A DNA stretch of 48,862 nt, taken from positions 1-48,862 of the forward strand of contig CANQKA010000004.1 of the NCBI GenBank assembly GCA_947624395.1, written 5' to 3'. The DNA comes from an uncultured Oscillospiraceae bacterium (GTDB lineage Bacteria; Bacillota; Clostridia; Oscillospirales; Oscillospiraceae). The translations under genes were made by a program, and so were the position numbers. This document shows positions 1 through 48,862 of this stretch, piece after piece. The first letter of the stretch is position 1. Each line of letters begins with the position of its first letter. Below the pieces are notes generated by a model. The model was not told the DNA's origin and searched no databases. It saw nothing but the letters and a program-made list of their open reading frames with translations.

Positions 1-72
1 GGCCACCATGCCTACCACGGAACCGACCATCAGGCCGATCCCCATTCCCTTGACAAACGACGTATTGTTCAT
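1..72 (-). CDS. Small glycine-rich membrane protein, N-terminal fragment
   Basis: Only the first 24 codons lie in the window; the gene runs off the left edge. The start ATG (positions 70-72, read leftwards) follows a purine-rich GAAAGAGGGG ribosome site. After a short polar start (MNNTSFVKG) the peptide becomes a Gly/Val/Met-rich hydrophobic stretch, as in YtxH-like small membrane proteins. It is divergent from the ymdB-like gene. The family cannot be confirmed from 24 residues. Confidence 0.5.
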   Translation of the reverse strand, partial: MNNTSFVKGMGIGLMVGSVVGMVA

Positions 73-163
73 GCTTTACCCCTCTTTCCTGTCTCGTTCC
101 CGACTAGTATTTCCCATGAAATCGTGATATATTTAGGATAACTGAAAATTAAAGGAGCTTGCT

Positions 164-943
164 ATGGTAATCAGTATACTTGCCGTGGGCGACGTGTGCG
201 GCCAGCCGGGTCTTATCACGCTGGAAAAGCGGCTGAAGACCATTCGCCGGGAGCGGGGCATATCTTTCGTGGTGGTGAACGGCGAAAACGCCAACGTGGT
301 GGGCGTGACCCCGGACCAGTGCGACCGCATGTTCAACGCCGGCGCGGACGTTATCACCCTGGGCAACCACACCTGGGTCCGCTGGGAGCTGAAGCCCTAT
401 CTGGCCGACAATGTGCGCATGATCCGGCCCATCAACTACGCCCCCCAGTGCCCCGGCCGGGGCTTCGGCGTGTACCGCACGCCCTTCGGGGAGATATGCG
501 TCATCAACGCCCTGGGCCGCTTCACCCTGGACACCAATACGGACAACCCCTTCGTAGAGGTGGACATGCTTTTAAAAGAACTGGACCCGCTGCCGAAGAT
601 CATTCTGGTGGATATGCACGCCGAGGCCACCAGCGAGCGGGTAGCCATGGGATACTTCCTGGACGGCCGGGTCAGCGCCGTGTGGGGCACCCACACCCAC
701 GTGCAGACCTCGGACGCCTGCGTGCTGCCGGGGGGCACCGGGTACATAAGCGACCTGGGCATGACCGGCGCTTCTCACAGCGTGCTGGGCATCGACGTGG
801 ACCAGTCCGTCAACAAGTTCCTGGGGGACCCGCCCATGCGGTATAAGTCCGGGGACGGCGACGGGAAGATGGAGTGCTGCGTGTTCGACATCGACACGGA
901 CACGGGCCGGTGCGTGGGCGCTGAGGCGCTTAGAATATTATGA
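164..943 (+). CDS. ymdB: YmdB-family metallophosphoesterase (TIGR00282)
   Basis: This 259-residue protein is the usual full length of the YmdB family, dinuclear-metal phosphodiesterases; Bacillus YmdB hydrolyses 2',3'-cyclic nucleotides and affects biofilm and sporulation decisions. Metal-site motifs are visible in order: GDV near residue 9, NGEN near 40, LGNHTW near 66, DMHAEATSE around 147 and GTHTHVQT near 173. There is no signal peptide, so it should be cytosolic. AAAGGAG lies eight bases before the ATG. Its last codons overlap the next gene by ATGA, which suggests translational coupling with the SbcD-like nuclease. No clear upstream promoter was identified. Confidence 0.93.
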   Translation: MVISILAVGDVCGQPGLITLEKRLKTIRRERGISFVVVNGENANVVGVTPDQCDRMFNAGADVITLGNHTWVRWELKPYLADNVRMIRPINYAPQCPGRGFGVYRTPFGEICVINALGRFTLDTNTDNPFVEVDMLLKELDPLPKIILVDMHAEATSERVAMGYFLDGRVSAVWGTHTHVQTSDACVLPGGTGYISDLGMTGASHSVLGIDVDQSVNKFLGDPPMRYKSGDGDGKMECCVFDIDTDTGRCVGAEALRIL

Positions 944-2043
944 TACGCATATTTCACGCTGCGGACCTGCACTTGGACTCGCCCTTTCAGGCCATGGGCC
1001 GGGACAAGGCCGCCCAGCGCCGGGCCGAGCAGCGCTCGATGCTGGCCCGGATGACGGCTCTGGTGCGGGACTATGAGGCGGATGTGGTGTTGCTGGCGGG
1101 TGACCTTTTCGACGCGGACAGCCACTATGCCGAGACGGCCCGCCTTTTGGAACAGGCGCTGCCCGCCATGGGCGTGCCGGTGTTCATCGCCCCCGGCAAC
1201 CACGACTGGTATGGCCCCCGCTCGCCCTGGGCCCGGCTGGACCTGGGGGAGAACGTACACGTGTTCACGGACGAGGCCGTCCAGTGCGTGGCCCTGCCAG
1301 AGCTGCACGCACGCATATTTGGCGCGGCCTTCACCGGCCCCAGCCGCCAGCCGCCTCTGGCGGGGTTTGCGGCGGACAAGCGACCGGGCGTCACGGACAT
1401 TATGGTGCTGCACGGGGAGGTCGGCGCGCCCGGTTCGTCCTACGGGGCCGTGTCCGAGGCGGATATCGCCCGCAGCGGCATGGACTACATCGCCCTGGGC
1501 CACCAGCACACCTTCAGCGGTCTGCGCAAATCGGGCAATACGTTTTACGCCTGGCCGGGTTGTCCCGAGGGGCGGGGCTTTGACGAGACAGGCGAAAAAG
1601 GCGTACTTCTGGCCGATGTGGGGCAGGATAGCTGTGAGGCCAAGTTTATCGGACTGGGCGGCCGGCGCTATGAGACCCTGTCCGTGGACCTGACGGAAAG
1701 CTGGGACCACGCGGCTGCCATCGAGGCCGCCGTAGGCCGGGACGCCAGCCGGGATATCTACCGGATCGTTCTCACCGGCGCGCCGGAGACGGCCCCGGAC
1801 CTGGCCGCGCTGCAAAGCGCGCTGGAGGGGAAGTTTTTCGCCCTGGACCTGCGGGACGAGACCCATCTGCGCCGGGACGTGTGGGACGGCCGGGAGGCGC
1901 TGAGCCTCCGGGGACTATATTTGGTGCGGCTCTGGCAGCGGTACGAGGCCGCCCAGAGCGACGATGAGCGGGCCAATATCGAGCTGGCGGCCCGGTACGG
2001 CCTGCGTGCTTTAGAGAACGGCGAAGAAATACCCCTGGCTTGA
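940..2043 (+). CDS. yhaO: SbcD/YhaO-type DNA exonuclease subunit
   Basis: Calcineurin-like metallophosphoesterase of 367 residues, the nuclease half of an SbcCD/YhaO-YhaN type DNA repair complex. The N-terminal domain shows the full Mre11-type set: DLHLDSPF near residue 9, GDLFDAD near 55, GNHDW near 88, HGE near 158 and GHQHTF near 187. The rest is the family's variable capping region. It starts by ATGA overlap with the ymdB-like gene and is followed by the matching ATPase gene after a 92-base gap filled by a double-hairpin repeat. The YhaO assignment, rather than classical SbcD, rests on its length and on the YhaN-like partner. Confidence 0.88.
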   Translation: MIRIFHAADLHLDSPFQAMGRDKAAQRRAEQRSMLARMTALVRDYEADVVLLAGDLFDADSHYAETARLLEQALPAMGVPVFIAPGNHDWYGPRSPWARLDLGENVHVFTDEAVQCVALPELHARIFGAAFTGPSRQPPLAGFAADKRPGVTDIMVLHGEVGAPGSSYGAVSEADIARSGMDYIALGHQHTFSGLRKSGNTFYAWPGCPEGRGFDETGEKGVLLADVGQDSCEAKFIGLGGRRYETLSVDLTESWDHAAAIEAAVGRDASRDIYRIVLTGAPETAPDLAALQSALEGKFFALDLRDETHLRRDVWDGREALSLRGLYLVRLWQRYEAAQSDDERANIELAARYGLRALENGEEIPLA

Positions 2044-2073
2044 TTTGCGCCGCAGGCGTTACCTTTTAAAATA

Positions 2074-2127
2074 GGCCCCCTCTGACGAGGGGGCTGGCAG
2101 CGCCTTTGGCGCTGACTGGGGGAGAGA
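2074..2127 (+). repeat. Double-hairpin repeat, family A copy 1
   Basis: Starts GGCCCCCTC-TGAC-GAGGGGGC (stem 1), then a GCAGCGC/GCGCTG-type stem 2, then a TGGGGGAGAGA tail. It fills the gap between the two nuclease genes. Its purine tail is the only apparent ribosome site for the downstream ATPase gene. Confidence 0.9.
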
Positions 2128-2135
2128 CAGATGCT

Positions 2136-4085
2136 ATGAAGATAAAGAACATGACTGCCTGGTTTGGGGCGCTGGAAGGGAAGAGCCTGACCCTTGGTCC
2201 GGGGCTGAACGTGCTGTTCGCCCCAAACGAGAGCGGCAAGTCCACCTGGTGTGCCTTTCTGCGGACCATGCTCTATGGACTGGACACCGCCCAGCGGTCC
2301 CGCCAGGGCCAGCAGCCGGATAAGGTCAAATACCGGCCCTGGAGCGGCTCGCCCATGTCCGGCAGCATGGAGCTGGACACGGCAAGCGGCCCCGTGACCC
2401 TGCGCCGGTGGACGGAGCGGGCCGGTCAGCCCATGCAGGCCTTTTCCGCCACCGTCACCGGCACGGACACGCCTGTACCGGACCTGACGGCGGACGAGGC
2501 CGGCCGGACCCTCACCGGCGCGACCCGGGAGGTCTTTGAGCGCAGCGCGTTCATCCGCCAGTCTGGGCTGGGCATCACGGCCGACCCGGAGCTGGAAAAG
2601 CGCTTCGCAGCCATCGTTTCCGGCGGGGACGAGGAGCAGTCCTACTCCGAGGCGGACAAGCGTCTGCGCGCCTGGATGCGCCGGCGGCGGTCCGGGAAAA
2701 AGGGCGCCATTCCGGACACGGAGGCGGAGATGGCCCGTGTCCGGGGAGAGCTTGCCCACACGGAGGAAGCGGTCCGGGCCGTGGAGCGGCTGGACGGGGA
2801 GCTTGCCCAGGCCCAGCAGACCCAGGCGGGGCTGGTCAAGCGCATGGAGGCGGCCCGTGCCGAGGCCCGGAAAAAGGCCCTGAACGACCTGGCCGCCGCC
2901 AGAGCGGACGTGTCCGCACGGGAGAGCGATCTGCGTCAGGCCCAGGACGCCGCCACCCACGCCATGGACGCGCTGAAGGAAACGCCCTTTGGCATAGACG
3001 GCCCGGACCGGGCCAGGGAACTGGCCCGGGCGGACATGGAGACGGCAGATGACCTGTCGGCCCAGGCGGATAATTTACCCGCCCGGTGGCCCATTCTTGT
3101 CCCCGCTGTCTTAGGCGTGCTGCTGCTCATTGCCGCGCCGTTTTTGTCGCTGGTGCTGCTGGCGGTGGGCGTGGCGCTGCTGGGCCTGACGGTGGGGCTG
3201 TGGTTCCGGTGGAAGAAGATCGAGGCCCACCGGGACGAGCTGCTGGACCGGCGGATGGAGATGTTGGATAAGTACGGCGCGCAGGACACGTCCGGCGTCG
3301 CCGGCGCGTTGGAGGCTTACGTGAGCCTGTGCGCCACGGCCAAAGAGGCAACGGCCCGGGTCAGAAAGGCCCAGGCCGCGCTGGACGGAGCCAAGGAGCG
3401 GCAGAAGGCGGCGGAGGCCCCGGTGCTGAACGGGCTGGATTTTATAAGCGGCGACAGCGAGGCGGCCCGCGCCTCCCGTGCGGTGACGGACGGTCAGGCC
3501 CGCCTGGACCGGCTGCGGGAACAGCGGGCCGTGGCCCAGGGGCAGTTACAGGCTGTGGGTGACCCGGTGGTGCTGCGCTCGGAGCTGGAGGAACTGGCGC
3601 GCCGCCGGGAGGCGCTGCTGACCCAGGAAAGCGCCCTGACCCTGGCGGCCCAGACGCTGGAACAGGCCGACTTGGGGCTGCGGGAAAAATTCTCCCCGGT
3701 GCTGGCCCAGCGGGCGGCTGCCCTGTTCGGCCAGCTTACGGACGGCCGGTACGACGAGATCACCCTGGCACGGGACCTGTCCGCCAAGGCCAGGCTCGCC
3801 GGCGAGGCGGTGGGCTGGGAGGCGGATTACCTGTCCCAGGGGGCGCGGGATCAGCTCTATCTTGCCCTGCGGCTGGCGGTGTGCGAGCTGGTGCTGCCCG
3901 AGGAACAGGGATGCCCCATCATATTGGACGACGCGCTGGTGGCCTTTGACCAGCAGCGCATGGAGCGGGCGCTGGATCTACTCAAGACCGTGGCGGAAAA
4001 GCGCCAGGTGCTCTTGTTCTCCTGCCACCAGCGGGAGAGCCAATACCTGGCCGCCGATACGTCCGTGACAAAAATCGCGCTGTAA
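2136..4085 (+). CDS. yhaN: YhaN-type AAA ATPase of a repair nuclease complex
   Basis: SMC/Rad50-like ATPase of 649 residues, partner of the preceding nuclease. Walker A (PNESGKST) is at residues 30-37. The C-terminal head holds the signature region LSQGARDQLYLALR and Walker B ILDDALVAFD near residue 600. A coiled coil fills the middle and is interrupted around residues 317-358 by a strongly hydrophobic double segment, a known oddity of YhaN proteins that suggests membrane association. It is shorter than Bacillus YhaN, mainly in the coil. I chose the ATG at 2136 over an in-frame TTG at 2106, because the TTG lies inside the repeat and the GGGGGAG tail is well placed before the ATG. Confidence 0.88.
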   Translation: MKIKNMTAWFGALEGKSLTLGPGLNVLFAPNESGKSTWCAFLRTMLYGLDTAQRSRQGQQPDKVKYRPWSGSPMSGSMELDTASGPVTLRRWTERAGQPMQAFSATVTGTDTPVPDLTADEAGRTLTGATREVFERSAFIRQSGLGITADPELEKRFAAIVSGGDEEQSYSEADKRLRAWMRRRRSGKKGAIPDTEAEMARVRGELAHTEEAVRAVERLDGELAQAQQTQAGLVKRMEAARAEARKKALNDLAAARADVSARESDLRQAQDAATHAMDALKETPFGIDGPDRARELARADMETADDLSAQADNLPARWPILVPAVLGVLLLIAAPFLSLVLLAVGVALLGLTVGLWFRWKKIEAHRDELLDRRMEMLDKYGAQDTSGVAGALEAYVSLCATAKEATARVRKAQAALDGAKERQKAAEAPVLNGLDFISGDSEAARASRAVTDGQARLDRLREQRAVAQGQLQAVGDPVVLRSELEELARRREALLTQESALTLAAQTLEQADLGLREKFSPVLAQRAAALFGQLTDGRYDEITLARDLSAKARLAGEAVGWEADYLSQGARDQLYLALRLAVCELVLPEEQGCPIILDDALVAFDQQRMERALDLLKTVAEKRQVLLFSCHQRESQYLAADTSVTKIAL

Positions 4086-4100
4086 GCGCGCTCCGCTTTC

Positions 4101-4156
4101 AAAGCCTCCCTCTGACGAGGGAGGTGGCGCGGCTTAAGCCGCGTCGGAAGGAGAGA
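4101..4156 (+). repeat. Double-hairpin repeat, family C copy 1
   Basis: Stem 1 pairs CCTCCCTC with GAGGGAGG around TGAC. Stem 2 pairs GCGCGGCTT with AAGCCGCG. The tail GGAAGGAGAGA doubles as the ribosome site of the next gene. A reversed copy lies at 25373-25430. Confidence 0.85.
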
Positions 4157-4162
4157 AATTCT

Positions 4163-5269
4163 ATGTTCAACTTCACTGTCCCCTGTCTATTTGGCCTGGA
4201 AGGCCCATGTGCCGACGAGCTGCGGCGCATGGGCCTTGGTGACGTGCGGGCGGAAAACGGCCGGGTCCGCTTTACCGGGGACATGTCCGCCTGCGCCAAG
4301 GCCAACATCCGCCTTCGGACCGGGGAGCGGGTGCTGCTGCGGCTGGGAGCATTTGAGGCGCGCTCCTTTGACGCGCTGTTCGAGGGCGTGAAGGCCCTGC
4401 CCCTGGGGGACTTTATACCCCGAGACGGACAGTTTCCCGTGAAGGGGTATTCCCTGGACTCGGCGCTGCACTCTGTCCCGGACTGCCAGCGCATCATCAA
4501 AAAAGCCGCGGCGGTGAAGCTGGGCCAGACTTACCGCACCCAGTGGTTGTCCGAGACAGGAGCCCTCTATCAGCTGCAGTTTTCCATCATTAAAGACCAG
4601 GCGGAGATATTTTTGGACACCACCGGCGCGCCGCTTTTTAAGCGCGGCTACCGCCCCGGCCACGTGGCCGCCCCATTGCGGGAGACGCTGGCGGCGGCGC
4701 TGGTGGGTCTGGCCCGCTACCGGGGCCGTGACGCCCTCTGGGACCCTTTCTGCGGCAGCGGCACCATCCCCATCGAGGCTGCCCTCATCGCCCATAACCG
4801 CGCCCCAGGGCTTAACCGCCCCTTTGCCGCCCAAAGCTGGCCCATCGCGCCGGATAAGATCTGGGCCGACGCCAAAGACGAGGCCCGGAGCCTGGAATAC
4901 CCCGGCCCTTACCGCATCTTCGCTTCCGACATCGACCCCAAGGCCGTGGCCCTGGCAAGGGAAAACGCCCGCCGTGCGGGTGTGGAAGTTGACATAACTT
5001 TTTCTGTTTCCGATGCCCGCACCGCCTCTGCCCCCTGGGAGCAGGGCGCGATCGTGTGCAACCCGCCCTACGGCGAGCGGATGCTGGAGCGGCAGGAGGC
5101 GCAGCAGCTTTACCGGGACATGGGCCGGACGTTGGGCCGGTTAGAGGGCTGGAAGCAGTACATCATATCCTCCGAGCCGGACTTCGAGCGCTTTTACGGC
5201 GCGCCGGCGACCAAACGCCGCAAGCTCTACAACGGCATGATACTGTGTTATTTGAATATGTACTATTGA
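4163..5269 (+). CDS. THUMP-domain class I RNA methyltransferase, RlmL-like
   Basis: SAM-dependent RNA N2-guanine methyltransferase of the COG0116 type, 368 residues, probably acting on 23S rRNA as RlmL-N-type enzymes do. An N-terminal ferredoxin-like and THUMP region (roughly residues 1-150) precedes a Rossmann methyltransferase domain with motif I DPFCGSGT near residue 193 and motif IV NPPYGERM near 299, the combination typical of exocyclic-amino guanine methylation. The ATG at 4163 is preceded by GGAAGGAG; an in-frame GTG at 4124 falls inside the repeat and is unlikely. The gene contains one copy of the TTNACATAA nonamer (4989-4997). The exact target base is not readable from sequence. Confidence 0.88.
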   Translation: MFNFTVPCLFGLEGPCADELRRMGLGDVRAENGRVRFTGDMSACAKANIRLRTGERVLLRLGAFEARSFDALFEGVKALPLGDFIPRDGQFPVKGYSLDSALHSVPDCQRIIKKAAAVKLGQTYRTQWLSETGALYQLQFSIIKDQAEIFLDTTGAPLFKRGYRPGHVAAPLRETLAAALVGLARYRGRDALWDPFCGSGTIPIEAALIAHNRAPGLNRPFAAQSWPIAPDKIWADAKDEARSLEYPGPYRIFASDIDPKAVALARENARRAGVEVDITFSVSDARTASAPWEQGAIVCNPPYGERMLERQEAQQLYRDMGRTLGRLEGWKQYIISSEPDFERFYGAPATKRRKLYNGMILCYLNMYY

Positions 5270-5291
5270 CGCGCCACAGGAGGGCGCCTTT

Positions 5292-6176
5292 ATGACCATC
5301 AAGATCGCGTTTTTACAGCTTTTACCCTGCGGCAGCTTACAGGAGCAGCTGGAAAAGGGCATAGCGGCGTGCCGGCAGGCAAAGGAGCAGGGCGCGGACA
5401 TCGCGCTGTTCCCGGAGATGTGGAGCGACGGGTATGCCCTGCCCCAGGACGAGCAAGCCCTCCGGGAGTTGGCGATCCCCGCCGGCGGGCCGTTCGTAGC
5501 GGCCTTCGGGGACCTGGCCGCCGAGCTGCGCATGGCGATCGCGGTCACCTTCCTGGAACGCCACGAGCCAAAGCCCCTGAATTCCATGGTCCTTTTTGAT
5601 CGCCGTGGGCAGCGGCGGCTGCACTACGCCAAGGTGCACACCTGCGCTTTCGACCTGGAAAAGGTGCTCTCCCCCGGCGAGGGATTTTCCGTGACCGAGC
5701 TGGACCTGGGGCGCTGCACGGTGCAGGTGGGCGCGATGATCTGCTTTGACCGGGAGTTTCCCGAGAGCGCACGGCTTCTGATGCTCCAGGGCGCGGAGCT
5801 GGTGCTGGCCCCCAACGCCTGCCCCATGGAGCTCAACCGCCTGTCAGCGCTGCGCACCAGAGCCTATGAGAACATGATGGCGGTGGCCACCTGCAACTAT
5901 CCGGCGGGCCAGCCGGACTGCAACGGCCACTCTACGCTGTTCGACGGCGTGGCATGGCTGCGGGATGAGCCCGGATCTCGGGACATGTGCGTCTTTGAGG
6001 CGCCGGAGGCGGAGGGCATCTACATCGCCGAACTGGACCTGGACCGGCTGCGCCAATACCGGGCCCATGAGATCATGGGGGACAAATACCGCCACCCGGA
6101 GACATACGGTGCACTGGCCGCGGAAGGCTGGGGCTTTGCCCCCGAATCGGCCCCGGCAGGGGACGGCCCCCTCTGA
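5292..6176 (+). CDS. Nitrilase-superfamily carbon-nitrogen hydrolase
   Basis: Amidase or carbamoylase of 294 residues with the Glu-Lys-Cys triad of the superfamily: E42 in FPEMW, K114 in YAKVH, and C151 in GAMICFDREFPE. No signal peptide is present, so it is cytosolic. The substrate (an amide, carbamoyl amine or amidated amino acid) cannot be read from sequence. AGGAGGG precedes the ATG. The 3' end runs into a family A repeat: the final Gly-Pro-Leu codons and the TGA stop are part of the repeat, so the original C-terminus may have been changed when the repeat arrived. A 23-base gap separates it from the upstream methyltransferase gene. Confidence 0.88.
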   Translation: MTIKIAFLQLLPCGSLQEQLEKGIAACRQAKEQGADIALFPEMWSDGYALPQDEQALRELAIPAGGPFVAAFGDLAAELRMAIAVTFLERHEPKPLNSMVLFDRRGQRRLHYAKVHTCAFDLEKVLSPGEGFSVTELDLGRCTVQVGAMICFDREFPESARLLMLQGAELVLAPNACPMELNRLSALRTRAYENMMAVATCNYPAGQPDCNGHSTLFDGVAWLRDEPGSRDMCVFEAPEAEGIYIAELDLDRLRQYRAHEIMGDKYRHPETYGALAAEGWGFAPESAPAGDGPL

Positions 6177-6218
6177 CGAGGGGGCTGTCAGCGCCTTTGG
6201 CGCTGACTGGGGGAGAGA
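6165..6218 (+). repeat. Double-hairpin repeat, family A copy 2
   Basis: Stem 1 GCCCCCTC/GAGGGGGC with loop TGAC, stem 2 GTCAGCGC/GCGCTGAC with loop CTTTG, tail TGGGGGAGAGA. Its first bases encode the last three residues and stop codon of the hydrolase gene. Confidence 0.92.
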
Positions 6219-6276
6219 AAACAACAGTCCATCATACCCTCTAAATTCATCGTGCCAAATTTGTGCAGCTTGCCAG

Positions 6277-6305
6277 TTGAAGAAAATGGGTATATGGGGT
6301 ATTAT
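6277..6305 (+). promoter_or_regulatory. groESL promoter
   Basis: TTGAAG (6277-6282), a 17-base spacer and TATTAT (6300-6305) form a housekeeping-type promoter. Transcription would begin at the left edge of the CIRCE operator. Confidence 0.7.
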
Positions 6306-6312
6306 AACCATG

Positions 6313-6339
6313 TTAGCACTCGTGAGAAATGAGTGCTAA
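6313..6339 (+). promoter_or_regulatory. CIRCE operator (HrcA binding site)
   Basis: A perfect inverted repeat TTAGCACTC, nine bases, GAGTGCTAA, identical to the established CIRCE consensus. HrcA bound here represses groESL until heat or misfolded protein titrates GroEL. The hrcA gene is not in the window. Confidence 0.97.
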
Positions 6340-6382
6340 CACCTATGAAACAGTACATTCTTTGCAAGGAGGCAACTATACA

Positions 6383-8312
<1,930 letters not shown>

Positions 8313-8332
8313 TAAACACGCCATAAAGAAAA

Positions 8333-8368
8333 CCGAAAAAGCCGATGTGCGAGCATCGGCTTTTTCGG
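8333..8368 (+). terminator. groESL terminator
   Basis: A perfect 15-bp stem, CCGAAAAAGCCGATG paired with CATCGGCTTTTTCGG around a six-base loop, with an internal T5 run. The AGGAGG of the next small gene follows within three bases, so partial read-through would feed it. Confidence 0.85.
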
Positions 8369-8389
8369 ATAAAGGAGGAGAGTTTGCTT

Positions 8390-8674
8390 ATGTTCGTGAG
8401 AAAAGCGCTGGTATACCGGTCCAAGGACAAGCAGGACTGGGAAAAGGCCCAGGAGCTTCTGGCCCAGGCGGGACTGGAATGCTTTCCCTTTGCGGGCCAG
8501 GAGCCGCCCGTACCGGGCTGCGGCGCGAAAATAGACCCCCGGAAATTCATGAACAAAAACCCCGTGCCCACCACGCTCTACACCATCCAGGTGGCCGTGG
8601 CGGACAGAGACAAGGCGGAGGCCGCCCTGGCGGACAAGGTCCTGCCCGTGCGCAGCTACGGCTTTGGCATTTGA
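8390..8674 (+). CDS. Small cytosolic protein of unknown function
   Basis: A 94-residue protein with a consistent GC-rich third-position codon pattern and a strong AAAGGAGGAG ribosome site ending nine bases before the ATG at 8390. An alternative upstream ATG lies inside the groESL terminator stem and is rejected. The first third looks like an alpha/beta fold (a beta strand FVRKALVYRS, then a helix); no signal peptide or membrane segment is seen. It weakly recalls the small DUF2007-type putative signal-transducing proteins, but I do not recognise the family. It has no separate promoter that I can see and may depend on groESL read-through. Confidence 0.65.
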   Translation: MFVRKALVYRSKDKQDWEKAQELLAQAGLECFPFAGQEPPVPGCGAKIDPRKFMNKNPVPTTLYTIQVAVADRDKAEAALADKVLPVRSYGFGI

Positions 8675-8690
8675 ATCATCGCTTACATAC

Positions 8691-8725
8691 AAAAATCCCC
8701 GACGCTTTCCGCGTCGGGGATTTTT
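8691..8725. terminator. Bidirectional terminator
   Basis: A 15-bp perfect stem (AAAAATCCCCGACGC with its complement) around TTTCC, with A5 on one side and T5 on the other. It serves the two convergent small genes on either side. Confidence 0.9.
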
Positions 8726-8734
8726 GCGGTCAAA

Positions 8735-8986
8735 TCAGCCCTTCAGGCCGTTTTCCTGCCGCTCCATGTTTTCCACCACCACGTCGTAGATGTCCCCCAG
8801 GCCGGAGGCGTACTCCAAAACCTTCCAGGGCACATTGGTGTGAAAGTGGATCTTGATGAGGTCCTCGTCCCCCACGGCCAGCAGACAGTCGCCGGGGATG
8901 TTCGCCATGATGTAGTCGTGAATGGCGTCCTCATCCAGATCGTGCCCCTCGATGAGCAGCTGCGTGTCAAAACGGTATTCCAGCAT
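8735..8986 (-). CDS. Free-standing FakA middle-domain-like protein
   Basis: This 83-residue protein resembles only the middle (linker) domain of FakA/YloV, the DAK2-type fatty acid kinase that phosphorylates FakB-bound fatty acids. Matching features are the LLIEG-type opening strand, LLAVGDEDLIKIHFHTN with the HxH pair at residues 47 and 49, WKVLEYASGLGDI, and a closing VENMERQ. The nucleotide-binding DAK2 domain and the C-terminal domain are absent, and no fragments of them lie nearby. The Cys expected at the start of this domain in FakA (YCTE) appears as FDTQ. AGGAG lies eight bases before the ATG at 8986, and a consensus promoter lies upstream. Its role is unknown; a regulatory or FakB-binding role is conjecture. 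Confidence 0.7.
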   Translation of the reverse strand: MLEYRFDTQLLIEGHDLDEDAIHDYIMANIPGDCLLAVGDEDLIKIHFHTNVPWKVLEYASGLGDIYDVVVENMERQENGLKG

Positions 8987-9041
8987 GTATGATTCTCCTA
9001 AATGTGTTATGTGTGCCTTATCCACGTGCATAGATATTGAT

Positions 9042-9070
9042 ATATTAACACATATTGGAGCGGTTGTCAA
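9042..9070 (-). promoter_or_regulatory. Promoter of the FakA-middle-domain gene
   Basis: Read leftwards: TTGACA (9065-9070), 17-base spacer, TAATAT (9042-9047). A near-perfect housekeeping promoter directly after the NlpC/P60 gene terminator. Confidence 0.8.
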
Positions 9071-9076
9071 AATAAT

Positions 9077-9100
9077 ACGCCGGGAGAGCTCTCCCGGCGT
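9077..9100 (-). terminator. Terminator of the ligase/NlpC operon
   Basis: A perfect 24-bp palindrome (ACGCCGGGAGAG and its complement). Read leftwards it is followed by ATTATTTT, a T-rich tail, just after the NlpC/P60 stop codon. Confidence 0.8.
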
Positions 9101-9103
9101 TTT

Positions 9104-9907
9104 TCAGTCGCCGTAATGGATATAGGGGCACTGCATCCAGCCGGTCCAGGGCCGGTCGGCCACCTTTGTCTTGACCACGCCCCCGGCGTGGGATATGGCC
9201 TCGATGGCATAGCCGTCGCCGACGTAAACGCCCAAATGCCCCTCGCTGGAATAGACCAGCACCCCCGGCTGGTCCGGCATGGTGTCGATGTCCCCCTTGA
9301 CCGTGGCGGCCTCCCACATGCCGTCCGTGCCCACGTCCGGCATGGTGCCGGAGGCGTACTCGATGCCGCCGGTGTCCGGATCGTACCAGCCGTAGCTCTT
9401 CACCAAGCCCACGCAGTCCGCCACCCGGCGGCCCATCCACTTGTCCCGGACAAGCTGCTCGTACGGACCCAGGGCGTCCGGGTACTGGTCCAGCTTTCCG
9501 GCCAGAAGGTCGCCGGACAGGACCTGGCCAAAAGTCCCCCAGACGTAGCCCCACTGGTTCTCCCAGGCCATCTCCGCCCACTTGACCAGATCCAGGCTGT
9601 TTTTCCTGTCCGGGTCCGAAAAGCCGCTTGTATCCAGGGCCGTGGACGAGCTCGTGCCGTACTGGACCAGGACGAACTGGCCCGGCTTCCACTCCAGCCG
9701 CTGGTACAGCTCGCCTGGGTCGGGACTGGCCGCCTCCGGGCTTTGCGCGGCGACGATGGGGCTTGGAGGCGGCCCGTCGTATGCCGCGGAAAGCCGCCTG
9801 TCAGGCCGTGTGCGCAGCAGCAAAAACGCCGCCGCCAACGCCCCGGCGCAAACAAGCGCCGCCAGCAGGATACCAGTCCGCTTTTTCCCGGATTTAGCGT
9901 TTTTCAT
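9104..9907 (-). CDS. Membrane-anchored NlpC/P60-type cell wall hydrolase
   Basis: This 267-residue protein has a basic start, a single hydrophobic segment at about residues 12-32 that acts as a signal anchor, a Pro/Ser-rich linker, and a C-terminal NlpC/P60-like papain-fold domain. Catalytic candidates are C165 in VADCVGLV, H224 in EGHLGVYVG, and a polar third residue near 236-240 (AIEAISH). A YVWG motif near residue 121 matches the family, but about 40 residues separate it from the Cys, more than usual. NlpC/P60 enzymes cleave gamma-D-Glu to diamino-acid bonds in peptidoglycan stem peptides. The start ATG overlaps the stop of the upstream ligase-like gene by ATGA, and GGGAGGG precedes it. 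Confidence 0.82.
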   Translation of the reverse strand: MKNAKSGKKRTGILLAALVCAGALAAAFLLLRTRPDRRLSAAYDGPPPSPIVAAQSPEAASPDPGELYQRLEWKPGQFVLVQYGTSSSTALDTSGFSDPDRKNSLDLVKWAEMAWENQWGYVWGTFGQVLSGDLLAGKLDQYPDALGPYEQLVRDKWMGRRVADCVGLVKSYGWYDPDTGGIEYASGTMPDVGTDGMWEAATVKGDIDTMPDQPGVLVYSSEGHLGVYVGDGYAIEAISHAGGVVKTKVADRPWTGWMQCPYIHYGD

Positions 9908-10638
9908 GCTTTTTCCCTCCCTGTAGCTGTGTCGTCGGGCACTTCCCGTATGAGAATGAACGGGGTGAGCTGCCGGTCCTGGCCCGCCGGATTGTCCGCG
10001 ATGAGCGACAGCAGCGCCGCGTTGGACCAGTTTTGCAGCTTTGTACACTTGCCCAGCAGCTCGATGTCCAGATCGTTGGCGTCTACGATCATCATGGTCA
10101 CGCCCGTCTTTTCGTAGACCTCATCGCACACCTGCCCCGGCTGGCTGGGTATGCGCACGCCCATGTGGGCGTACTCCGGTATGTCCCGGCCAAAAAAGCC
10201 GTCCAGACCCCGGACCTCCGGGCCAAGCATATTGTAAAAGGTGCCGTGGATGCCCCGGAGCTTGTCAAGCCCCGCGCAGAGGGCGGCCTGTATCACCCGC
10301 TTCAGGCCGCAGGTGTTGATGGCAAACTGCATCTTCACCGGCAGGCCCATGCCCGGTCCGGCAGGGGTCTGATGGACGAAGCGGGACAGAAATTTTGCCC
10401 AGAAACCGGGCCGCACCTCATCCTCCGTGACCACGCGGCCCTGACACAGGGCGATGACCTTCTCGCTGACGGACAGGATGTCTCCCGGCCGCCAGAAGGG
10501 CTTGACGTATGTCTCCACCAGGTCCACGTAGCTCTCCCCCACCCGGACGAAATGGGTCCGTATGGCGTGGCGGGCGAAGGTCCGGCCGCCGCAGGCCCGG
10601 ATGGCGACGGACTTGCCGACGTTTGCGTAGTATTCCAT
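9904..10638 (-). CDS. CofE-like gamma-glutamyl ligase family protein
   Basis: This 244-residue protein is of the coenzyme F420-0:L-glutamate ligase (CofE) family. The region from IRTHFVRVGESYVDLVE through WRPGDILSVSEKVIALCQGRVV (residues about 26-70) is the family signature, and IVDANDLDIELLG near residue 187 matches the conserved acidic metal/GTP region. CofE adds gamma-linked glutamates to a lactyl-phosphate cofactor, but F420 is not expected in Clostridia of this kind and no other F420 gene is present, so the true acceptor is probably different. It is coupled to an NlpC/P60 hydrolase that acts on gamma-glutamyl bonds, which hints at cell wall or poly-gamma-Glu chemistry (inference). ACAGGAGG precedes the ATG. 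Confidence 0.75.
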   Translation of the reverse strand: MEYYANVGKSVAIRACGGRTFARHAIRTHFVRVGESYVDLVETYVKPFWRPGDILSVSEKVIALCQGRVVTEDEVRPGFWAKFLSRFVHQTPAGPGMGLPVKMQFAINTCGLKRVIQAALCAGLDKLRGIHGTFYNMLGPEVRGLDGFFGRDIPEYAHMGVRIPSQPGQVCDEVYEKTGVTMMIVDANDLDIELLGKCTKLQNWSNAALLSLIADNPAGQDRQLTPFILIREVPDDTATGREKA

Positions 10639-10669
10639 GGCGCCTCCTGTCTTTTGTGCCGGTGAAGCG

Positions 10670-10694
10670 GTAACAACCTGTAACTGTTTGTTAC
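10670..10694. promoter_or_regulatory. Inverted repeat GTAACAA-N11-TTGTTAC
   Basis: A perfect seven-base inverted repeat in the divergent control region between the ligase-like gene and the LytTR operon. The spacer also carries GTAAC. It could be an operator; the regulator is unknown. Confidence 0.45.
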
Positions 10695-10774
10695 TTATAG
10701 CACAGTGGCGCGGTTTTGTGGGCTATTTGACGAAAAGTGCAGTTTTTTCGCGGTGAAATGCGGGTGAAAGCGGG

Positions 10775-10803
10775 TGGACAGAACCGCCGGGGCGCGGTAA
10801 GAT
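10775..10803 (+). promoter_or_regulatory. Promoter of the LytTR/GHKL operon, with direct repeats
   Basis: TGGACA (10775-10780), 17 bases, TAAGAT (10798-10803). Immediately upstream and overlapping the -35 box are three 10-bp direct repeats in exact phase: CGGTGAAATG, CGGGTGAAAG and CGGGTGGACA (10751-10780). Confidence 0.45.
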
Positions 10804-10839
10804 AAGAAAGAAACAAAAAATTACAAAGGAGGCGGCGGC

Positions 10840-11550
10840 ATGAAGGTGGCCATCTGCGACGACGACGGGGCGTTTTGCGATCTTTTCAGCCGGATGCTGG
10901 AGGAACAGTTCACGGCCCGGCACTGGCCATGCGATTACGCGGTGTTTTCCTCCGGGGACGCGCTGCTGGCGGCGGACCTGACGGACGCGGCCGCGGTGTT
11001 TCTGGACATCGACATGCCGGGGCCGGACGGCATGCAGACCGCCCGGCGGCTGCGGGAGCGGTCCAGGGACCTGCTCATCGTGTTCGTGACGGCGCTGGAC
11101 CGGTACGCCGTGGAGGGGTACAGCGTGGAGGCGTTTCGGTATCTTTTGAAGGACGACCTGGACCGGCAGCTCGGCCCCTGCGTGGATGCGCTGCTGGAAA
11201 AGCTGTCCGAACGCCGCCGGTACATAAAAGTCCAGACCCCGGACAGGTGGATGACCGTGAGTCTGGAGGATATACGCTATTTTGAGGGCACCGTCTCCCG
11301 CCGGGTGCTGCTGCACCTCAGGCAGGGCGAGCCGTTGGAGTGCATGGGCCGTATCGGCGATTACGCCCAGAAGCTGGCCGGGGACGATTTTCTGCGCATC
11401 CAGCGCAGCTTTCTTGTGAACATGCAGATCATCGAGGACATCCGCAATTACCGGGCCGCGCTCACCGGCGGGGAAAGCCTGGCCGTGAGCCGGAAAAACT
11501 ACAGCGACATCACCCGCCGGTATGTGACGTGGAAAGTGAGGCAAATGTAA
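10840..11550 (+). CDS. LytTR-family response regulator
   Basis: This 236-residue AgrA/LytR-type regulator has an N-terminal receiver domain with acidic pocket D7-D9, phosphoacceptor D56 in FLDIDMPGPDG and the switch VTA near residue 88, then a C-terminal LytTR DNA-binding domain (about residues 130-236) with IRYFEG and FLRIQRSFLVNM. LytTR proteins bind pairs of short direct repeats. AAAGGAGG precedes the ATG. Its stop overlaps the start of the sensor kinase gene by one base (TAATG), so the two are coupled. The direct repeats at its own promoter suggest autoregulation (inference). Confidence 0.92.
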   Translation: MKVAICDDDGAFCDLFSRMLEEQFTARHWPCDYAVFSSGDALLAADLTDAAAVFLDIDMPGPDGMQTARRLRERSRDLLIVFVTALDRYAVEGYSVEAFRYLLKDDLDRQLGPCVDALLEKLSERRRYIKVQTPDRWMTVSLEDIRYFEGTVSRRVLLHLRQGEPLECMGRIGDYAQKLAGDDFLRIQRSFLVNMQIIEDIRNYRAALTGGESLAVSRKNYSDITRRYVTWKVRQM

Positions 11551-12893
11551 TGACGGCGGATACGCTGGCGGACGGGGCGCTGTCCACGCTGCTTATCCTG
11601 TTGGAGGTGCTGACGGAATCACTGCTGGCCCTGTGCTTCGTGCCGCTGAAAAGGCCGCGCCAGTATGGCGGAGCCATCGTGCTGGCGTCGGTGCTTTTGT
11701 ATTTGGAGCAGCATTTCATCAGCTGGAACGGCGCGGTGGGGACGGACTTTCACACGGTGTTCCTGATGCTGGCCTACGCGCTGGTGACGTTCTACCTGTT
11801 CCAGTGTCGGGCCTTACAGGCCTTCGCGGTGGCGCTGCTGGCAGGGCTGTACATGAGCGTTGTGGACTGCCTTTTTATGTCCGTGCTGTTTCTTTTCTGG
11901 ACGGCGGAGGAACAGGCTGCTCACCCCTTTGTGGCCTATGGGATATCCTTTCTCGCCAAGCTGACGGAGGCTGGGGCGCTGCTGGCGTTTTACCGGCGGC
12001 GGGCACGGCGCACCCCAAGGCAGCCGGACATGACCGGCTGGAAGCTCATATGCCTGTTTTCTATACCCGCGTATCTGCTGGCCATGAGCCTTTCCCGGGC
12101 CGTGTGGGTTTCCCCGGACGCTTTGTGGATAAGCCTCATATTGCCCATGCTGCTTTCCTTTGTGTGCGTGGGGGCGCTGTTCCTGCTGGACTACTCCGAC
12201 AGGCGGCGGCAGACGGACCGGGAAAACTCTGTCCTGCGGCGGGATCTACAGCTGGAAACGGCCCACGTGGCCGCTATGGAGAGCCGCTATGTCCAGCAGC
12301 GGCGGCAGGCCCATGACCTCAAAAACCAGTTGGCGGTGCTGCGGGATATGGCCGGACGGCACGCGCCCCAGGAGGAATTTGCCGCCTACCTGGACGCGGT
12401 CATCGACGCAGAGCCTCCCGGTGCGCTCACCGTCAGCACCAACCGGACCGTGGTGGACGTGATACTGAGCGAGAAGGTCCCGGCGGCCCGGGAAAAGGGC
12501 ATCGACTTCCAGTTCCGGCTGGACGATCTTTCGGCCTTTCCCATGCCGGATGACGCGCTGGTGGTGGTGCTCACCAACCTCATCGACAACGCCGTGGAGG
12601 CGTGCGAGAAAATACCTGACCCCGGCGGGCGGCATATCCTGCTGAAAATGCGCATGGAGGAAAGCGCCGCCCTGCTGGGGGTGGAGAACACCACGGCCGC
12701 GCCCGTTGACGTGCGCAACAACGCCGTGCGCACGACGAAGCCTGACCCGATGGCCCACGGCTACGGCCTGAAAAACGTGGCGGCGGAGATCGCACGCAGC
12801 GGCGGGATGTGGTTCATCGAGTACCGGGACGCGGACAAGCGCTTTTGCTTTTCCGCCAGTCTGCCACGGGAGCCAGAAAGTCAGTCATGCTGA
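11550..12893 (+). CDS. AgrC-like GHKL sensor histidine kinase
   Basis: This 447-residue kinase has about six membrane helices in the first 220 residues, then a short coiled coil, the H-box QAHDLKNQLAVLRD with phosphoacceptor H255, and a GHKL ATPase domain with N-box NLIDNAVEACE near residue 350 and GYGLKNV near 408. This is the architecture of peptide-sensing AgrC/ComD kinases that pair with LytTR regulators. No AgrB-like protease or short signal-peptide gene was found within several kb, so the signal is unknown. The ATG at 11550 uses the last base of the regulator stop codon. Confidence 0.9.
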   Translation: MTADTLADGALSTLLILLEVLTESLLALCFVPLKRPRQYGGAIVLASVLLYLEQHFISWNGAVGTDFHTVFLMLAYALVTFYLFQCRALQAFAVALLAGLYMSVVDCLFMSVLFLFWTAEEQAAHPFVAYGISFLAKLTEAGALLAFYRRRARRTPRQPDMTGWKLICLFSIPAYLLAMSLSRAVWVSPDALWISLILPMLLSFVCVGALFLLDYSDRRRQTDRENSVLRRDLQLETAHVAAMESRYVQQRRQAHDLKNQLAVLRDMAGRHAPQEEFAAYLDAVIDAEPPGALTVSTNRTVVDVILSEKVPAAREKGIDFQFRLDDLSAFPMPDDALVVVLTNLIDNAVEACEKIPDPGGRHILLKMRMEESAALLGVENTTAAPVDVRNNAVRTTKPDPMAHGYGLKNVAAEIARSGGMWFIEYRDADKRFCFSASLPREPESQSC

Positions 12894-12939
12894 CGCCGCT
12901 AAATCAAATTGCCGCCTAAAGGCGGCAACCATATCGAAA

Positions 12940-12994
12940 GGCCCCTTTGTGTAAAGGGGGCTGTCGCCGCCGTCAGGCGGTGACTGGGGGATTG
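12940..12994 (+). repeat. Double-hairpin repeat, family A variant
   Basis: Stem 1 GCCCC-TTT/AAA-GGGGGC, stem 2 GTCGCCGCC paired with GGCGGTGAC around GTCA, tail TGGGGGATTG. Stem 2 differs in sequence from the other copies but remains paired. Confidence 0.8.
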
Positions 12995-13001
12995 TCGTGG
13001 T

Positions 13002-13101
13002 CGCTCGCATGGCTAGGCAGTGATTCGCCGCAAGCGGCAAATCACGAATAGCCAGCGGCGCCTACTCTCCCCACGCGGTAAGCGTGCCGAGTTGGGACCC
13101 C
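13002..13101 (-). repeat. 100-bp repeat, family D, left arm (inverted)
   Basis: Read leftwards it matches 16388-16487 at about 85 per cent by eye, including the block TTGCCGCTTGCGGCGAATCA, which is itself a hairpin. The two arms face each other across the feo cassette. Confidence 0.8.
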
Positions 13102-13129
13102 CGAACAATAAGGAAGAGGGACACAACAG

Positions 13130-13143
13130 TTTGTCATAACTAA
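13130..13143. promoter_or_regulatory. feo operator-like palindrome 1
   Basis: TTTGTCATAACTAA, a degenerate copy of the TTAGTCA-TGACTAA palindrome seen at the feo promoter, about 85 bases upstream of the -35 box. Confidence 0.4.
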
Positions 13144-13215
13144 CAATTCTGCCCGCCGCAATAACGGTCCCTTTTCGGCAACACGCCGAAATCGCGCCAA
13201 ACGGGGCGGCAGGGC

Positions 13216-13244
13216 TTGACAAATGGGTTAGTCATGACTAAAAT
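13216..13244 (+). promoter_or_regulatory. feo promoter
   Basis: TTGACA (13216-13221), exactly 17 bases, TAAAAT (13239-13244). This consensus promoter has a 14-bp palindrome lying between its boxes. Confidence 0.85.
13228..13241. promoter_or_regulatory. feo operator, perfect palindrome
   Basis: TTAGTCATGACTAA is a perfect 14-bp palindrome that overlaps the -10 box. A metal-dependent repressor of the DtxR/IdeR/MntR kind bound here would block RNA polymerase. The identity of the repressor is inferred from the regulated genes. Confidence 0.75.
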
Positions 13245-13291
13245 AGCATGCGGCGTTAGGGAACACTAACGCCCATATCGTTGCCATTGGA

Positions 13292-13305
13292 TTAGTCATA
13301 GCTAA
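13292..13305. promoter_or_regulatory. feo operator-like palindrome 3
   Basis: TTAGTCATAGCTAA (ATTAGTCATAGCTAAT with flanks) lies in the leader just before the feoA ribosome site. It is a near-copy of the promoter palindrome. Confidence 0.6.
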
Positions 13306-13327
13306 TCACAAGAGAGGGGGAGCGCGT

Positions 13328-13537
13328 ATGCCGATCACGATGCTGCGTAAGGGCGAGAGCAGCCTCATCACCCGCGTCGGCGGAAAGCCGGAGACCCGCC
13401 AATTCCTGGAAAATCTGGGGTTCGTGGTGGGAAGTCCGGTGACGGTGGTGAGCGACATCGGCGGCAACCTGATCGTCCGCATCAAGGACGCACGGGTGGC
13501 TGTGAGCCTGGAAATGGCGCAAAAGATCTATGTGTGA
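13328..13537 (+). CDS. feoA: FeoA-domain ferrous iron transport accessory protein (first)
   Basis: A 69-residue SH3-like FeoA protein. Family features are the opening GESSLITRVGG, the central FLENLGFVVGSPVTVVSD, and the closing RIKDARVAVSLEMAQKIYV. FeoA proteins are small cytosolic partners of FeoB needed for full Fe(II) uptake. AGGGGGAG precedes the ATG. It is the first gene of the metal-controlled operon; a second FeoA follows after 33 bases. Confidence 0.9.
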   Translation: MPITMLRKGESSLITRVGGKPETRQFLENLGFVVGSPVTVVSDIGGNLIVRIKDARVAVSLEMAQKIYV

Positions 13538-13570
13538 GGGAGCATCAAGAGGGGAAAGGAGGAAGCAAAT

Positions 13571-13789
13571 ATGACGCTGCGGGAGGCAAAGGTAGGCCAG
13601 ACAGTCCGGGTGGCGAAGCTTTCCGGTACCGGGGCGGTGAAGCGCCGGATCATGGACATGGGCATCACCAAGGGCGAGAGCATTTTTGTCCGGAAGGTGG
13701 CGCCTTTAGGCGACCCTATCGAGATCACCATCCGGGGCTACGAGCTGAGCCTGCGGAAAGCAGACGCGGAAATGATATTGGTGGAGTGA
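13571..13789 (+). CDS. feoA: FeoA-domain protein (second)
   Basis: A 72-residue second FeoA with the classical form: TLREAKVGQTVRVAKLSG, then VKRRIMDMGITKGESIFV, GDPIEITIRGYELSLRKADAEMI. It is closer to the standard single FeoA than the first copy, which may have diverged to a different contact with FeoB. Tandem FeoA genes before feoB are usual in Clostridia. GGAAAGGAGG precedes the ATG, and feoB starts 12 bases after its stop. Confidence 0.93.
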   Translation: MTLREAKVGQTVRVAKLSGTGAVKRRIMDMGITKGESIFVRKVAPLGDPIEITIRGYELSLRKADAEMILVE

Positions 13790-13801
13790 AAGGCGGATAA
13801 C

Positions 13802-16189
13802 ATGACAGAGAAGAACATAACCATAGCCCTTGCGGGCAATCCCAACTGCGGCAAGACCACGCTGTTCAACGCCCTGACCGGGGCCAACCAGTACGTGGGC
13901 AACTGGCCCGGCGTCACGGTGGAGAAAAAAGAGGGGCGGTTGAAGGACCATAAGGACGTGACCGTCACGGACCTGCCGGGCATCTACTCCCTGAGCCCCT
14001 ACACCCTGGAGGAAGTGGTGGCCCGGAACTACCTCATCGACCAGCGGCCCGACGCCATATTGAACATCGTGGACGGGACCAACCTGGAGCGGAACCTGTA
14101 CCTGACCACCCAGCTGGTGGAGCTGGGTATCCCGGTGCTGGTGGCCGTGAACATGATGGACGTGGTGAGAAAGACCGGGGACAGGATAGACACGAAAAAG
14201 CTGGCCAAGGCCCTGGACTGCCAGGTGATGGAGATATCCGCCCTCAAAGGCGACGGGGTGACGGCCGCGGCCGACGCCGCCGTGGCGCTGGCGAAGAGCG
14301 GCCGGGTGACCGTGCCCCAGCACCGGTTTGCCGGGTGCGTGGAGCACGCTCTGGCCCATATCGAGGAAGTGGCGGTGCATGAACTGCCCGCCGAGCAGCA
14401 GCGCTGGTACGCGATAAAGCTCTTCGAGCGGGACGAGAAAGTGGCCCAAAAGCTGGGGCTGGACCAGGCCGCCCTGGCCCACATCGAGCAGGACATCGCC
14501 GACTGCGAGCGGGAGATGGACGACGACGCCGAGTCCATCATCACCGCCCAGCGCTATGACTACATCACGGCGGTCACAAAAGAGTGCTTTGCCCGAAAAA
14601 GCAAGCAGAAGATGACCGCCTCCGACAAGATCGACCGGGTGGTCACCAACCGGTGGCTGGCCCTGCCCATTTTCGCGGTGGTCATGTTCTGCATCTACGC
14701 CATCGCCATGGGCGGCTGGCGGATATCTGTCGGCACCGCCCTGACCGACTGGGCCAACGACGGGCTTTTCGGGGACGGCTGGTTCCTGCCCTTCACGGCG
14801 GATACGGACGCCTGGGAGGAGGACTCCGGGGCCTTTGAGGAAGCTTCCGCCATCATTGAAGCATACGAGGCCGGGGACAGCGAGGCGTATCTGTACGACG
14901 ACGAGGCCGGCGAGACGAATGTTATCCCCGTAGACCAGGCGGCCTATGACGCGGCCCTGACCGTGGCGGAGCCGGACCCGGCTGATTACGGCGTGTGGGT
15001 CCCCGGTATCCCCGTGCTGGCGGAAAAGCTGCTGGACGCGCTGGGCTGCGGCGAGGTGGTCAAGAGCCTGGTGCTGGACGGCGTCGTGGGCGGCGTAGGG
15101 GCCGTGCTGGGGTTCGTGCCGCAAATGCTGGTGCTCTTCCTGCTGCTGGCGGTCTTGGAGGACGTGGGCTATATGGCCCGTGTGGCCTTCATCATGGACC
15201 GCATTTTCCGGCGGTTCGGCCTTTCCGGCAAGAGCTTTATCCCCATGCTGGTGGCCACCGGCTGCGGCGTACCCGGCGTCATGGCCAGCCGCACCATCGA
15301 GCAGGACCGGGACCGGAAGATGACCATCATGACCACCTGCTTCATCCCCTGCGGGGCGAAAATGCCCATCATCGCCCTGTTTGCCGGGGCGCTGTTCGGC
15401 CAGAGCCCGCTGGTGGCCGTGTCCGCGTTCTTCATCGGCATCGCGGCGGTCGTGCTCAGCGGCATATTGCTGAAAAAGTGCAGGGCCTTCGCCGGCGAGC
15501 CCGCGCCATTCGTCATGGAGCTGCCCGCCTACCACGCCCCCCAGGCCCGGAACGTCCTGCGGGCCATGTGGGAGCGGGGCTGGTCCTTCATCAAGCGGGC
15601 CGGTACCATCATCCTGCTCAGTTCTATCGTGCTGTGGTTCCTGCAGGGCTTTGGCTTTGAAAACGGCTCCTTCGGCATGGTCCAGGACAACGACGCGTCC
15701 CTTCTCGCGGCCATTGGCGGTGCCATCGCGTTCATTTTCGCGCCTTTGGGATTCGGAAGCTGGCAGGCCACCGTGGCGGCCATCACCGGCCTCATTGCCA
15801 AGGAGGAAGTGGTCAGCACCCTGGGCGTGCTCTACCCCGGCAACCTGACGGCCCAGATCGGCGCGGCCTTCACCGGCCTCACCGCCTACTCCTTCATGAT
15901 TTTCAACCTGCTGTGCGCGCCCTGCTTCGCGGCCATGGGCGCCATCCGGCGGGAGATGAACAACGCCAAATGGACCTGGGCCGCGATAGGGTACATGTGC
16001 GCGTTTGCCTACGCCGTGAGCCTGATCGTGTACCAGCTTGGCAGCCTCTTCACCGGCGGCGGCTTCGGCATCGGCACCGCGGCTGGTCTGCTGGTCCTGG
16101 CGGGGCTTTGCTACCTGGTGTTCCGTCCGGCGCCGGACCTTCAACACGCGGCGGGGAAAAATACCCGCAGCGTGCACGCGGGGGCGTGA
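13802..16189 (+). CDS. feoB: Ferrous iron transporter FeoB
   Basis: Fe(II) transporter of 795 residues with an N-terminal G protein domain: G1 GNPNCGKT at residues 12-19, G3 DLPG at 57-60, G4 NMMD near 117. A helical guanine-dissociation-inhibitor region follows to about residue 270, then the membrane domain with two Gate modules (around GVPGVMAS and the CFIPCGAKMP segment near residue 515, and a second near GLIAKEEVVSTLG). Between the first membrane helix and the first Gate, residues about 326-397 form a very acidic insertion rich in Asp, Glu and Ala, probably on the outer face. It is followed three bases later by its Cys-rich partner gene. Confidence 0.96.
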   Translation: MTEKNITIALAGNPNCGKTTLFNALTGANQYVGNWPGVTVEKKEGRLKDHKDVTVTDLPGIYSLSPYTLEEVVARNYLIDQRPDAILNIVDGTNLERNLYLTTQLVELGIPVLVAVNMMDVVRKTGDRIDTKKLAKALDCQVMEISALKGDGVTAAADAAVALAKSGRVTVPQHRFAGCVEHALAHIEEVAVHELPAEQQRWYAIKLFERDEKVAQKLGLDQAALAHIEQDIADCEREMDDDAESIITAQRYDYITAVTKECFARKSKQKMTASDKIDRVVTNRWLALPIFAVVMFCIYAIAMGGWRISVGTALTDWANDGLFGDGWFLPFTADTDAWEEDSGAFEEASAIIEAYEAGDSEAYLYDDEAGETNVIPVDQAAYDAALTVAEPDPADYGVWVPGIPVLAEKLLDALGCGEVVKSLVLDGVVGGVGAVLGFVPQMLVLFLLLAVLEDVGYMARVAFIMDRIFRRFGLSGKSFIPMLVATGCGVPGVMASRTIEQDRDRKMTIMTTCFIPCGAKMPIIALFAGALFGQSPLVAVSAFFIGIAAVVLSGILLKKCRAFAGEPAPFVMELPAYHAPQARNVLRAMWERGWSFIKRAGTIILLSSIVLWFLQGFGFENGSFGMVQDNDASLLAAIGGAIAFIFAPLGFGSWQATVAAITGLIAKEEVVSTLGVLYPGNLTAQIGAAFTGLTAYSFMIFNLLCAPCFAAMGAIRREMNNAKWTWAAIGYMCAFAYAVSLIVYQLGSLFTGGGFGIGTAAGLLVLAGLCYLVFRPAPDLQHAAGKNTRSVHAGA

Positions 16190-16192
16190 GCC

Positions 16193-16357
16193 ATGGGGGC
16201 GTTTCTTGCAGCCCACGGCGGCGATATCCTTGTGAGCGTTCTTGTGCTGGTCTGCGTCATCGCCATCGTGCGGCACATGGTCCGCAATAAAAAAGCGGGC
16301 GGGTGCTCCTGTGGCGGGTGCAGCGGCGACTGCGCGCACTGCTCCATGCATCATTAA
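16193..16357 (+). CDS. FeoB-associated Cys-rich membrane protein
   Basis: A 54-residue protein starting three bases after the feoB stop. It has one membrane helix (about residues 11-28) followed by a basic stretch and a Cys-rich tail, CSCGGCSGDCAHC with five Cys, plus two C-terminal His. This is the pattern of the FeoB-associated Cys-rich family (Pfam PF12669 type), thought to help hand over iron at the inner face. The weak ribosome site (GGGGCGTGAG) suggests translational coupling to feoB. Confidence 0.9.
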   Translation: MGAFLAAHGGDILVSVLVLVCVIAIVRHMVRNKKAGGCSCGGCSGDCAHCSMHH

Positions 16358-16387
16358 GCTTTTTGGTTCCTCTCCTTTTTTATCTTC

Positions 16388-16487
16388 GGGGTCCCCACGC
16401 GGCACGCCTGTCGCGTGGGGAGAGGAGACGCCGCGGGCTATCCGTGGTTTGCCGCTTGCGGCGAATCACGGCCTAGCCCAGCGAGCG
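16388..16487 (+). repeat. 100-bp repeat, family D, right arm
   Basis: Direct-strand partner of 13002-13101. It begins GGGGTCCCCACGCGGC and contains two hairpins, CCCCACGCG/CGCGTGGGG and TTGCCGC/GCGGCGA. It lies after the feo cassette and leads straight into the terminator. Confidence 0.8.
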
Positions 16488-16492
16488 GCGAC

Positions 16493-16524
16493 GAAGCGGC
16501 CTTCGGGCCGCTTCTGTGTTTTTT
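16493..16524 (+). terminator. Terminator after the feo operon
   Basis: Stem GAAGCGGCC/GGCCGCTTC with a TTCG tetraloop, followed by TGTGTTTTTT. A textbook intrinsic terminator. Confidence 0.9.
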
Positions 16525-16535
16525 CATCTTTGGGG

Positions 16536-16564
16536 TTGACAACGGCGTTATGTCGTGTTACGAT
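16536..16564 (+). promoter_or_regulatory. padR promoter
   Basis: TTGACA (16536-16541), 17 bases, TACGAT (16559-16564). The -10 box is inside the first of two tandem PadR-type operators. Confidence 0.75.
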
Positions 16565-16581
16565 ATGTCGAGAGACGACAT
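16550..16581. promoter_or_regulatory. Tandem PadR operators
   Basis: Two copies of the PadR-type layout: ATGTCG-TGTTA-CGATAT (16550-16566, imperfect) and ATGTCG-AGAGA-CGACAT (16565-16581, perfect; an ATGT-N9-ACAT site). They overlap by two bases and cover the -10 box and start point, so PadR should repress its own operon. Confidence 0.75.
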
Positions 16582-16595
16582 AAGGAGGTGAGCCC

Positions 16596-16931
16596 ATGGG
16601 CAGAAGCGCGGAACCGCTGACGGAGAGCTATTTTTACATTCTGCTGTGCCTGTACCGGGGCCCGAACCACGGCTACGGCATCATGCGCCAGACTCTGGCC
16701 CTGTCGGAGGGGCACGTGCACATCGGCTCCGGCACCATGTACGGTGCCACGTCGAACATGATGAAAAAGGGCTGGATCGAGGAGCTTCCCAAGCCCGACG
16801 CGGACCGGCGGCGGTTATACCGGCTCACGGACGCGGGCCGGCAGGTGCTCTTGGACGAGGCGGCGCGGCTGCGGTATCTGGCCGCGGCGGCGGCGAACGT
16901 GATAGAAGGAGGAAAAGAAAATGAGGAATAA
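16596..16931 (+). CDS. PadR-family transcriptional regulator
   Basis: This 111-residue regulator has the PadR winged helix: SYFYILLCLYRGPNHGYGIMRQTL, then the GSGTMYGATSNMMKKGWIEEL recognition region, and the wing DRRRLYRLTDAGRQVLLDEAAR. The C-terminus is short, as in the PadR-s1 type, and probably forms the dimer helix. It is coupled to a DUF2812 gene with an 11-base overlap, a common pairing in Firmicutes in which the membrane protein is the regulated target. AAGGAGG precedes the ATG. The tandem operators at the promoter indicate autorepression. Confidence 0.92.
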   Translation: MGRSAEPLTESYFYILLCLYRGPNHGYGIMRQTLALSEGHVHIGSGTMYGATSNMMKKGWIEELPKPDADRRRLYRLTDAGRQVLLDEAARLRYLAAAAANVIEGGKENEE

Positions 16932-17832
16932 GAAAACAAGGTGCGCGTTTTACCCCGCCTGGGAGTACCGGCGGGAGGTGGAGGACCTGAACGCCCTGTC
17001 GGACCAGGGCTGGCAGTTGGAAAAGGGCGGGTGCTTCCGCAGCAGGTTTTACCGGGACGAGAGCGTGCGCTACCGCTACGCCCTGGACTATAACACCCAA
17101 ATCGATGACCCGGTCCGGTACCGGGACACCTTTGCCGAGCAGGGCTGGCAGTTCGTCAGCGACACCTTCAACGGCTGGCACTATTTCCGCAAGGTCTATG
17201 ACCCGGCCCTGCCCCCGGAGGAATACGAGATATACACCGACGATTCCTCCGTGCGGGACATGTCGGACCGCTGGAGCCGCCTGGGGTACGCCTTCGGCGT
17301 CATCGAACTGGTCTGCGCGGCGATGAATCTGTTCGTCCTTCTGCGCCATCCCAGCATCACCAACATTGCCATGGCTTTGGCCTGCTTGTGGCTGGGCGTT
17401 ATGATCCTGGTTGGCGCAAGGCGTATCCGCCGCCCGGAGACCGCCGGAAGGCCCAAAAAGAGCATGGGCTGGTGCTTCGCGGTGGTGTTCGCGCTGCTGG
17501 CGGTGGGGCTGGTGTTCGGCCTGGTCCACTCCGAGGCCACCGCCGACAGCGAGTATGTGTACGACCCGGCCGGTGAACCCTGGACATGGCAGATACACGT
17601 ATCCCTGCCGGACTTCTACACCCTGGACGTGGAGGCGGATACGGACGCCTACGTGGACATCACCGTGACGAATCATAGAAACGGCAAGGAGCTGGCCGCG
17701 CTTGGCGGCGGCTGGGACCTGCGGGCCAAGGGGGTCATGTTCCTCCTGCCGGGGACCTACGACGTGACCACTCAATACGCCGATGGCACCGAACCGGGCA
17801 CAACAGGGATGTTCCGCTATGAGATAGACTGA
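16921..17832 (+). CDS. DUF2812 membrane protein
   Basis: This 303-residue protein has an N-terminal cytosolic DUF2812 domain (about residues 1-95; WEYRREVEDLNALSDQGW and a second FAEQGWQFVSDTFNGWHYF half). It then has three probable membrane helices near residues 124-142, 143-162 and 182-202, and an extracytoplasmic C-terminal domain of about 95 residues with a beta-rich look. The family's function is unknown; it is nearly always next to PadR. GGAGG precedes the ATG, which lies inside the padR gene. The C-terminal domain is an addition beyond the minimal DUF2812 proteins. Confidence 0.85.
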   Translation: MRNKKTRCAFYPAWEYRREVEDLNALSDQGWQLEKGGCFRSRFYRDESVRYRYALDYNTQIDDPVRYRDTFAEQGWQFVSDTFNGWHYFRKVYDPALPPEEYEIYTDDSSVRDMSDRWSRLGYAFGVIELVCAAMNLFVLLRHPSITNIAMALACLWLGVMILVGARRIRRPETAGRPKKSMGWCFAVVFALLAVGLVFGLVHSEATADSEYVYDPAGEPWTWQIHVSLPDFYTLDVEADTDAYVDITVTNHRNGKELAALGGGWDLRAKGVMFLLPGTYDVTTQYADGTEPGTTGMFRYEID

Positions 17833-17864
17833 ATATCGCCCCGCCATCCCTGCGGGGCGATATT
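17832..17864. terminator. Terminator between convergent operons
   Basis: A 13-bp perfect stem AATATCGCCCCGC with its complement around CATCCCT. It lies between the DUF2812 gene and the restriction-modification operon. The T tract is poor (ATTATG). Confidence 0.7.
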
Positions 17865-17891
17865 ATGTGTGTTAGCGAGAGTACGGGGCTT

Positions 17892-18638
17892 TTATTTCCT
17901 AAACACGAACAGGTATTCATGGGCGATAAGCAAGAAATTATACTTCACGCTGTTGGTTTTCCAATATCCTGTTGCTTTGCAGTTGTGCTGCTCTTTGATG
18001 ATGATTTCTTTCAGCTTAAAACCCGCATTTTCAAAGATGCGCATGACCTCAAACGACATGGGGACCATGTGTCCTTTTTTCCTGGTGTCACCCATAAGAA
18101 TAACGCAGAATTTGTCCTTCTTCAATACGCGATGGCATTCGGATGCGACCTTTTCCATCTCCACGAGGAAATCTTCTATTTTCAGATTGGACAGATCTTC
18201 CGGTATATCCTCGCTGTATTTTATGATGTCGGCATACGGCGGATGGGTACATATCAGGTCGATGCTCTTATCGGGAATGAAGTCAAGGCGTCTGGCGTCG
18301 CCCTTGTGTATGTAGACTTTACCGTTGGCGCCATCGTGCTCAAAATCCGTCTTTTCACGGCACCTAGCCAAAGCTGCGTCGTTTACATCAACGCCGATTA
18401 TATCGCGGTTAAGCAGCTTCGCTTCAACGAGCGTAGTTCCGCCGCCGGCGAATTGGTCGAGGACGAGGTCGCCCTCCCTGGAATAGCGAAGCATGATATT
18501 CCGTGGAATATACGGCGACCAATTCCCGCGCCATTTTGCATCGTGGGTAGCCCAATCACCGCGCTGGGGAAAGGACCAGTGCGTTGTCATCTCTAGCTCA
18601 AAGTTCTCCGGCTCCCACTTTGGTATCTTTTTTGACAT
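17892..18638 (-). CDS. DNA methyltransferase, second enzyme of a DpnII-type system
   Basis: SAM-dependent DNA methyltransferase of 248 residues, last gene of the restriction-modification operon. The SAM site DQFAGGGTT (residues 61-69) comes before the catalytic motif THPPY (131-135), the reverse of the beta-class order in the DpnA enzymes I know; the start (HWSFPQRGDW) suggests a permuted N4/N6 enzyme. HPPY in place of DPPY or SPPY is unusual and leaves it open whether adenine N6 or cytosine N4 is methylated. Its ATG overlaps the endonuclease stop codon by one base (TAATG). The DNA is much more AT-rich than the surroundings. Confidence 0.82.
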   Translation of the reverse strand: MSKKIPKWEPENFELEMTTHWSFPQRGDWATHDAKWRGNWSPYIPRNIMLRYSREGDLVLDQFAGGGTTLVEAKLLNRDIIGVDVNDAALARCREKTDFEHDGANGKVYIHKGDARRLDFIPDKSIDLICTHPPYADIIKYSEDIPEDLSNLKIEDFLVEMEKVASECHRVLKKDKFCVILMGDTRKKGHMVPMSFEVMRIFENAGFKLKEIIIKEQHNCKATGYWKTNSVKYNFLLIAHEYLFVFRK

Positions 18639-19516
18639 TAGGTAAGTACCTCGCTGATTATGCCATTCTCAAGGTCTGCGATGTTGTAGATATGTTCCAT
18701 TACATCAAAGGTCTCTTCGAGGTTATTTCTGGCACTTGACCATCCTTTTCCATCGGTAAACCAAACGAAAGTAAAACCGTCAATAGTATCCGCCTCAAGC
18801 GCAAGTGTCTTATAACTCCTGGCCGTTTCATTCAGCTTGCTGCCGCCGCTGCCGTAAAAATTGGTCTCAATCCCGTAAATCATCTCCGGCGTTTTGACAA
18901 CAAAGTCAAAACGCTTTTCCATTTTGCCTTGATTGGAAATGGCGGAAAGATCTATGTCCCACTTCTCCGTAATCTGATGTATGTACATCTCTTTGTAATA
19001 GGAAAGATTCTTAACAAAACCGGCCTTTTTGATAAAACCCTCCACTAAGTCTTCCATCAAGTGACCACCGCGGTTCTTTCTTCCATTGGAATCAAGACCA
19101 GTTTCAACTCCTGTGGCATAATCCACTAGATTGTTGATAATATGATTTTCCAACAAATCAAAAAGTCCTGTCTTATCCATAAAATATGAGTACAATTCAT
19201 ATTTCGACGAGTTACCGGTAGCACAGTCCCACTTGTCAAACTGAAAGAGATATCCTCCATTTTCGTCCTGACAGTAAATTTCATTTGCTCTTACCGCCAA
19301 GAGAAGTGGGATACACTTCAATACTTCAGGATATTTGCTAAGTAGCCTCTTGAAATCTTCCTTTATGCTCTTTGAACCAATAAGTGAGTTAAGGATATTG
19401 AGCTCAACCTTGATCTTATCGACGTTTTGATGAACCTTCTCAAAATCAACATAGTAGCCATAGTCAGCTATGCTATCACGAAACATAGATAGCCAAGTAT
19501 TAAAGTTTCTCGCCAT
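18638..19516 (-). CDS. DpnII-family type II restriction endonuclease (GATC)
   Basis: This 292-residue endonuclease resembles DpnII/MboI family enzymes that cut unmethylated GATC. The diagnostic segment GVETGLDSNGRKNRGGHLME (residues about 136-155) and the core RFDFVVKTPEMIYGIETNFY followed by GSGGSKLNETARSYK are family hallmarks. D204, E217 and nearby residues would form the PD-(D/E)xK-like metal site. The ATG at 19516 has GAGGTAA before it and lies one base after the preceding stop; upstream in-frame starts would overlap the preceding gene. GATC specificity is inferred from the family and from the Dam-type partner. Confidence 0.9.
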   Translation of the reverse strand: MARNFNTWLSMFRDSIADYGYYVDFEKVHQNVDKIKVELNILNSLIGSKSIKEDFKRLLSKYPEVLKCIPLLLAVRANEIYCQDENGGYLFQFDKWDCATGNSSKYELYSYFMDKTGLFDLLENHIINNLVDYATGVETGLDSNGRKNRGGHLMEDLVEGFIKKAGFVKNLSYYKEMYIHQITEKWDIDLSAISNQGKMEKRFDFVVKTPEMIYGIETNFYGSGGSKLNETARSYKTLALEADTIDGFTFVWFTDGKGWSSARNNLEETFDVMEHIYNIADLENGIISEVLT

Positions 19517-19517
19517 A

Positions 19518-20054
19518 TTATTTACCTCTGCCCCCGAATCCAGCTGTGGATATGATTTTAAAGATATCGCGATCCGTGTCCAGCAGTTCCTCAATAATGT
19601 TTCCGAACATGTAGGCATCGACACGATTTGTCTTTTCCTGTACGGCTAACAGCTCCATCAAAACGTAGAGAAACTCAACATCATATTCGCCAAAAGCGTT
19701 TAGACTATAAAACTGCTCAATGTCAATGTCATTTTCACCGTTTTCAATTAGTTCCTTTAACGTATCATAATCATTATTGGCAAGTGGCGCGCACGATGTC
19801 CAGCAATGTTGAATAGCGCGCAAATACCTCTTGGCAAGTATTTCATTCCCCTGCATTTTCATCAAAACGTCTACTACCCAATGAATATGCTTGGGGGTAC
19901 GAATGCGCGTGCCGTCCTTCCTGTACTTGATTACGATATCAAACTGCGACAAATCTCCTTGAAAAACATAGATAATATAATTTGTGAAAATGAATTCTAT
20001 AATGGCTTGTTTCGTGCCATTCTCAATAAGTTGTCTTCCTCTCCTGATTTCCAT
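19518..20054 (-). CDS. Uncharacterised protein inside the DpnII-type operon
   Basis: A 178-residue, mostly helical, mildly acidic protein with no motif I recognise, no signal peptide and no membrane helix. It sits between the Dam-like methyltransferase and the endonuclease, with a 20-base gap before it and one base after it, so it is clearly part of the operon. It shares the low GC of the cassette. The classical DpnII system has only two methyltransferases and the endonuclease, so this is an extra component. Candidate roles (control protein, inhibitor or chaperone of the endonuclease) are guesses. A ribosome site AGAGGTTGACAT precedes the ATG. Confidence 0.8.
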   Translation of the reverse strand: MEIRRGRQLIENGTKQAIIEFIFTNYIIYVFQGDLSQFDIVIKYRKDGTRIRTPKHIHWVVDVLMKMQGNEILAKRYLRAIQHCWTSCAPLANNDYDTLKELIENGENDIDIEQFYSLNAFGEYDVEFLYVLMELLAVQEKTNRVDAYMFGNIIEELLDTDRDIFKIISTAGFGGRGK

Positions 20055-20074
20055 ATGTCAACCTCTTTAACCTC

Positions 20075-21142
20075 TCAAAAATTAGATATGAGCAATTCCT
20101 TAATCTTGCCCCGTGCCTCGCTGTTGCTGTTAATCATTCGGCTTGCGGCAACACGAATAATATTATGGCCCACATAGATTTCATCAAAGAAATAGTCTTC
20201 CGCATTTGCGTTCTGGGGATCAGAATTGCTTACGACAATTTTTGCTCCCCGTTTGTCCATCTCATTCACAAACACCGCCAGTTCTTTCTGCTCTGCGTCG
20301 CCAAAGGCGTTTTCGCTGTACGCCGTGAAGCTTGAAGTCTGCGTGAGGGGCCTGTACGGCGGGTCAAAGTACACAAACGTGTTGCTGTCAATAAAATTGG
20401 CCGAAAGCCTATAATCCCCGCAGACGATTTGGACGTTTTTCAGCTTGTCCGACACGGCGCGCAGGTTGGCCTCGTCGCAAATCAGCGGATTCTTATAGGA
20501 ACCTATCGGAACATTAAAAAGTCCGTGTCTGTTTACCCGATAGAGGCCGTTAAAGCACGTCCTGTTCAGGAAAATCATCAGCGCGGCCTCATAGACCCGA
20601 GCTTTATCGTCGCAGCTTATTATCAGGCTGTTGAATTGCTCTCTCTTGTTGGTGTAATACTGCCTTCTTTCCTCTGTGTCCATCGGCTGATACTCGCGCT
20701 GGTACCCGGCCAGAAGGTCGATCAGTTTGTCCACCTCATCCCGGATGACCTGGTATGCGTTCATCAGCTGCGGATTGATGTCGCTGATATACACCGCCTC
20801 AAGGTCAAAGCGGTCGAGAATGTCAAACAGTACGGCGCCGCCGCCCACAAACGGCTCGGCATACTTGGTAATTGTTTTTCCGTCAAATGGATAGTAGCGC
20901 TCTATTTCGTGAAGGAGCTGACCTTTGCCACCCGCCCATTTCAAAAAGGGCCTGACGGCGCCCTCGGGTTTGCTGTACCGGACGCTCCTGGCATCCGAGG
21001 GTTTCTCCGCGTCGGCAGGAAGGACCCACATATTTCCCACCATGACGGCGTTTGGGATTCGGTTCTCTGCGCATAGGACGGCCACCCGCCTCTGCGAAAT
21101 GCCCCACTTCTCCGCCGCATCTTTCGCTGCCATGATATCCAT
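20075..21142 (-). CDS. dam: Dam-type N6-adenine methyltransferase with N-terminal HTH
   Basis: D12-class (DpnM/Dam) adenine methyltransferase of 355 residues, expected to methylate GATC. The core runs from FLKWAGGKGQLL (residues 66-77), through EPFVGGGAVLFD, to DPPY at 260-263 followed by RPLTQTSSFTAYSENAF. Ahead of it are about 60 residues absent from minimal enzymes: MAAKDAAEKWGISQRRVAVL and ENRIPNAVMVGNMWVLPADA, the pattern of a MerR/excisionase-type helix-turn-helix. The fused domain may let the enzyme regulate its own operon, as some methyltransferases do. GGAGGAAGCAAT precedes the ATG at 21142. It is the first gene of the operon. Confidence 0.9.
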   Translation of the reverse strand: MDIMAAKDAAEKWGISQRRVAVLCAENRIPNAVMVGNMWVLPADAEKPSDARSVRYSKPEGAVRPFLKWAGGKGQLLHEIERYYPFDGKTITKYAEPFVGGGAVLFDILDRFDLEAVYISDINPQLMNAYQVIRDEVDKLIDLLAGYQREYQPMDTEERRQYYTNKREQFNSLIISCDDKARVYEAALMIFLNRTCFNGLYRVNRHGLFNVPIGSYKNPLICDEANLRAVSDKLKNVQIVCGDYRLSANFIDSNTFVYFDPPYRPLTQTSSFTAYSENAFGDAEQKELAVFVNEMDKRGAKIVVSNSDPQNANAEDYFFDEIYVGHNIIRVAASRMINSNSEARGKIKELLISNF

Positions 21143-21182
21143 ATTGCTTCCTCCAAAAATGGGCGTTATTGTTCTTGTGGAC

Positions 21183-21211
21183 ATTATATTCTACATCTCG
21201 AATAATAGCAA
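21183..21211 (-). promoter_or_regulatory. Promoter of the restriction-modification operon
   Basis: Read leftwards: TTGCTA (21206-21211), 17 bases, TATAAT (21183-21188). The spacer and flanks hold an imperfect inverted repeat (ATATTC-TACATCTC-GAATAA on the plus strand) that could be an operator. Confidence 0.75.
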
Positions 21212-21244
21212 TATCAACCTGTATAAAATCAAATTGCCGGCGCA

Positions 21245-21340
21245 GGCAGAAGGGGGGGATTCGCCCGTCTGCGGACGGGCCGGGGCGCGGGGAAAACGTG
21301 CCACCGGCACGTTTTCTAACACCGCGCCCTTCGAATCCCC
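21245..21340. repeat. Three-branched structured element with a tRNA-Ser 3' end copy
   Basis: An outer stem GGGGATTCG/CGAATCCCC (21255-21263 with 21332-21340) encloses two hairpins: CCCGTC-TGCG-GACGGG (21264-21279) and GGGCGCGG/CCGCGCCC (21283-21290 with 21322-21329), which is capped by GAAAACGTGCC-ACC-GGCACGTTTTC. The left end (21245-21263) nearly repeats the 3' end of the adjacent tRNA-Ser gene. Confidence 0.75.
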
Positions 21341-21347
21341 AAACCTC

Positions 21348-21387
21348 AAAAAAACGGCGACCCACCTTTGGTGGGCCGCCGTTTTTT
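21348..21387 (-). terminator. tRNA-Ser terminator
   Basis: Stem AAACGGCG-A-CCCACC with GGTGGG-C-CGCCGTTT, loop TTT, with A7/T7 runs on both sides, directly after the tRNA CCA end. Confidence 0.9.
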
Positions 21388-21480
21388 TGGCGGAGAAGGG
21401 GGGATTCGAACCCCCGATACCCTTTTGGGGTATACACGATTTCCAATCGTGCGCGCTCGACCAGGCTACGCGACTTCTCC
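21388..21480 (-). tRNA. tRNA-Ser (GGA)
   Basis: Read leftwards from 21480: acceptor GGAGAAG pairs with CTTCTCC, followed by discriminator G and an encoded CCA. The anticodon arm is CACGA-TTGGAAA-TCGTG, giving anticodon GGA, which reads UCC and UCU. A long variable arm (TATACCC-CAAAA-GGGTATC) and a T arm GGGGGTTCGAATCCCCC confirm serine type. It borders the acquired restriction-modification cassette, a common insertion setting. Confidence 0.97.
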
Positions 21481-21559
21481 ATGCCTGCCGGACTTGCGTT
21501 TCTATGCAATTCAAGCTTGCTTATTATACATGCGCCCGGCGGGAAAGTCAAGGATTATT

Positions 21560-22417
21560 TCAGCCTCTCAGGGCCCTTTCAGCGGCCTTGGCCACGTGGT
21601 CCACCAGCACGGCGGTGGTCACCGCGCCCAGCCCACCGGGCACCGGCGTGATGGCCGACGCTACCGGCTCCGCCTCGTCAAAGCGCACGTCCCCCCGCAG
21701 CTTGCCCAGCGCCGGGTCCATGTGGATGCCCACGTCCACCACCACGGCGCCGGGGCCGAAGTGCTCCTGGCCGAAAAAGCCCATCTTGCCCACGGCCGCC
21801 ACCACGATATCCCCCCGGCGGGTCTGGGCCGCCAGGTCTTTCGTCCCGCTGTGGCAGACGGTGACGGTGGCGCCCTCCGCCAGCAGCAACATGGCCGCCG
21901 GCCGGCCCACCACCAGGCTCCGCCCTGCGACCACCGCGTGGGAACCCTGCATGGGCACATGGTAATACTTCAAAAGCTCTATGACCGCCTGGGCGGTGCA
22001 GGGAGCGAACCCATCGCCGGAGCCGGTGAACACCCCGGCCAGGGACCCGTCCGTGACCCCGTCCACATCCTTGGCGGGTTTTAGGGCCCTGCGGGCCGCC
22101 TCGTTGTCCAGTGGCGCGGGCAGAGGCCGCATCATCAAAATGCCGTGCACGGCCTGGTCCTTATTCAGCCCGTCCAGCGCTTCCATCAGCGCCGCCTGGG
22201 TCACATCCGGCGGCAGGACCACGCTCCGGACCTCTATGCCCGCGGCGGCGCAGCGCTTCAACGCCCCCCGCTCATAGCTCAGGTCCTCTTCCCGTTCGCC
22301 CACCCGCAGTATAGCCAGCGTGGGCACGACGCCCTTATCCCGCAGCGCTTTTGACAGCGCCGCCGTCCGCTCCGCTATCGCCTGGGCGACGGGCGCGCCT
22401 TTCAATATCTCCGCCAT
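21560..22417 (-). CDS. folD: FolD-family methylenetetrahydrofolate dehydrogenase lacking cyclohydrolase residues
   Basis: A 285-residue FolD homologue. The NADP-binding half is intact: GRSLVVGRPAAMLLL, ATVTVCHSGT and the closing TPVPGG. In the catalytic half, KDVDG keeps the essential Asp (D119). However, the catalytic Lys of the YxxxK motif is Ala (Y48-E-R-G-A52), and the Gln of the usual VQLPLP is Met (M96 in MMRPLP). Those residues carry the cyclohydrolase reaction in FolD, so this enzyme is probably dehydrogenase only. The ATG (22415-22417) overlaps the FchA stop as TGATG and follows GGGAGG; a TTG two codons upstream is less likely. Confidence 0.9.
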   Translation of the reverse strand: MAEILKGAPVAQAIAERTAALSKALRDKGVVPTLAILRVGEREEDLSYERGALKRCAAAGIEVRSVVLPPDVTQAALMEALDGLNKDQAVHGILMMRPLPAPLDNEAARRALKPAKDVDGVTDGSLAGVFTGSGDGFAPCTAQAVIELLKYYHVPMQGSHAVVAGRSLVVGRPAAMLLLAEGATVTVCHSGTKDLAAQTRRGDIVVAAVGKMGFFGQEHFGPGAVVVDVGIHMDPALGKLRGDVRFDEAEPVASAITPVPGGLGAVTTAVLVDHVAKAAERALRG

Positions 22418-23034
22418 CAGCAAAACCTCCCGTAAATGTCATGGAAGACCTTCTCAGCCCGTTGGCCGTACTCGTCCACCAGCCTATCCGCCTGGTCGTT
22501 GACGGAGGCGGCGTGGGCCCGGTCGGCCATTGATTTTGTGTTCACCTTCACGTTCACCGCCGCGCCCAACAGCGCTCCACGGCACAGCGCCGCGCCGGTG
22601 GCGGCGTCGGATATGGCCAGTGCGCTGCCCATTTCGGCGAACCCCTCCATGAGCTCCACGGCCTCGCAGCACAGGCGCAATATCTGCATGGGCGCGTCGG
22701 CCGCCAGGTGCAGACACCGCTCCAACTCCTCCGCCCGGCCGGGATCGTCTTTGGGGATGGCGTACGCTCTGCTCAGGGGCTTGAACGCCGCCGCGTCCGC
22801 GTCGATCATCGCCAGCAGCTCCCGGCTCAGGGCCTTGGCCCTGTCCGTCAGGTCCTGCATTTTGTCCTCCACGGCGGCGTATTTTGGCTTTCCAAGGGTA
22901 AGCTCACCCACCATGGACCCCAGCGCCGCGCCAAGGGCTCCCGCCAGGGCCGACGCGCCGCCCCCGCCGGGGGTGGCGGCCTTGGACGCCAGCGTTTCGG
23001 TGAAATCCGTCACCGTCGTTTTTTTCAGTTCCAT
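22417..23034 (-). CDS. fchA: FchA-type methenyltetrahydrofolate cyclohydrolase
   Basis: A 205-residue member of the formiminotransferase-cyclodeaminase family (cyclodeaminase/cyclohydrolase domain), which hydrolyses 5,10-methenyl-THF to 10-formyl-THF. The Gly-rich start ATPGGGGASALAGALGAAL (residues about 19-37) is the hallmark, followed by long helices with KPKYA and MEGFAEMGSALAISDAATGAALCRGAL. It sits between folC and folD in one operon, overlapping folC by ten bases and folD by one, so all three are coupled. It most likely supplies the cyclohydrolase activity missing from the neighbouring FolD. The ATG at 23034 follows GGAGGG. Confidence 0.9.
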   Translation of the reverse strand: MELKKTTVTDFTETLASKAATPGGGGASALAGALGAALGSMVGELTLGKPKYAAVEDKMQDLTDRAKALSRELLAMIDADAAAFKPLSRAYAIPKDDPGRAEELERCLHLAADAPMQILRLCCEAVELMEGFAEMGSALAISDAATGAALCRGALLGAAVNVKVNTKSMADRAHAASVNDQADRLVDEYGQRAEKVFHDIYGRFC

Positions 23035-24272
23035 GCCTTTCCCTCCAACAAAAGCTCCCGCAGATGCCCGATGTAATAAAGCGACCCGAATGCGCACACC
23101 GGCTCTTCATAGCCCCGGCACAGCGCCAGCGCCTCCGGCAGACTGTCCGCCGTCAGCGCGGGCACAGATTTGACCGCCGCCGCCAGTTCACCCCCCGGCA
23201 GGGCCCGCGGGCTGTCGTCCGGCGCGACACAGATAAACCGCGCCGCCAGCGGCTCCATGATTTTTAACACACCAAGCCAGTCCTTGTCGGCCATGGCCCC
23301 CATGAGCATGGTGCACTTTTGCCCCGGCAGGTATTCCCGCAGCCCCGCCGCCAATGCCGCGGCCCCGTGGGGGTTATGTGCCCCGTCCAATATAACCGGC
23401 GGCGCGCCCGGTATATACTCGAACCGGCAGGGCCATTTTGCCGACTTCAGCCCCGCTCGGATGTCCCGCTCCGAAAGCCCCAGCACCCGGCACGCCTCCA
23501 GCACCGCGCAGGCGTTCTCCGCCTGATGCCGCCCCAGCAGACCGATGTCCACGTCCGCCATATCCCCGTAGGAAAACCGCTGCCCCGCCAGGGAATAAGA
23601 CCCAAGGCGCAATTTATTTATGTCAACTTCATGCAGGCTCGCGCCCACCGTCTCGCACCGGGCCCGTATCACGTCCCGCGCCTCGATCGGCTGAGGCGCG
23701 CACACCACCGGGCAGCCGGCTTTCACGATACCGGCCTTCTCCCCGGCAATGGCCGTCAGGGTATCGCCCAGCACGGCCGTGTGGTCCAGCCCGATGGGCA
23801 TGATCACCGACACGGCGGGCTTTTCGATCACATTCGTGGCGTCCAGCCGACCGCCCAGACCTGTCTCCAGCACCACGTAGTCGCACCGCTTCTGGGCGAA
23901 GTATAGAAACGCGGCGGCGGTCATCTTCTCAAAATAGCTGGGCTCGTCCAGCCCCCGGCACGCCTCCCGGACCCGGGCCGTGACAGCGGCGAAGTCCGAT
24001 AGATTTATGTCAACTCCATCCACCTTTATCCGCTCCCAGGGGCCGGTCAGGTCCGGGGAGGTGTAAAGCCCCGTGCGGTACCCGGCTGCCTGTAAAACGG
24101 CGGCGGTCATGGCGGCACAGGAGCCCTTGCCGTTGGTCCCGGCGATGTGCACGCACCGCAAGCCCGCCTGTGGGTCGCCAAGAGCCGCGCACAGCTCGCC
24201 CATGACCGCCAGACCGGGGGCGTGGGTGAACTTGGGCGTTGCCGTATAAAATTGGAGATGATCAGTGTCCAT
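23025..24272 (-). CDS. folC: Folylpolyglutamate / dihydrofolate synthase
   Basis: This 415-residue Mur-ligase-family enzyme adds glutamate to folates. The P-loop GTNGKGS is at residues 45-51, preceded by the family's FYTATPKFTHAPGLAVM start. LETGLGGRLDATN (near 131) and GLDHTAVLGDTLTAIAGEKAGI (near 152) are FolC signatures, and VILDGAHNPHGA (near 295) is the C-terminal motif. The ATG at 24272 has no ribosome site but lies six bases after an extended -10 box, suggesting leaderless mRNA. It heads the folC-fchA-folD operon. The gene carries two TTNACATAA nonamers (23618-23626, 24005-24013). Confidence 0.93.
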   Translation of the reverse strand: MDTDHLQFYTATPKFTHAPGLAVMGELCAALGDPQAGLRCVHIAGTNGKGSCAAMTAAVLQAAGYRTGLYTSPDLTGPWERIKVDGVDINLSDFAAVTARVREACRGLDEPSYFEKMTAAAFLYFAQKRCDYVVLETGLGGRLDATNVIEKPAVSVIMPIGLDHTAVLGDTLTAIAGEKAGIVKAGCPVVCAPQPIEARDVIRARCETVGASLHEVDINKLRLGSYSLAGQRFSYGDMADVDIGLLGRHQAENACAVLEACRVLGLSERDIRAGLKSAKWPCRFEYIPGAPPVILDGAHNPHGAAALAAGLREYLPGQKCTMLMGAMADKDWLGVLKIMEPLAARFICVAPDDSPRALPGGELAAAVKSVPALTADSLPEALALCRGYEEPVCAFGSLYYIGHLRELLLEGKAWN

Positions 24273-24278
24273 ACCCGC

Positions 24279-24287
24279 AGTATAGCA
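24279..24287 (-). promoter_or_regulatory. folC extended -10 promoter
   Basis: Read leftwards: TGC followed by TATACT (24279-24284), then six bases and the ATG. No good -35 is seen. Transcription should start at or next to the A of the start codon. Confidence 0.55.
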
Positions 24288-24313
24288 TATTTGCGAACAA
24301 CGGGAAAGTCCGA

Positions 24314-24342
24314 TTGACTTTTTTAGGGATTTGGGATACAGT
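24314..24342 (+). promoter_or_regulatory. greA promoter
   Basis: TTGACT (24314-24319), 17 bases, TACAGT (24337-24342), divergent from folC. Confidence 0.65.
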
Positions 24343-24360
24343 GTCCGCGGAGGGATGCCC

Positions 24361-24864
24361 ATGCATGACGAATTGACGGCGGTGGATATCCGCAAGATGC
24401 AGGAGGAGATCGACTACCGGGAGACCCAGCTGCGGCCCAAGCTCATCGAGGACGTGCAGACCGCCCGAGCTTTCGGGGACCTGTCGGAGAATTTCGAGTA
24501 TAAGGCCGCCAAACAGGCCAAGAATAAAAACGAGAGCCGTATCCGGTACCTGAAGCGCATGATCGCCTCGGCGGTGGTCATCGAGGGTAAGTCCGCTGAC
24601 GACGAGGCGGGCCTATTTGACACCGTGACGCTTTTCATGGAGGACGAGAACGACGAGGAGGTCATCACCCTGGTGACCACCCTGCGGCAAAACCCGGCCA
24701 AGGGCCTGATCAGCAAGGAATCCCCGGTGGGTCAGGCCGTCCTGGGCCACAAGGTGGGGGATAGAGTGTTCGTCCAGGTGGGGGAGCACGGCGGCTACTG
24801 GGCCCAGATACGGGCCATCCAAAAGGGTCAGGACGACGACACCATGGAGATAAGCCCATACTAA
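24361..24864 (+). CDS. greA: GreA/GreB-family transcription elongation factor
   Basis: This 167-residue factor rescues backtracked RNA polymerase by stimulating transcript cleavage. The N-terminal coiled coil has the catalytic tip GDLSENFEYKAAKQ with D40 and E43, and the C-terminal FKBP-like domain ends KVGDRVFVQV...YWAQIRAI. I prefer the ATG at 24361 because GGAGGG ends six bases before it; the in-frame ATG at 24355 touches the ribosome site. A flavin reductase gene follows nine bases after the stop. A second GreA-type paralogue elsewhere in the genome is possible, since this one is slightly longer than classical GreA. Confidence 0.88.
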   Translation: MHDELTAVDIRKMQEEIDYRETQLRPKLIEDVQTARAFGDLSENFEYKAAKQAKNKNESRIRYLKRMIASAVVIEGKSADDEAGLFDTVTLFMEDENDEEVITLVTTLRQNPAKGLISKESPVGQAVLGHKVGDRVFVQVGEHGGYWAQIRAIQKGQDDDTMEISPY

Positions 24865-24873
24865 GGAGAATAT

Positions 24874-25353
24874 ATGATGGAAAAGCTTGATTTGGACGTT
24901 TTCAGCGCCTTTGCGGACGATTGGGCCCTGGTGACCGCCGGGACCCAGGGGGACTACAACACCATGACCATCGGCTGGGGCGGTCTGGGCACCTTGTGGA
25001 GCCGGCCGGCCGCCACGGTCTATGTGAAGCGCAACCGCTATACCCATGACTTTATGGAGAAGAACGACATGTTCACCGTCAGCTTCTTCCCGGCTGAATA
25101 TAAGAAGGCTCTTGGCTATCTTGGCTCCCATTCCGGCCGGGAGGGGGACAAGGTGGCGGCCTCCGGCCTGACGCCGGTGTACCTGGACAACGCCGTGACC
25201 TTCCAGGAGGCCAGCGTGACGCTGCTGTGCCGGAAGATATATTCCCACGACTTCGACGTATCCGCCGTACCTGCGGACGTAAAGCGGAGCTACTACGAAG
25301 ACGAGCCGCCTCACACCATCTACATCGGCGAAGTAGTTGACATAATTCGATAA
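24874..25353 (+). CDS. Flavin reductase family protein (FMN-binding split barrel)
   Basis: This 159-residue protein matches the flavin reductase-like FMN-binding family: NTMTIGWGGLGTLWSRPAATVYVK near residue 29, a polar RYTHDFMEKNDMFTVSF strand pair, and LGYLGSHSGREGDKV near 82. Such proteins bind FMN and reduce it or use it as an electron carrier; the partner is unknown. AAGGAG precedes the ATG pair at 24874/24877. It is cotranscribed with greA. A TTNACATAA nonamer (25337-25345) covers its last codons, where the protein ends VVDIIR. Confidence 0.85.
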   Translation: MMEKLDLDVFSAFADDWALVTAGTQGDYNTMTIGWGGLGTLWSRPAATVYVKRNRYTHDFMEKNDMFTVSFFPAEYKKALGYLGSHSGREGDKVAASGLTPVYLDNAVTFQEASVTLLCRKIYSHDFDVSAVPADVKRSYYEDEPPHTIYIGEVVDIIR

Positions 25354-25372
25354 CTCCCGTGCGTCTTAACTT

Positions 25373-25430
25373 TCTCTCCTTCCGCCGCGACGAAGCCGCG
25401 CCACCTCCCTCGTCAGAGAGAGGCTTTTTT
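25373..25430 (-). repeat. Double-hairpin repeat, family C copy 2 (reversed)
   Basis: Reverse-complement relative of the copy at 4101-4156, with the same CGAAGCCGCG stem and the TCTCTCCTTCCG end. The T6 after GAGAGAGGC could act as a terminator for the flavin reductase gene. Confidence 0.8.
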
Positions 25431-25452
25431 AAATGAATTTTCCATATAAAAA

Positions 25453-25504
25453 GGCCCCCTCTGACGAGGGGGCTGTCAGCGCTCTGCGCTGACTGGGGGA
25501 GAGA
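25453..25504 (+). repeat. Double-hairpin repeat, family A copy 3
   Basis: Stem 1 as in copy 1; stem 2 GTCAGCGC-TCT-GCGCTGAC. It is nearly identical to the next copy 33 bases downstream. Confidence 0.92.
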
Positions 25505-25537
25505 TAGAGACTATTTAAACCCTCTTCTTTATTCAAA

Positions 25538-25589
25538 GGCCCCCTCTGACGAGGGGGCTGTCAGCGCTCTGCGCTGACTGGGGGAGAGA
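25538..25589 (+). repeat. Double-hairpin repeat, family A copy 4
   Basis: Identical in its core to copy 3, forming a tandem pair. It lies next to the stop codon of the YdcF-like gene, which reads in the opposite direction. Confidence 0.92.
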
Positions 25590-25598
25590 CGATTCATT

Positions 25599-26255
25599 TC
25601 ACCTTGTCAGTTGGGAGGTATACCCCGCTTCAACAAGCCGCTCGTAAGCTGCACGGACGGGTCCGGGTACTTCCTGCGGTATCTGATACCCCTTTTGTGC
25701 GTAAAGCTCCATGCGCTGCACGTCGCCCACCAGCGTGTCCAGCACGCCTTTTTCCGTCATGCCCACGGCCTGGGCGGCCCGAATATGCTCTGGGATAGTC
25801 ACCCGCGGCGAGGCCAGGATAAATTCGGCCTGGGGCCAGTACACTGCCGCGGCCGCGTACACCCGCCGCTCCATGTACGGCTTGTGCACGGCCAGTATCT
25901 TGTGCGTCGGGATATTTCGCCCTTCCAGCAGGGCTTTTGTGAACAGAAAGTTCTCCGCCGAATTGGCCGAGCGCGTCTCGAGAAGTATGGCGCTTTCCGG
26001 CAGACCCGCCTTTACGGCGATGGCGGCGAACCGCTCCGCCTCGCTGACGCGGAACAGCCCCGACGTGTTCCGGCCCAGCCCGCCGGTGAACACCACCCAG
26101 GGGGCCAACCCCTGCTTCCAAAGCTCGACCACCCGCAGCGGGACGGTCTCGTCGTAGCAGCCGAAGCCCACCAGCACGTCCGCCGGCGCCGGCGTCATGT
26201 CCAGGCACATATAATCCCACAAAACCTGCGCGTCACGCAGTACCGCGTCCGTCAT
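25599..26255 (-). CDS. YdcF/SanA/ElyC-family protein (DUF218)
   Basis: A 218-residue DUF218 protein. Family marks are VLVGFGCYD near residue 27, VVFTGGLGRNTSGLF near 54, the ALLEGRNIP helix, and HKPYMERRVYAAA near 123. Relatives act in envelope metabolism or on nucleotide-linked substrates, but the reaction is not established. This copy has no N-terminal membrane segment, so it is cytosolic. GGAGG precedes the ATG, which overlaps the stop of the lipoprotein gene by ATGA, so it is the last gene of a four-gene operon. Confidence 0.85.
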   Translation of the reverse strand: MTDAVLRDAQVLWDYMCLDMTPAPADVLVGFGCYDETVPLRVVELWKQGLAPWVVFTGGLGRNTSGLFRVSEAERFAAIAVKAGLPESAILLETRSANSAENFLFTKALLEGRNIPTHKILAVHKPYMERRVYAAAAVYWPQAEFILASPRVTIPEHIRAAQAVGMTEKGVLDTLVGDVQRMELYAQKGYQIPQEVPGPVRAAYERLVEAGYTSQLTR

Positions 26256-27190
26256 GCGTCAACCTCCGGCCATGTGAGCTCCGTGTCCTGTTTGACGCAG
26301 ACGCCGTTTTCCAACGCCTGATAGGAGGAAAAGCGCTCCGCGCCCGCGTTTATCAGCTCCCGTGTGACGCTCTCGCCGTCGGGACCTGCCTTGCGGGTCT
26401 CCACGATGACATAGGCGCACCCCGCCTCGACCGTCAGACTCTCCGGGACCTGCTCGGGGGCGTAGGTTTTCTTATCCAGCACGCGGCTGTCAGCGTCCAT
26501 TTGCAGCACGACGATCTCGGTCGGCGCGCACATGATCTCCACATGCACGACCACCGAGCAGCCGTCGGTGACGCTCTCTCCGTCGGGACCGGTGACGGTG
26601 AGGTCGTCGCTGAGGGTGCGGGTGCATGCCATTCCCTCGGCGGAACCGTCCAGGGAGACGCCCTCTCCGGCGGTGAGATAGACGGCCCCCTCCGGGGTCT
26701 GATAGACCGGGTTGAAAAAGTATCGGACTTCGCCGCCGGGAATGTGATAAACAGTCGCCTCCAGCTCCACGCTCTCGCCCTGGTCGGTAGTGGTGACATG
26801 CATGCCGTTACCGGTGAGCCCCTCGTCCATATGGGTGGCGGTACCGCGCTCGGCGTCGCTTCCGTACCGATAGGCGTAATACCCCATGCCGTCCAGATCC
26901 TCAAATACCCAGTCGCCGTTATCCTGCTGCACGGCCCAGACCCGCTCCCCGTATGCCTCGCTGTCCAGTGGCGATATAACCGCCTCGCCATCCGCCAGCT
27001 TGTCGGCGTTGTCGTTGAAATAAGCGTCGTAGTCGAACAGGTCCAGATATTCCTCCGTGGCGAACACCCCGATGAGCCGGTCCCGCTCCGCCGTCTGGGT
27101 CCCGTCCTCGTCCGGGTCCGCCAGCTGACACCCGCCGCAGCCCAGCAAAAGGCCCATGCAGACCAGCAGCGCCAGCGCTTTATGTTTCAT
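26252..27190 (-). CDS. Predicted lipoprotein of unknown function
   Basis: This 312-residue exported protein has a lipoprotein signal: a basic start, a hydrophobic core and the lipobox LLGC with C18 as the likely lipidated Cys (C21 is a second candidate). The mature part is acidic and beta-rich, with no domain I recognise. Residues about 40-70 (EEYLDLFDYDAYF) look helical, and the rest may form two beta-sandwich halves, each with a GPDGESVT sequence (near residues 200 and 272). The start overlaps the HTH gene by 11 bases. The operon context (membrane protein and HTH upstream) suggests an envelope-sensing role, which is inference. Confidence 0.8.
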   Translation of the reverse strand: MKHKALALLVCMGLLLGCGGCQLADPDEDGTQTAERDRLIGVFATEEYLDLFDYDAYFNDNADKLADGEAVISPLDSEAYGERVWAVQQDNGDWVFEDLDGMGYYAYRYGSDAERGTATHMDEGLTGNGMHVTTTDQGESVELEATVYHIPGGEVRYFFNPVYQTPEGAVYLTAGEGVSLDGSAEGMACTRTLSDDLTVTGPDGESVTDGCSVVVHVEIMCAPTEIVVLQMDADSRVLDKKTYAPEQVPESLTVEAGCAYVIVETRKAGPDGESVTRELINAGAERFSSYQALENGVCVKQDTELTWPEVDA

Positions 27191-27410
27191 CGTCGTTATC
27201 CTCCAAATTCCCGTCGAATTTCAAAATATCCCCCACGTCGCAATCCAGAAAGTAGCATATCCGGTTCACGGTCCCGAAGCGCACGCCCTTTGCCTTGCCG
27301 CTGCGTAAGATAGAGAGGTTTGCCTCCGTGATGCCCACCTTGGCGCACAGCTCCCGGGCCGTCATGCCCCGGGCCCGGAGAACGTCGTCCAAATATACCC
27401 GTATCGCCAT
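27180..27410 (-). CDS. Small Cro/CI-type HTH regulator (YozG-like)
   Basis: A 76-residue single-domain regulator: VYLDDVLRARGMTARELCAKVGITEANLSILRSGKAKGVRF carries the helix-turn-helix, and TVNRICYFLDCDVGDILKF is the usual closing helix of YozG-like proteins. It follows a DUF2975-like membrane protein by ten bases, a pairing common in Firmicutes in which both control their own operon. The 13-bp direct repeats at the operon promoter are its likely targets (inference). Confidence 0.88.
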   Translation of the reverse strand: MAIRVYLDDVLRARGMTARELCAKVGITEANLSILRSGKAKGVRFGTVNRICYFLDCDVGDILKFDGNLEDNDDET

Positions 27411-27420
27411 CGTCCCGCCC

Positions 27421-28377
27421 TCAGATGAACAGGTCGTTGTCGTCCTTGAGGGCCTTGCCCGCCCGCAGGGACCGGGCCAGCAGCAGCGCTCCCAGCGCCA
27501 GGGCCATGGGGACCAGCGGCACGCTTAAGTTGTAGGACTGGGTGTACAGCCGGTCAGCGCACAAAAGCTGCCCCAGCTGCAAGCCCGCCCCGGTCAGGGC
27601 CGTGACCGTCACCGTCAGAGCGCACCGGCGGGCCAGCACGTCCGCCGCCGATACCGTCTCGGGGGAGTAATGGTCCCGGCCCCATGCGGCCAGCAGGTCC
27701 CACCCGGCCAGCACCGCCGCCAGGTCCAGCAAATACGCCGCCGCGCCGGCGGCGCACCGCAGACCCAAAAATGCGTAGGTGAGCCCCAGACCCTCGCCGC
27801 CCTGATTAGCGGCCCGTACAGCCGCCAGCGCGCTTGTGAGCGCCATGGGGCACGCCCCGAAGGTCCCGAACACCGCGGCCGCCGCCAGCGCCCCCAGGGC
27901 CCAAAAGCCGTACCGCAGCAGCTTCCCGCTGTCCGCCCCACGGCAAGCCCGCAGGGCCCGCAGCGCCAGGTACGCCACCAGCACGGACCAGAACGCCCCG
28001 CCCAGCACGGCCACGCCCATAGCCCCCGCCGCGGGCCCCAGCCACCGGACCAGCACGCCGGGGTTCACCGCCCCGTACAGCCCGAACCCCACGAGCGCGC
28101 TTAAAATGGGCAGCAGAGCGTCTTCCCACCGGCACCGCCGCTTCAGCGCCCGCACCAGCAGCCAGACCAATGGCAGCGCGGTACATAGCGCCAGCAGGGC
28201 TATGGCAAACAGGTTGCCCACCGCCCCCGACAGGCTCATCCGCCGCAGCAGCCGCCCCAGCGGCGCGAATGGGAAAGCCCCGGCCAGGGCCGCGCCATCG
28301 GGCCGCCATACGAGCGCCAGCGCCAGACATACGACCGCCTCCGCCGCCAGCCAAGGCATCAAGCGTTTTCGTTCCAT
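27421..28377 (-). CDS. Polytopic membrane protein, DUF2975-like
   Basis: A 318-residue protein with about seven or eight hydrophobic helices, Ala/Leu-rich. The C-terminal end ARSLRAGKALKDDNDLFI resembles the end of DUF2975 proteins, and the YozG-like HTH gene downstream fits that family, but the protein is longer than typical DUF2975 members, so part may be unrelated. No transport or catalytic motif was recognised. GGAGG precedes the ATG, and a consensus promoter with direct repeats lies upstream. It is the first gene of the operon ending with the YdcF-like gene. Confidence 0.7.
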   Translation of the reverse strand: MERKRLMPWLAAEAVVCLALALVWRPDGAALAGAFPFAPLGRLLRRMSLSGAVGNLFAIALLALCTALPLVWLLVRALKRRCRWEDALLPILSALVGFGLYGAVNPGVLVRWLGPAAGAMGVAVLGGAFWSVLVAYLALRALRACRGADSGKLLRYGFWALGALAAAAVFGTFGACPMALTSALAAVRAANQGGEGLGLTYAFLGLRCAAGAAAYLLDLAAVLAGWDLLAAWGRDHYSPETVSAADVLARRCALTVTVTALTGAGLQLGQLLCADRLYTQSYNLSVPLVPMALALGALLLARSLRAGKALKDDNDLFI

Positions 28378-28389
28378 GCTATCGCCTCC

Positions 28390-28445
28390 GAAATTATCGT
28401 TTTATTTAAGCTTCTGGGGACAATATACACCGGAAATTATCGTTT
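28390..28445 (-). promoter_or_regulatory. Paired direct-repeat operator
   Basis: AAACGATAATTTC occurs twice in the same orientation (read leftwards: 28445-28433 and 28402-28390), 43 bases apart, about four helical turns. One copy fills the promoter spacer, the other the leader. Confidence 0.7.
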
Positions 28446-28450
28446 GTCAA
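28422..28450 (-). promoter_or_regulatory. Promoter of the DUF2975-like operon
   Basis: Read leftwards: TTGACA (28445-28450), 17 bases, TATATT (28422-28427), a strong housekeeping match. Confidence 0.85.
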
Positions 28451-28531
28451 TAATTTTCTGCGCAAAAATAAATGGGTATGAACCTGCCGGAATTGGGAAA
28501 ACTAACGGCAAATTTCCGGTGAGGTGACGAC

Positions 28532-28876
28532 ATGACTACACAGCTCACAGCGATTTTTGACGACCGGGACGGGGCGGACCTGGCCCTGATGCGTTTGCGG
28601 CGCAACGGCGTGGAGTACTCCATCGCGGAGATGCGCGCCCCGGAACGGCGGGCGAAAAGCGACATGCCTCTGGTGGACATGCACCCGGCCTACGGCCCCG
28701 CGGCCACGGACAGCGTCTTGCCGGGGCAGGTCTACGCGGCCGTGCTGGGTTCCCGTGCGGCCATGGAGCGGACCAGCGCCGCCGCCGGTCAGGCAAGACT
28801 CACCCTGAACATCCGCACCGACCAGGTGTTAAGAGCCAGAGAGATCATCGCCACCGTCAAGGGCAGGGTATTATGA
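28532..28876 (+). CDS. Small protein of unknown function
   Basis: A 114-residue soluble protein. The start TTQLTAIFDDRDGADLALMRLRRNGVEY resembles the beta-alpha opening of YflT/general-stress-type small domains, in which a fold repeats after a linker; the second half (ARLTLNIRTDQVLRAREIIATVKG) could be the second beta-alpha unit. No further identification. GAGGTGACGAC precedes the ATG. It is divergent from the DUF2975-like operon, and an 11-bp inverted repeat (CACCGGAAATT at 28428, AATTTCCGGTG at 28511) links the two control regions. Confidence 0.7.
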   Translation: MTTQLTAIFDDRDGADLALMRLRRNGVEYSIAEMRAPERRAKSDMPLVDMHPAYGPAATDSVLPGQVYAAVLGSRAAMERTSAAAGQARLTLNIRTDQVLRAREIIATVKGRVL

Positions 28877-28892
28877 TCCTTCCTTATTCAAA

Positions 28893-28943
28893 GGCCCCCT
28901 CTGACGAGGGGGCTGTCAGCGCTTGCGCTGACTGGGGGAGAGA
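28893..28943 (+). repeat. Double-hairpin repeat, family A copy 5
   Basis: Stem 1 GCCCCCTC/GAGGGGGC, stem 2 GTCAGCGC-TT-GCGCTGAC with the shortest loop seen, tail TGGGGGAGAGA. Confidence 0.92.
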
Positions 28944-28971
28944 CATATTAATTAAATCCTTTTCCTTGTTG

Positions 28972-29023
28972 AAGCCCCCCTTGTCAAAGGGGGGTGGCCC
29001 GCAGGGCCGGGGGGATTGTTACC
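28972..29023 (+). repeat. Hairpin repeat, family B copy 1
   Basis: AAGCCCCCCTT-GTC-AAAGGGGGG, then TGGCCC-GCA-GGGCC, then GGGGGGATTGTTACC. Same two-stem plan as family A with a different tail. Confidence 0.88.
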
Positions 29024-29041
29024 ATGCTTCAAGTCTGGTAA

Positions 29042-29095
29042 CAACCCCTCTGCCTCGCTGCCGCTCGGCACCTCCCCTTACACAGGGGAGGCTTT
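29042..29095 (-). repeat. Hairpin repeat, family B/C variant (reversed)
   Basis: Read leftwards: AAAGCCTCCCC-TGTGTAA-GGGGAGG, then TGCCGAGCGGCAGCGAGGCA, then GAGGGGTT. The second stem is imperfect. Confidence 0.75.
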
Positions 29096-29143
29096 CGATA
29101 TGGTGTCTCCAGCTATGCCGGAGACGCGTGGGATTTTGATGTT

Positions 29144-29198
29144 TCTCTCCCCCAGTCTTGGCCTGACGGCCAAGCCAGCCCCCTCGTCAGAGGGGGCC
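29144..29198 (-). repeat. Double-hairpin repeat, family A copy 6 (reversed, changed stem 2)
   Basis: Stem 1 is unchanged, but stem 2 reads CTTGGCC-GTCA-GGCCAAG instead of GTCAGCGC/GCGCTGAC; both arms changed together. Tail TGGGGGAGAGA. Confidence 0.88.
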
Positions 29199-29222
29199 GG
29201 AATCTATACCCAGGTGGAGAAT

Positions 29223-29274
29223 ATGGCCCCCTCTGACGAGGGGGCTGTCAGCGCTTTGCGCTGACTGGGGGAGA
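29223..29274 (+). repeat. Double-hairpin repeat, family A copy 7
   Basis: Stem 2 GTCAGCGC-TTT-GCGCTGAC. It abuts the 3' end of rarA. Confidence 0.92.
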
Positions 29275-29282
29275 GAAAAACT

Positions 29283-30548
29283 TTACGAAATTCCCTTCAC
29301 CGCGTCCCAATATTTTTTCGCGGCCTGTTCGGTCTTATTGTCGCCGTACTCGTAATAATGCGCGTCCTTGAGGCTGTCGGGCAGATACTGCTGGGCCACC
29401 CAGCGGTTGGGGAAGTCGTGGGGGTACAGGTACCCCTGCTCCCGCTCAAAGCCCGTGCCGTCGGCGTGGACGTTTTGCAGCTCGCGGGGTATGGGTCCGG
29501 CCTTACCGGCCTTCACGTCGGCGATGGCCGCGTCGATGGCCATGCAGCCCGTGTTGGACTTGGGGCAGGTGGCCAGGAATATGACCGCCTCCGCCAGGGG
29601 CAGCCGTGCCTCCGGCAACCCCAATTGCAGCGCCGAATCCACGCATGCCTTCACGATGGGCACGGCCAGGGGATAGGCCAAGCCGATGTCCTCGCTGGCG
29701 GAGCATAAAATGCGCCGGCACGCGCCCAACAGGTCGCCAGTCTCCAAAAACCGGGCCAGGTAATGCAGCGCCGCGTCCGGGTCCGAGCCCCGCATGGACT
29801 TCATGAGCGCGGACAAAATGTCGAAGTGCTCGTCCCCGTCCTTATCGTAGCGCATGGAGCTTTTCTGGGTGACGGCACGTGCGTCGGCCATGGTGAACGC
29901 CATACCGTTCTTGCCCACGTGGCCGGTGGCATAGAGCATTTCCAGGGTGTTCAGGCTCTTGCGCGCATCTCCGCCGCAGGCGGCGGCGATATAGTCCAGC
30001 ACCCCGTCTTCCGGCGTGATGGCAACGCCGTCCCGTTTTTGGATGAGCCCCAATACCCGCTCCATGGCCTTTTTCACGTCCGCGGGCGTGAGCTGCTTGA
30101 ACTCAAAGACCGTGCTCCGGGACAGAATCGCGTTGAACACGCAGAAGTAGGGGTTTTCCGTGGTGGAGGCGATGAGGGTGATCTTGCCGTTTTCGATGAA
30201 CTCCAACAGGGACTGCTGCTGCTTTTTGTTGAAGTACTGTATCTCGTCCAGGTAGAGAAGCACCCCGTCCGGGGCCAGAAACGTATCCAGCTCCTCGATG
30301 ATGGCCTTGATGTCGGCAAGGCCCGCGGTGGTGGCGTTCAGGCGCTTTAATGGCCGGTTTGTCCGCTGGGCGATGATACGGGCCACGGTGGTCTTGCCGG
30401 TACCGGAGGGACCGTAGAAGATCATGCAGGGGATATGGCCGCTGGCCGCAATGCGGCGCAGCATGCCGTCCGGGCCCAGAATATGCTCCTGGCCCGCCAC
30501 CTCGTCCAGGGTCTGGGGCCGAAATTCATCCGCCAACGGTCGGTACAT
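29283..30548 (-). CDS. rarA: Replication-associated recombination protein RarA/MgsA
   Basis: This 421-residue clamp-loader-like AAA+ ATPase acts at stalled replication forks. Walker A GPSGTGKT is at residues 46-53, Walker B LLYLDEIQYF near 98, sensor 1 STTEN near 128. The C-terminal tetramerisation domain contains GSDPDAALHYLARFLETGD, RRILCSASEDIGLA, and the family end FPNRWVAQQYLP. The ATG at 30548 is preferred to the GTG two codons earlier; AAAGGA is upstream. It shares its -35 box with nth on the other strand. Confidence 0.95.
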   Translation of the reverse strand: MYRPLADEFRPQTLDEVAGQEHILGPDGMLRRIAASGHIPCMIFYGPSGTGKTTVARIIAQRTNRPLKRLNATTAGLADIKAIIEELDTFLAPDGVLLYLDEIQYFNKKQQQSLLEFIENGKITLIASTTENPYFCVFNAILSRSTVFEFKQLTPADVKKAMERVLGLIQKRDGVAITPEDGVLDYIAAACGGDARKSLNTLEMLYATGHVGKNGMAFTMADARAVTQKSSMRYDKDGDEHFDILSALMKSMRGSDPDAALHYLARFLETGDLLGACRRILCSASEDIGLAYPLAVPIVKACVDSALQLGLPEARLPLAEAVIFLATCPKSNTGCMAIDAAIADVKAGKAGPIPRELQNVHADGTGFEREQGYLYPHDFPNRWVAQQYLPDSLKDAHYYEYGDNKTEQAAKKYWDAVKGIS

Positions 30549-30580
30549 ACGCACAAGTCCTTTTCGGTTAAGATATACAA

Positions 30581-30609
30581 ATTATAAAAGACCCACTTGG
30601 AATTTGCAA
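30581..30609 (-). promoter_or_regulatory. rarA promoter
   Basis: Read leftwards: TTGCAA (30604-30609), 17 bases, TATAAT (30581-30586). TTGCAA is a palindrome and also serves the opposite strand. Confidence 0.75.
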
Positions 30610-30633
30610 CAGGGCGTGATAAGATTTTATAAG
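30604..30633 (+). promoter_or_regulatory. nth promoter
   Basis: TTGCAA (30604-30609), 18 bases, TATAAG (30628-30633). It uses the same -35 hexamer as rarA. Confidence 0.6.
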
Positions 30634-30658
30634 ACAGAGAGAGTGGGAGGGATGCCCA

Positions 30659-31303
30659 TTGAGAACGGCCGAACAGGTGGCCCATATCGTCAACGCCCTG
30701 GCCGAGGAATACCCCCTGGCGGACTGCACCCTGGACTATAAAGAAGCGTGGCAGCTTCTTGTGCAGGTGCGCCTGGCGGCCCAGTGCACCGACGAGCGGG
30801 TGAACATGATCTCTCCGGCGCTGTTCGCCCGGTTCCCGGACCCTGAGACCATGGCGGCGGCGGAGCCGGTCGATGTGGAGCCCTATATTCATTCCTGCGG
30901 ATTTTACCACGGCAAGGCAAGGGACATCGTGGGCGCGGCCCGGATGCTGGTGCAGGACTTCCACGGCGTGGTGCCCGATAATATGGACGACCTCTTGAAG
31001 CTGCCCGGCGTGGGGCGCAAGAGCGCCAACCTCATTTTGGGGGACGTGTACCGCGTACCCGGCAGCGTGGTGGTGGACACCCACTGTATCCGCCTTTCCA
31101 ACCGCATGGGCCTGGTGGACGACATGAAAGACCCGCCCAAGATAGAATCGGCCCTGCGGGCCATCTTGCCCCCGGACGGCTGCTCGGACTTCTGCCACCG
31201 GATCGTCTACCACGGTCGGGCGGTGTGCACGGCCCGGTCGCCGAAATGCGAAAGCTGCTGCGTCAGACAGTGGTGCCAGACTTACGAGAAGGAGCATACA
31301 TAA
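30659..31303 (+). CDS. nth: Endonuclease III (DNA glycosylase/AP lyase)
   Basis: A 214-residue base-excision enzyme for oxidised pyrimidines. The helix-hairpin-helix LPGVGRKSANLILGDVY (near residue 117) carries the catalytic Lys, and VDTHCIRLSNRMGL (near 139) the catalytic Asp. The C-terminal [4Fe-4S] motif C-x6-C-x2-C-x5-C is complete (CTARSPKCESC...WC). Translation probably starts at TTG 30659, with GGGAGGG seven bases before; the ATG at 30651 is out of frame. The phosphatase gene begins immediately after the stop. Confidence 0.94.
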   Translation: MRTAEQVAHIVNALAEEYPLADCTLDYKEAWQLLVQVRLAAQCTDERVNMISPALFARFPDPETMAAAEPVDVEPYIHSCGFYHGKARDIVGAARMLVQDFHGVVPDNMDDLLKLPGVGRKSANLILGDVYRVPGSVVVDTHCIRLSNRMGLVDDMKDPPKIESALRAILPPDGCSDFCHRIVYHGRAVCTARSPKCESCCVRQWCQTYEKEHT

Positions 31304-32041
31304 GTGTTTTACAGCTTTGACGGCGTGGAGAACGTTCGGGACCTGGGGGGTATGACCCGGCCCGACGGGGCGAGAATACGGGAAAACGTGCTGTTCCGCA
31401 CAGGCCACCTGGGCAGCGCGTCGGACGCGGACGTGCAACGGCTCGCCGGCTGGGGCGTGCAGCTGGTGGTGGACATGCGGGACCGGCGGGAGCGGGAAAA
31501 GCACCCGGACCGGGCCATACCCGGCGCGGAGAACGTGTGGCTGCCCCCTGTGCCGGACCTGCAGGCGGTCATCCCCATCAAGAGCAGCGTGCCCCGTGAG
31601 GTCCGGGAGGTATTTCACGAGTTTTACAAGCTCCTGAGCCTTCACCCCCAGGCCATCACGGCCTACGAGGGCTTTTTCCGCCAGCTTCTTGCCTCCGACG
31701 GCGGGCCTGTTTTATGGCACTGCACCCAGGGCAAGGACCGCACCGGCGTGGGGACCATGCTGCTTTTGAGCGCCCTGGGTTTCGACCGGGATACGGTGGT
31801 GGGCGAGTACATGCTCACCAACCAGTTCGCCGCGGGGCAGCTGGAGGCCATGCGCTTTGCCCGGGCCAGCGAGGAAGAACTGGCCCTGATGGGCGAGGTA
31901 TTCCCGGTGTTCGAGCGCAACGCCCGCTATTATTTCGACTGCATTGAGATGGAGTACGGCAGCGTGGAGGCCTATTTGGAGCTGGCCCTTGGCGTGGGCC
32001 CGGACGAGCGCGCCGTGCTGGAGGAATTTTATTTCGCGTGA
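31304..32041 (+). CDS. Tyrosine/serine protein phosphatase family protein
   Basis: A 245-residue dual-specificity-like phosphatase. The P-loop HCTQGKDRTGVG (Cys near residue 144) has the CX5R signature, and the start FDGVENVRDLGGMTRPDGARIRENVLFRTGHL is typical of the bacterial PTP/LipA-like family (Pfam PF13350 type), which act on phosphotyrosine or phosphoinositides. VVDMRDRRERE supplies the general-acid region. No signal peptide is seen. It starts at GTG directly after the nth stop, with AAGGAG nine bases upstream. Confidence 0.88.
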   Translation: MFYSFDGVENVRDLGGMTRPDGARIRENVLFRTGHLGSASDADVQRLAGWGVQLVVDMRDRREREKHPDRAIPGAENVWLPPVPDLQAVIPIKSSVPREVREVFHEFYKLLSLHPQAITAYEGFFRQLLASDGGPVLWHCTQGKDRTGVGTMLLLSALGFDRDTVVGEYMLTNQFAAGQLEAMRFARASEEELALMGEVFPVFERNARYYFDCIEMEYGSVEAYLELALGVGPDERAVLEEFYFA

Positions 32042-32064
32042 TGCCGGAAAGGAGGGGGACAGCC

Positions 32065-34131
32065 GTGGAAAAATTCTATACGGGCGTGGTGCGCCACCGG
32101 CGGCTCATTCTGGCGCTGTTTCTCTTATCGGCGCTGGCGTGCCTCGTGCTGCGGGGCATGGTACGGGTCAACTACGACGTAAACAAATATCTCCCGGCGG
32201 ACACGGCCTCCACCGTGAGCCTGCACGTGATGGAGGAAGAGTTTCCCGGCGGCATACCCAACGCCCGGGTGATGGTCCGGGACGTGACCGTCCCGGAGGC
32301 GCTGGAGTATAAAGCCCGCCTTGCGGCCATACCCGGCGTGGAGGCGGTGACCTGGCTGGATGACGCGGCGGACGTGACCGTGCCATTGGCGGCGCAGGAT
32401 AAGACCACGCTGGAAAGCTATTACCGGGATGGCGCCGCGCTGTTCACCGTCACCGTCTCGGAGGACGGGTACGTGGACGCGGTGGCGGCCATGCGGGCCA
32501 TCGCCGGGGACGCCGGCGCCGTCACGGGCACCATCGCCGCCCAGGCCGACTCTGCCACCGGCACCATGGACGAGGTCGGGCTGGTGGGGGCTTTCGGCGT
32601 GGCATTCGCGCTTTTTGTCCTGGCCCTGACCACCACAAGCTGGCTGGAGCCGCTGCTGGTGCTGGCAAATCTGGGCGTGGCGGTGTTCATCAACGCGGGT
32701 ACGAACTTGATTTTTGGCGAGATATCCTTCGTCACCAACGCCTCGGGCAGCATCTTGCAGATGGCCGTGAGCCTGGACTACGCCGTATTCCTGCTGCACC
32801 GGTTCGACGAGTGTCGGAAAGACATGCCAAACGACCCGGAAGGCGCCATGGTCCGGGCGCTTTGCCGTTCCACCGCCTCTATCCTGTCCAGCGGCCTTAC
32901 CACCGTGATAGGCTTTCTGGCCCTGGTGCTCATGCGCTTCGGCCTGGGGCGGGACATGGGGCTGGCTCTTGCCAAGGGCATCGCCATCAGCCTGATCACG
33001 GCTTTTTTCTTTGTGCCCAGCCTGTTTCTGTGCACCCTGCGCTGGTCGGATAAGCTGCGCCACCGGCCGTTCTTACCGGGCTTCGGCGGCTTTGGCCGGT
33101 TCGTGCGCAAGCTCACGCTGCCCCTGGCGGTGCTCTTTATTCTGGTGATAGCCCCGGCCTATCTGGCTTCCAACGCCAACGACTTCTATTACGGCGCTGC
33201 CCAGATGTACGGCCCGCAGTCCCAATATGGCCGGGACACCGCCGCCGTGGAAGATATCTTTGGTCGGGGAGACACCTATGTGCTCATGGTCCCTGGCCGG
33301 GACACGGCCACCCAGGCGGCCCTGTCTGCGGACCTGCACGCCCTGGACCACGTGACCAGCGTTATCTCCTACGTGGACCGGGCCGGCGCGGAGGTACCCC
33401 TGGAATACCTGGACGAGGCCACGCTTTCTCTTCTCATGAGCGACGACTATAGCCGCATGGTGCTATCCGTGGACGTACCCACCGAAGGGGAGGAGACGTT
33501 CGCCCTGGTGGAATCCGTCCGGGCCGCGGCGGAAAAATACTATCCCGGCGCCTATTACCTGGCCGGCCAGGGCGTGAGCACCTACGACCTGATGCAAACG
33601 GTCACGTCGGACCTTGCCAACGTGAATCTCGTGGCCATCGGGGCGGTGTTTCTGGTGCTGCTGCTCACCATGCGCAACCTGTGGCTGCCGGTGCTGCTGG
33701 TGCTGGGCATCGAGACGGCCATATGGCTCAACCTGGCGGTGCCATACTTTGCCGGCACGCCGATTTTTTACATCACCTATTTGATCATCAGCTCCATCCA
33801 GCTTGGGGCCACGGTGGACTACGCCATATTGCTGACGGACCGGTACCGGGAGCACCGGGCGGCGCTGCCGAAGAAAGAGGCCCTGACCGCCACGGTGTCG
33901 GGCACGGCGGTGTCCATCCTGACCTCCGGAAGCGTTCTGGCGGTGGTGGGGCTTTTGATGGGCTATCTATCCTCCAACCGGCTGCTGGCCCAATTGGGTC
34001 TGCTGCTGGGACGGGGAGCGCTGTTCTCGCTGGCGGTGGTGCTGTTCGTGCTGCCGGGTCTTCTGGCGGCCACGGACCGGCTGGTGCTGTTCCGGCGGCA
34101 AAAGCAAGAGGAAAAGGGGGAGCAAACATGA
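32065..34131 (+). CDS. RND-superfamily (MMPL-type) membrane transporter
   Basis: This 688-residue transporter has two repeats, each with one helix, a large extracytoplasmic loop and five helices. Family motifs include the DYAVFLLHRFDECR segment near residue 240 and the equivalent DYAILLTDRYREHR near 590, whose Asp/Tyr pair serves proton coupling in MMPL proteins. Substrates are usually lipids or hydrophobic molecules. The GTG at 32065 follows AGGAGGGGG; an ATG pair nine codons earlier overlaps the phosphatase stop and precedes the ribosome site. The next gene, an exported protein, is coupled by ATGA. Confidence 0.9.
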   Translation: MEKFYTGVVRHRRLILALFLLSALACLVLRGMVRVNYDVNKYLPADTASTVSLHVMEEEFPGGIPNARVMVRDVTVPEALEYKARLAAIPGVEAVTWLDDAADVTVPLAAQDKTTLESYYRDGAALFTVTVSEDGYVDAVAAMRAIAGDAGAVTGTIAAQADSATGTMDEVGLVGAFGVAFALFVLALTTTSWLEPLLVLANLGVAVFINAGTNLIFGEISFVTNASGSILQMAVSLDYAVFLLHRFDECRKDMPNDPEGAMVRALCRSTASILSSGLTTVIGFLALVLMRFGLGRDMGLALAKGIAISLITAFFFVPSLFLCTLRWSDKLRHRPFLPGFGGFGRFVRKLTLPLAVLFILVIAPAYLASNANDFYYGAAQMYGPQSQYGRDTAAVEDIFGRGDTYVLMVPGRDTATQAALSADLHALDHVTSVISYVDRAGAEVPLEYLDEATLSLLMSDDYSRMVLSVDVPTEGEETFALVESVRAAAEKYYPGAYYLAGQGVSTYDLMQTVTSDLANVNLVAIGAVFLVLLLTMRNLWLPVLLVLGIETAIWLNLAVPYFAGTPIFYITYLIISSIQLGATVDYAILLTDRYREHRAALPKKEALTATVSGTAVSILTSGSVLAVVGLLMGYLSSNRLLAQLGLLLGRGALFSLAVVLFVLPGLLAATDRLVLFRRQKQEEKGEQT

Positions 34132-35348
34132 AAAACCTGCGACGGGCCCTGACGGCCCTTATGACGCTGGCGCTTATTTTGGCGCTGGCCCCGGCGGCTC
34201 TGGCGGACAGGGAATCGTCCGGCAAAGAGGAAGTGGTTTACATAAATCTTGACCCCACCGGCGCTGTAAGCACGGTGGACGTGGTGAACATCTTTGATAT
34301 GCCCGCTGCGGGCCGCATCGTGGACCACGGGGATTATTCCTCTGTGCGGAACATGACCACCACCGACGCGTTGACCCTCTCGGACGGGACCGTGACGGCG
34401 GACGTGGGACCGGGGAAGCTCTATTACGAGGGCCGCCTGGAAAACGCCTCCATCCCCTGGCTCGTTTCCATCCGCTATTATCTGGACGGGCAGGAGCTGG
34501 ACGCGGAAGATTTGGCGGGAGAGAGCGGCGCGCTGGAAATTCGCCTGACGGCGGCGCGCAATACGGCCTGTGCCGGGACGTTTTTCGACGACTACGCCCT
34601 GCAGATATCCTTCACCCTGGACGGGGATAAGTGCGACAACATCGCCGCGCCGGGTGCCACCGTTGCCAACGTGGGCGGGGACAAGCAGCTGACCTACACC
34701 GTCCTTCCCGGCATGGGCGCGGACATTTCCTTCACCGCGGACGTGACGGACTTTGCCATGGACCCCATCGCGCTCAACGGCGTGCGTTTGTCTCTGGACG
34801 TGCCCCTGGGGGACGGCTCCATGTCCGGCGGGCTGGACCAGGCGGGCGCGGCCATCCTGGACCTGGACCGGGGGCTTTTCAGCCTGGAAAATGACCTGGC
34901 GGCCCTGACCGGCCAGTCCAAGGACCTGACCGGCGGGCTGGCGGATGTCCAGGCGGCGCTGGATAAGCTGGGGGACGACCCGGAGGCACAGGAGGCGCTG
35001 GACGCTCTGGCCCAGGCATTGGAGGGCTATACCCGGGCCGTGCAGGACGCTTACCTGGACGCCGGCGAGGTCCGCCAGGACGCGGACTGGCTCACCACCG
35101 CCTCGGCGCTGCTTACGGTGCTTGGCCCCACCATGGGGGAGGACGCCGGCGAGCTTTCGGACACGCTTGCGGGCGTCACCGGCGCCGCCGAACCGCCCAC
35201 GTCCTTTGCCTCGGCGGAAAACGGGACCGTTGCGTCGGTGCAGTTCGTGCTGCGCACCCCGGCCATCGAAAAACCCGCCCCGGCAGAGGCGGAACCGACG
35301 CCCGCCCCGGAGCAGACCTTCTGGGAAAAGCTCGCCGCGCTGTTTTGA
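34128..35348 (+). CDS. Exported protein coupled to the RND transporter
   Basis: This 406-residue protein has a signal peptide (basic start, hydrophobic core, APAALA cleavage site near residue 26), a beta-rich N-terminal domain with YxNLDPTGAVSTVDVVNIF, a helical middle (residues about 245-345, Leu/Ala/Asp-rich), and a Pro/Glu-rich tail ending FWEKLAALF. No membrane anchor follows the signal. Such proteins recur beside MMPL-type genes in Clostridia and may act as the extracellular or adaptor part of the pump (inference). The ATG overlaps the transporter stop. A TTNACATAA nonamer lies at 34237-34245. Confidence 0.82.
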   Translation: MKNLRRALTALMTLALILALAPAALADRESSGKEEVVYINLDPTGAVSTVDVVNIFDMPAAGRIVDHGDYSSVRNMTTTDALTLSDGTVTADVGPGKLYYEGRLENASIPWLVSIRYYLDGQELDAEDLAGESGALEIRLTAARNTACAGTFFDDYALQISFTLDGDKCDNIAAPGATVANVGGDKQLTYTVLPGMGADISFTADVTDFAMDPIALNGVRLSLDVPLGDGSMSGGLDQAGAAILDLDRGLFSLENDLAALTGQSKDLTGGLADVQAALDKLGDDPEAQEALDALAQALEGYTRAVQDAYLDAGEVRQDADWLTTASALLTVLGPTMGEDAGELSDTLAGVTGAAEPPTSFASAENGTVASVQFVLRTPAIEKPAPAEAEPTPAPEQTFWEKLAALF

Positions 35349-35385
35349 GCCCCGGCGCGGGCATTTTGTGTTGGAGGTATGATCG

Positions 35386-36726
35386 ATGACGGAGCGTGTG
35401 GCGTTTACGAACCGGCAGCTGCGGGCGATGATCGTGCCGCTGTTTTTGGAGCAGCTGCTGGCCATGCTGGTGGGCCTTGCCGACACCCTGGTGATAAGCT
35501 ACGCCGGGGAGGCCGCCGTGTCCGGCGTGTCTCTTGTGAACCAGTTCAACACCATCTTCATCTACTTCTTCACCGCCCTGGCCTCCGGCGGCGCGGTGGT
35601 GGTGAGCCAATACCTGGGCCGGGCCGACCGGCAAAACGCCGGCCGCTCCGCCAGCCAGCTTCTGATGTTCTCCACGGTCTTCTCCCTGGCGCTGATGGTC
35701 CTGGTGCTGGCGGCGGGAAAGTCCATTTTGCGGCTGCTCTTTGGCCGGGTGGACGATGACGTGATGGCCGCCTGCGTGACGTATCTTCGCATCTCGGCTT
35801 ACTCCTATCCGGCCCTGGCGGTCTACAACGCGGGAGCCGCCGTCTACCGCAGCATCGGCAAGACCAAGGTCACCATGTATATCTCCGTGGTGTCCAACGT
35901 CATCAACGTCATCGGCAACCTGATCGGCGTGTTCGTGCTGAAGGCCGGGGTGGCTGGCGTGGCATGGCCGTCCTTCATCGCCCGGGTATTCTCCGCCGTT
36001 GCCATCACGGCGCTGTGCTTCGGGCCCGGGCGGGAGGTGGCCTATGAAAAGGCGTGGATATTCCGCTGGGATAGGCCCATGCTCCGGAGCATCCTGGGCG
36101 TGGCCGTGCCCAACGGGGCGGAAAACGGCATCTTCCAGCTGGTAAAGGTGGCCCTTTCCAGCATCGTGGCCCTGTTCGGCACCTACCAGATCGCGGCCAA
36201 CGGCGTGGCGCAAAGCATATGGTCCCTGGCGGCGCTGGCGGGGGTTGCCATGGGGCCGGTGTACATCACGGTCATAGGCCGGTACATGGGCGCGGGGGAT
36301 ACGGACGCCGCGGCGGCGTATCTCAAAAAGCTGAACCGGCTCACGGTGGCCATATCTGTGGTCTGGAACGGCCTCATCCTGGCGGCCACGCCGCTTTTCA
36401 TGCGGGTCTACGCCCTGGAGCCGGAGACGAAAAAGCTGGTGTTCCAGCTGGTGGTGATACACAACGTGTTCAACGCCTTTGCCTTCCCGTTCAGCGGCGG
36501 CCTGAGCTGCGGCCTGCGGGCGGCTGGGGACGTGAAGTACACCATGATCGTGTCCGTGGCGTCCACGTTGGGCTGCCGGCTGGTGCTGTCGTACATTCTG
36601 GGACTGACGCTCCATATGGGCGTGATAGGCATCGCCTTTGCCATGGCGGCGGACTGGACCGTCCGCGCCGCCATCTTCCTGATCCGGCAAAAGTCCGGCA
36701 AGTGGAAACAGTTCAAGGTGATATGA
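35386..36726 (+). CDS. MATE-family multidrug/metabolite efflux transporter
   Basis: This 446-residue protein has twelve hydrophobic helices in two six-helix halves. The opening IVPLFLEQLLAMLVGLADTLVISYAGEAAVSGVSL and the repeat of the pattern after residue 230 (ILGVAVPNGAENGIFQLVKVALSSIVALFG) are MATE hallmarks. Such pumps export cationic compounds using a Na+ or H+ gradient. TGGAGG precedes the ATG by eight bases. It probably belongs to the nth-phosphatase-transporter transcription unit, 37 bases after the exported protein. It ends just before a repeat cluster. Confidence 0.93.
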   Translation: MTERVAFTNRQLRAMIVPLFLEQLLAMLVGLADTLVISYAGEAAVSGVSLVNQFNTIFIYFFTALASGGAVVVSQYLGRADRQNAGRSASQLLMFSTVFSLALMVLVLAAGKSILRLLFGRVDDDVMAACVTYLRISAYSYPALAVYNAGAAVYRSIGKTKVTMYISVVSNVINVIGNLIGVFVLKAGVAGVAWPSFIARVFSAVAITALCFGPGREVAYEKAWIFRWDRPMLRSILGVAVPNGAENGIFQLVKVALSSIVALFGTYQIAANGVAQSIWSLAALAGVAMGPVYITVIGRYMGAGDTDAAAAYLKKLNRLTVAISVVWNGLILAATPLFMRVYALEPETKKLVFQLVVIHNVFNAFAFPFSGGLSCGLRAAGDVKYTMIVSVASTLGCRLVLSYILGLTLHMGVIGIAFAMAADWTVRAAIFLIRQKSGKWKQFKVI

Positions 36727-36749
36727 TCGGCTAGATTTTGCCATATAAT

Positions 36750-36800
36750 AAGCCCCCCTTGTCAAAGGGGGGTGCCCGCCTTTGGCGGGCGGGGGGATTG
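36750..36800 (+). repeat. Hairpin repeat, family B copy 2
   Basis: AAGCCCCCCTT-GTC-AAAGGGGGG, stem 2 TGCCCGCC-TTT-GGCGGGC, then GGGGGGATTG. Stem 2 differs from copy 1 but is still paired. Confidence 0.88.
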
Positions 36801-36816
36801 CTGTACGTCTAAGTAC

Positions 36817-36865
36817 AATCCCTCAGTCATGCTGACGCATGACAGCCCCCTCGTCAGAGGGGGCC
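36817..36865 (-). repeat. Double-hairpin repeat, family A copy 8 (reversed, changed stem 2)
   Basis: Read leftwards, stem 1 is unchanged, stem 2 is GTCATGC-GTCA-GCATGAC, and the tail is TGAGGGATT, which links family A stem 1 to a family B tail. Confidence 0.85.
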
Positions 36866-36892
36866 ATATTCTTTTCCCTGGGTATAGATCAA

Positions 36893-36947
36893 GGCCCCCT
36901 CTGACGAGGGGGCTGGCTCCGGCGCAAGCCGGAGACTGGGGGAGAGA
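36893..36947 (+). repeat. Double-hairpin repeat, family A copy 9 (changed stem 2)
   Basis: Stem 1 unchanged; stem 2 CTCCGGC-GCAA-GCCGGAG; tail TGGGGGAGAGA. It abuts the 3' end of the acyltransferase gene. Confidence 0.9.
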
Positions 36948-36951
36948 CATT

Positions 36952-38112
36952 TCACATCTTCCGCAGTCCGATCCGCCGTATGGGCCTCTCCCACAGATAC
37001 GTCAGCCCCGCGGACAATAGCACGGCAAAGCCGAAGCACGCCAGCGTGTACAGCAGCTGCCAGGGCTGCTCGTACGCCTGGTTGGGAAGCTCCGCCCTGT
37101 AGGGCGGGATGTGCAGGTCCTTGAGCCTCAGCGCCAAAAACTGGTGGGTCATGTAAAAGTTGAAGGAGATATCCGCCAGAAACCGGGTCACGGGATTGCC
37201 CAGCGCCTTGGCAAGCCTGGTTGGCGCCATACACCCGCACAGCAGGAAGCACCCGCCCAGCAGCCCCAGCGGCAGCCGCCCGTCCATTTGCCCGTGGCGA
37301 ATGGCCTCATAGTCGCCGATGGGCTGGACGTACATGATGCCCAGCATGCCGATCAAACACAGCGCCATGCCCACCGGTGCGATAACGCGCCGGTGCTTGT
37401 CCGCCGGCATGCCCTCACGCTCCATGCGGGCCAGGAGCCACGCCGCGCCCATGCCGCAGGCGTACAGGTCCAGTTGGGCGGGGAGCTGGTTGAAGTACAT
37501 GGAGCAGTCGCCCTCCCCATAGACCCACGCCCGGTAGGAAAAGGCCAGCGCTACCAGCGCCAGACATGTCCGCCCCGGACGGCGCACATAGGCCCTGGCG
37601 ATGAGCGGCCAGAGAAGATAAAACTGTACCTCCACCGCCAGCGTCCACAGCACCCCGGACAGGGGCGTGAGCAGGTAGCTGTCGTAAAAAAGCGTGTGGG
37701 TGAAGGTCAAATGGGCCCACAGGTCCTTTAAAATTGCCCACCCGGACCGGTACAGCCCCTGGGGCAGCGCCCAGATGAGCATTAACATAACAACAAGATA
37801 ATAGGACGGCACGATACGCCAGAACCGCTTGCGGTAAAACGCCTCCGGCGGCTCGACCGCCTCCGCCGGCGTGCCCGCCAAAGCCCGCCGCGCCACGGGA
37901 AGCGCCAATAAAAACCCGGACAGCAGCAGCATCTCGTCCACCATCATGTACCCGTGGCGGACCACATTCTGTAAGTTTACATAATATTTACCAATGAAAA
38001 ATCCCGGGTCCAGCCAGCTCTGCTGCCAGATGTGAAACCAGGCCACGATGAAAATGCTGAACACCCGCAGCACGTCCGGCGCGGCCATCCGGCCCGTCGC
38101 CTTACCGCTCAT
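36952..38112 (-). CDS. Acyltransferase 3 family membrane protein (OafA-like)
   Basis: This 386-residue membrane protein has about ten helices and no soluble C-terminal domain. The first helix FSIFIVAWFHIWQQSW carries the conserved His, and FYRKRFWRIVPSYYLVVML (near residue 109) holds the R-x(2)-R-IxP-Y motif of acyltransferase 3 proteins, which O-acylate sugars or lipids at the envelope. A polar loop near LSGVLWTLAVEVQFYLLWPL matches the usual catalytic-site helix. The ATG at 38112 follows TTGGAGG and overlaps trmB by 11 bases. A TTNACATAA nonamer lies at 37976-37984. Confidence 0.88.
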   Translation of the reverse strand: MSGKATGRMAAPDVLRVFSIFIVAWFHIWQQSWLDPGFFIGKYYVNLQNVVRHGYMMVDEMLLLSGFLLALPVARRALAGTPAEAVEPPEAFYRKRFWRIVPSYYLVVMLMLIWALPQGLYRSGWAILKDLWAHLTFTHTLFYDSYLLTPLSGVLWTLAVEVQFYLLWPLIARAYVRRPGRTCLALVALAFSYRAWVYGEGDCSMYFNQLPAQLDLYACGMGAAWLLARMEREGMPADKHRRVIAPVGMALCLIGMLGIMYVQPIGDYEAIRHGQMDGRLPLGLLGGCFLLCGCMAPTRLAKALGNPVTRFLADISFNFYMTHQFLALRLKDLHIPPYRAELPNQAYEQPWQLLYTLACFGFAVLLSAGLTYLWERPIRRIGLRKM

Positions 38113-38806
38113 GGGCCGCCTCCAAAGGCGCATGCCGCCGCTCCGATTCCGGCAGGGGTGCATGCTCGGCCTTTGTCTTGACCGCCACGCACCGGTGGAT
38201 AGGCACGCCCTGCTCGTAAAATTTCGCCTCGTAGTTGGTCATGACGCCCACGGGCCCATGCTTGTGCAGGTCCCTTGTGACCTCCCGCAGCTCGTAGCCC
38301 AGCGCGGCGAACTGCTCCAGCGACCAGTCGAACAGCCAGGGCTGGTCGGTCTTGTACTCGATGCGCCCGCCGATGGGCAGCGCGTCCCAGTACATGGCCA
38401 GAAATTCCGGCGCGGTGAGCCGGTGTTTTGCCTCCCGCTTTCTTGGCCAGGGGTCCGGGAAGTTGATGTAGATGACCGACACTTCCCCCGGCGCGAATAT
38501 GTCCGGCAGGTTCGCCACGTCCGTGTCGATGAAGCGCACGTTTGGTATTTCCTCGGCGCACACCCGCTCCATGGCGGTGACCATGGCGTTGGGCACCTTT
38601 TCCAGCGCCACCAGCAGCGCCTCCGGCGTTTCCCGTGCCACGCCGGCGGTGAACGCGCCCTTGCCGCAGCCCATCTCCGCCCGAACTTCCCGGCAGTCGG
38701 GCAGAAGCTTTGCCCACCGGCCCTTTAAGGCCGACGGGTCGAACACCTGCACCGCCGCGCATTTTTCCATCCGGGGGATGAGGTTTTTCTTGTTTCGCAT
38801 CCGCAT
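38102..38806 (-). CDS. trmB: tRNA (guanine-N7-)-methyltransferase
   Basis: This 234-residue enzyme makes m7G46 in tRNA variable loops. Family signatures are EMGCGKGAFTAG (SAM site, near residue 44), NVRFIDTDVANL, INFPDPWPRKREAKHRLTAPEF (near 112, the PDPWP-KxxHxxRR motif) and YKTDQPWLFDW (near 150). GGAGG lies nine bases before the ATG at 38806. It is followed by the acyltransferase gene with an overlap, an apparently unrelated partner. Confidence 0.95.
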   Translation of the reverse strand: MRMRNKKNLIPRMEKCAAVQVFDPSALKGRWAKLLPDCREVRAEMGCGKGAFTAGVARETPEALLVALEKVPNAMVTAMERVCAEEIPNVRFIDTDVANLPDIFAPGEVSVIYINFPDPWPRKREAKHRLTAPEFLAMYWDALPIGGRIEYKTDQPWLFDWSLEQFAALGYELREVTRDLHKHGPVGVMTNYEAKFYEQGVPIHRCVAVKTKAEHAPLPESERRHAPLEAAHER

Positions 38807-38836
38807 AAGGCTGGTCCTCCAAAGCGTGGTAGGTGC

Positions 38837-38865
38837 ATTATAAGCCGCCGCCGCCGGATTTGCAA
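38837..38865 (-). promoter_or_regulatory. trmB promoter
   Basis: Read leftwards: TTGCAA (38860-38865), 17 bases, TATAAT (38837-38842). Confidence 0.75.
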
Positions 38866-38888
38866 CCTCGGCGGGGCTGTGGAAAATG

Positions 38889-38918
38889 TTGACATATGAA
38901 AATCGGGGGGGTTATAAT
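38889..38918 (+). promoter_or_regulatory. Promoter of the FN3-repeat protein gene
   Basis: TTGACA (38889-38894), 18 bases including a G7 run, TATAAT (38913-38918). Both hexamers are consensus. Confidence 0.85.
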
Positions 38919-38956
38919 CATTTTATAAAATAATGTTTGAGGGAGGTCGCGTCACG

Positions 38957-41506
38957 ATGAAACGCACATTGAGCCTTCTTTTAGCGGTGTTGATGGTGCT
39001 GACGCTGTATGTCCCCGCCCTGGCGGAGGAAGCCCCCGAGGTCATCCCGGAGGTCACGGAAGCGCCGGAGGTCACGGAAGCGCCGGAAGTGACGGAAGAA
39101 CCGGCAATCACTCCGGAACCGGAAGTCCCGGCCGAGCCGGAGACCGTCGCCGCACTCCCCACGGCTAAGCTGACCGGCATTGCCAGCATACAGGACGGGA
39201 TGCAGATCACCTGGGACCCGGTTCCCGGCGCGGTCCAGTACCGGCTCTATTACGCCTATCCCACCAATTTTACCTGGCGGTTGATAACGATGACCGAGGA
39301 CACGACCTACGTTTGGCCCATTGCGCCCAGCGGCGAGGATGTCTGTATCAGGATCCAGAGCGTCGCCGCCGACGGCACCTATGGCACGTCCGGGTCCTAT
39401 TACACCGTCCGCTACGTAGCCACGCCCAGGCCAACGGCGGAAGCCTGGCTCAGCGGGGTCTATCTCAAATGGGATCGCGTGGCCGGCGCGAAAAAATACC
39501 GGGTGTTTTATAAGACCGGGGACAGCGACTGGATCGCGCTGACGGACACCACGGATACCTCCTGGATCTGGAGCGAGGCGAAATTCGGCGCCTTCACCTT
39601 TGCGGTCCGCTGCTACGACAGCACGGGGCAGAACCCCCTGAGCGACTACGGCGTCACGAAGCCCCTCTCGTATATCCCCACCGGCAGGATGACCTCCGCC
39701 GAGAACACCATGGAGGGGATCAGGCTCACCTGGCCCTCGTTCGACGCGCCCCTGTACCGGGTGCTGTGCAGGACCGACGGCGAATGGACGGCCCTGGCGG
39801 AGGTAGCCGACACCGGCTATACCTGGACCGGCGGCGTGACGGGCACACGCTATACCTTCATGGTCCAGTGCCTGGACGGAGCCGGCAACAGCGGCGCCAT
39901 TGGCCTTGCGAGCCAGTCTGTGGACTATGTGGCCGCCACGAGCCTGACTTCCGCGGCCTGGGGCAGCGACGGTGTGCAGCTGCACTGGAACGAGGCCCCG
40001 GGCGTGGCACAATACCGGTTATATTACCGTATCGGCGGCGGGGAATGGACCGCGCTTGCCGGCGTGACGGGGACCGAGTACACCTGGACCGGCGCCGACC
40101 CCTCCGCGATCTACGCCTTCACGGTCCAGTGCATGGACGCGGCGGGCCACACGGGCGCCTATGACGGGACGGGCCTGACCGTGAACGCCAAGGCCGCTCC
40201 CACGGTGAAGGCCGCCAACGGCTACGGCGGCGTAAAGATAACCTGGAGCGAGATAAAGGGCGCCGAGCGGTATCGTGTTTTTGGCATGACCGCCAGCGGG
40301 AAAAAGTGGGTGCGTCTTGCGGACGTAACGGGGACCAGCTACCTGTGGACCTCCGCCAAAAACGGGGGCACGTACGCCTTTGCGGTCCGTGGTCTGACCG
40401 GCGACGGCAAGGCATATACCAGCCCCTACAGATCCAGCTCCAACCTGAAATATATGGCCGCGCCGGTGATGAAGACCGCCGCGTGGAGCGGCAAGAGCGT
40501 GAAGCTTTCCTGGGGCGCGGTGACCGGCGCGGCGCAGTACCGGGTGTTTTACAAGACCGGCGGCGGCAAGTGGACGAAGCTTGCCGACACGAAGGCGACC
40601 AGCTACACCTGGACCAAGGCCAAAGCCAACACGGTCTATTTCTTCACGGTCCGTTGTCTCAGCGCCAACGGCAAGAGCTTCACCAGCGATTATAACGCCG
40701 CCGGCAAGCTGCTGGCGGCCACCGCCGCGCCCAAGCTGACGGGTGCGGCATGCGAGCTGGACGGGGTGAAGATAACCTGGCAAAAGCTGTCCGGCGCGGA
40801 GAATTACCGCCTGTACTACAAGACCGGCAAAGGCGGCTGGACGAAGCTGGCCGACACGGCCTCTACCTCCTACACCTGGACCGGCGCGGCCAGCGGCACA
40901 AAATACGCCTTCACGGTCCGCGGCCTCACCGCCGACGGCAAGAGCTTCACCAGCGCCTATGACAAGACGGGCAAGAGCGTGACCTATATCGCCGCGCCAA
41001 AGCCGTCGGTGTCCAGCGCGTCCGACGGGGTAAAGATAAGCTGGGAGGCGGTTCCCGGCGCGGCGCAATACCGGGTGTTCTATAAAAACGACGCCGGCAA
41101 GTGGACGAAGCTGGCCGACACGGCCGCCACGGACCACACCTGGACCGGCGCCAGCAACGGGACCACGTACACCTTCACGGTCCGGTGCCTCAGCGCCAAC
41201 GGCAAGAGCTTCACCAGCGCCTTTGACACCAACGGAAAGACCATCACCTATGACGACGGCAGCAGCCATTCCGGCGGCAGCTCCGGGTCCTCCGGCGGCA
41301 GCTCCGGCGGCAGCAGCATTCCCGACATGGGCCATGAGCGCACATGCAGCATTTGCGGCGGCACCGGCCGGCGGACCTGCCTGAGCTGCAGCGGTCTGGG
41401 CCACGTCCTGGGGGACTTCACCCGGCGCTGCTCAAGCTGCGGCGGCCTTGGCTGGAGGCCGTGCAGCACCTGCGGCGGCGACGGCAAGATATTCAGCTGG
41501 ACCTGA
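38957..41506 (+). CDS. Exported FN3-repeat protein with C-terminal DnaJ-like zinc finger
   Basis: An 849-residue protein: a signal peptide (residues 1-23, ending ALA), a Pro/Glu spacer with PEVTEA repeats (about 26-55), then eight fibronectin type III-like repeats of about 90 residues with shared phrases (ITW, YRVFYKTG, WTKLADT, YTWTGA, FTVRCLSANGKSFTS), and a Gly/Ser linker. The last 55 residues hold four CxxCxGxG-type motifs (CSICGGTG, CLSCSGLG, CSSCGGLG, CSTCGGDG), the pattern of the DnaJ zinc finger. No LPxTG or membrane anchor is present. It probably works outside the cell; what it binds is unknown. The ATG at 38957 follows GGGAGGT; the ATG at 38933 precedes that site and is rejected. 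Confidence 0.88.
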   Translation: MKRTLSLLLAVLMVLTLYVPALAEEAPEVIPEVTEAPEVTEAPEVTEEPAITPEPEVPAEPETVAALPTAKLTGIASIQDGMQITWDPVPGAVQYRLYYAYPTNFTWRLITMTEDTTYVWPIAPSGEDVCIRIQSVAADGTYGTSGSYYTVRYVATPRPTAEAWLSGVYLKWDRVAGAKKYRVFYKTGDSDWIALTDTTDTSWIWSEAKFGAFTFAVRCYDSTGQNPLSDYGVTKPLSYIPTGRMTSAENTMEGIRLTWPSFDAPLYRVLCRTDGEWTALAEVADTGYTWTGGVTGTRYTFMVQCLDGAGNSGAIGLASQSVDYVAATSLTSAAWGSDGVQLHWNEAPGVAQYRLYYRIGGGEWTALAGVTGTEYTWTGADPSAIYAFTVQCMDAAGHTGAYDGTGLTVNAKAAPTVKAANGYGGVKITWSEIKGAERYRVFGMTASGKKWVRLADVTGTSYLWTSAKNGGTYAFAVRGLTGDGKAYTSPYRSSSNLKYMAAPVMKTAAWSGKSVKLSWGAVTGAAQYRVFYKTGGGKWTKLADTKATSYTWTKAKANTVYFFTVRCLSANGKSFTSDYNAAGKLLAATAAPKLTGAACELDGVKITWQKLSGAENYRLYYKTGKGGWTKLADTASTSYTWTGAASGTKYAFTVRGLTADGKSFTSAYDKTGKSVTYIAAPKPSVSSASDGVKISWEAVPGAAQYRVFYKNDAGKWTKLADTAATDHTWTGASNGTTYTFTVRCLSANGKSFTSAFDTNGKTITYDDGSSHSGGSSGSSGGSSGGSSIPDMGHERTCSICGGTGRRTCLSCSGLGHVLGDFTRRCSSCGGLGWRPCSTCGGDGKIFSWT
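39164..41250 (+). repeat. Eight tandem FN3-coding repeats
   Basis: Roughly 270-base units coding for the FN3 repeats. The last four are most alike (for example AAGAGCTTCACCAGC and CTGGCCGACACGG recur), which indicates recent duplication towards the 3' end. Confidence 0.85.
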
Positions 41507-41526
41507 GGACCAAAACGCACACGGCC

Positions 41527-41558
41527 AGAGGACGCGCTTTCCAGCGCGTCCTCTTTTT
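41527..41558 (+). terminator. Terminator of the FN3-repeat gene
   Basis: An 11-bp stem AGAGGACGCGC/GCGCGTCCTCT with loop TTTCCA, followed by TTTTTAT. Confidence 0.92.
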
Positions 41559-41648
41559 ATATTTTTCCAAAAACTTCATCATTCGGTCACAAAACCCTTG
41601 CCCTGCGGGTGTACAATAGGCAGGAACACATGACAAGGAGGCGGCTTT

Positions 41649-42635
41649 ATGATCGAGGTGAGCCACCTTACAAAGCGATACGGCAGCCGCACGGCGGTGG
41701 AGGACCTGACCTTCACGGTGGAAAGCGGCGTGGTCTACGGCTTTCTGGGCCCCAACGGTGCCGGGAAGAGCACCACCATGAACATTCTGGCCGGGTGCTT
41801 GGCCGCCACGGAGGGCCAGGTCACCATCGACGGCTACGACATCTTTGACCAGCCGGTGAAGGCCAAGGCTCGCGTGGGCTACTTGCCCGAGCAGCCGCCG
41901 CTGTACACGGGCATGACGGTGCGGGAATACCTGTCCTTCGTGGCCCGTGCCAAGGGCGTGAAAATTCCGGCCCTGGACGCGGAGCTGGACCGGGTGCTGG
42001 CCGTGACCGGCACGGTTGAGGTCGCGGACCGGCTCATACGCAACCTGTCCAAGGGCTTTCGCCAGCGGGTGGGCATCGCCCAGGCCCTGCTGGCCGACCC
42101 GTCGGTGGTCATCCTGGACGAGCCCACGGTGGGCCTGGACCCCCTGCAGATCGTGGAGATACGCCAGCTCATCCGCTCTCTGGGCAAGGACCGGACGGTG
42201 ATCTTGTCCACCCATATCCTGAGCGAGGTACAGACGGTCTGCGATAAGGTCCTGATGATACACAAGGGCCATTTGATCGCCGGCGGCACCCCGGCGGAGC
42301 TGGAGGAACGGTTCGCCGGCCGTGCGACCTATCACATCACGGCCAAGGCCGGCCTTGCGGAGGCCAGGGAAGCGCTGGAACCGGTACCCGGCGTGCTGGA
42401 TATCCAGGCCCATGAAGACGACGCCGGCCGGTGCCGGCTGGAAGTATCCGTGGCCGGCGAGGCCCGGGACATGGACGAAAAGCTCAGCTTTGCCCTCAGC
42501 GACAGGCGTATCCCGGTGCTGCGCCTGGAGCGGGAGCAGGCCAGCCTGGAGGACGTGTTTTTGGCCTTGACTCAGGAGGCGGATGCTCCCAACGAGACGG
42601 TGAAAGGAGGCAGGCGGCATGACGGCCATCTATGA
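41649..42635 (+). CDS. gldA: ABC transporter ATP-binding protein, Gld-type
   Basis: This 328-residue ATPase has Walker A GPNGAGKST (residues 34-42), signature LSKGFRQRVGIAQALL near 131, Walker B VVILDEPTVGLDP near 154, and the switch His in STHIL. The C-terminal 100 residues form an extra domain seen in GldA-like and multidrug ABC-2 ATPases. The next three genes match GldF, GldG and a DUF4340 protein, so this is a Gld-like export system; in non-gliding Firmicutes its substrate is unknown. AAGGAGG precedes the ATG by seven bases. The 3' end overlaps the permease by 17 bases. Confidence 0.9.
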   Translation: MIEVSHLTKRYGSRTAVEDLTFTVESGVVYGFLGPNGAGKSTTMNILAGCLAATEGQVTIDGYDIFDQPVKAKARVGYLPEQPPLYTGMTVREYLSFVARAKGVKIPALDAELDRVLAVTGTVEVADRLIRNLSKGFRQRVGIAQALLADPSVVILDEPTVGLDPLQIVEIRQLIRSLGKDRTVILSTHILSEVQTVCDKVLMIHKGHLIAGGTPAELEERFAGRATYHITAKAGLAEAREALEPVPGVLDIQAHEDDAGRCRLEVSVAGEARDMDEKLSFALSDRRIPVLRLEREQASLEDVFLALTQEADAPNETVKGGRRHDGHL

Positions 42636-43491
42636 AAAAGAGCTGGACAGCCAGTTGAACGGCCTGACCGGCTATGTATACGGGGCGTTGATGCTCCTGT
42701 TTGGCGGCATTTACGTCATGGCCATCCACCTGCAGGGGTCCATCGACTTCACCACCGTCCTGGGCAGCTTGACGTTCATCTACCTGCCCGGAATCCCGCT
42801 GCTGACCATGCGCTCCGTGGCGGAGGAACGGCGCCAGAAGACGGACCAGCTTCTCTACAGTCTGCCCATGAGCATGACGAAGATCGTGCTGGGCAAGTAT
42901 TTCGCCCTGGTGACGGTGATGGCCATGCCCCTGGCGGTGCTGAGCCTGTATCCGCCCATCGTGAACGGCTTGGCCACCAGCGGCGCTATCCCCCTGAAAG
43001 CCGCTTACGGGGCCGTGGTGGGCTTTTTCTTCTTAGGCTGCGCGCTGGCGGCCGTCGGACTTTTTATATCCAGCCTGATGGAGAGCGTAGGCCTGGCGGC
43101 CGGGGCATGCTTTCTGGTGATGCTGCTGCTCTATTTCCTCTCGCCCCTGACGAGCTACGTCTCGACCTCGGCCCTGACCAGCTTCATCGGCTTTACCGTT
43201 CTGGTGCTGCTTCTGGGCGTCATACTCTGGCGCATGACGAAAAACGGCGGCTTTGCCCTGGTGTTCTCCCTGGCGCTGGAAGGGGGGCTGGGGGTATGCT
43301 ACGCCCTGTGGCCCGGAAAATTCGGCGGGCTTTTTGCCGACGTGCTGGGCCAGCTGGCCGTTTTCGACAGATTCGACAGCTTCACCTATGATATATTCGA
43401 CATACGCTCGCTGGTCTACTATGTCACCGTGGCGGCCGTGTTCGTCTTTTTGACGGTCCAGTCCATGGAGCGCAGGAGGTGGGCCTCATGA
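42619..43491 (+). CDS. gldF: ABC-2 type permease, GldF-like
   Basis: A 290-residue permease with six membrane helices plus an extra pair at the end. The N-terminal MTAIYEKELDSQLNGLTGYVYGALMLLFGGIY and the LTMRSVAEERRQKTDQLLYSLPMSMTKIVLGKY cytosolic loop are typical of GldF/NosY-type permeases. GAAAGGAGG lies inside the ATPase gene before the ATG. It is coupled to gldG by ATGA. The Gld name reflects family resemblance only. Confidence 0.88.
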   Translation: MTAIYEKELDSQLNGLTGYVYGALMLLFGGIYVMAIHLQGSIDFTTVLGSLTFIYLPGIPLLTMRSVAEERRQKTDQLLYSLPMSMTKIVLGKYFALVTVMAMPLAVLSLYPPIVNGLATSGAIPLKAAYGAVVGFFFLGCALAAVGLFISSLMESVGLAAGACFLVMLLLYFLSPLTSYVSTSALTSFIGFTVLVLLLGVILWRMTKNGGFALVFSLALEGGLGVCYALWPGKFGGLFADVLGQLAVFDRFDSFTYDIFDIRSLVYYVTVAAVFVFLTVQSMERRRWAS

Positions 43492-44939
43492 AAAACCTTC
43501 TGCAAAAGCTGAAAAATTCCTTCCGGACCCGCCCTTGGCGTGCGGGGGCTTACAGCGTGTTTGCCGCGCTTTTGGTGATAGCCATGGCGGTGGTGGCGAA
43601 TCTGGCGGTGAACGCCCTGCCGGCGTCGGCCACCCAGCTTGACTGGACGGCCAACAAGCTCTATTCCATCAGCCAGGGCACGGAGCAGATCTTGGCCACC
43701 CTGGACAAGGACGTGGACGTTTACTGGCTCGTGGAGGAAGGCCACGAGAACAACACCATGGAGCAGGTGCTTGGCAAGTACGGCGAATTTGACCGGGTGA
43801 CCGTGACGAAAGTGGACCCGGTGCGCTACCCCAGCTTCGCCGCGGACTACACGGACCAGACGGTGGAAAGCAACAGCCTTGCGGTGGTCTGCGGGGACCG
43901 GAGCCTGTACATACCCTATTCCGACGTGTGGACCTATTCTGATTATGAGATGTACGCCTACTACCTGCAATATTACCAGCAGGAGTATCTGGACGTGTTC
44001 ACCGGCGAGGAAAAGCTGACGGCGGCGATCCTGTCCGTGACCAGCGACGACCAGCCGGTGCTATACACCCTGACCGGCCACGGCGAGACAGGCGTGTCCG
44101 ACGAGGTCCTGTCGGCCATCGAGCTGGAGAACGTCCGGACCCAGGAGCTCAATCTGGTCTCGGCCGAGGCCGTACCGGAGGACTGCGCGGTGCTGGCCAT
44201 TCTTGCCCCGGCGCGGGACCTGACTGCCCGTGAGCTGGGCCTTTTGGAGGACTACGCGGACCGGGGCGGCCAATTCCTGGTGACCACCGCCTACACCTCG
44301 GAAGAACTGCCCAACTTCAAATCCCTCCTGGCGGACTTTGGCCTGGACTACCTGGGCGGCTACGTGATGGAGACCGACAGCCGGTACTATAGCTATGGGT
44401 ACATCGACCTGGTCCTGCCCACCATCAACCGGCACGATATCACCGCCCCTCTGCTGGACGGGGAGGGCCTGACCGTCGCCATGCCGGACAGTCAGGCGCT
44501 TCTGGCCGCCGATGACAGCCCTGCCGCGGTGACGGCCCTGCTCACCAGCTCCGACTCCAGCTACCTGAAGCTGGACGTGGAGGGCGTGGACAGCTACGAG
44601 AAGGCGGACGGGGACAAGACCGGCCCGTTTCTTCTGGGCGCGGCGTCGGAAAACGCCGACACGGGGGCCCGCCTGGTGATATTTTCCTCCAGCCGGTTCA
44701 TGGAATCGGACTTCAACGACCTGGTGGCCGGGGCCGACCGGGACCTGTTTTTGAACGGCATCGGCTGGCTGAGCCGGCAGGAGCAGAGCATCTCCATCCA
44801 CCCCAAGACCCTGACGGGGGAGTACCTGACCTTCACGGACAGCGCCGCGGGCGTGTTGAAGGTGGCGATGGCGATCGTGGTCCCGGTGCTGTTTTTGGCG
44901 GCGGGCGTTGGGATATTCATGAGAAGGAGGCGGCGCTGA
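43488..44939 (+). CDS. gldG: GldG-like ABC-associated extracytoplasmic protein
   Basis: This 483-residue protein has an N-terminal membrane helix (residues about 21-42), a large extracytoplasmic region and a C-terminal helix (about 455-478) followed by a basic MRRRRR end. It matches the GldG/IFT52-like domain: LDWTANKLYSISQGTEQILATL near residue 50, VTSDDQPVLYTLTGHGE near 183, and a GGQFLVTTAY segment. The ATG at 43488 follows AGGAGG by eight bases; the in-frame GTG three codons earlier is less likely. It probably forms the extracytoplasmic part of the transporter with GldF and the DUF4340 protein. Confidence 0.86.
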   Translation: MKNLLQKLKNSFRTRPWRAGAYSVFAALLVIAMAVVANLAVNALPASATQLDWTANKLYSISQGTEQILATLDKDVDVYWLVEEGHENNTMEQVLGKYGEFDRVTVTKVDPVRYPSFAADYTDQTVESNSLAVVCGDRSLYIPYSDVWTYSDYEMYAYYLQYYQQEYLDVFTGEEKLTAAILSVTSDDQPVLYTLTGHGETGVSDEVLSAIELENVRTQELNLVSAEAVPEDCAVLAILAPARDLTARELGLLEDYADRGGQFLVTTAYTSEELPNFKSLLADFGLDYLGGYVMETDSRYYSYGYIDLVLPTINRHDITAPLLDGEGLTVAMPDSQALLAADDSPAAVTALLTSSDSSYLKLDVEGVDSYEKADGDKTGPFLLGAASENADTGARLVIFSSSRFMESDFNDLVAGADRDLFLNGIGWLSRQEQSISIHPKTLTGEYLTFTDSAAGVLKVAMAIVVPVLFLAAGVGIFMRRRRR

Positions 44940-46342
44940 TGAAGCGCGGAGCGAGGCTTGCGGTGCTGCTGGCGGCGCTGGCGGTGCTGGTGGGAGCATG
45001 GTACCTGGCCGAGACCCTCTCCGACAGGGAGCAGGCTGTCACGGCGGAGGAAGCCCACGAGCACACGGACATCTCCGTGGGCCCGGAGGATGACCTGACG
45101 GCCCTGGCCTGGGACTATTTCGGCGACGCGGTGAGCCTGAAGCGCCAGGACGGCGCCTGGACCAACGCCAACGACGCCGACTGCCCCATCGACCAGGCGA
45201 AGGTCGCGCCTCTGGCGGAGGCGGCGGCCAATGCTGAGGCGGAGACGGCGATCACGGACGTGACGGATTTCGACCAGTACGGTCTGGCGGACCCGGCCTT
45301 CACCATCGTGGCCGCCACGGCGGATAAAGTCAACACCTACGACGTGGGCAATCCCAGCCCCAACGGCGCCTATTACATCCGCGTGAACGGCGGCGATACG
45401 GTCTACGTGGAGGGGACCATGCTGGCCCAGACCTTCCAGACCGGCATCGACGACATCCTGGCCCTGGAATCGCCCCCTCAGGACGTGGCCCAGGTCACCA
45501 GCCTGGCGGTCCAGTCCGGCGCGGGGGACTACGAGCTGCGGTATTTGGATGATGCGTCATCGGTCTGGTACACGGACGCGGACCCCTGGTTCCTGCTGGA
45601 CGGGTCCGGCGAGCCGGTCATGCCTTTAGATACGGAAAAGACCGCGGCGCTGTACGAGATGGCGACGAATATCCAACTCACCCAGTGCGAGAGCTGGGAC
45701 GGGTCTGATATGGCCGATTACGGTCTGGACGCGCCCCAGGGCACGGTGCTGGTGGGCTACCGGACCGACGGCGGGGAGCAGGGGAGCTTCACCCTGGAAT
45801 TTGGCGCCTACGACGGCGCGGACGTGTTCGTGCGCCTGGGCGGGTCCAAGATGGTCTACCGCGTGGCGGGCACGGTGCTGGACGGGCTCATGTACCCGGA
45901 CTTTGCCGCCATGCGGCCCCTGCGGCCATGCCCGCTGGATTGGGACCGGCTGGAGAGCATGACGCTTCAATTGGACGATGAGACATACGAGGTGATACGC
46001 TCCGTGTCCGCCCCGACGGATGACGAGGACCCGGAGGACATCTTCACCCTGGGCGACCGGAGCCTGGACGCGACGCTGGTGTCGGCGTGGCTGCGGCAGG
46101 CGGCGGAGCTGACGGCGGACAGCCGCACGGACGCCGCCGAGGGGAGGGGAGAGCTGTTCACCCTGACGTTCCGGCAGGACAACGGGCAATACCCGGCGGT
46201 AACGGTCCGGTTTATGGCCTACGACAGCGTCCACTACCTGTGCGCTGTGAACGACCGGGAGTACTATCTCATCTCCCGCACCGGCGCAGACCAGCTCCAC
46301 GACCGCGCCCTGGAATTCCTCATCGAGTTACCCGACGAATAA
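44939..46342 (+). CDS. DUF4340 membrane-anchored protein
   Basis: A 467-residue protein with one N-terminal membrane helix (about residues 7-24) and a long acidic extracytoplasmic part built of repeated DUF4340-type units (phrases such as YGLADPAFTIVAATADK near residue 113 and YGLDAPQGTVLVGYRTD near 260). It is the usual last member of Gld-type ABC operons and has no known biochemical role. Its ATG overlaps the gldG stop as TGATG. A weak hairpin follows the stop. Confidence 0.88.
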   Translation: MKRGARLAVLLAALAVLVGAWYLAETLSDREQAVTAEEAHEHTDISVGPEDDLTALAWDYFGDAVSLKRQDGAWTNANDADCPIDQAKVAPLAEAAANAEAETAITDVTDFDQYGLADPAFTIVAATADKVNTYDVGNPSPNGAYYIRVNGGDTVYVEGTMLAQTFQTGIDDILALESPPQDVAQVTSLAVQSGAGDYELRYLDDASSVWYTDADPWFLLDGSGEPVMPLDTEKTAALYEMATNIQLTQCESWDGSDMADYGLDAPQGTVLVGYRTDGGEQGSFTLEFGAYDGADVFVRLGGSKMVYRVAGTVLDGLMYPDFAAMRPLRPCPLDWDRLESMTLQLDDETYEVIRSVSAPTDDEDPEDIFTLGDRSLDATLVSAWLRQAAELTADSRTDAAEGRGELFTLTFRQDNGQYPAVTVRFMAYDSVHYLCAVNDREYYLISRTGADQLHDRALEFLIELPDE

Positions 46343-46350
46343 AAATCAAC

Positions 46351-46371
46351 GCCCCGTTCACCGAGCGGGGC
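46351..46371 (+). terminator. Weak terminator hairpin after the Gld operon
   Basis: GCCCCG-N9-CGGGGC followed by ATTCCATATT. The T tract is poor. Confidence 0.5.
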
Positions 46372-46419
46372 ATTCCATATTACAAGGGGGGCTTATTTAA
46401 ATGATTTTCCTTTTTCAAA

Positions 46420-46473
46420 GGCCCCCTCTGACGAGGGGGCTGTCAGCGCCTTTGGCGCTGACTGGGGGAGAGA
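46420..46473 (+). repeat. Double-hairpin repeat, family A copy 10
   Basis: Core identical to the copy at 6165: stem 1 GCCCCCTC/GAGGGGGC, stem 2 GTCAGCGC-CTTTG-GCGCTGAC, tail TGGGGGAGAGA. Confidence 0.92.
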
Positions 46474-46497
46474 CAGATTAAATTCCTTTCCTTATCG

Positions 46498-46551
46498 AAA
46501 GCCCCCCTTGTGTAAAGGGGGGTGGCCCGCAGGGCCGGGGGGATTGTTACC
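46498..46551 (+). repeat. Hairpin repeat, family B copy 3
   Basis: AAAGCCCCCCTTGTGTAAAGGGGGG, stem 2 TGGCCC-GCA-GGGCC, tail GGGGGGATTGTTACC, as at 28972. It lies just after the stop of the leftward flavoprotein gene. Confidence 0.88.
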
Positions 46552-46565
46552 AGACTGAAGTGCTC

Positions 46566-48128
46566 TCACATTCCCCCGATCACCGCCTCGGCGCACTTCA
46601 GCCCATCCACGGCGGCGCTCATGATGCCCCCGGCCCAGCCCGCGCCCTCGCCGCAGGGATAGAGCCCCGCCAGGGCGGGGGACTGGAGCGCGTCGGTCCG
46701 CACCATCCGCACGGGGCTGGAGGACCTTGTCTCCGGCCCGGTCAGCACGGCGTCGGGCGCGGCGAACCCCCGGAGCTTCCGGTCGAACAGGGGCAGGGCC
46801 CCTGCCAGCGTGTCTGTGATAACGCCTGGTAGAATATTATGTAAATCAACCAGTTTTACCCCCGGCCCGTAGGACGGCGTCACCCGCCCGATTCGGTCCG
46901 GTCCGGTACCCAGAAAACCGCCCACGGTCTGGGCTGGTGCCTTATACCCGCCCCCGGCCGCCTCATAAGCTATTCGCTCCAGCTCCCGCTGCCACTTCAC
47001 CCCGCCCAGCACGCCCTGATAGGGAAAGTCCTCCGGGGACAGAGCCGCCAGCAGCGCGGCATTAGAGTTAACATAATTTCTCTTATTCGGACTGGCCCCG
47101 TTGGTGCAGACCATCCCCGGCTCGCTGGCGGCGGGGACGACCTCGCCGCCGGGACACATGCAGAAGGTGTAGCACCGCCGGCCATTGGGAAGCTCCATGG
47201 CCAGCGCGTAATCGGCGGGGGGCAGGGCCGGATGACCGGCGAATGGACCGTATTGGGCCCTGTCCGTATCCGCCTGCAAATGCTCGATACGCGCCCCCAT
47301 GGCGAAGGGCTTGGGGACCATGGGTATCAATTTACATAACATTTCAAACGTGTCCCGTGCGCTGTGGCCGCAGGCCAAAATAAGCCTTGAGCAGCCGATA
47401 TGCTCGCCACTGCTTGTCACGGCGGCGGTCAACCGTCCTCCGTCGCTTTCCAGCCCGTCCAGACGGGTACTAAACCGCACCTCGCCGCCCAGACTTTCAA
47501 TGCGCCGCCGTATATTGGCGCAGATACCGGGCAGCATGTCCGTACCGATGTGGGGCTTGGCGTCATAAGTTATGTCAACATTTGCACCGGCCTCCACCAG
47601 TCGGTCCAGCACCCAAGGGATACGCCTGTCTTTCACGCAGGTGGAGAGCTTGCCGTCGGAAAAAGCCCCCGCGCCGCCCTCGCCGAACTGTATGTTGCAC
47701 TCCGGGTCCAAAACGCCCTCCCGGCGCAGCTGCTCCACCTTGGCGGTCCGGGCCTGGGAATCCTCGCCCCGTTCCAGCACGATGGGCCGCAGACCGGCCA
47801 TGGCCAGCGCCAGAGCCGCGAACATCCCGGCGGGCCCGAAGCCCACCACCACCGGCCTGTCGTCCGGCAGGCATGCTGGCATTGGCGGCGCGTAGTCGTT
47901 CACCGGTGCGGGCGCGGCGCCGGCGCACCGCGCCAGGGCGCCGGCCTGGTCCCGCACGGATACGTCCAGTGTGTACACAAAATGCACGTCCGATTTTCGC
48001 CGAGCGTCCACGGCCTTGCGGGCCACCCGCAGGGCCGTTATTTTCGTCCCCAGCGCCGCTTCCGCCTTGTCCCAGAGCTTTGTCTCGCCCTCGTCCAGGC
48101 CCAGGGCCACGTTTCGCAGCCGGATCAT
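46566..48128 (-). CDS. NAD(P)/FAD-dependent oxidoreductase family protein
   Basis: This 520-residue flavoprotein starts with a small domain (about 75 residues, MIRLRNVALGL to FVYTLDVSV) before the dinucleotide fold PVVVGFGPAGMFAALALAMAGLRPIVLERG (near residue 92), with NIQFGEGGAGAFSDGKLST as FAD contact and GLYPCGEGAGWAGGIMSAAVDG at the end. This is the COG2509-type family of uncharacterised dehydrogenases. The ATG at 48128 follows TTGGAGG and overlaps the neighbouring flavoprotein gene by ATGA. The gene contains four TTNACATAA nonamers, at which codon choice turns abruptly AT-rich. Confidence 0.9.
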   Translation of the reverse strand: MIRLRNVALGLDEGETKLWDKAEAALGTKITALRVARKAVDARRKSDVHFVYTLDVSVRDQAGALARCAGAAPAPVNDYAPPMPACLPDDRPVVVGFGPAGMFAALALAMAGLRPIVLERGEDSQARTAKVEQLRREGVLDPECNIQFGEGGAGAFSDGKLSTCVKDRRIPWVLDRLVEAGANVDITYDAKPHIGTDMLPGICANIRRRIESLGGEVRFSTRLDGLESDGGRLTAAVTSSGEHIGCSRLILACGHSARDTFEMLCKLIPMVPKPFAMGARIEHLQADTDRAQYGPFAGHPALPPADYALAMELPNGRRCYTFCMCPGGEVVPAASEPGMVCTNGASPNKRNYVNSNAALLAALSPEDFPYQGVLGGVKWQRELERIAYEAAGGGYKAPAQTVGGFLGTGPDRIGRVTPSYGPGVKLVDLHNILPGVITDTLAGALPLFDRKLRGFAAPDAVLTGPETRSSSPVRMVRTDALQSPALAGLYPCGEGAGWAGGIMSAAVDGLKCAEAVIGGM

Positions 48129-48862
48129 GCCAGCGCCTCCAACAGTCCCCCGGCGGCCAGACCCGCCAGCCGCCCGCTGGACCAGGCCCATTGGAGGTTA
48201 TACCCCCCGCAATCCCCGTCCACGTCCAGCACCTCGCCGCAGGCGTACAGACCGGGGACCAGCCGGCTTTCCATGGTCTCGGGGTCGAACCCGGCGGTGT
48301 CCACGCCCCCGGCGGTCACCTGCGCGTCGTCAAAGCCCAACGTCCCATGCAGCGCCAGCTCGTACCGGCACAGCGCGTCCGCCACCAGCTCCAGCGCCCC
48401 GTCGGACAATGCCCACAGCCGTGCCTCCTGGGGTATCTGCACCCGGCGCAGCACCGTCCGGGAGATTGCATTATGTAAAGCACCGGCCAGTAAACTTTCC
48501 GCTTTATAGTCCGGAAAATCGTCCCGCTTGGCCTTCATATAATCAATTATGTCAACTTTATCCAGCTCCGGCAGCAGCCGCAGACATACCGTGCACCCGC
48601 CCCCGGCGGTGGACGCTGCCCGGCTCAAATCATACACCCCCGGCCCGGTGACGCCGTAGTCGGTGAACTGGACCTCCCCGCTGGCCCTTGCCAGCACGGT
48701 CCCGTCCCGCTCCAATGTGAGGCCGGCCTGGGTGCGCACGCCCTTCATGGGCCTTGTCCAGGTGTTGTCGGTCTTGAGCTGGACCAGGGACGGGGCCAGG
48801 GCCGTGACGCCGTGGCCGAACCCGGCCAGCAGGTCGTACCCGGACCGGACGCCGCCCACCCG
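48125..48862 (-). CDS. HI0933/BaiN-family flavoprotein, C-terminal part
   Basis: Only about the last 245 residues are in the window; the N-terminal FAD-binding fold lies beyond the right edge. The end FDDAQVTAGGVDTAGFD, LVPGLYACGEVLDVDGDCGGYNLQWAWSSG is the diagnostic C-terminus of the HI0933/YhiN/BaiN family (aminoacetone oxidase-like or 3-dehydro bile acid reductase-like flavoproteins). Substrate cannot be assigned. An internal Met near the edge is not the start, because the preceding sequence is still open and in frame. It is coupled to the following oxidoreductase by ATGA and contains two TTNACATAA nonamers. Confidence 0.9.
   Translation of the reverse strand, partial: RVGGVRSGYDLLAGFGHGVTALAPSLVQLKTDNTWTRPMKGVRTQAGLTLERDGTVLARASGEVQFTDYGVTGPGVYDLSRAASTAGGGCTVCLRLLPELDKVDIIDYMKAKRDDFPDYKAESLLAGALHNAISRTVLRRVQIPQEARLWALSDGALELVADALCRYELALHGTLGFDDAQVTAGGVDTAGFDPETMESRLVPGLYACGEVLDVDGDCGGYNLQWAWSSGRLAGLAAGGLLEALA

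Follow-up and report, generated by a model that had tools for sequence, protein, structure and literature searches.

A Nine-Letter Word Kept at Fixed Positions in a Genus of Uncultured Oscillospiraceae Resembles the XerD Arm of dif

Genes and Copies of the Word in the Window

The window, the whole analysed stretch of 48,862 bp from an uncultured Oscillospiraceae bacterium (contig CANQKA010000004.1, assembly GCA_947624395.1), has a GC content of 62.4%, close to the 63 per cent estimated in the preliminary description, and contains 13 copies of the word TTNACATAA. Genes were called by composition; 12 of the copies are within called genes, and the other (34237) is in an uncalled stretch. The twelve coordinates given in the preliminary description are all exact; the count was one short, and the overlooked copy is TTAACATAA at 37782..37790 on the plus strand.

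The first copy, TTGACATAA at 4989..4997 on the plus strand, encodes V-D-I in a gene for an RlmL-like methyltransferase (4124-5269, plus strand). Two copies of the same form, at 23618..23626 (V-D-I) and 24005..24013, are on the minus strand in a Mur-ligase/FolC-like gene (23025-24395, minus strand); the sister genome G002 has copies at both aligned places, with an identical spacing of 387 bases. Another TTGACATAA copy (25337..25345, plus strand) is close to the 3′ end of a flavin-reductase-like gene (24874-25353, plus strand). The uncalled stretch with the TTTACATAA copy at 34237..34245 (plus strand) is an open GC3-biased frame reading EEVVYINLDP, in which the copy encodes V-Y-I. The acyltransferase-3 gene (36952-38163, minus strand) carries the overlooked copy and TTTACATAA at 37976..37984 (plus strand), which reads Y-V-N on the gene strand. 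The copies at 34237 and 37976 also have counterparts at the aligned places in G002.

The remaining six copies are in two adjacent flavoprotein genes. Four belong to a gene for an FAD-dependent oxidoreductase (46566-48191, minus strand): TTTACATAA at 46837..46845 (minus strand, L-H-N, kept in 14 of 24 aligned rows), TTAACATAA at 47068..47076 (plus strand, Y-V-N on the gene strand, 21 of 24 rows, in which the free letter is A, C or T), TTTACATAA at 47331..47339 (plus strand, L-C-K on the gene strand, 22 of 24) and TTGACATAA at 47570..47578 (minus strand, V-D-I, 10 of 24). The HI0933-like flavoprotein gene (48125-48859, minus strand) has two on the minus strand, TTTACATAA at 48471..48479 (L-H-N, kept in 18 of 22 rows) and TTGACATAA at 48547..48555 (V-D-I, 16 of 22). 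The peptides VDI, VYI, LHN, YVN and LCK, reported earlier, were confirmed at the copies. DpnII and methylase families were identified at 17892-21184 of the window. DpnII recognizes GATC, which the word does not contain; the word thus does not fit as the target of these restriction–modification genes.

Abundance and Form of the Word

In 100 dinucleotide-preserving shuffles of the window, the mean number of copies was 0.44 and the maximum was 2, in agreement with the earlier rough estimate of well under one. The coding DNA of the window contains 12 copies, whereas 300 within-gene synonymous codon shuffles gave 0.59 on average and at most 3; across 23 orthologous loci, 94 coding copies were found versus 3.11 under codon shuffling. 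Genome-wide, the word occurs 71 times and the same word written backwards 20 times. The preliminary description had looked to both a codon-aware null and a genome-wide count, and the excess was observed in both. It was also present in 24 of the 24 sister genomes examined. A longer version of the word occurs 26 times versus 0 for its control. Several genera within the family do not have it above control level. The window makes up 2.4% of the genome and holds 13 of its 68 TTDACATAA copies; the corresponding binomial value of 7e-9 is biased, since the window was chosen on account of its own copies.

The consensus of 66 copies is (A)GTTDACATAAT. The nonamer proposed in the preliminary description is real, but its free letter, given there as N, had to be corrected to D, C being disfavoured at this position (3/66), and G precedes the word at position -1 in 45/66 copies. 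The forms of the free letter are TTTACATAA in 28, TTGACATAA in 24 and TTCACATAA in 3 of the 66. Counts of TTATGNNAA words are TA 28, TC 25, TT 13 and TG 3 in the genome itself, and TA 45, TC 25, TT 14 and TG 2 in G002. On the opposite strand the word reads, over about 12 bases, as ATTATGTHAACT, the reverse complement of AGTTDACATAAT. Copies in tandem follow one another in direct orientation at 14, 28 and 42 bp, in contrast to the arms of dif, which are inverted. Two four-unit arrays are located 9.3 kb apart on contig C2 of G002.

Conservation and Codon Cost

The word is kept at fixed positions, both in genes and in intergenic DNA, across a genus of uncultured Oscillospiraceae, against codon preference. 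In the two flavoprotein genes the aligned position is retained in 10-22 of 22-24 rows, and five of the six sites, which include copies running along and against the gene, are kept in most relatives. Rows without the word usually have GC-rich codons instead, and other amino acids are also seen. Ordinary GC-rich codons in relatives had been named in advance as an argument against constraint; some relatives do carry them, which indicates that sites are gained and lost, but most rows keep the word at five of the six sites. For 29 of 67 copies of the genome, G002 has a copy at the aligned place. The constraint placed earlier on DNA and not on protein is borne out by the genome-wide excess, the excess over codon shuffling and the retention at orthologous positions.

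Outside the window, 27 of the 31 coding copies of the genome are opposite to the gene strand, mostly in the Y-V-N frame, so their placement is shaped by what the protein tolerates. On the site-rich contigs of G002 the copies are mostly intergenic; coding copies number 5 versus 0.84 expected from codon shuffling on C2 and 1 versus 0.35 on C5. A function at the RNA level was set aside because the copies occupy both strands of genes.

Likeness to the XerD Arm and the Copy in the xerD Promoter

The sequence ATTATGTHAACT coincides with the XerD arm of dif; in the B. subtilis site the twelve matching motif positions fall at 17-28. The arms compared were those of B. subtilis (TTATGTAAACT), E. coli (TTATGTTAAAT) and F. 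alni (TTATGTCAAGT), and their free letter is exactly A, T and C. This resemblance was noted before xerD had been located. The genome encodes XerD (TIGR02225, 345.7 bits with a cut-off of 329.6), which is related to E. coli XerD 1a0p (E 9e-57); the alignment with 1a0p contains the residues R, K, H-x-x-R, H and Y, which we take to be catalytic.

In 29 of the 30 genus genomes fetched, the core TTATGT[CT]AA is directly after the -10 box of the xerD promoter. In the genome under study it occupies about +6 to +14, assuming a -10 hexamer with its end at -7; the probability that any of the 71 copies starts by chance in the 60 bases preceding xerD is about 0.002. The promoter copies have C or T at -1 in 28 of 29 cases, versus the G of 45/66 elsewhere. 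Given the match to a XerD half-site and the presence in the control region of xerD, the dozens of copies, a good many of which cost the surrounding gene rare codons, are probably XerD docking sites. The preliminary description had listed a segregation-protein site among several options, and this one gains evidence from both observations. Because codon preference is overridden and the position is stable across species, candidate XerD sites are recognizable in the sequence itself. In other families, no XerD match was seen near the copies sampled (10 of 10 in G191, 4 of 4 in G221 and 7 of 11 in G247), which says little, since xerD promoter copies lack the G demanded by the longer word. A literature search that took in few subscription papers returned no description of XerD autoregulation through such a promoter copy.

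Bacillus-like patterns did not reveal a canonical dif in the genome itself; across 35 genomes of the genus they gave two matches at 3 mismatches, the XerC arm of neither being dif-like. A looser pattern matched in 15 of the 35 genomes, none of the matches examined being convincing, and scans of the fetched XerD arms also yielded no canonical dif, the copies having no XerC arm with a 6-bp spacer. Upstream of xerD, the composite GTTACTTTTAA-N6-TTATGNNAA is found in 12 of 30 loci and the XerC-like arm alone in 20; for this reason the composite was not called dif. The best dif-like composites inside genes (L057, L133 and L136) are at positions that look like coding sequence.

Clustering and the Neighbourhood of parS

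The five largest contigs of G002 carry 7, 17, 1, 2 and 16 copies (chi-square p 3e-9), and the clustering persists after tandem neighbours are collapsed (p 1e-6). No skew switch was seen at the site clusters, either in raw skew or in fourfold-site skew split by gene strand, and the site-rich contig C5 is confined to one skew side. Neither skew nor RNA or protein landmarks placed the dense stretches at the terminus; among the contigs, only C4 looks origin-side (dnaX, SRP RNA). In 16 motif-rich genomes, each probed through one or two of its contigs, no first contig exceeds 278 kb. The longer word occurs 10 times in G191, a single-contig genome of another family, at sites scattered across 2.3 Mb. 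The genome under study has ParB-family and ParA-like genes and parS. In 5 of 5 genomes a conserved copy lies at a distance of 0.67-2.95 kb from parS, where an SMC unloader would be surprising.

Proposed Role

These observations are best explained jointly, and with reasonable probability, if the word is a half-site for the tyrosine recombinase XerD of the host, which would hinder xerD at its promoter and elsewhere act as a roadblock or unloader of SMC. XerD of the genus would bind AGTTTACATAAT, and its own promoter, as a solo half-site without the XerC partner. When bound at the promoter it would hinder transcription, and the level of XerD would therefore be set by XerD itself; this copy suggests feedback control of the unloader. 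Elsewhere, by the model of the B. subtilis terminus, bound XerD may stop or unload translocating SMC complexes, which would be removed at dense stretches such as the window and at the 14-bp tandem arrays. The SMC step and the chromosome region marked by the dense stretches are the least certain parts.

A wider reading, in which XerD is a chromosome-wide architectural protein in these bacteria, is tentative and rather doubtful. It would combine self-repression through a solo half-site with dozens of sites in housekeeping genes and 14-bp-phased arrays, and SMC roadblock or unloading zones would extend beyond the terminus, including the neighbourhood of parS. If it is true, the patchiness across the order would mean a network gained and lost genus by genus. 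Removal of SMC from DNA, and the extent of XerD's role in it, are known mainly from B. subtilis, and the genus opens the grammar of the sites (single, 14-bp tandem, orientation, place relative to parS) to comparative tests.

Alternative Explanations

The most serious alternative, though clearly the less probable one, is another regulator, such as a transcription factor on 14-bp direct repeats, which would have xerD as one of its target genes and whose word resembles the XerD arm by coincidence. The direct orientation of the tandem copies, the deviating -1 letter in the xerD promoter and the many intergenic copies in G002 would fit it, whereas the twelve positions matching the end of B. subtilis dif and the same free letters as in known dif would not; many conserved copies deep in genes on either strand would also be unusual for a promoter regulator.

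Mobile elements, either exploiting Xer recombination or using the word as a transposase-binding end, are a very unlikely origin of the copies, those inside genes included. The paired four-unit arrays of contig C2 are suggestive of them, and the excess in G031, of another family, is partly due to a dispersed hairpin repeat containing the word. However, the genes of the window are uninterrupted, and relatives align with the flavoprotein-gene copies without insertion. A candidate mobile element in G031, suggested by two copies in inverted orientation 2.96 kb from each other on two contigs, was rejected as one region assembled twice.

It is even less credible that the word has no site function and is preserved by protein constraint (Y-V-N, V-D-I) and by -35 boxes (TTGACA). 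The antisense Y-V-N bias outside the window, an identical in-gene context in L297 and L306, from two genera of family f23, and TTGACATAA copies in intergenic DNA, which can be -35 boxes, are in line with it, but codon shuffling removes nearly all coding copies, GC-rich codons or other amino acids appear where the word is lost, and TTTACATAA is no rarer than TTGACATAA, with TTCACATAA nearly absent. Chance or a composition artefact, although the copies were the reason for picking the window, is refuted by the counts genome-wide, in sister genomes and for the longer word.

As for known classes of sites, the consensus words of the DnaA box, parS and matS do not match the 66-copy consensus, and parS is located elsewhere. 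Uptake sequences usually number hundreds per genome or more; the 71 copies counted here, of which the control level accounts for about 20, are too few. A non-exhaustive look gave no positive evidence for an uptake sequence or for a methylation or transposition target, all raised in the preliminary description.

Comparison with Known Systems

For the reading of the word as a XerD half-site, the closest parallel is the terminus of Bacillus subtilis, where XerD reportedly unloads SMC at XerD-binding sites (XDS). The same is stated in papers citing Karaboja et al. 2021, which place SMC unloading by XerD near the terminus. The likeness lies in a word of half-site form, XerD, several sites in one region, a ParB-family gene and parS. 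Unlike the XDS, the genus has a parS-adjacent copy, in-gene copies with codon cost, 14-bp arrays and a copy in the xerD promoter. With dif the word shares an identical XerD arm; however, dif has a XerC arm with a 6-bp spacer and occurs once per genome, not in dozens.

In the matS/MatP system of E. coli, too, a word is dispersed, and the protein bound to it holds off an SMC complex (MukBEF), although the protein and the word are unrelated to XerD and its word. The matS sites are confined to the terminus; the copies described here are clustered regionally, with no skew switch seen at the clusters. A paper on the system (PMC10945525) describes an effect of matS that can be seen with three sites over 78 kb and is strongest with nine over 253 kb.

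Abundance and conservation of the nonamer

The 48,862-base window contains 13 copies of the word TTNACATAA, versus 0.44 expected from dinucleotide-preserving shuffles. All twelve copies listed in the preliminary description are present, and its count was short by one, the extra copy lying at 37782. Twelve of the copies are coding, versus 0.59 after shuffling of synonymous codons per gene (maximum of three in 300 shuffles), and the source assembly (131 contigs, 2.06 Mb, 83% complete) contains 71 copies versus 20 of the word read backwards, the control. An excess over this control was found in 24 of 24 other genomes of the genus examined, and several of 15 genomes in other families show no excess. 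In stretches of the source genome other than the window, 31 coding copies were found versus 2.07 expected from codon shuffling; 27 of them are antisense to the gene, mostly reading Tyr-Val-Asn, so that copy placement is shaped by protein tolerance. In the site-rich contigs of the sister genome G002, the majority of copies are intergenic, and coding copies number 5 versus 0.84 expected in contig C2 and 1 versus 0.35 in C5.

Conservation was analyzed in loci surrounding relatives of the window's FAD-dependent oxidoreductase; from the 80 best, the 23 closest (identity of at least 70%, MAGs titled Oscillospiraceae) were used. Their 369,795 bases contain 107 copies of TTDACATAA versus one of the control. 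The expected retention at orthologous sites was observed: the six copies of the window that lie in the neighboring genes for this oxidoreductase and an HI0933-like flavoprotein are kept in 16 of 22, 18 of 22, 10 of 24, 14 of 24, 22 of 24, and 21 of 24 aligned rows, the window itself included. Rows without the word mostly have GC-rich codons there, often encoding other amino acids; at site 47068, the free letter varies between A, C, and T. In the part of G002 compared, a copy lies at the aligned place for 29 of 67 source-genome copies, two of which match one and the same G002 copy. The constraint on the word, proposed earlier to act at the DNA level, is firmly supported.

Motif structure and similarity to dif

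The consensus of 66 copies from 41 stretches, nearly all chosen for holding copies, is R-G-T-T-D-A-C-A-T-A-A-T. Position −1 is G in 45 copies, the free letter is C in just three, and the following base is T in 41; called genes contain 45 of the 66. In both the source genome and G002, most TTATGNNAA words have TA, TC, or TT, and few have TG. Neighboring copies are direct repeats, with spacings of ACATAA pairs peaking at 14 (12 pairs), 28 (4), and 42 (2) versus zero at these spacings for the control; no inverted pairs were seen at distances up to 60 bases. Two near-identical arrays, each built from four 14-base units that terminate in ACATAA, lie 9.3 kb apart in G002 C2 (L140:8032-8083 and L140:17368-17419), each followed by a hairpin-like sequence.

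In reverse complement (ATTATGTHAACT), the motif is the XerD arm of the XerC/XerD recombination site dif (dif sequences of B. subtilis, E. coli, and F. alni appear in an excerpt of PMC3025954); the right arm is the conserved one according to a section of a review (PMC5357621). This reading preceded the location of xerD in the genome (G000:C43; 345.7 bits, cut-off 329.6). XerD likely binds the word, and it would most likely do so at solo half-sites. Excerpts of PMC12322038, PMC8357415, PMC9564211, and PMC10945525 describe XerD as unloading SMC in the terminus region of B. subtilis; by reasoned analogy, XerD would also unload SMC at the sites described here.

The xerD promoter

The xerD promoter of the source genome consists of TTGATT, 17 bases, and TATATT, with TTATGTTAA 11 bases downstream. 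Of 33 strong xerD matches across 35 genomes, 30 loci of the genus were analyzed, all of them confirmed by tblastn (82–100% identity); TTATGT[CT]AA occupies that place in 29 of them and is missing from one. XerD bound there would repress its own gene. At position −1 of the promoter word, 28 of 29 loci have C or T and one has A, whereas most other copies have G, which counts against reading it as a XerD half-site.

The region upstream of xerD also contains a conserved TTACAAAANGTAAC-like palindrome as well as a GTTACTTTTAAC block (e.g., in L242-L269); in 12 of the 30 loci, these elements, with TTATGNNAA six bases further on, form a dif-like composite. The start of G000:C33 (L030) and the end of G000:C43 (L032/L138) have about 80 bases upstream of xerD in common, so these contigs probably adjoin there.

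Chromosomal and taxonomic distribution

The five largest G002 contigs carry 7, 17, 1, 2, and 16 copies, a highly uneven distribution (p = 3e-9; 1e-6 with tandem neighbors collapsed). C2 and C5 together contain 33 copies versus 5 of the control; in C3 and C4, the corresponding counts over 320 kb are 3 and 5, and both are zero over 80 kb in C6 and C7. C4 encodes dnaX and the large SRP RNA, taken as origin-side genes. The site-rich regions may lie at the terminus, but skew analysis at the copy clusters revealed no terminus signal, and a conserved copy lies within gpr, 0.67–2.95 kb from parS and in the same sequence context, in five of five genomes (L037, L186, L196, L197, and L198). ParA-like and ParB/Noc-family genes were detected along with gpr, whose identity as the spore protease (GPR) gene was checked in the source genome alone, where it adjoins a double parS.

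A search for the longer word RGTTDACATAAT in 295 genomes of the order indicated a patchy distribution: 26 copies versus 0 of the control in the source genome, 27 versus 0 and 29 versus 1 in genus g18, 34 versus 0 and 32 versus 1 in g30, 2 versus 2 over four genomes of g17, and none in two genomes of g31. Family f19 has 446 versus 49 in 30 genomes (summed by hand). In family f8, a dispersed repeat accounts for part of the excess; in family f23, a 14-bp tandem pair is present too (L307). In G031, a genome from outside the family of the source genome, a dispersed repeat carries the word next to a CCTTCCCCTTCGAGGGGAAGG-like hairpin (L202/L203, L211, L212, and L216).

Other features of the window

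A low-GC island at 17892-21184 encodes a DpnII-family restriction enzyme together with two proteins of the adenine-methylase family, and probably represents a GATC restriction-modification system gained by horizontal transfer. An element of about 60 bases with two hairpins (GGCCCCCTCTGACGAGGGGGCTGTCAGCGC...GCGCTGACTGGGGGAGAGA) is present in eight copies (2073-2132, 6164-6223, 25452-25511, 25537-25596, 28892-28951, 29224-29283, 36892-36951, and 46419-46478), and its core hairpin is found at 14 places with at most two mismatches. The large gene at 38933-41506 contains fibronectin-III-like repeats (a unit of about 235 bases present three times) and probably encodes a surface protein.
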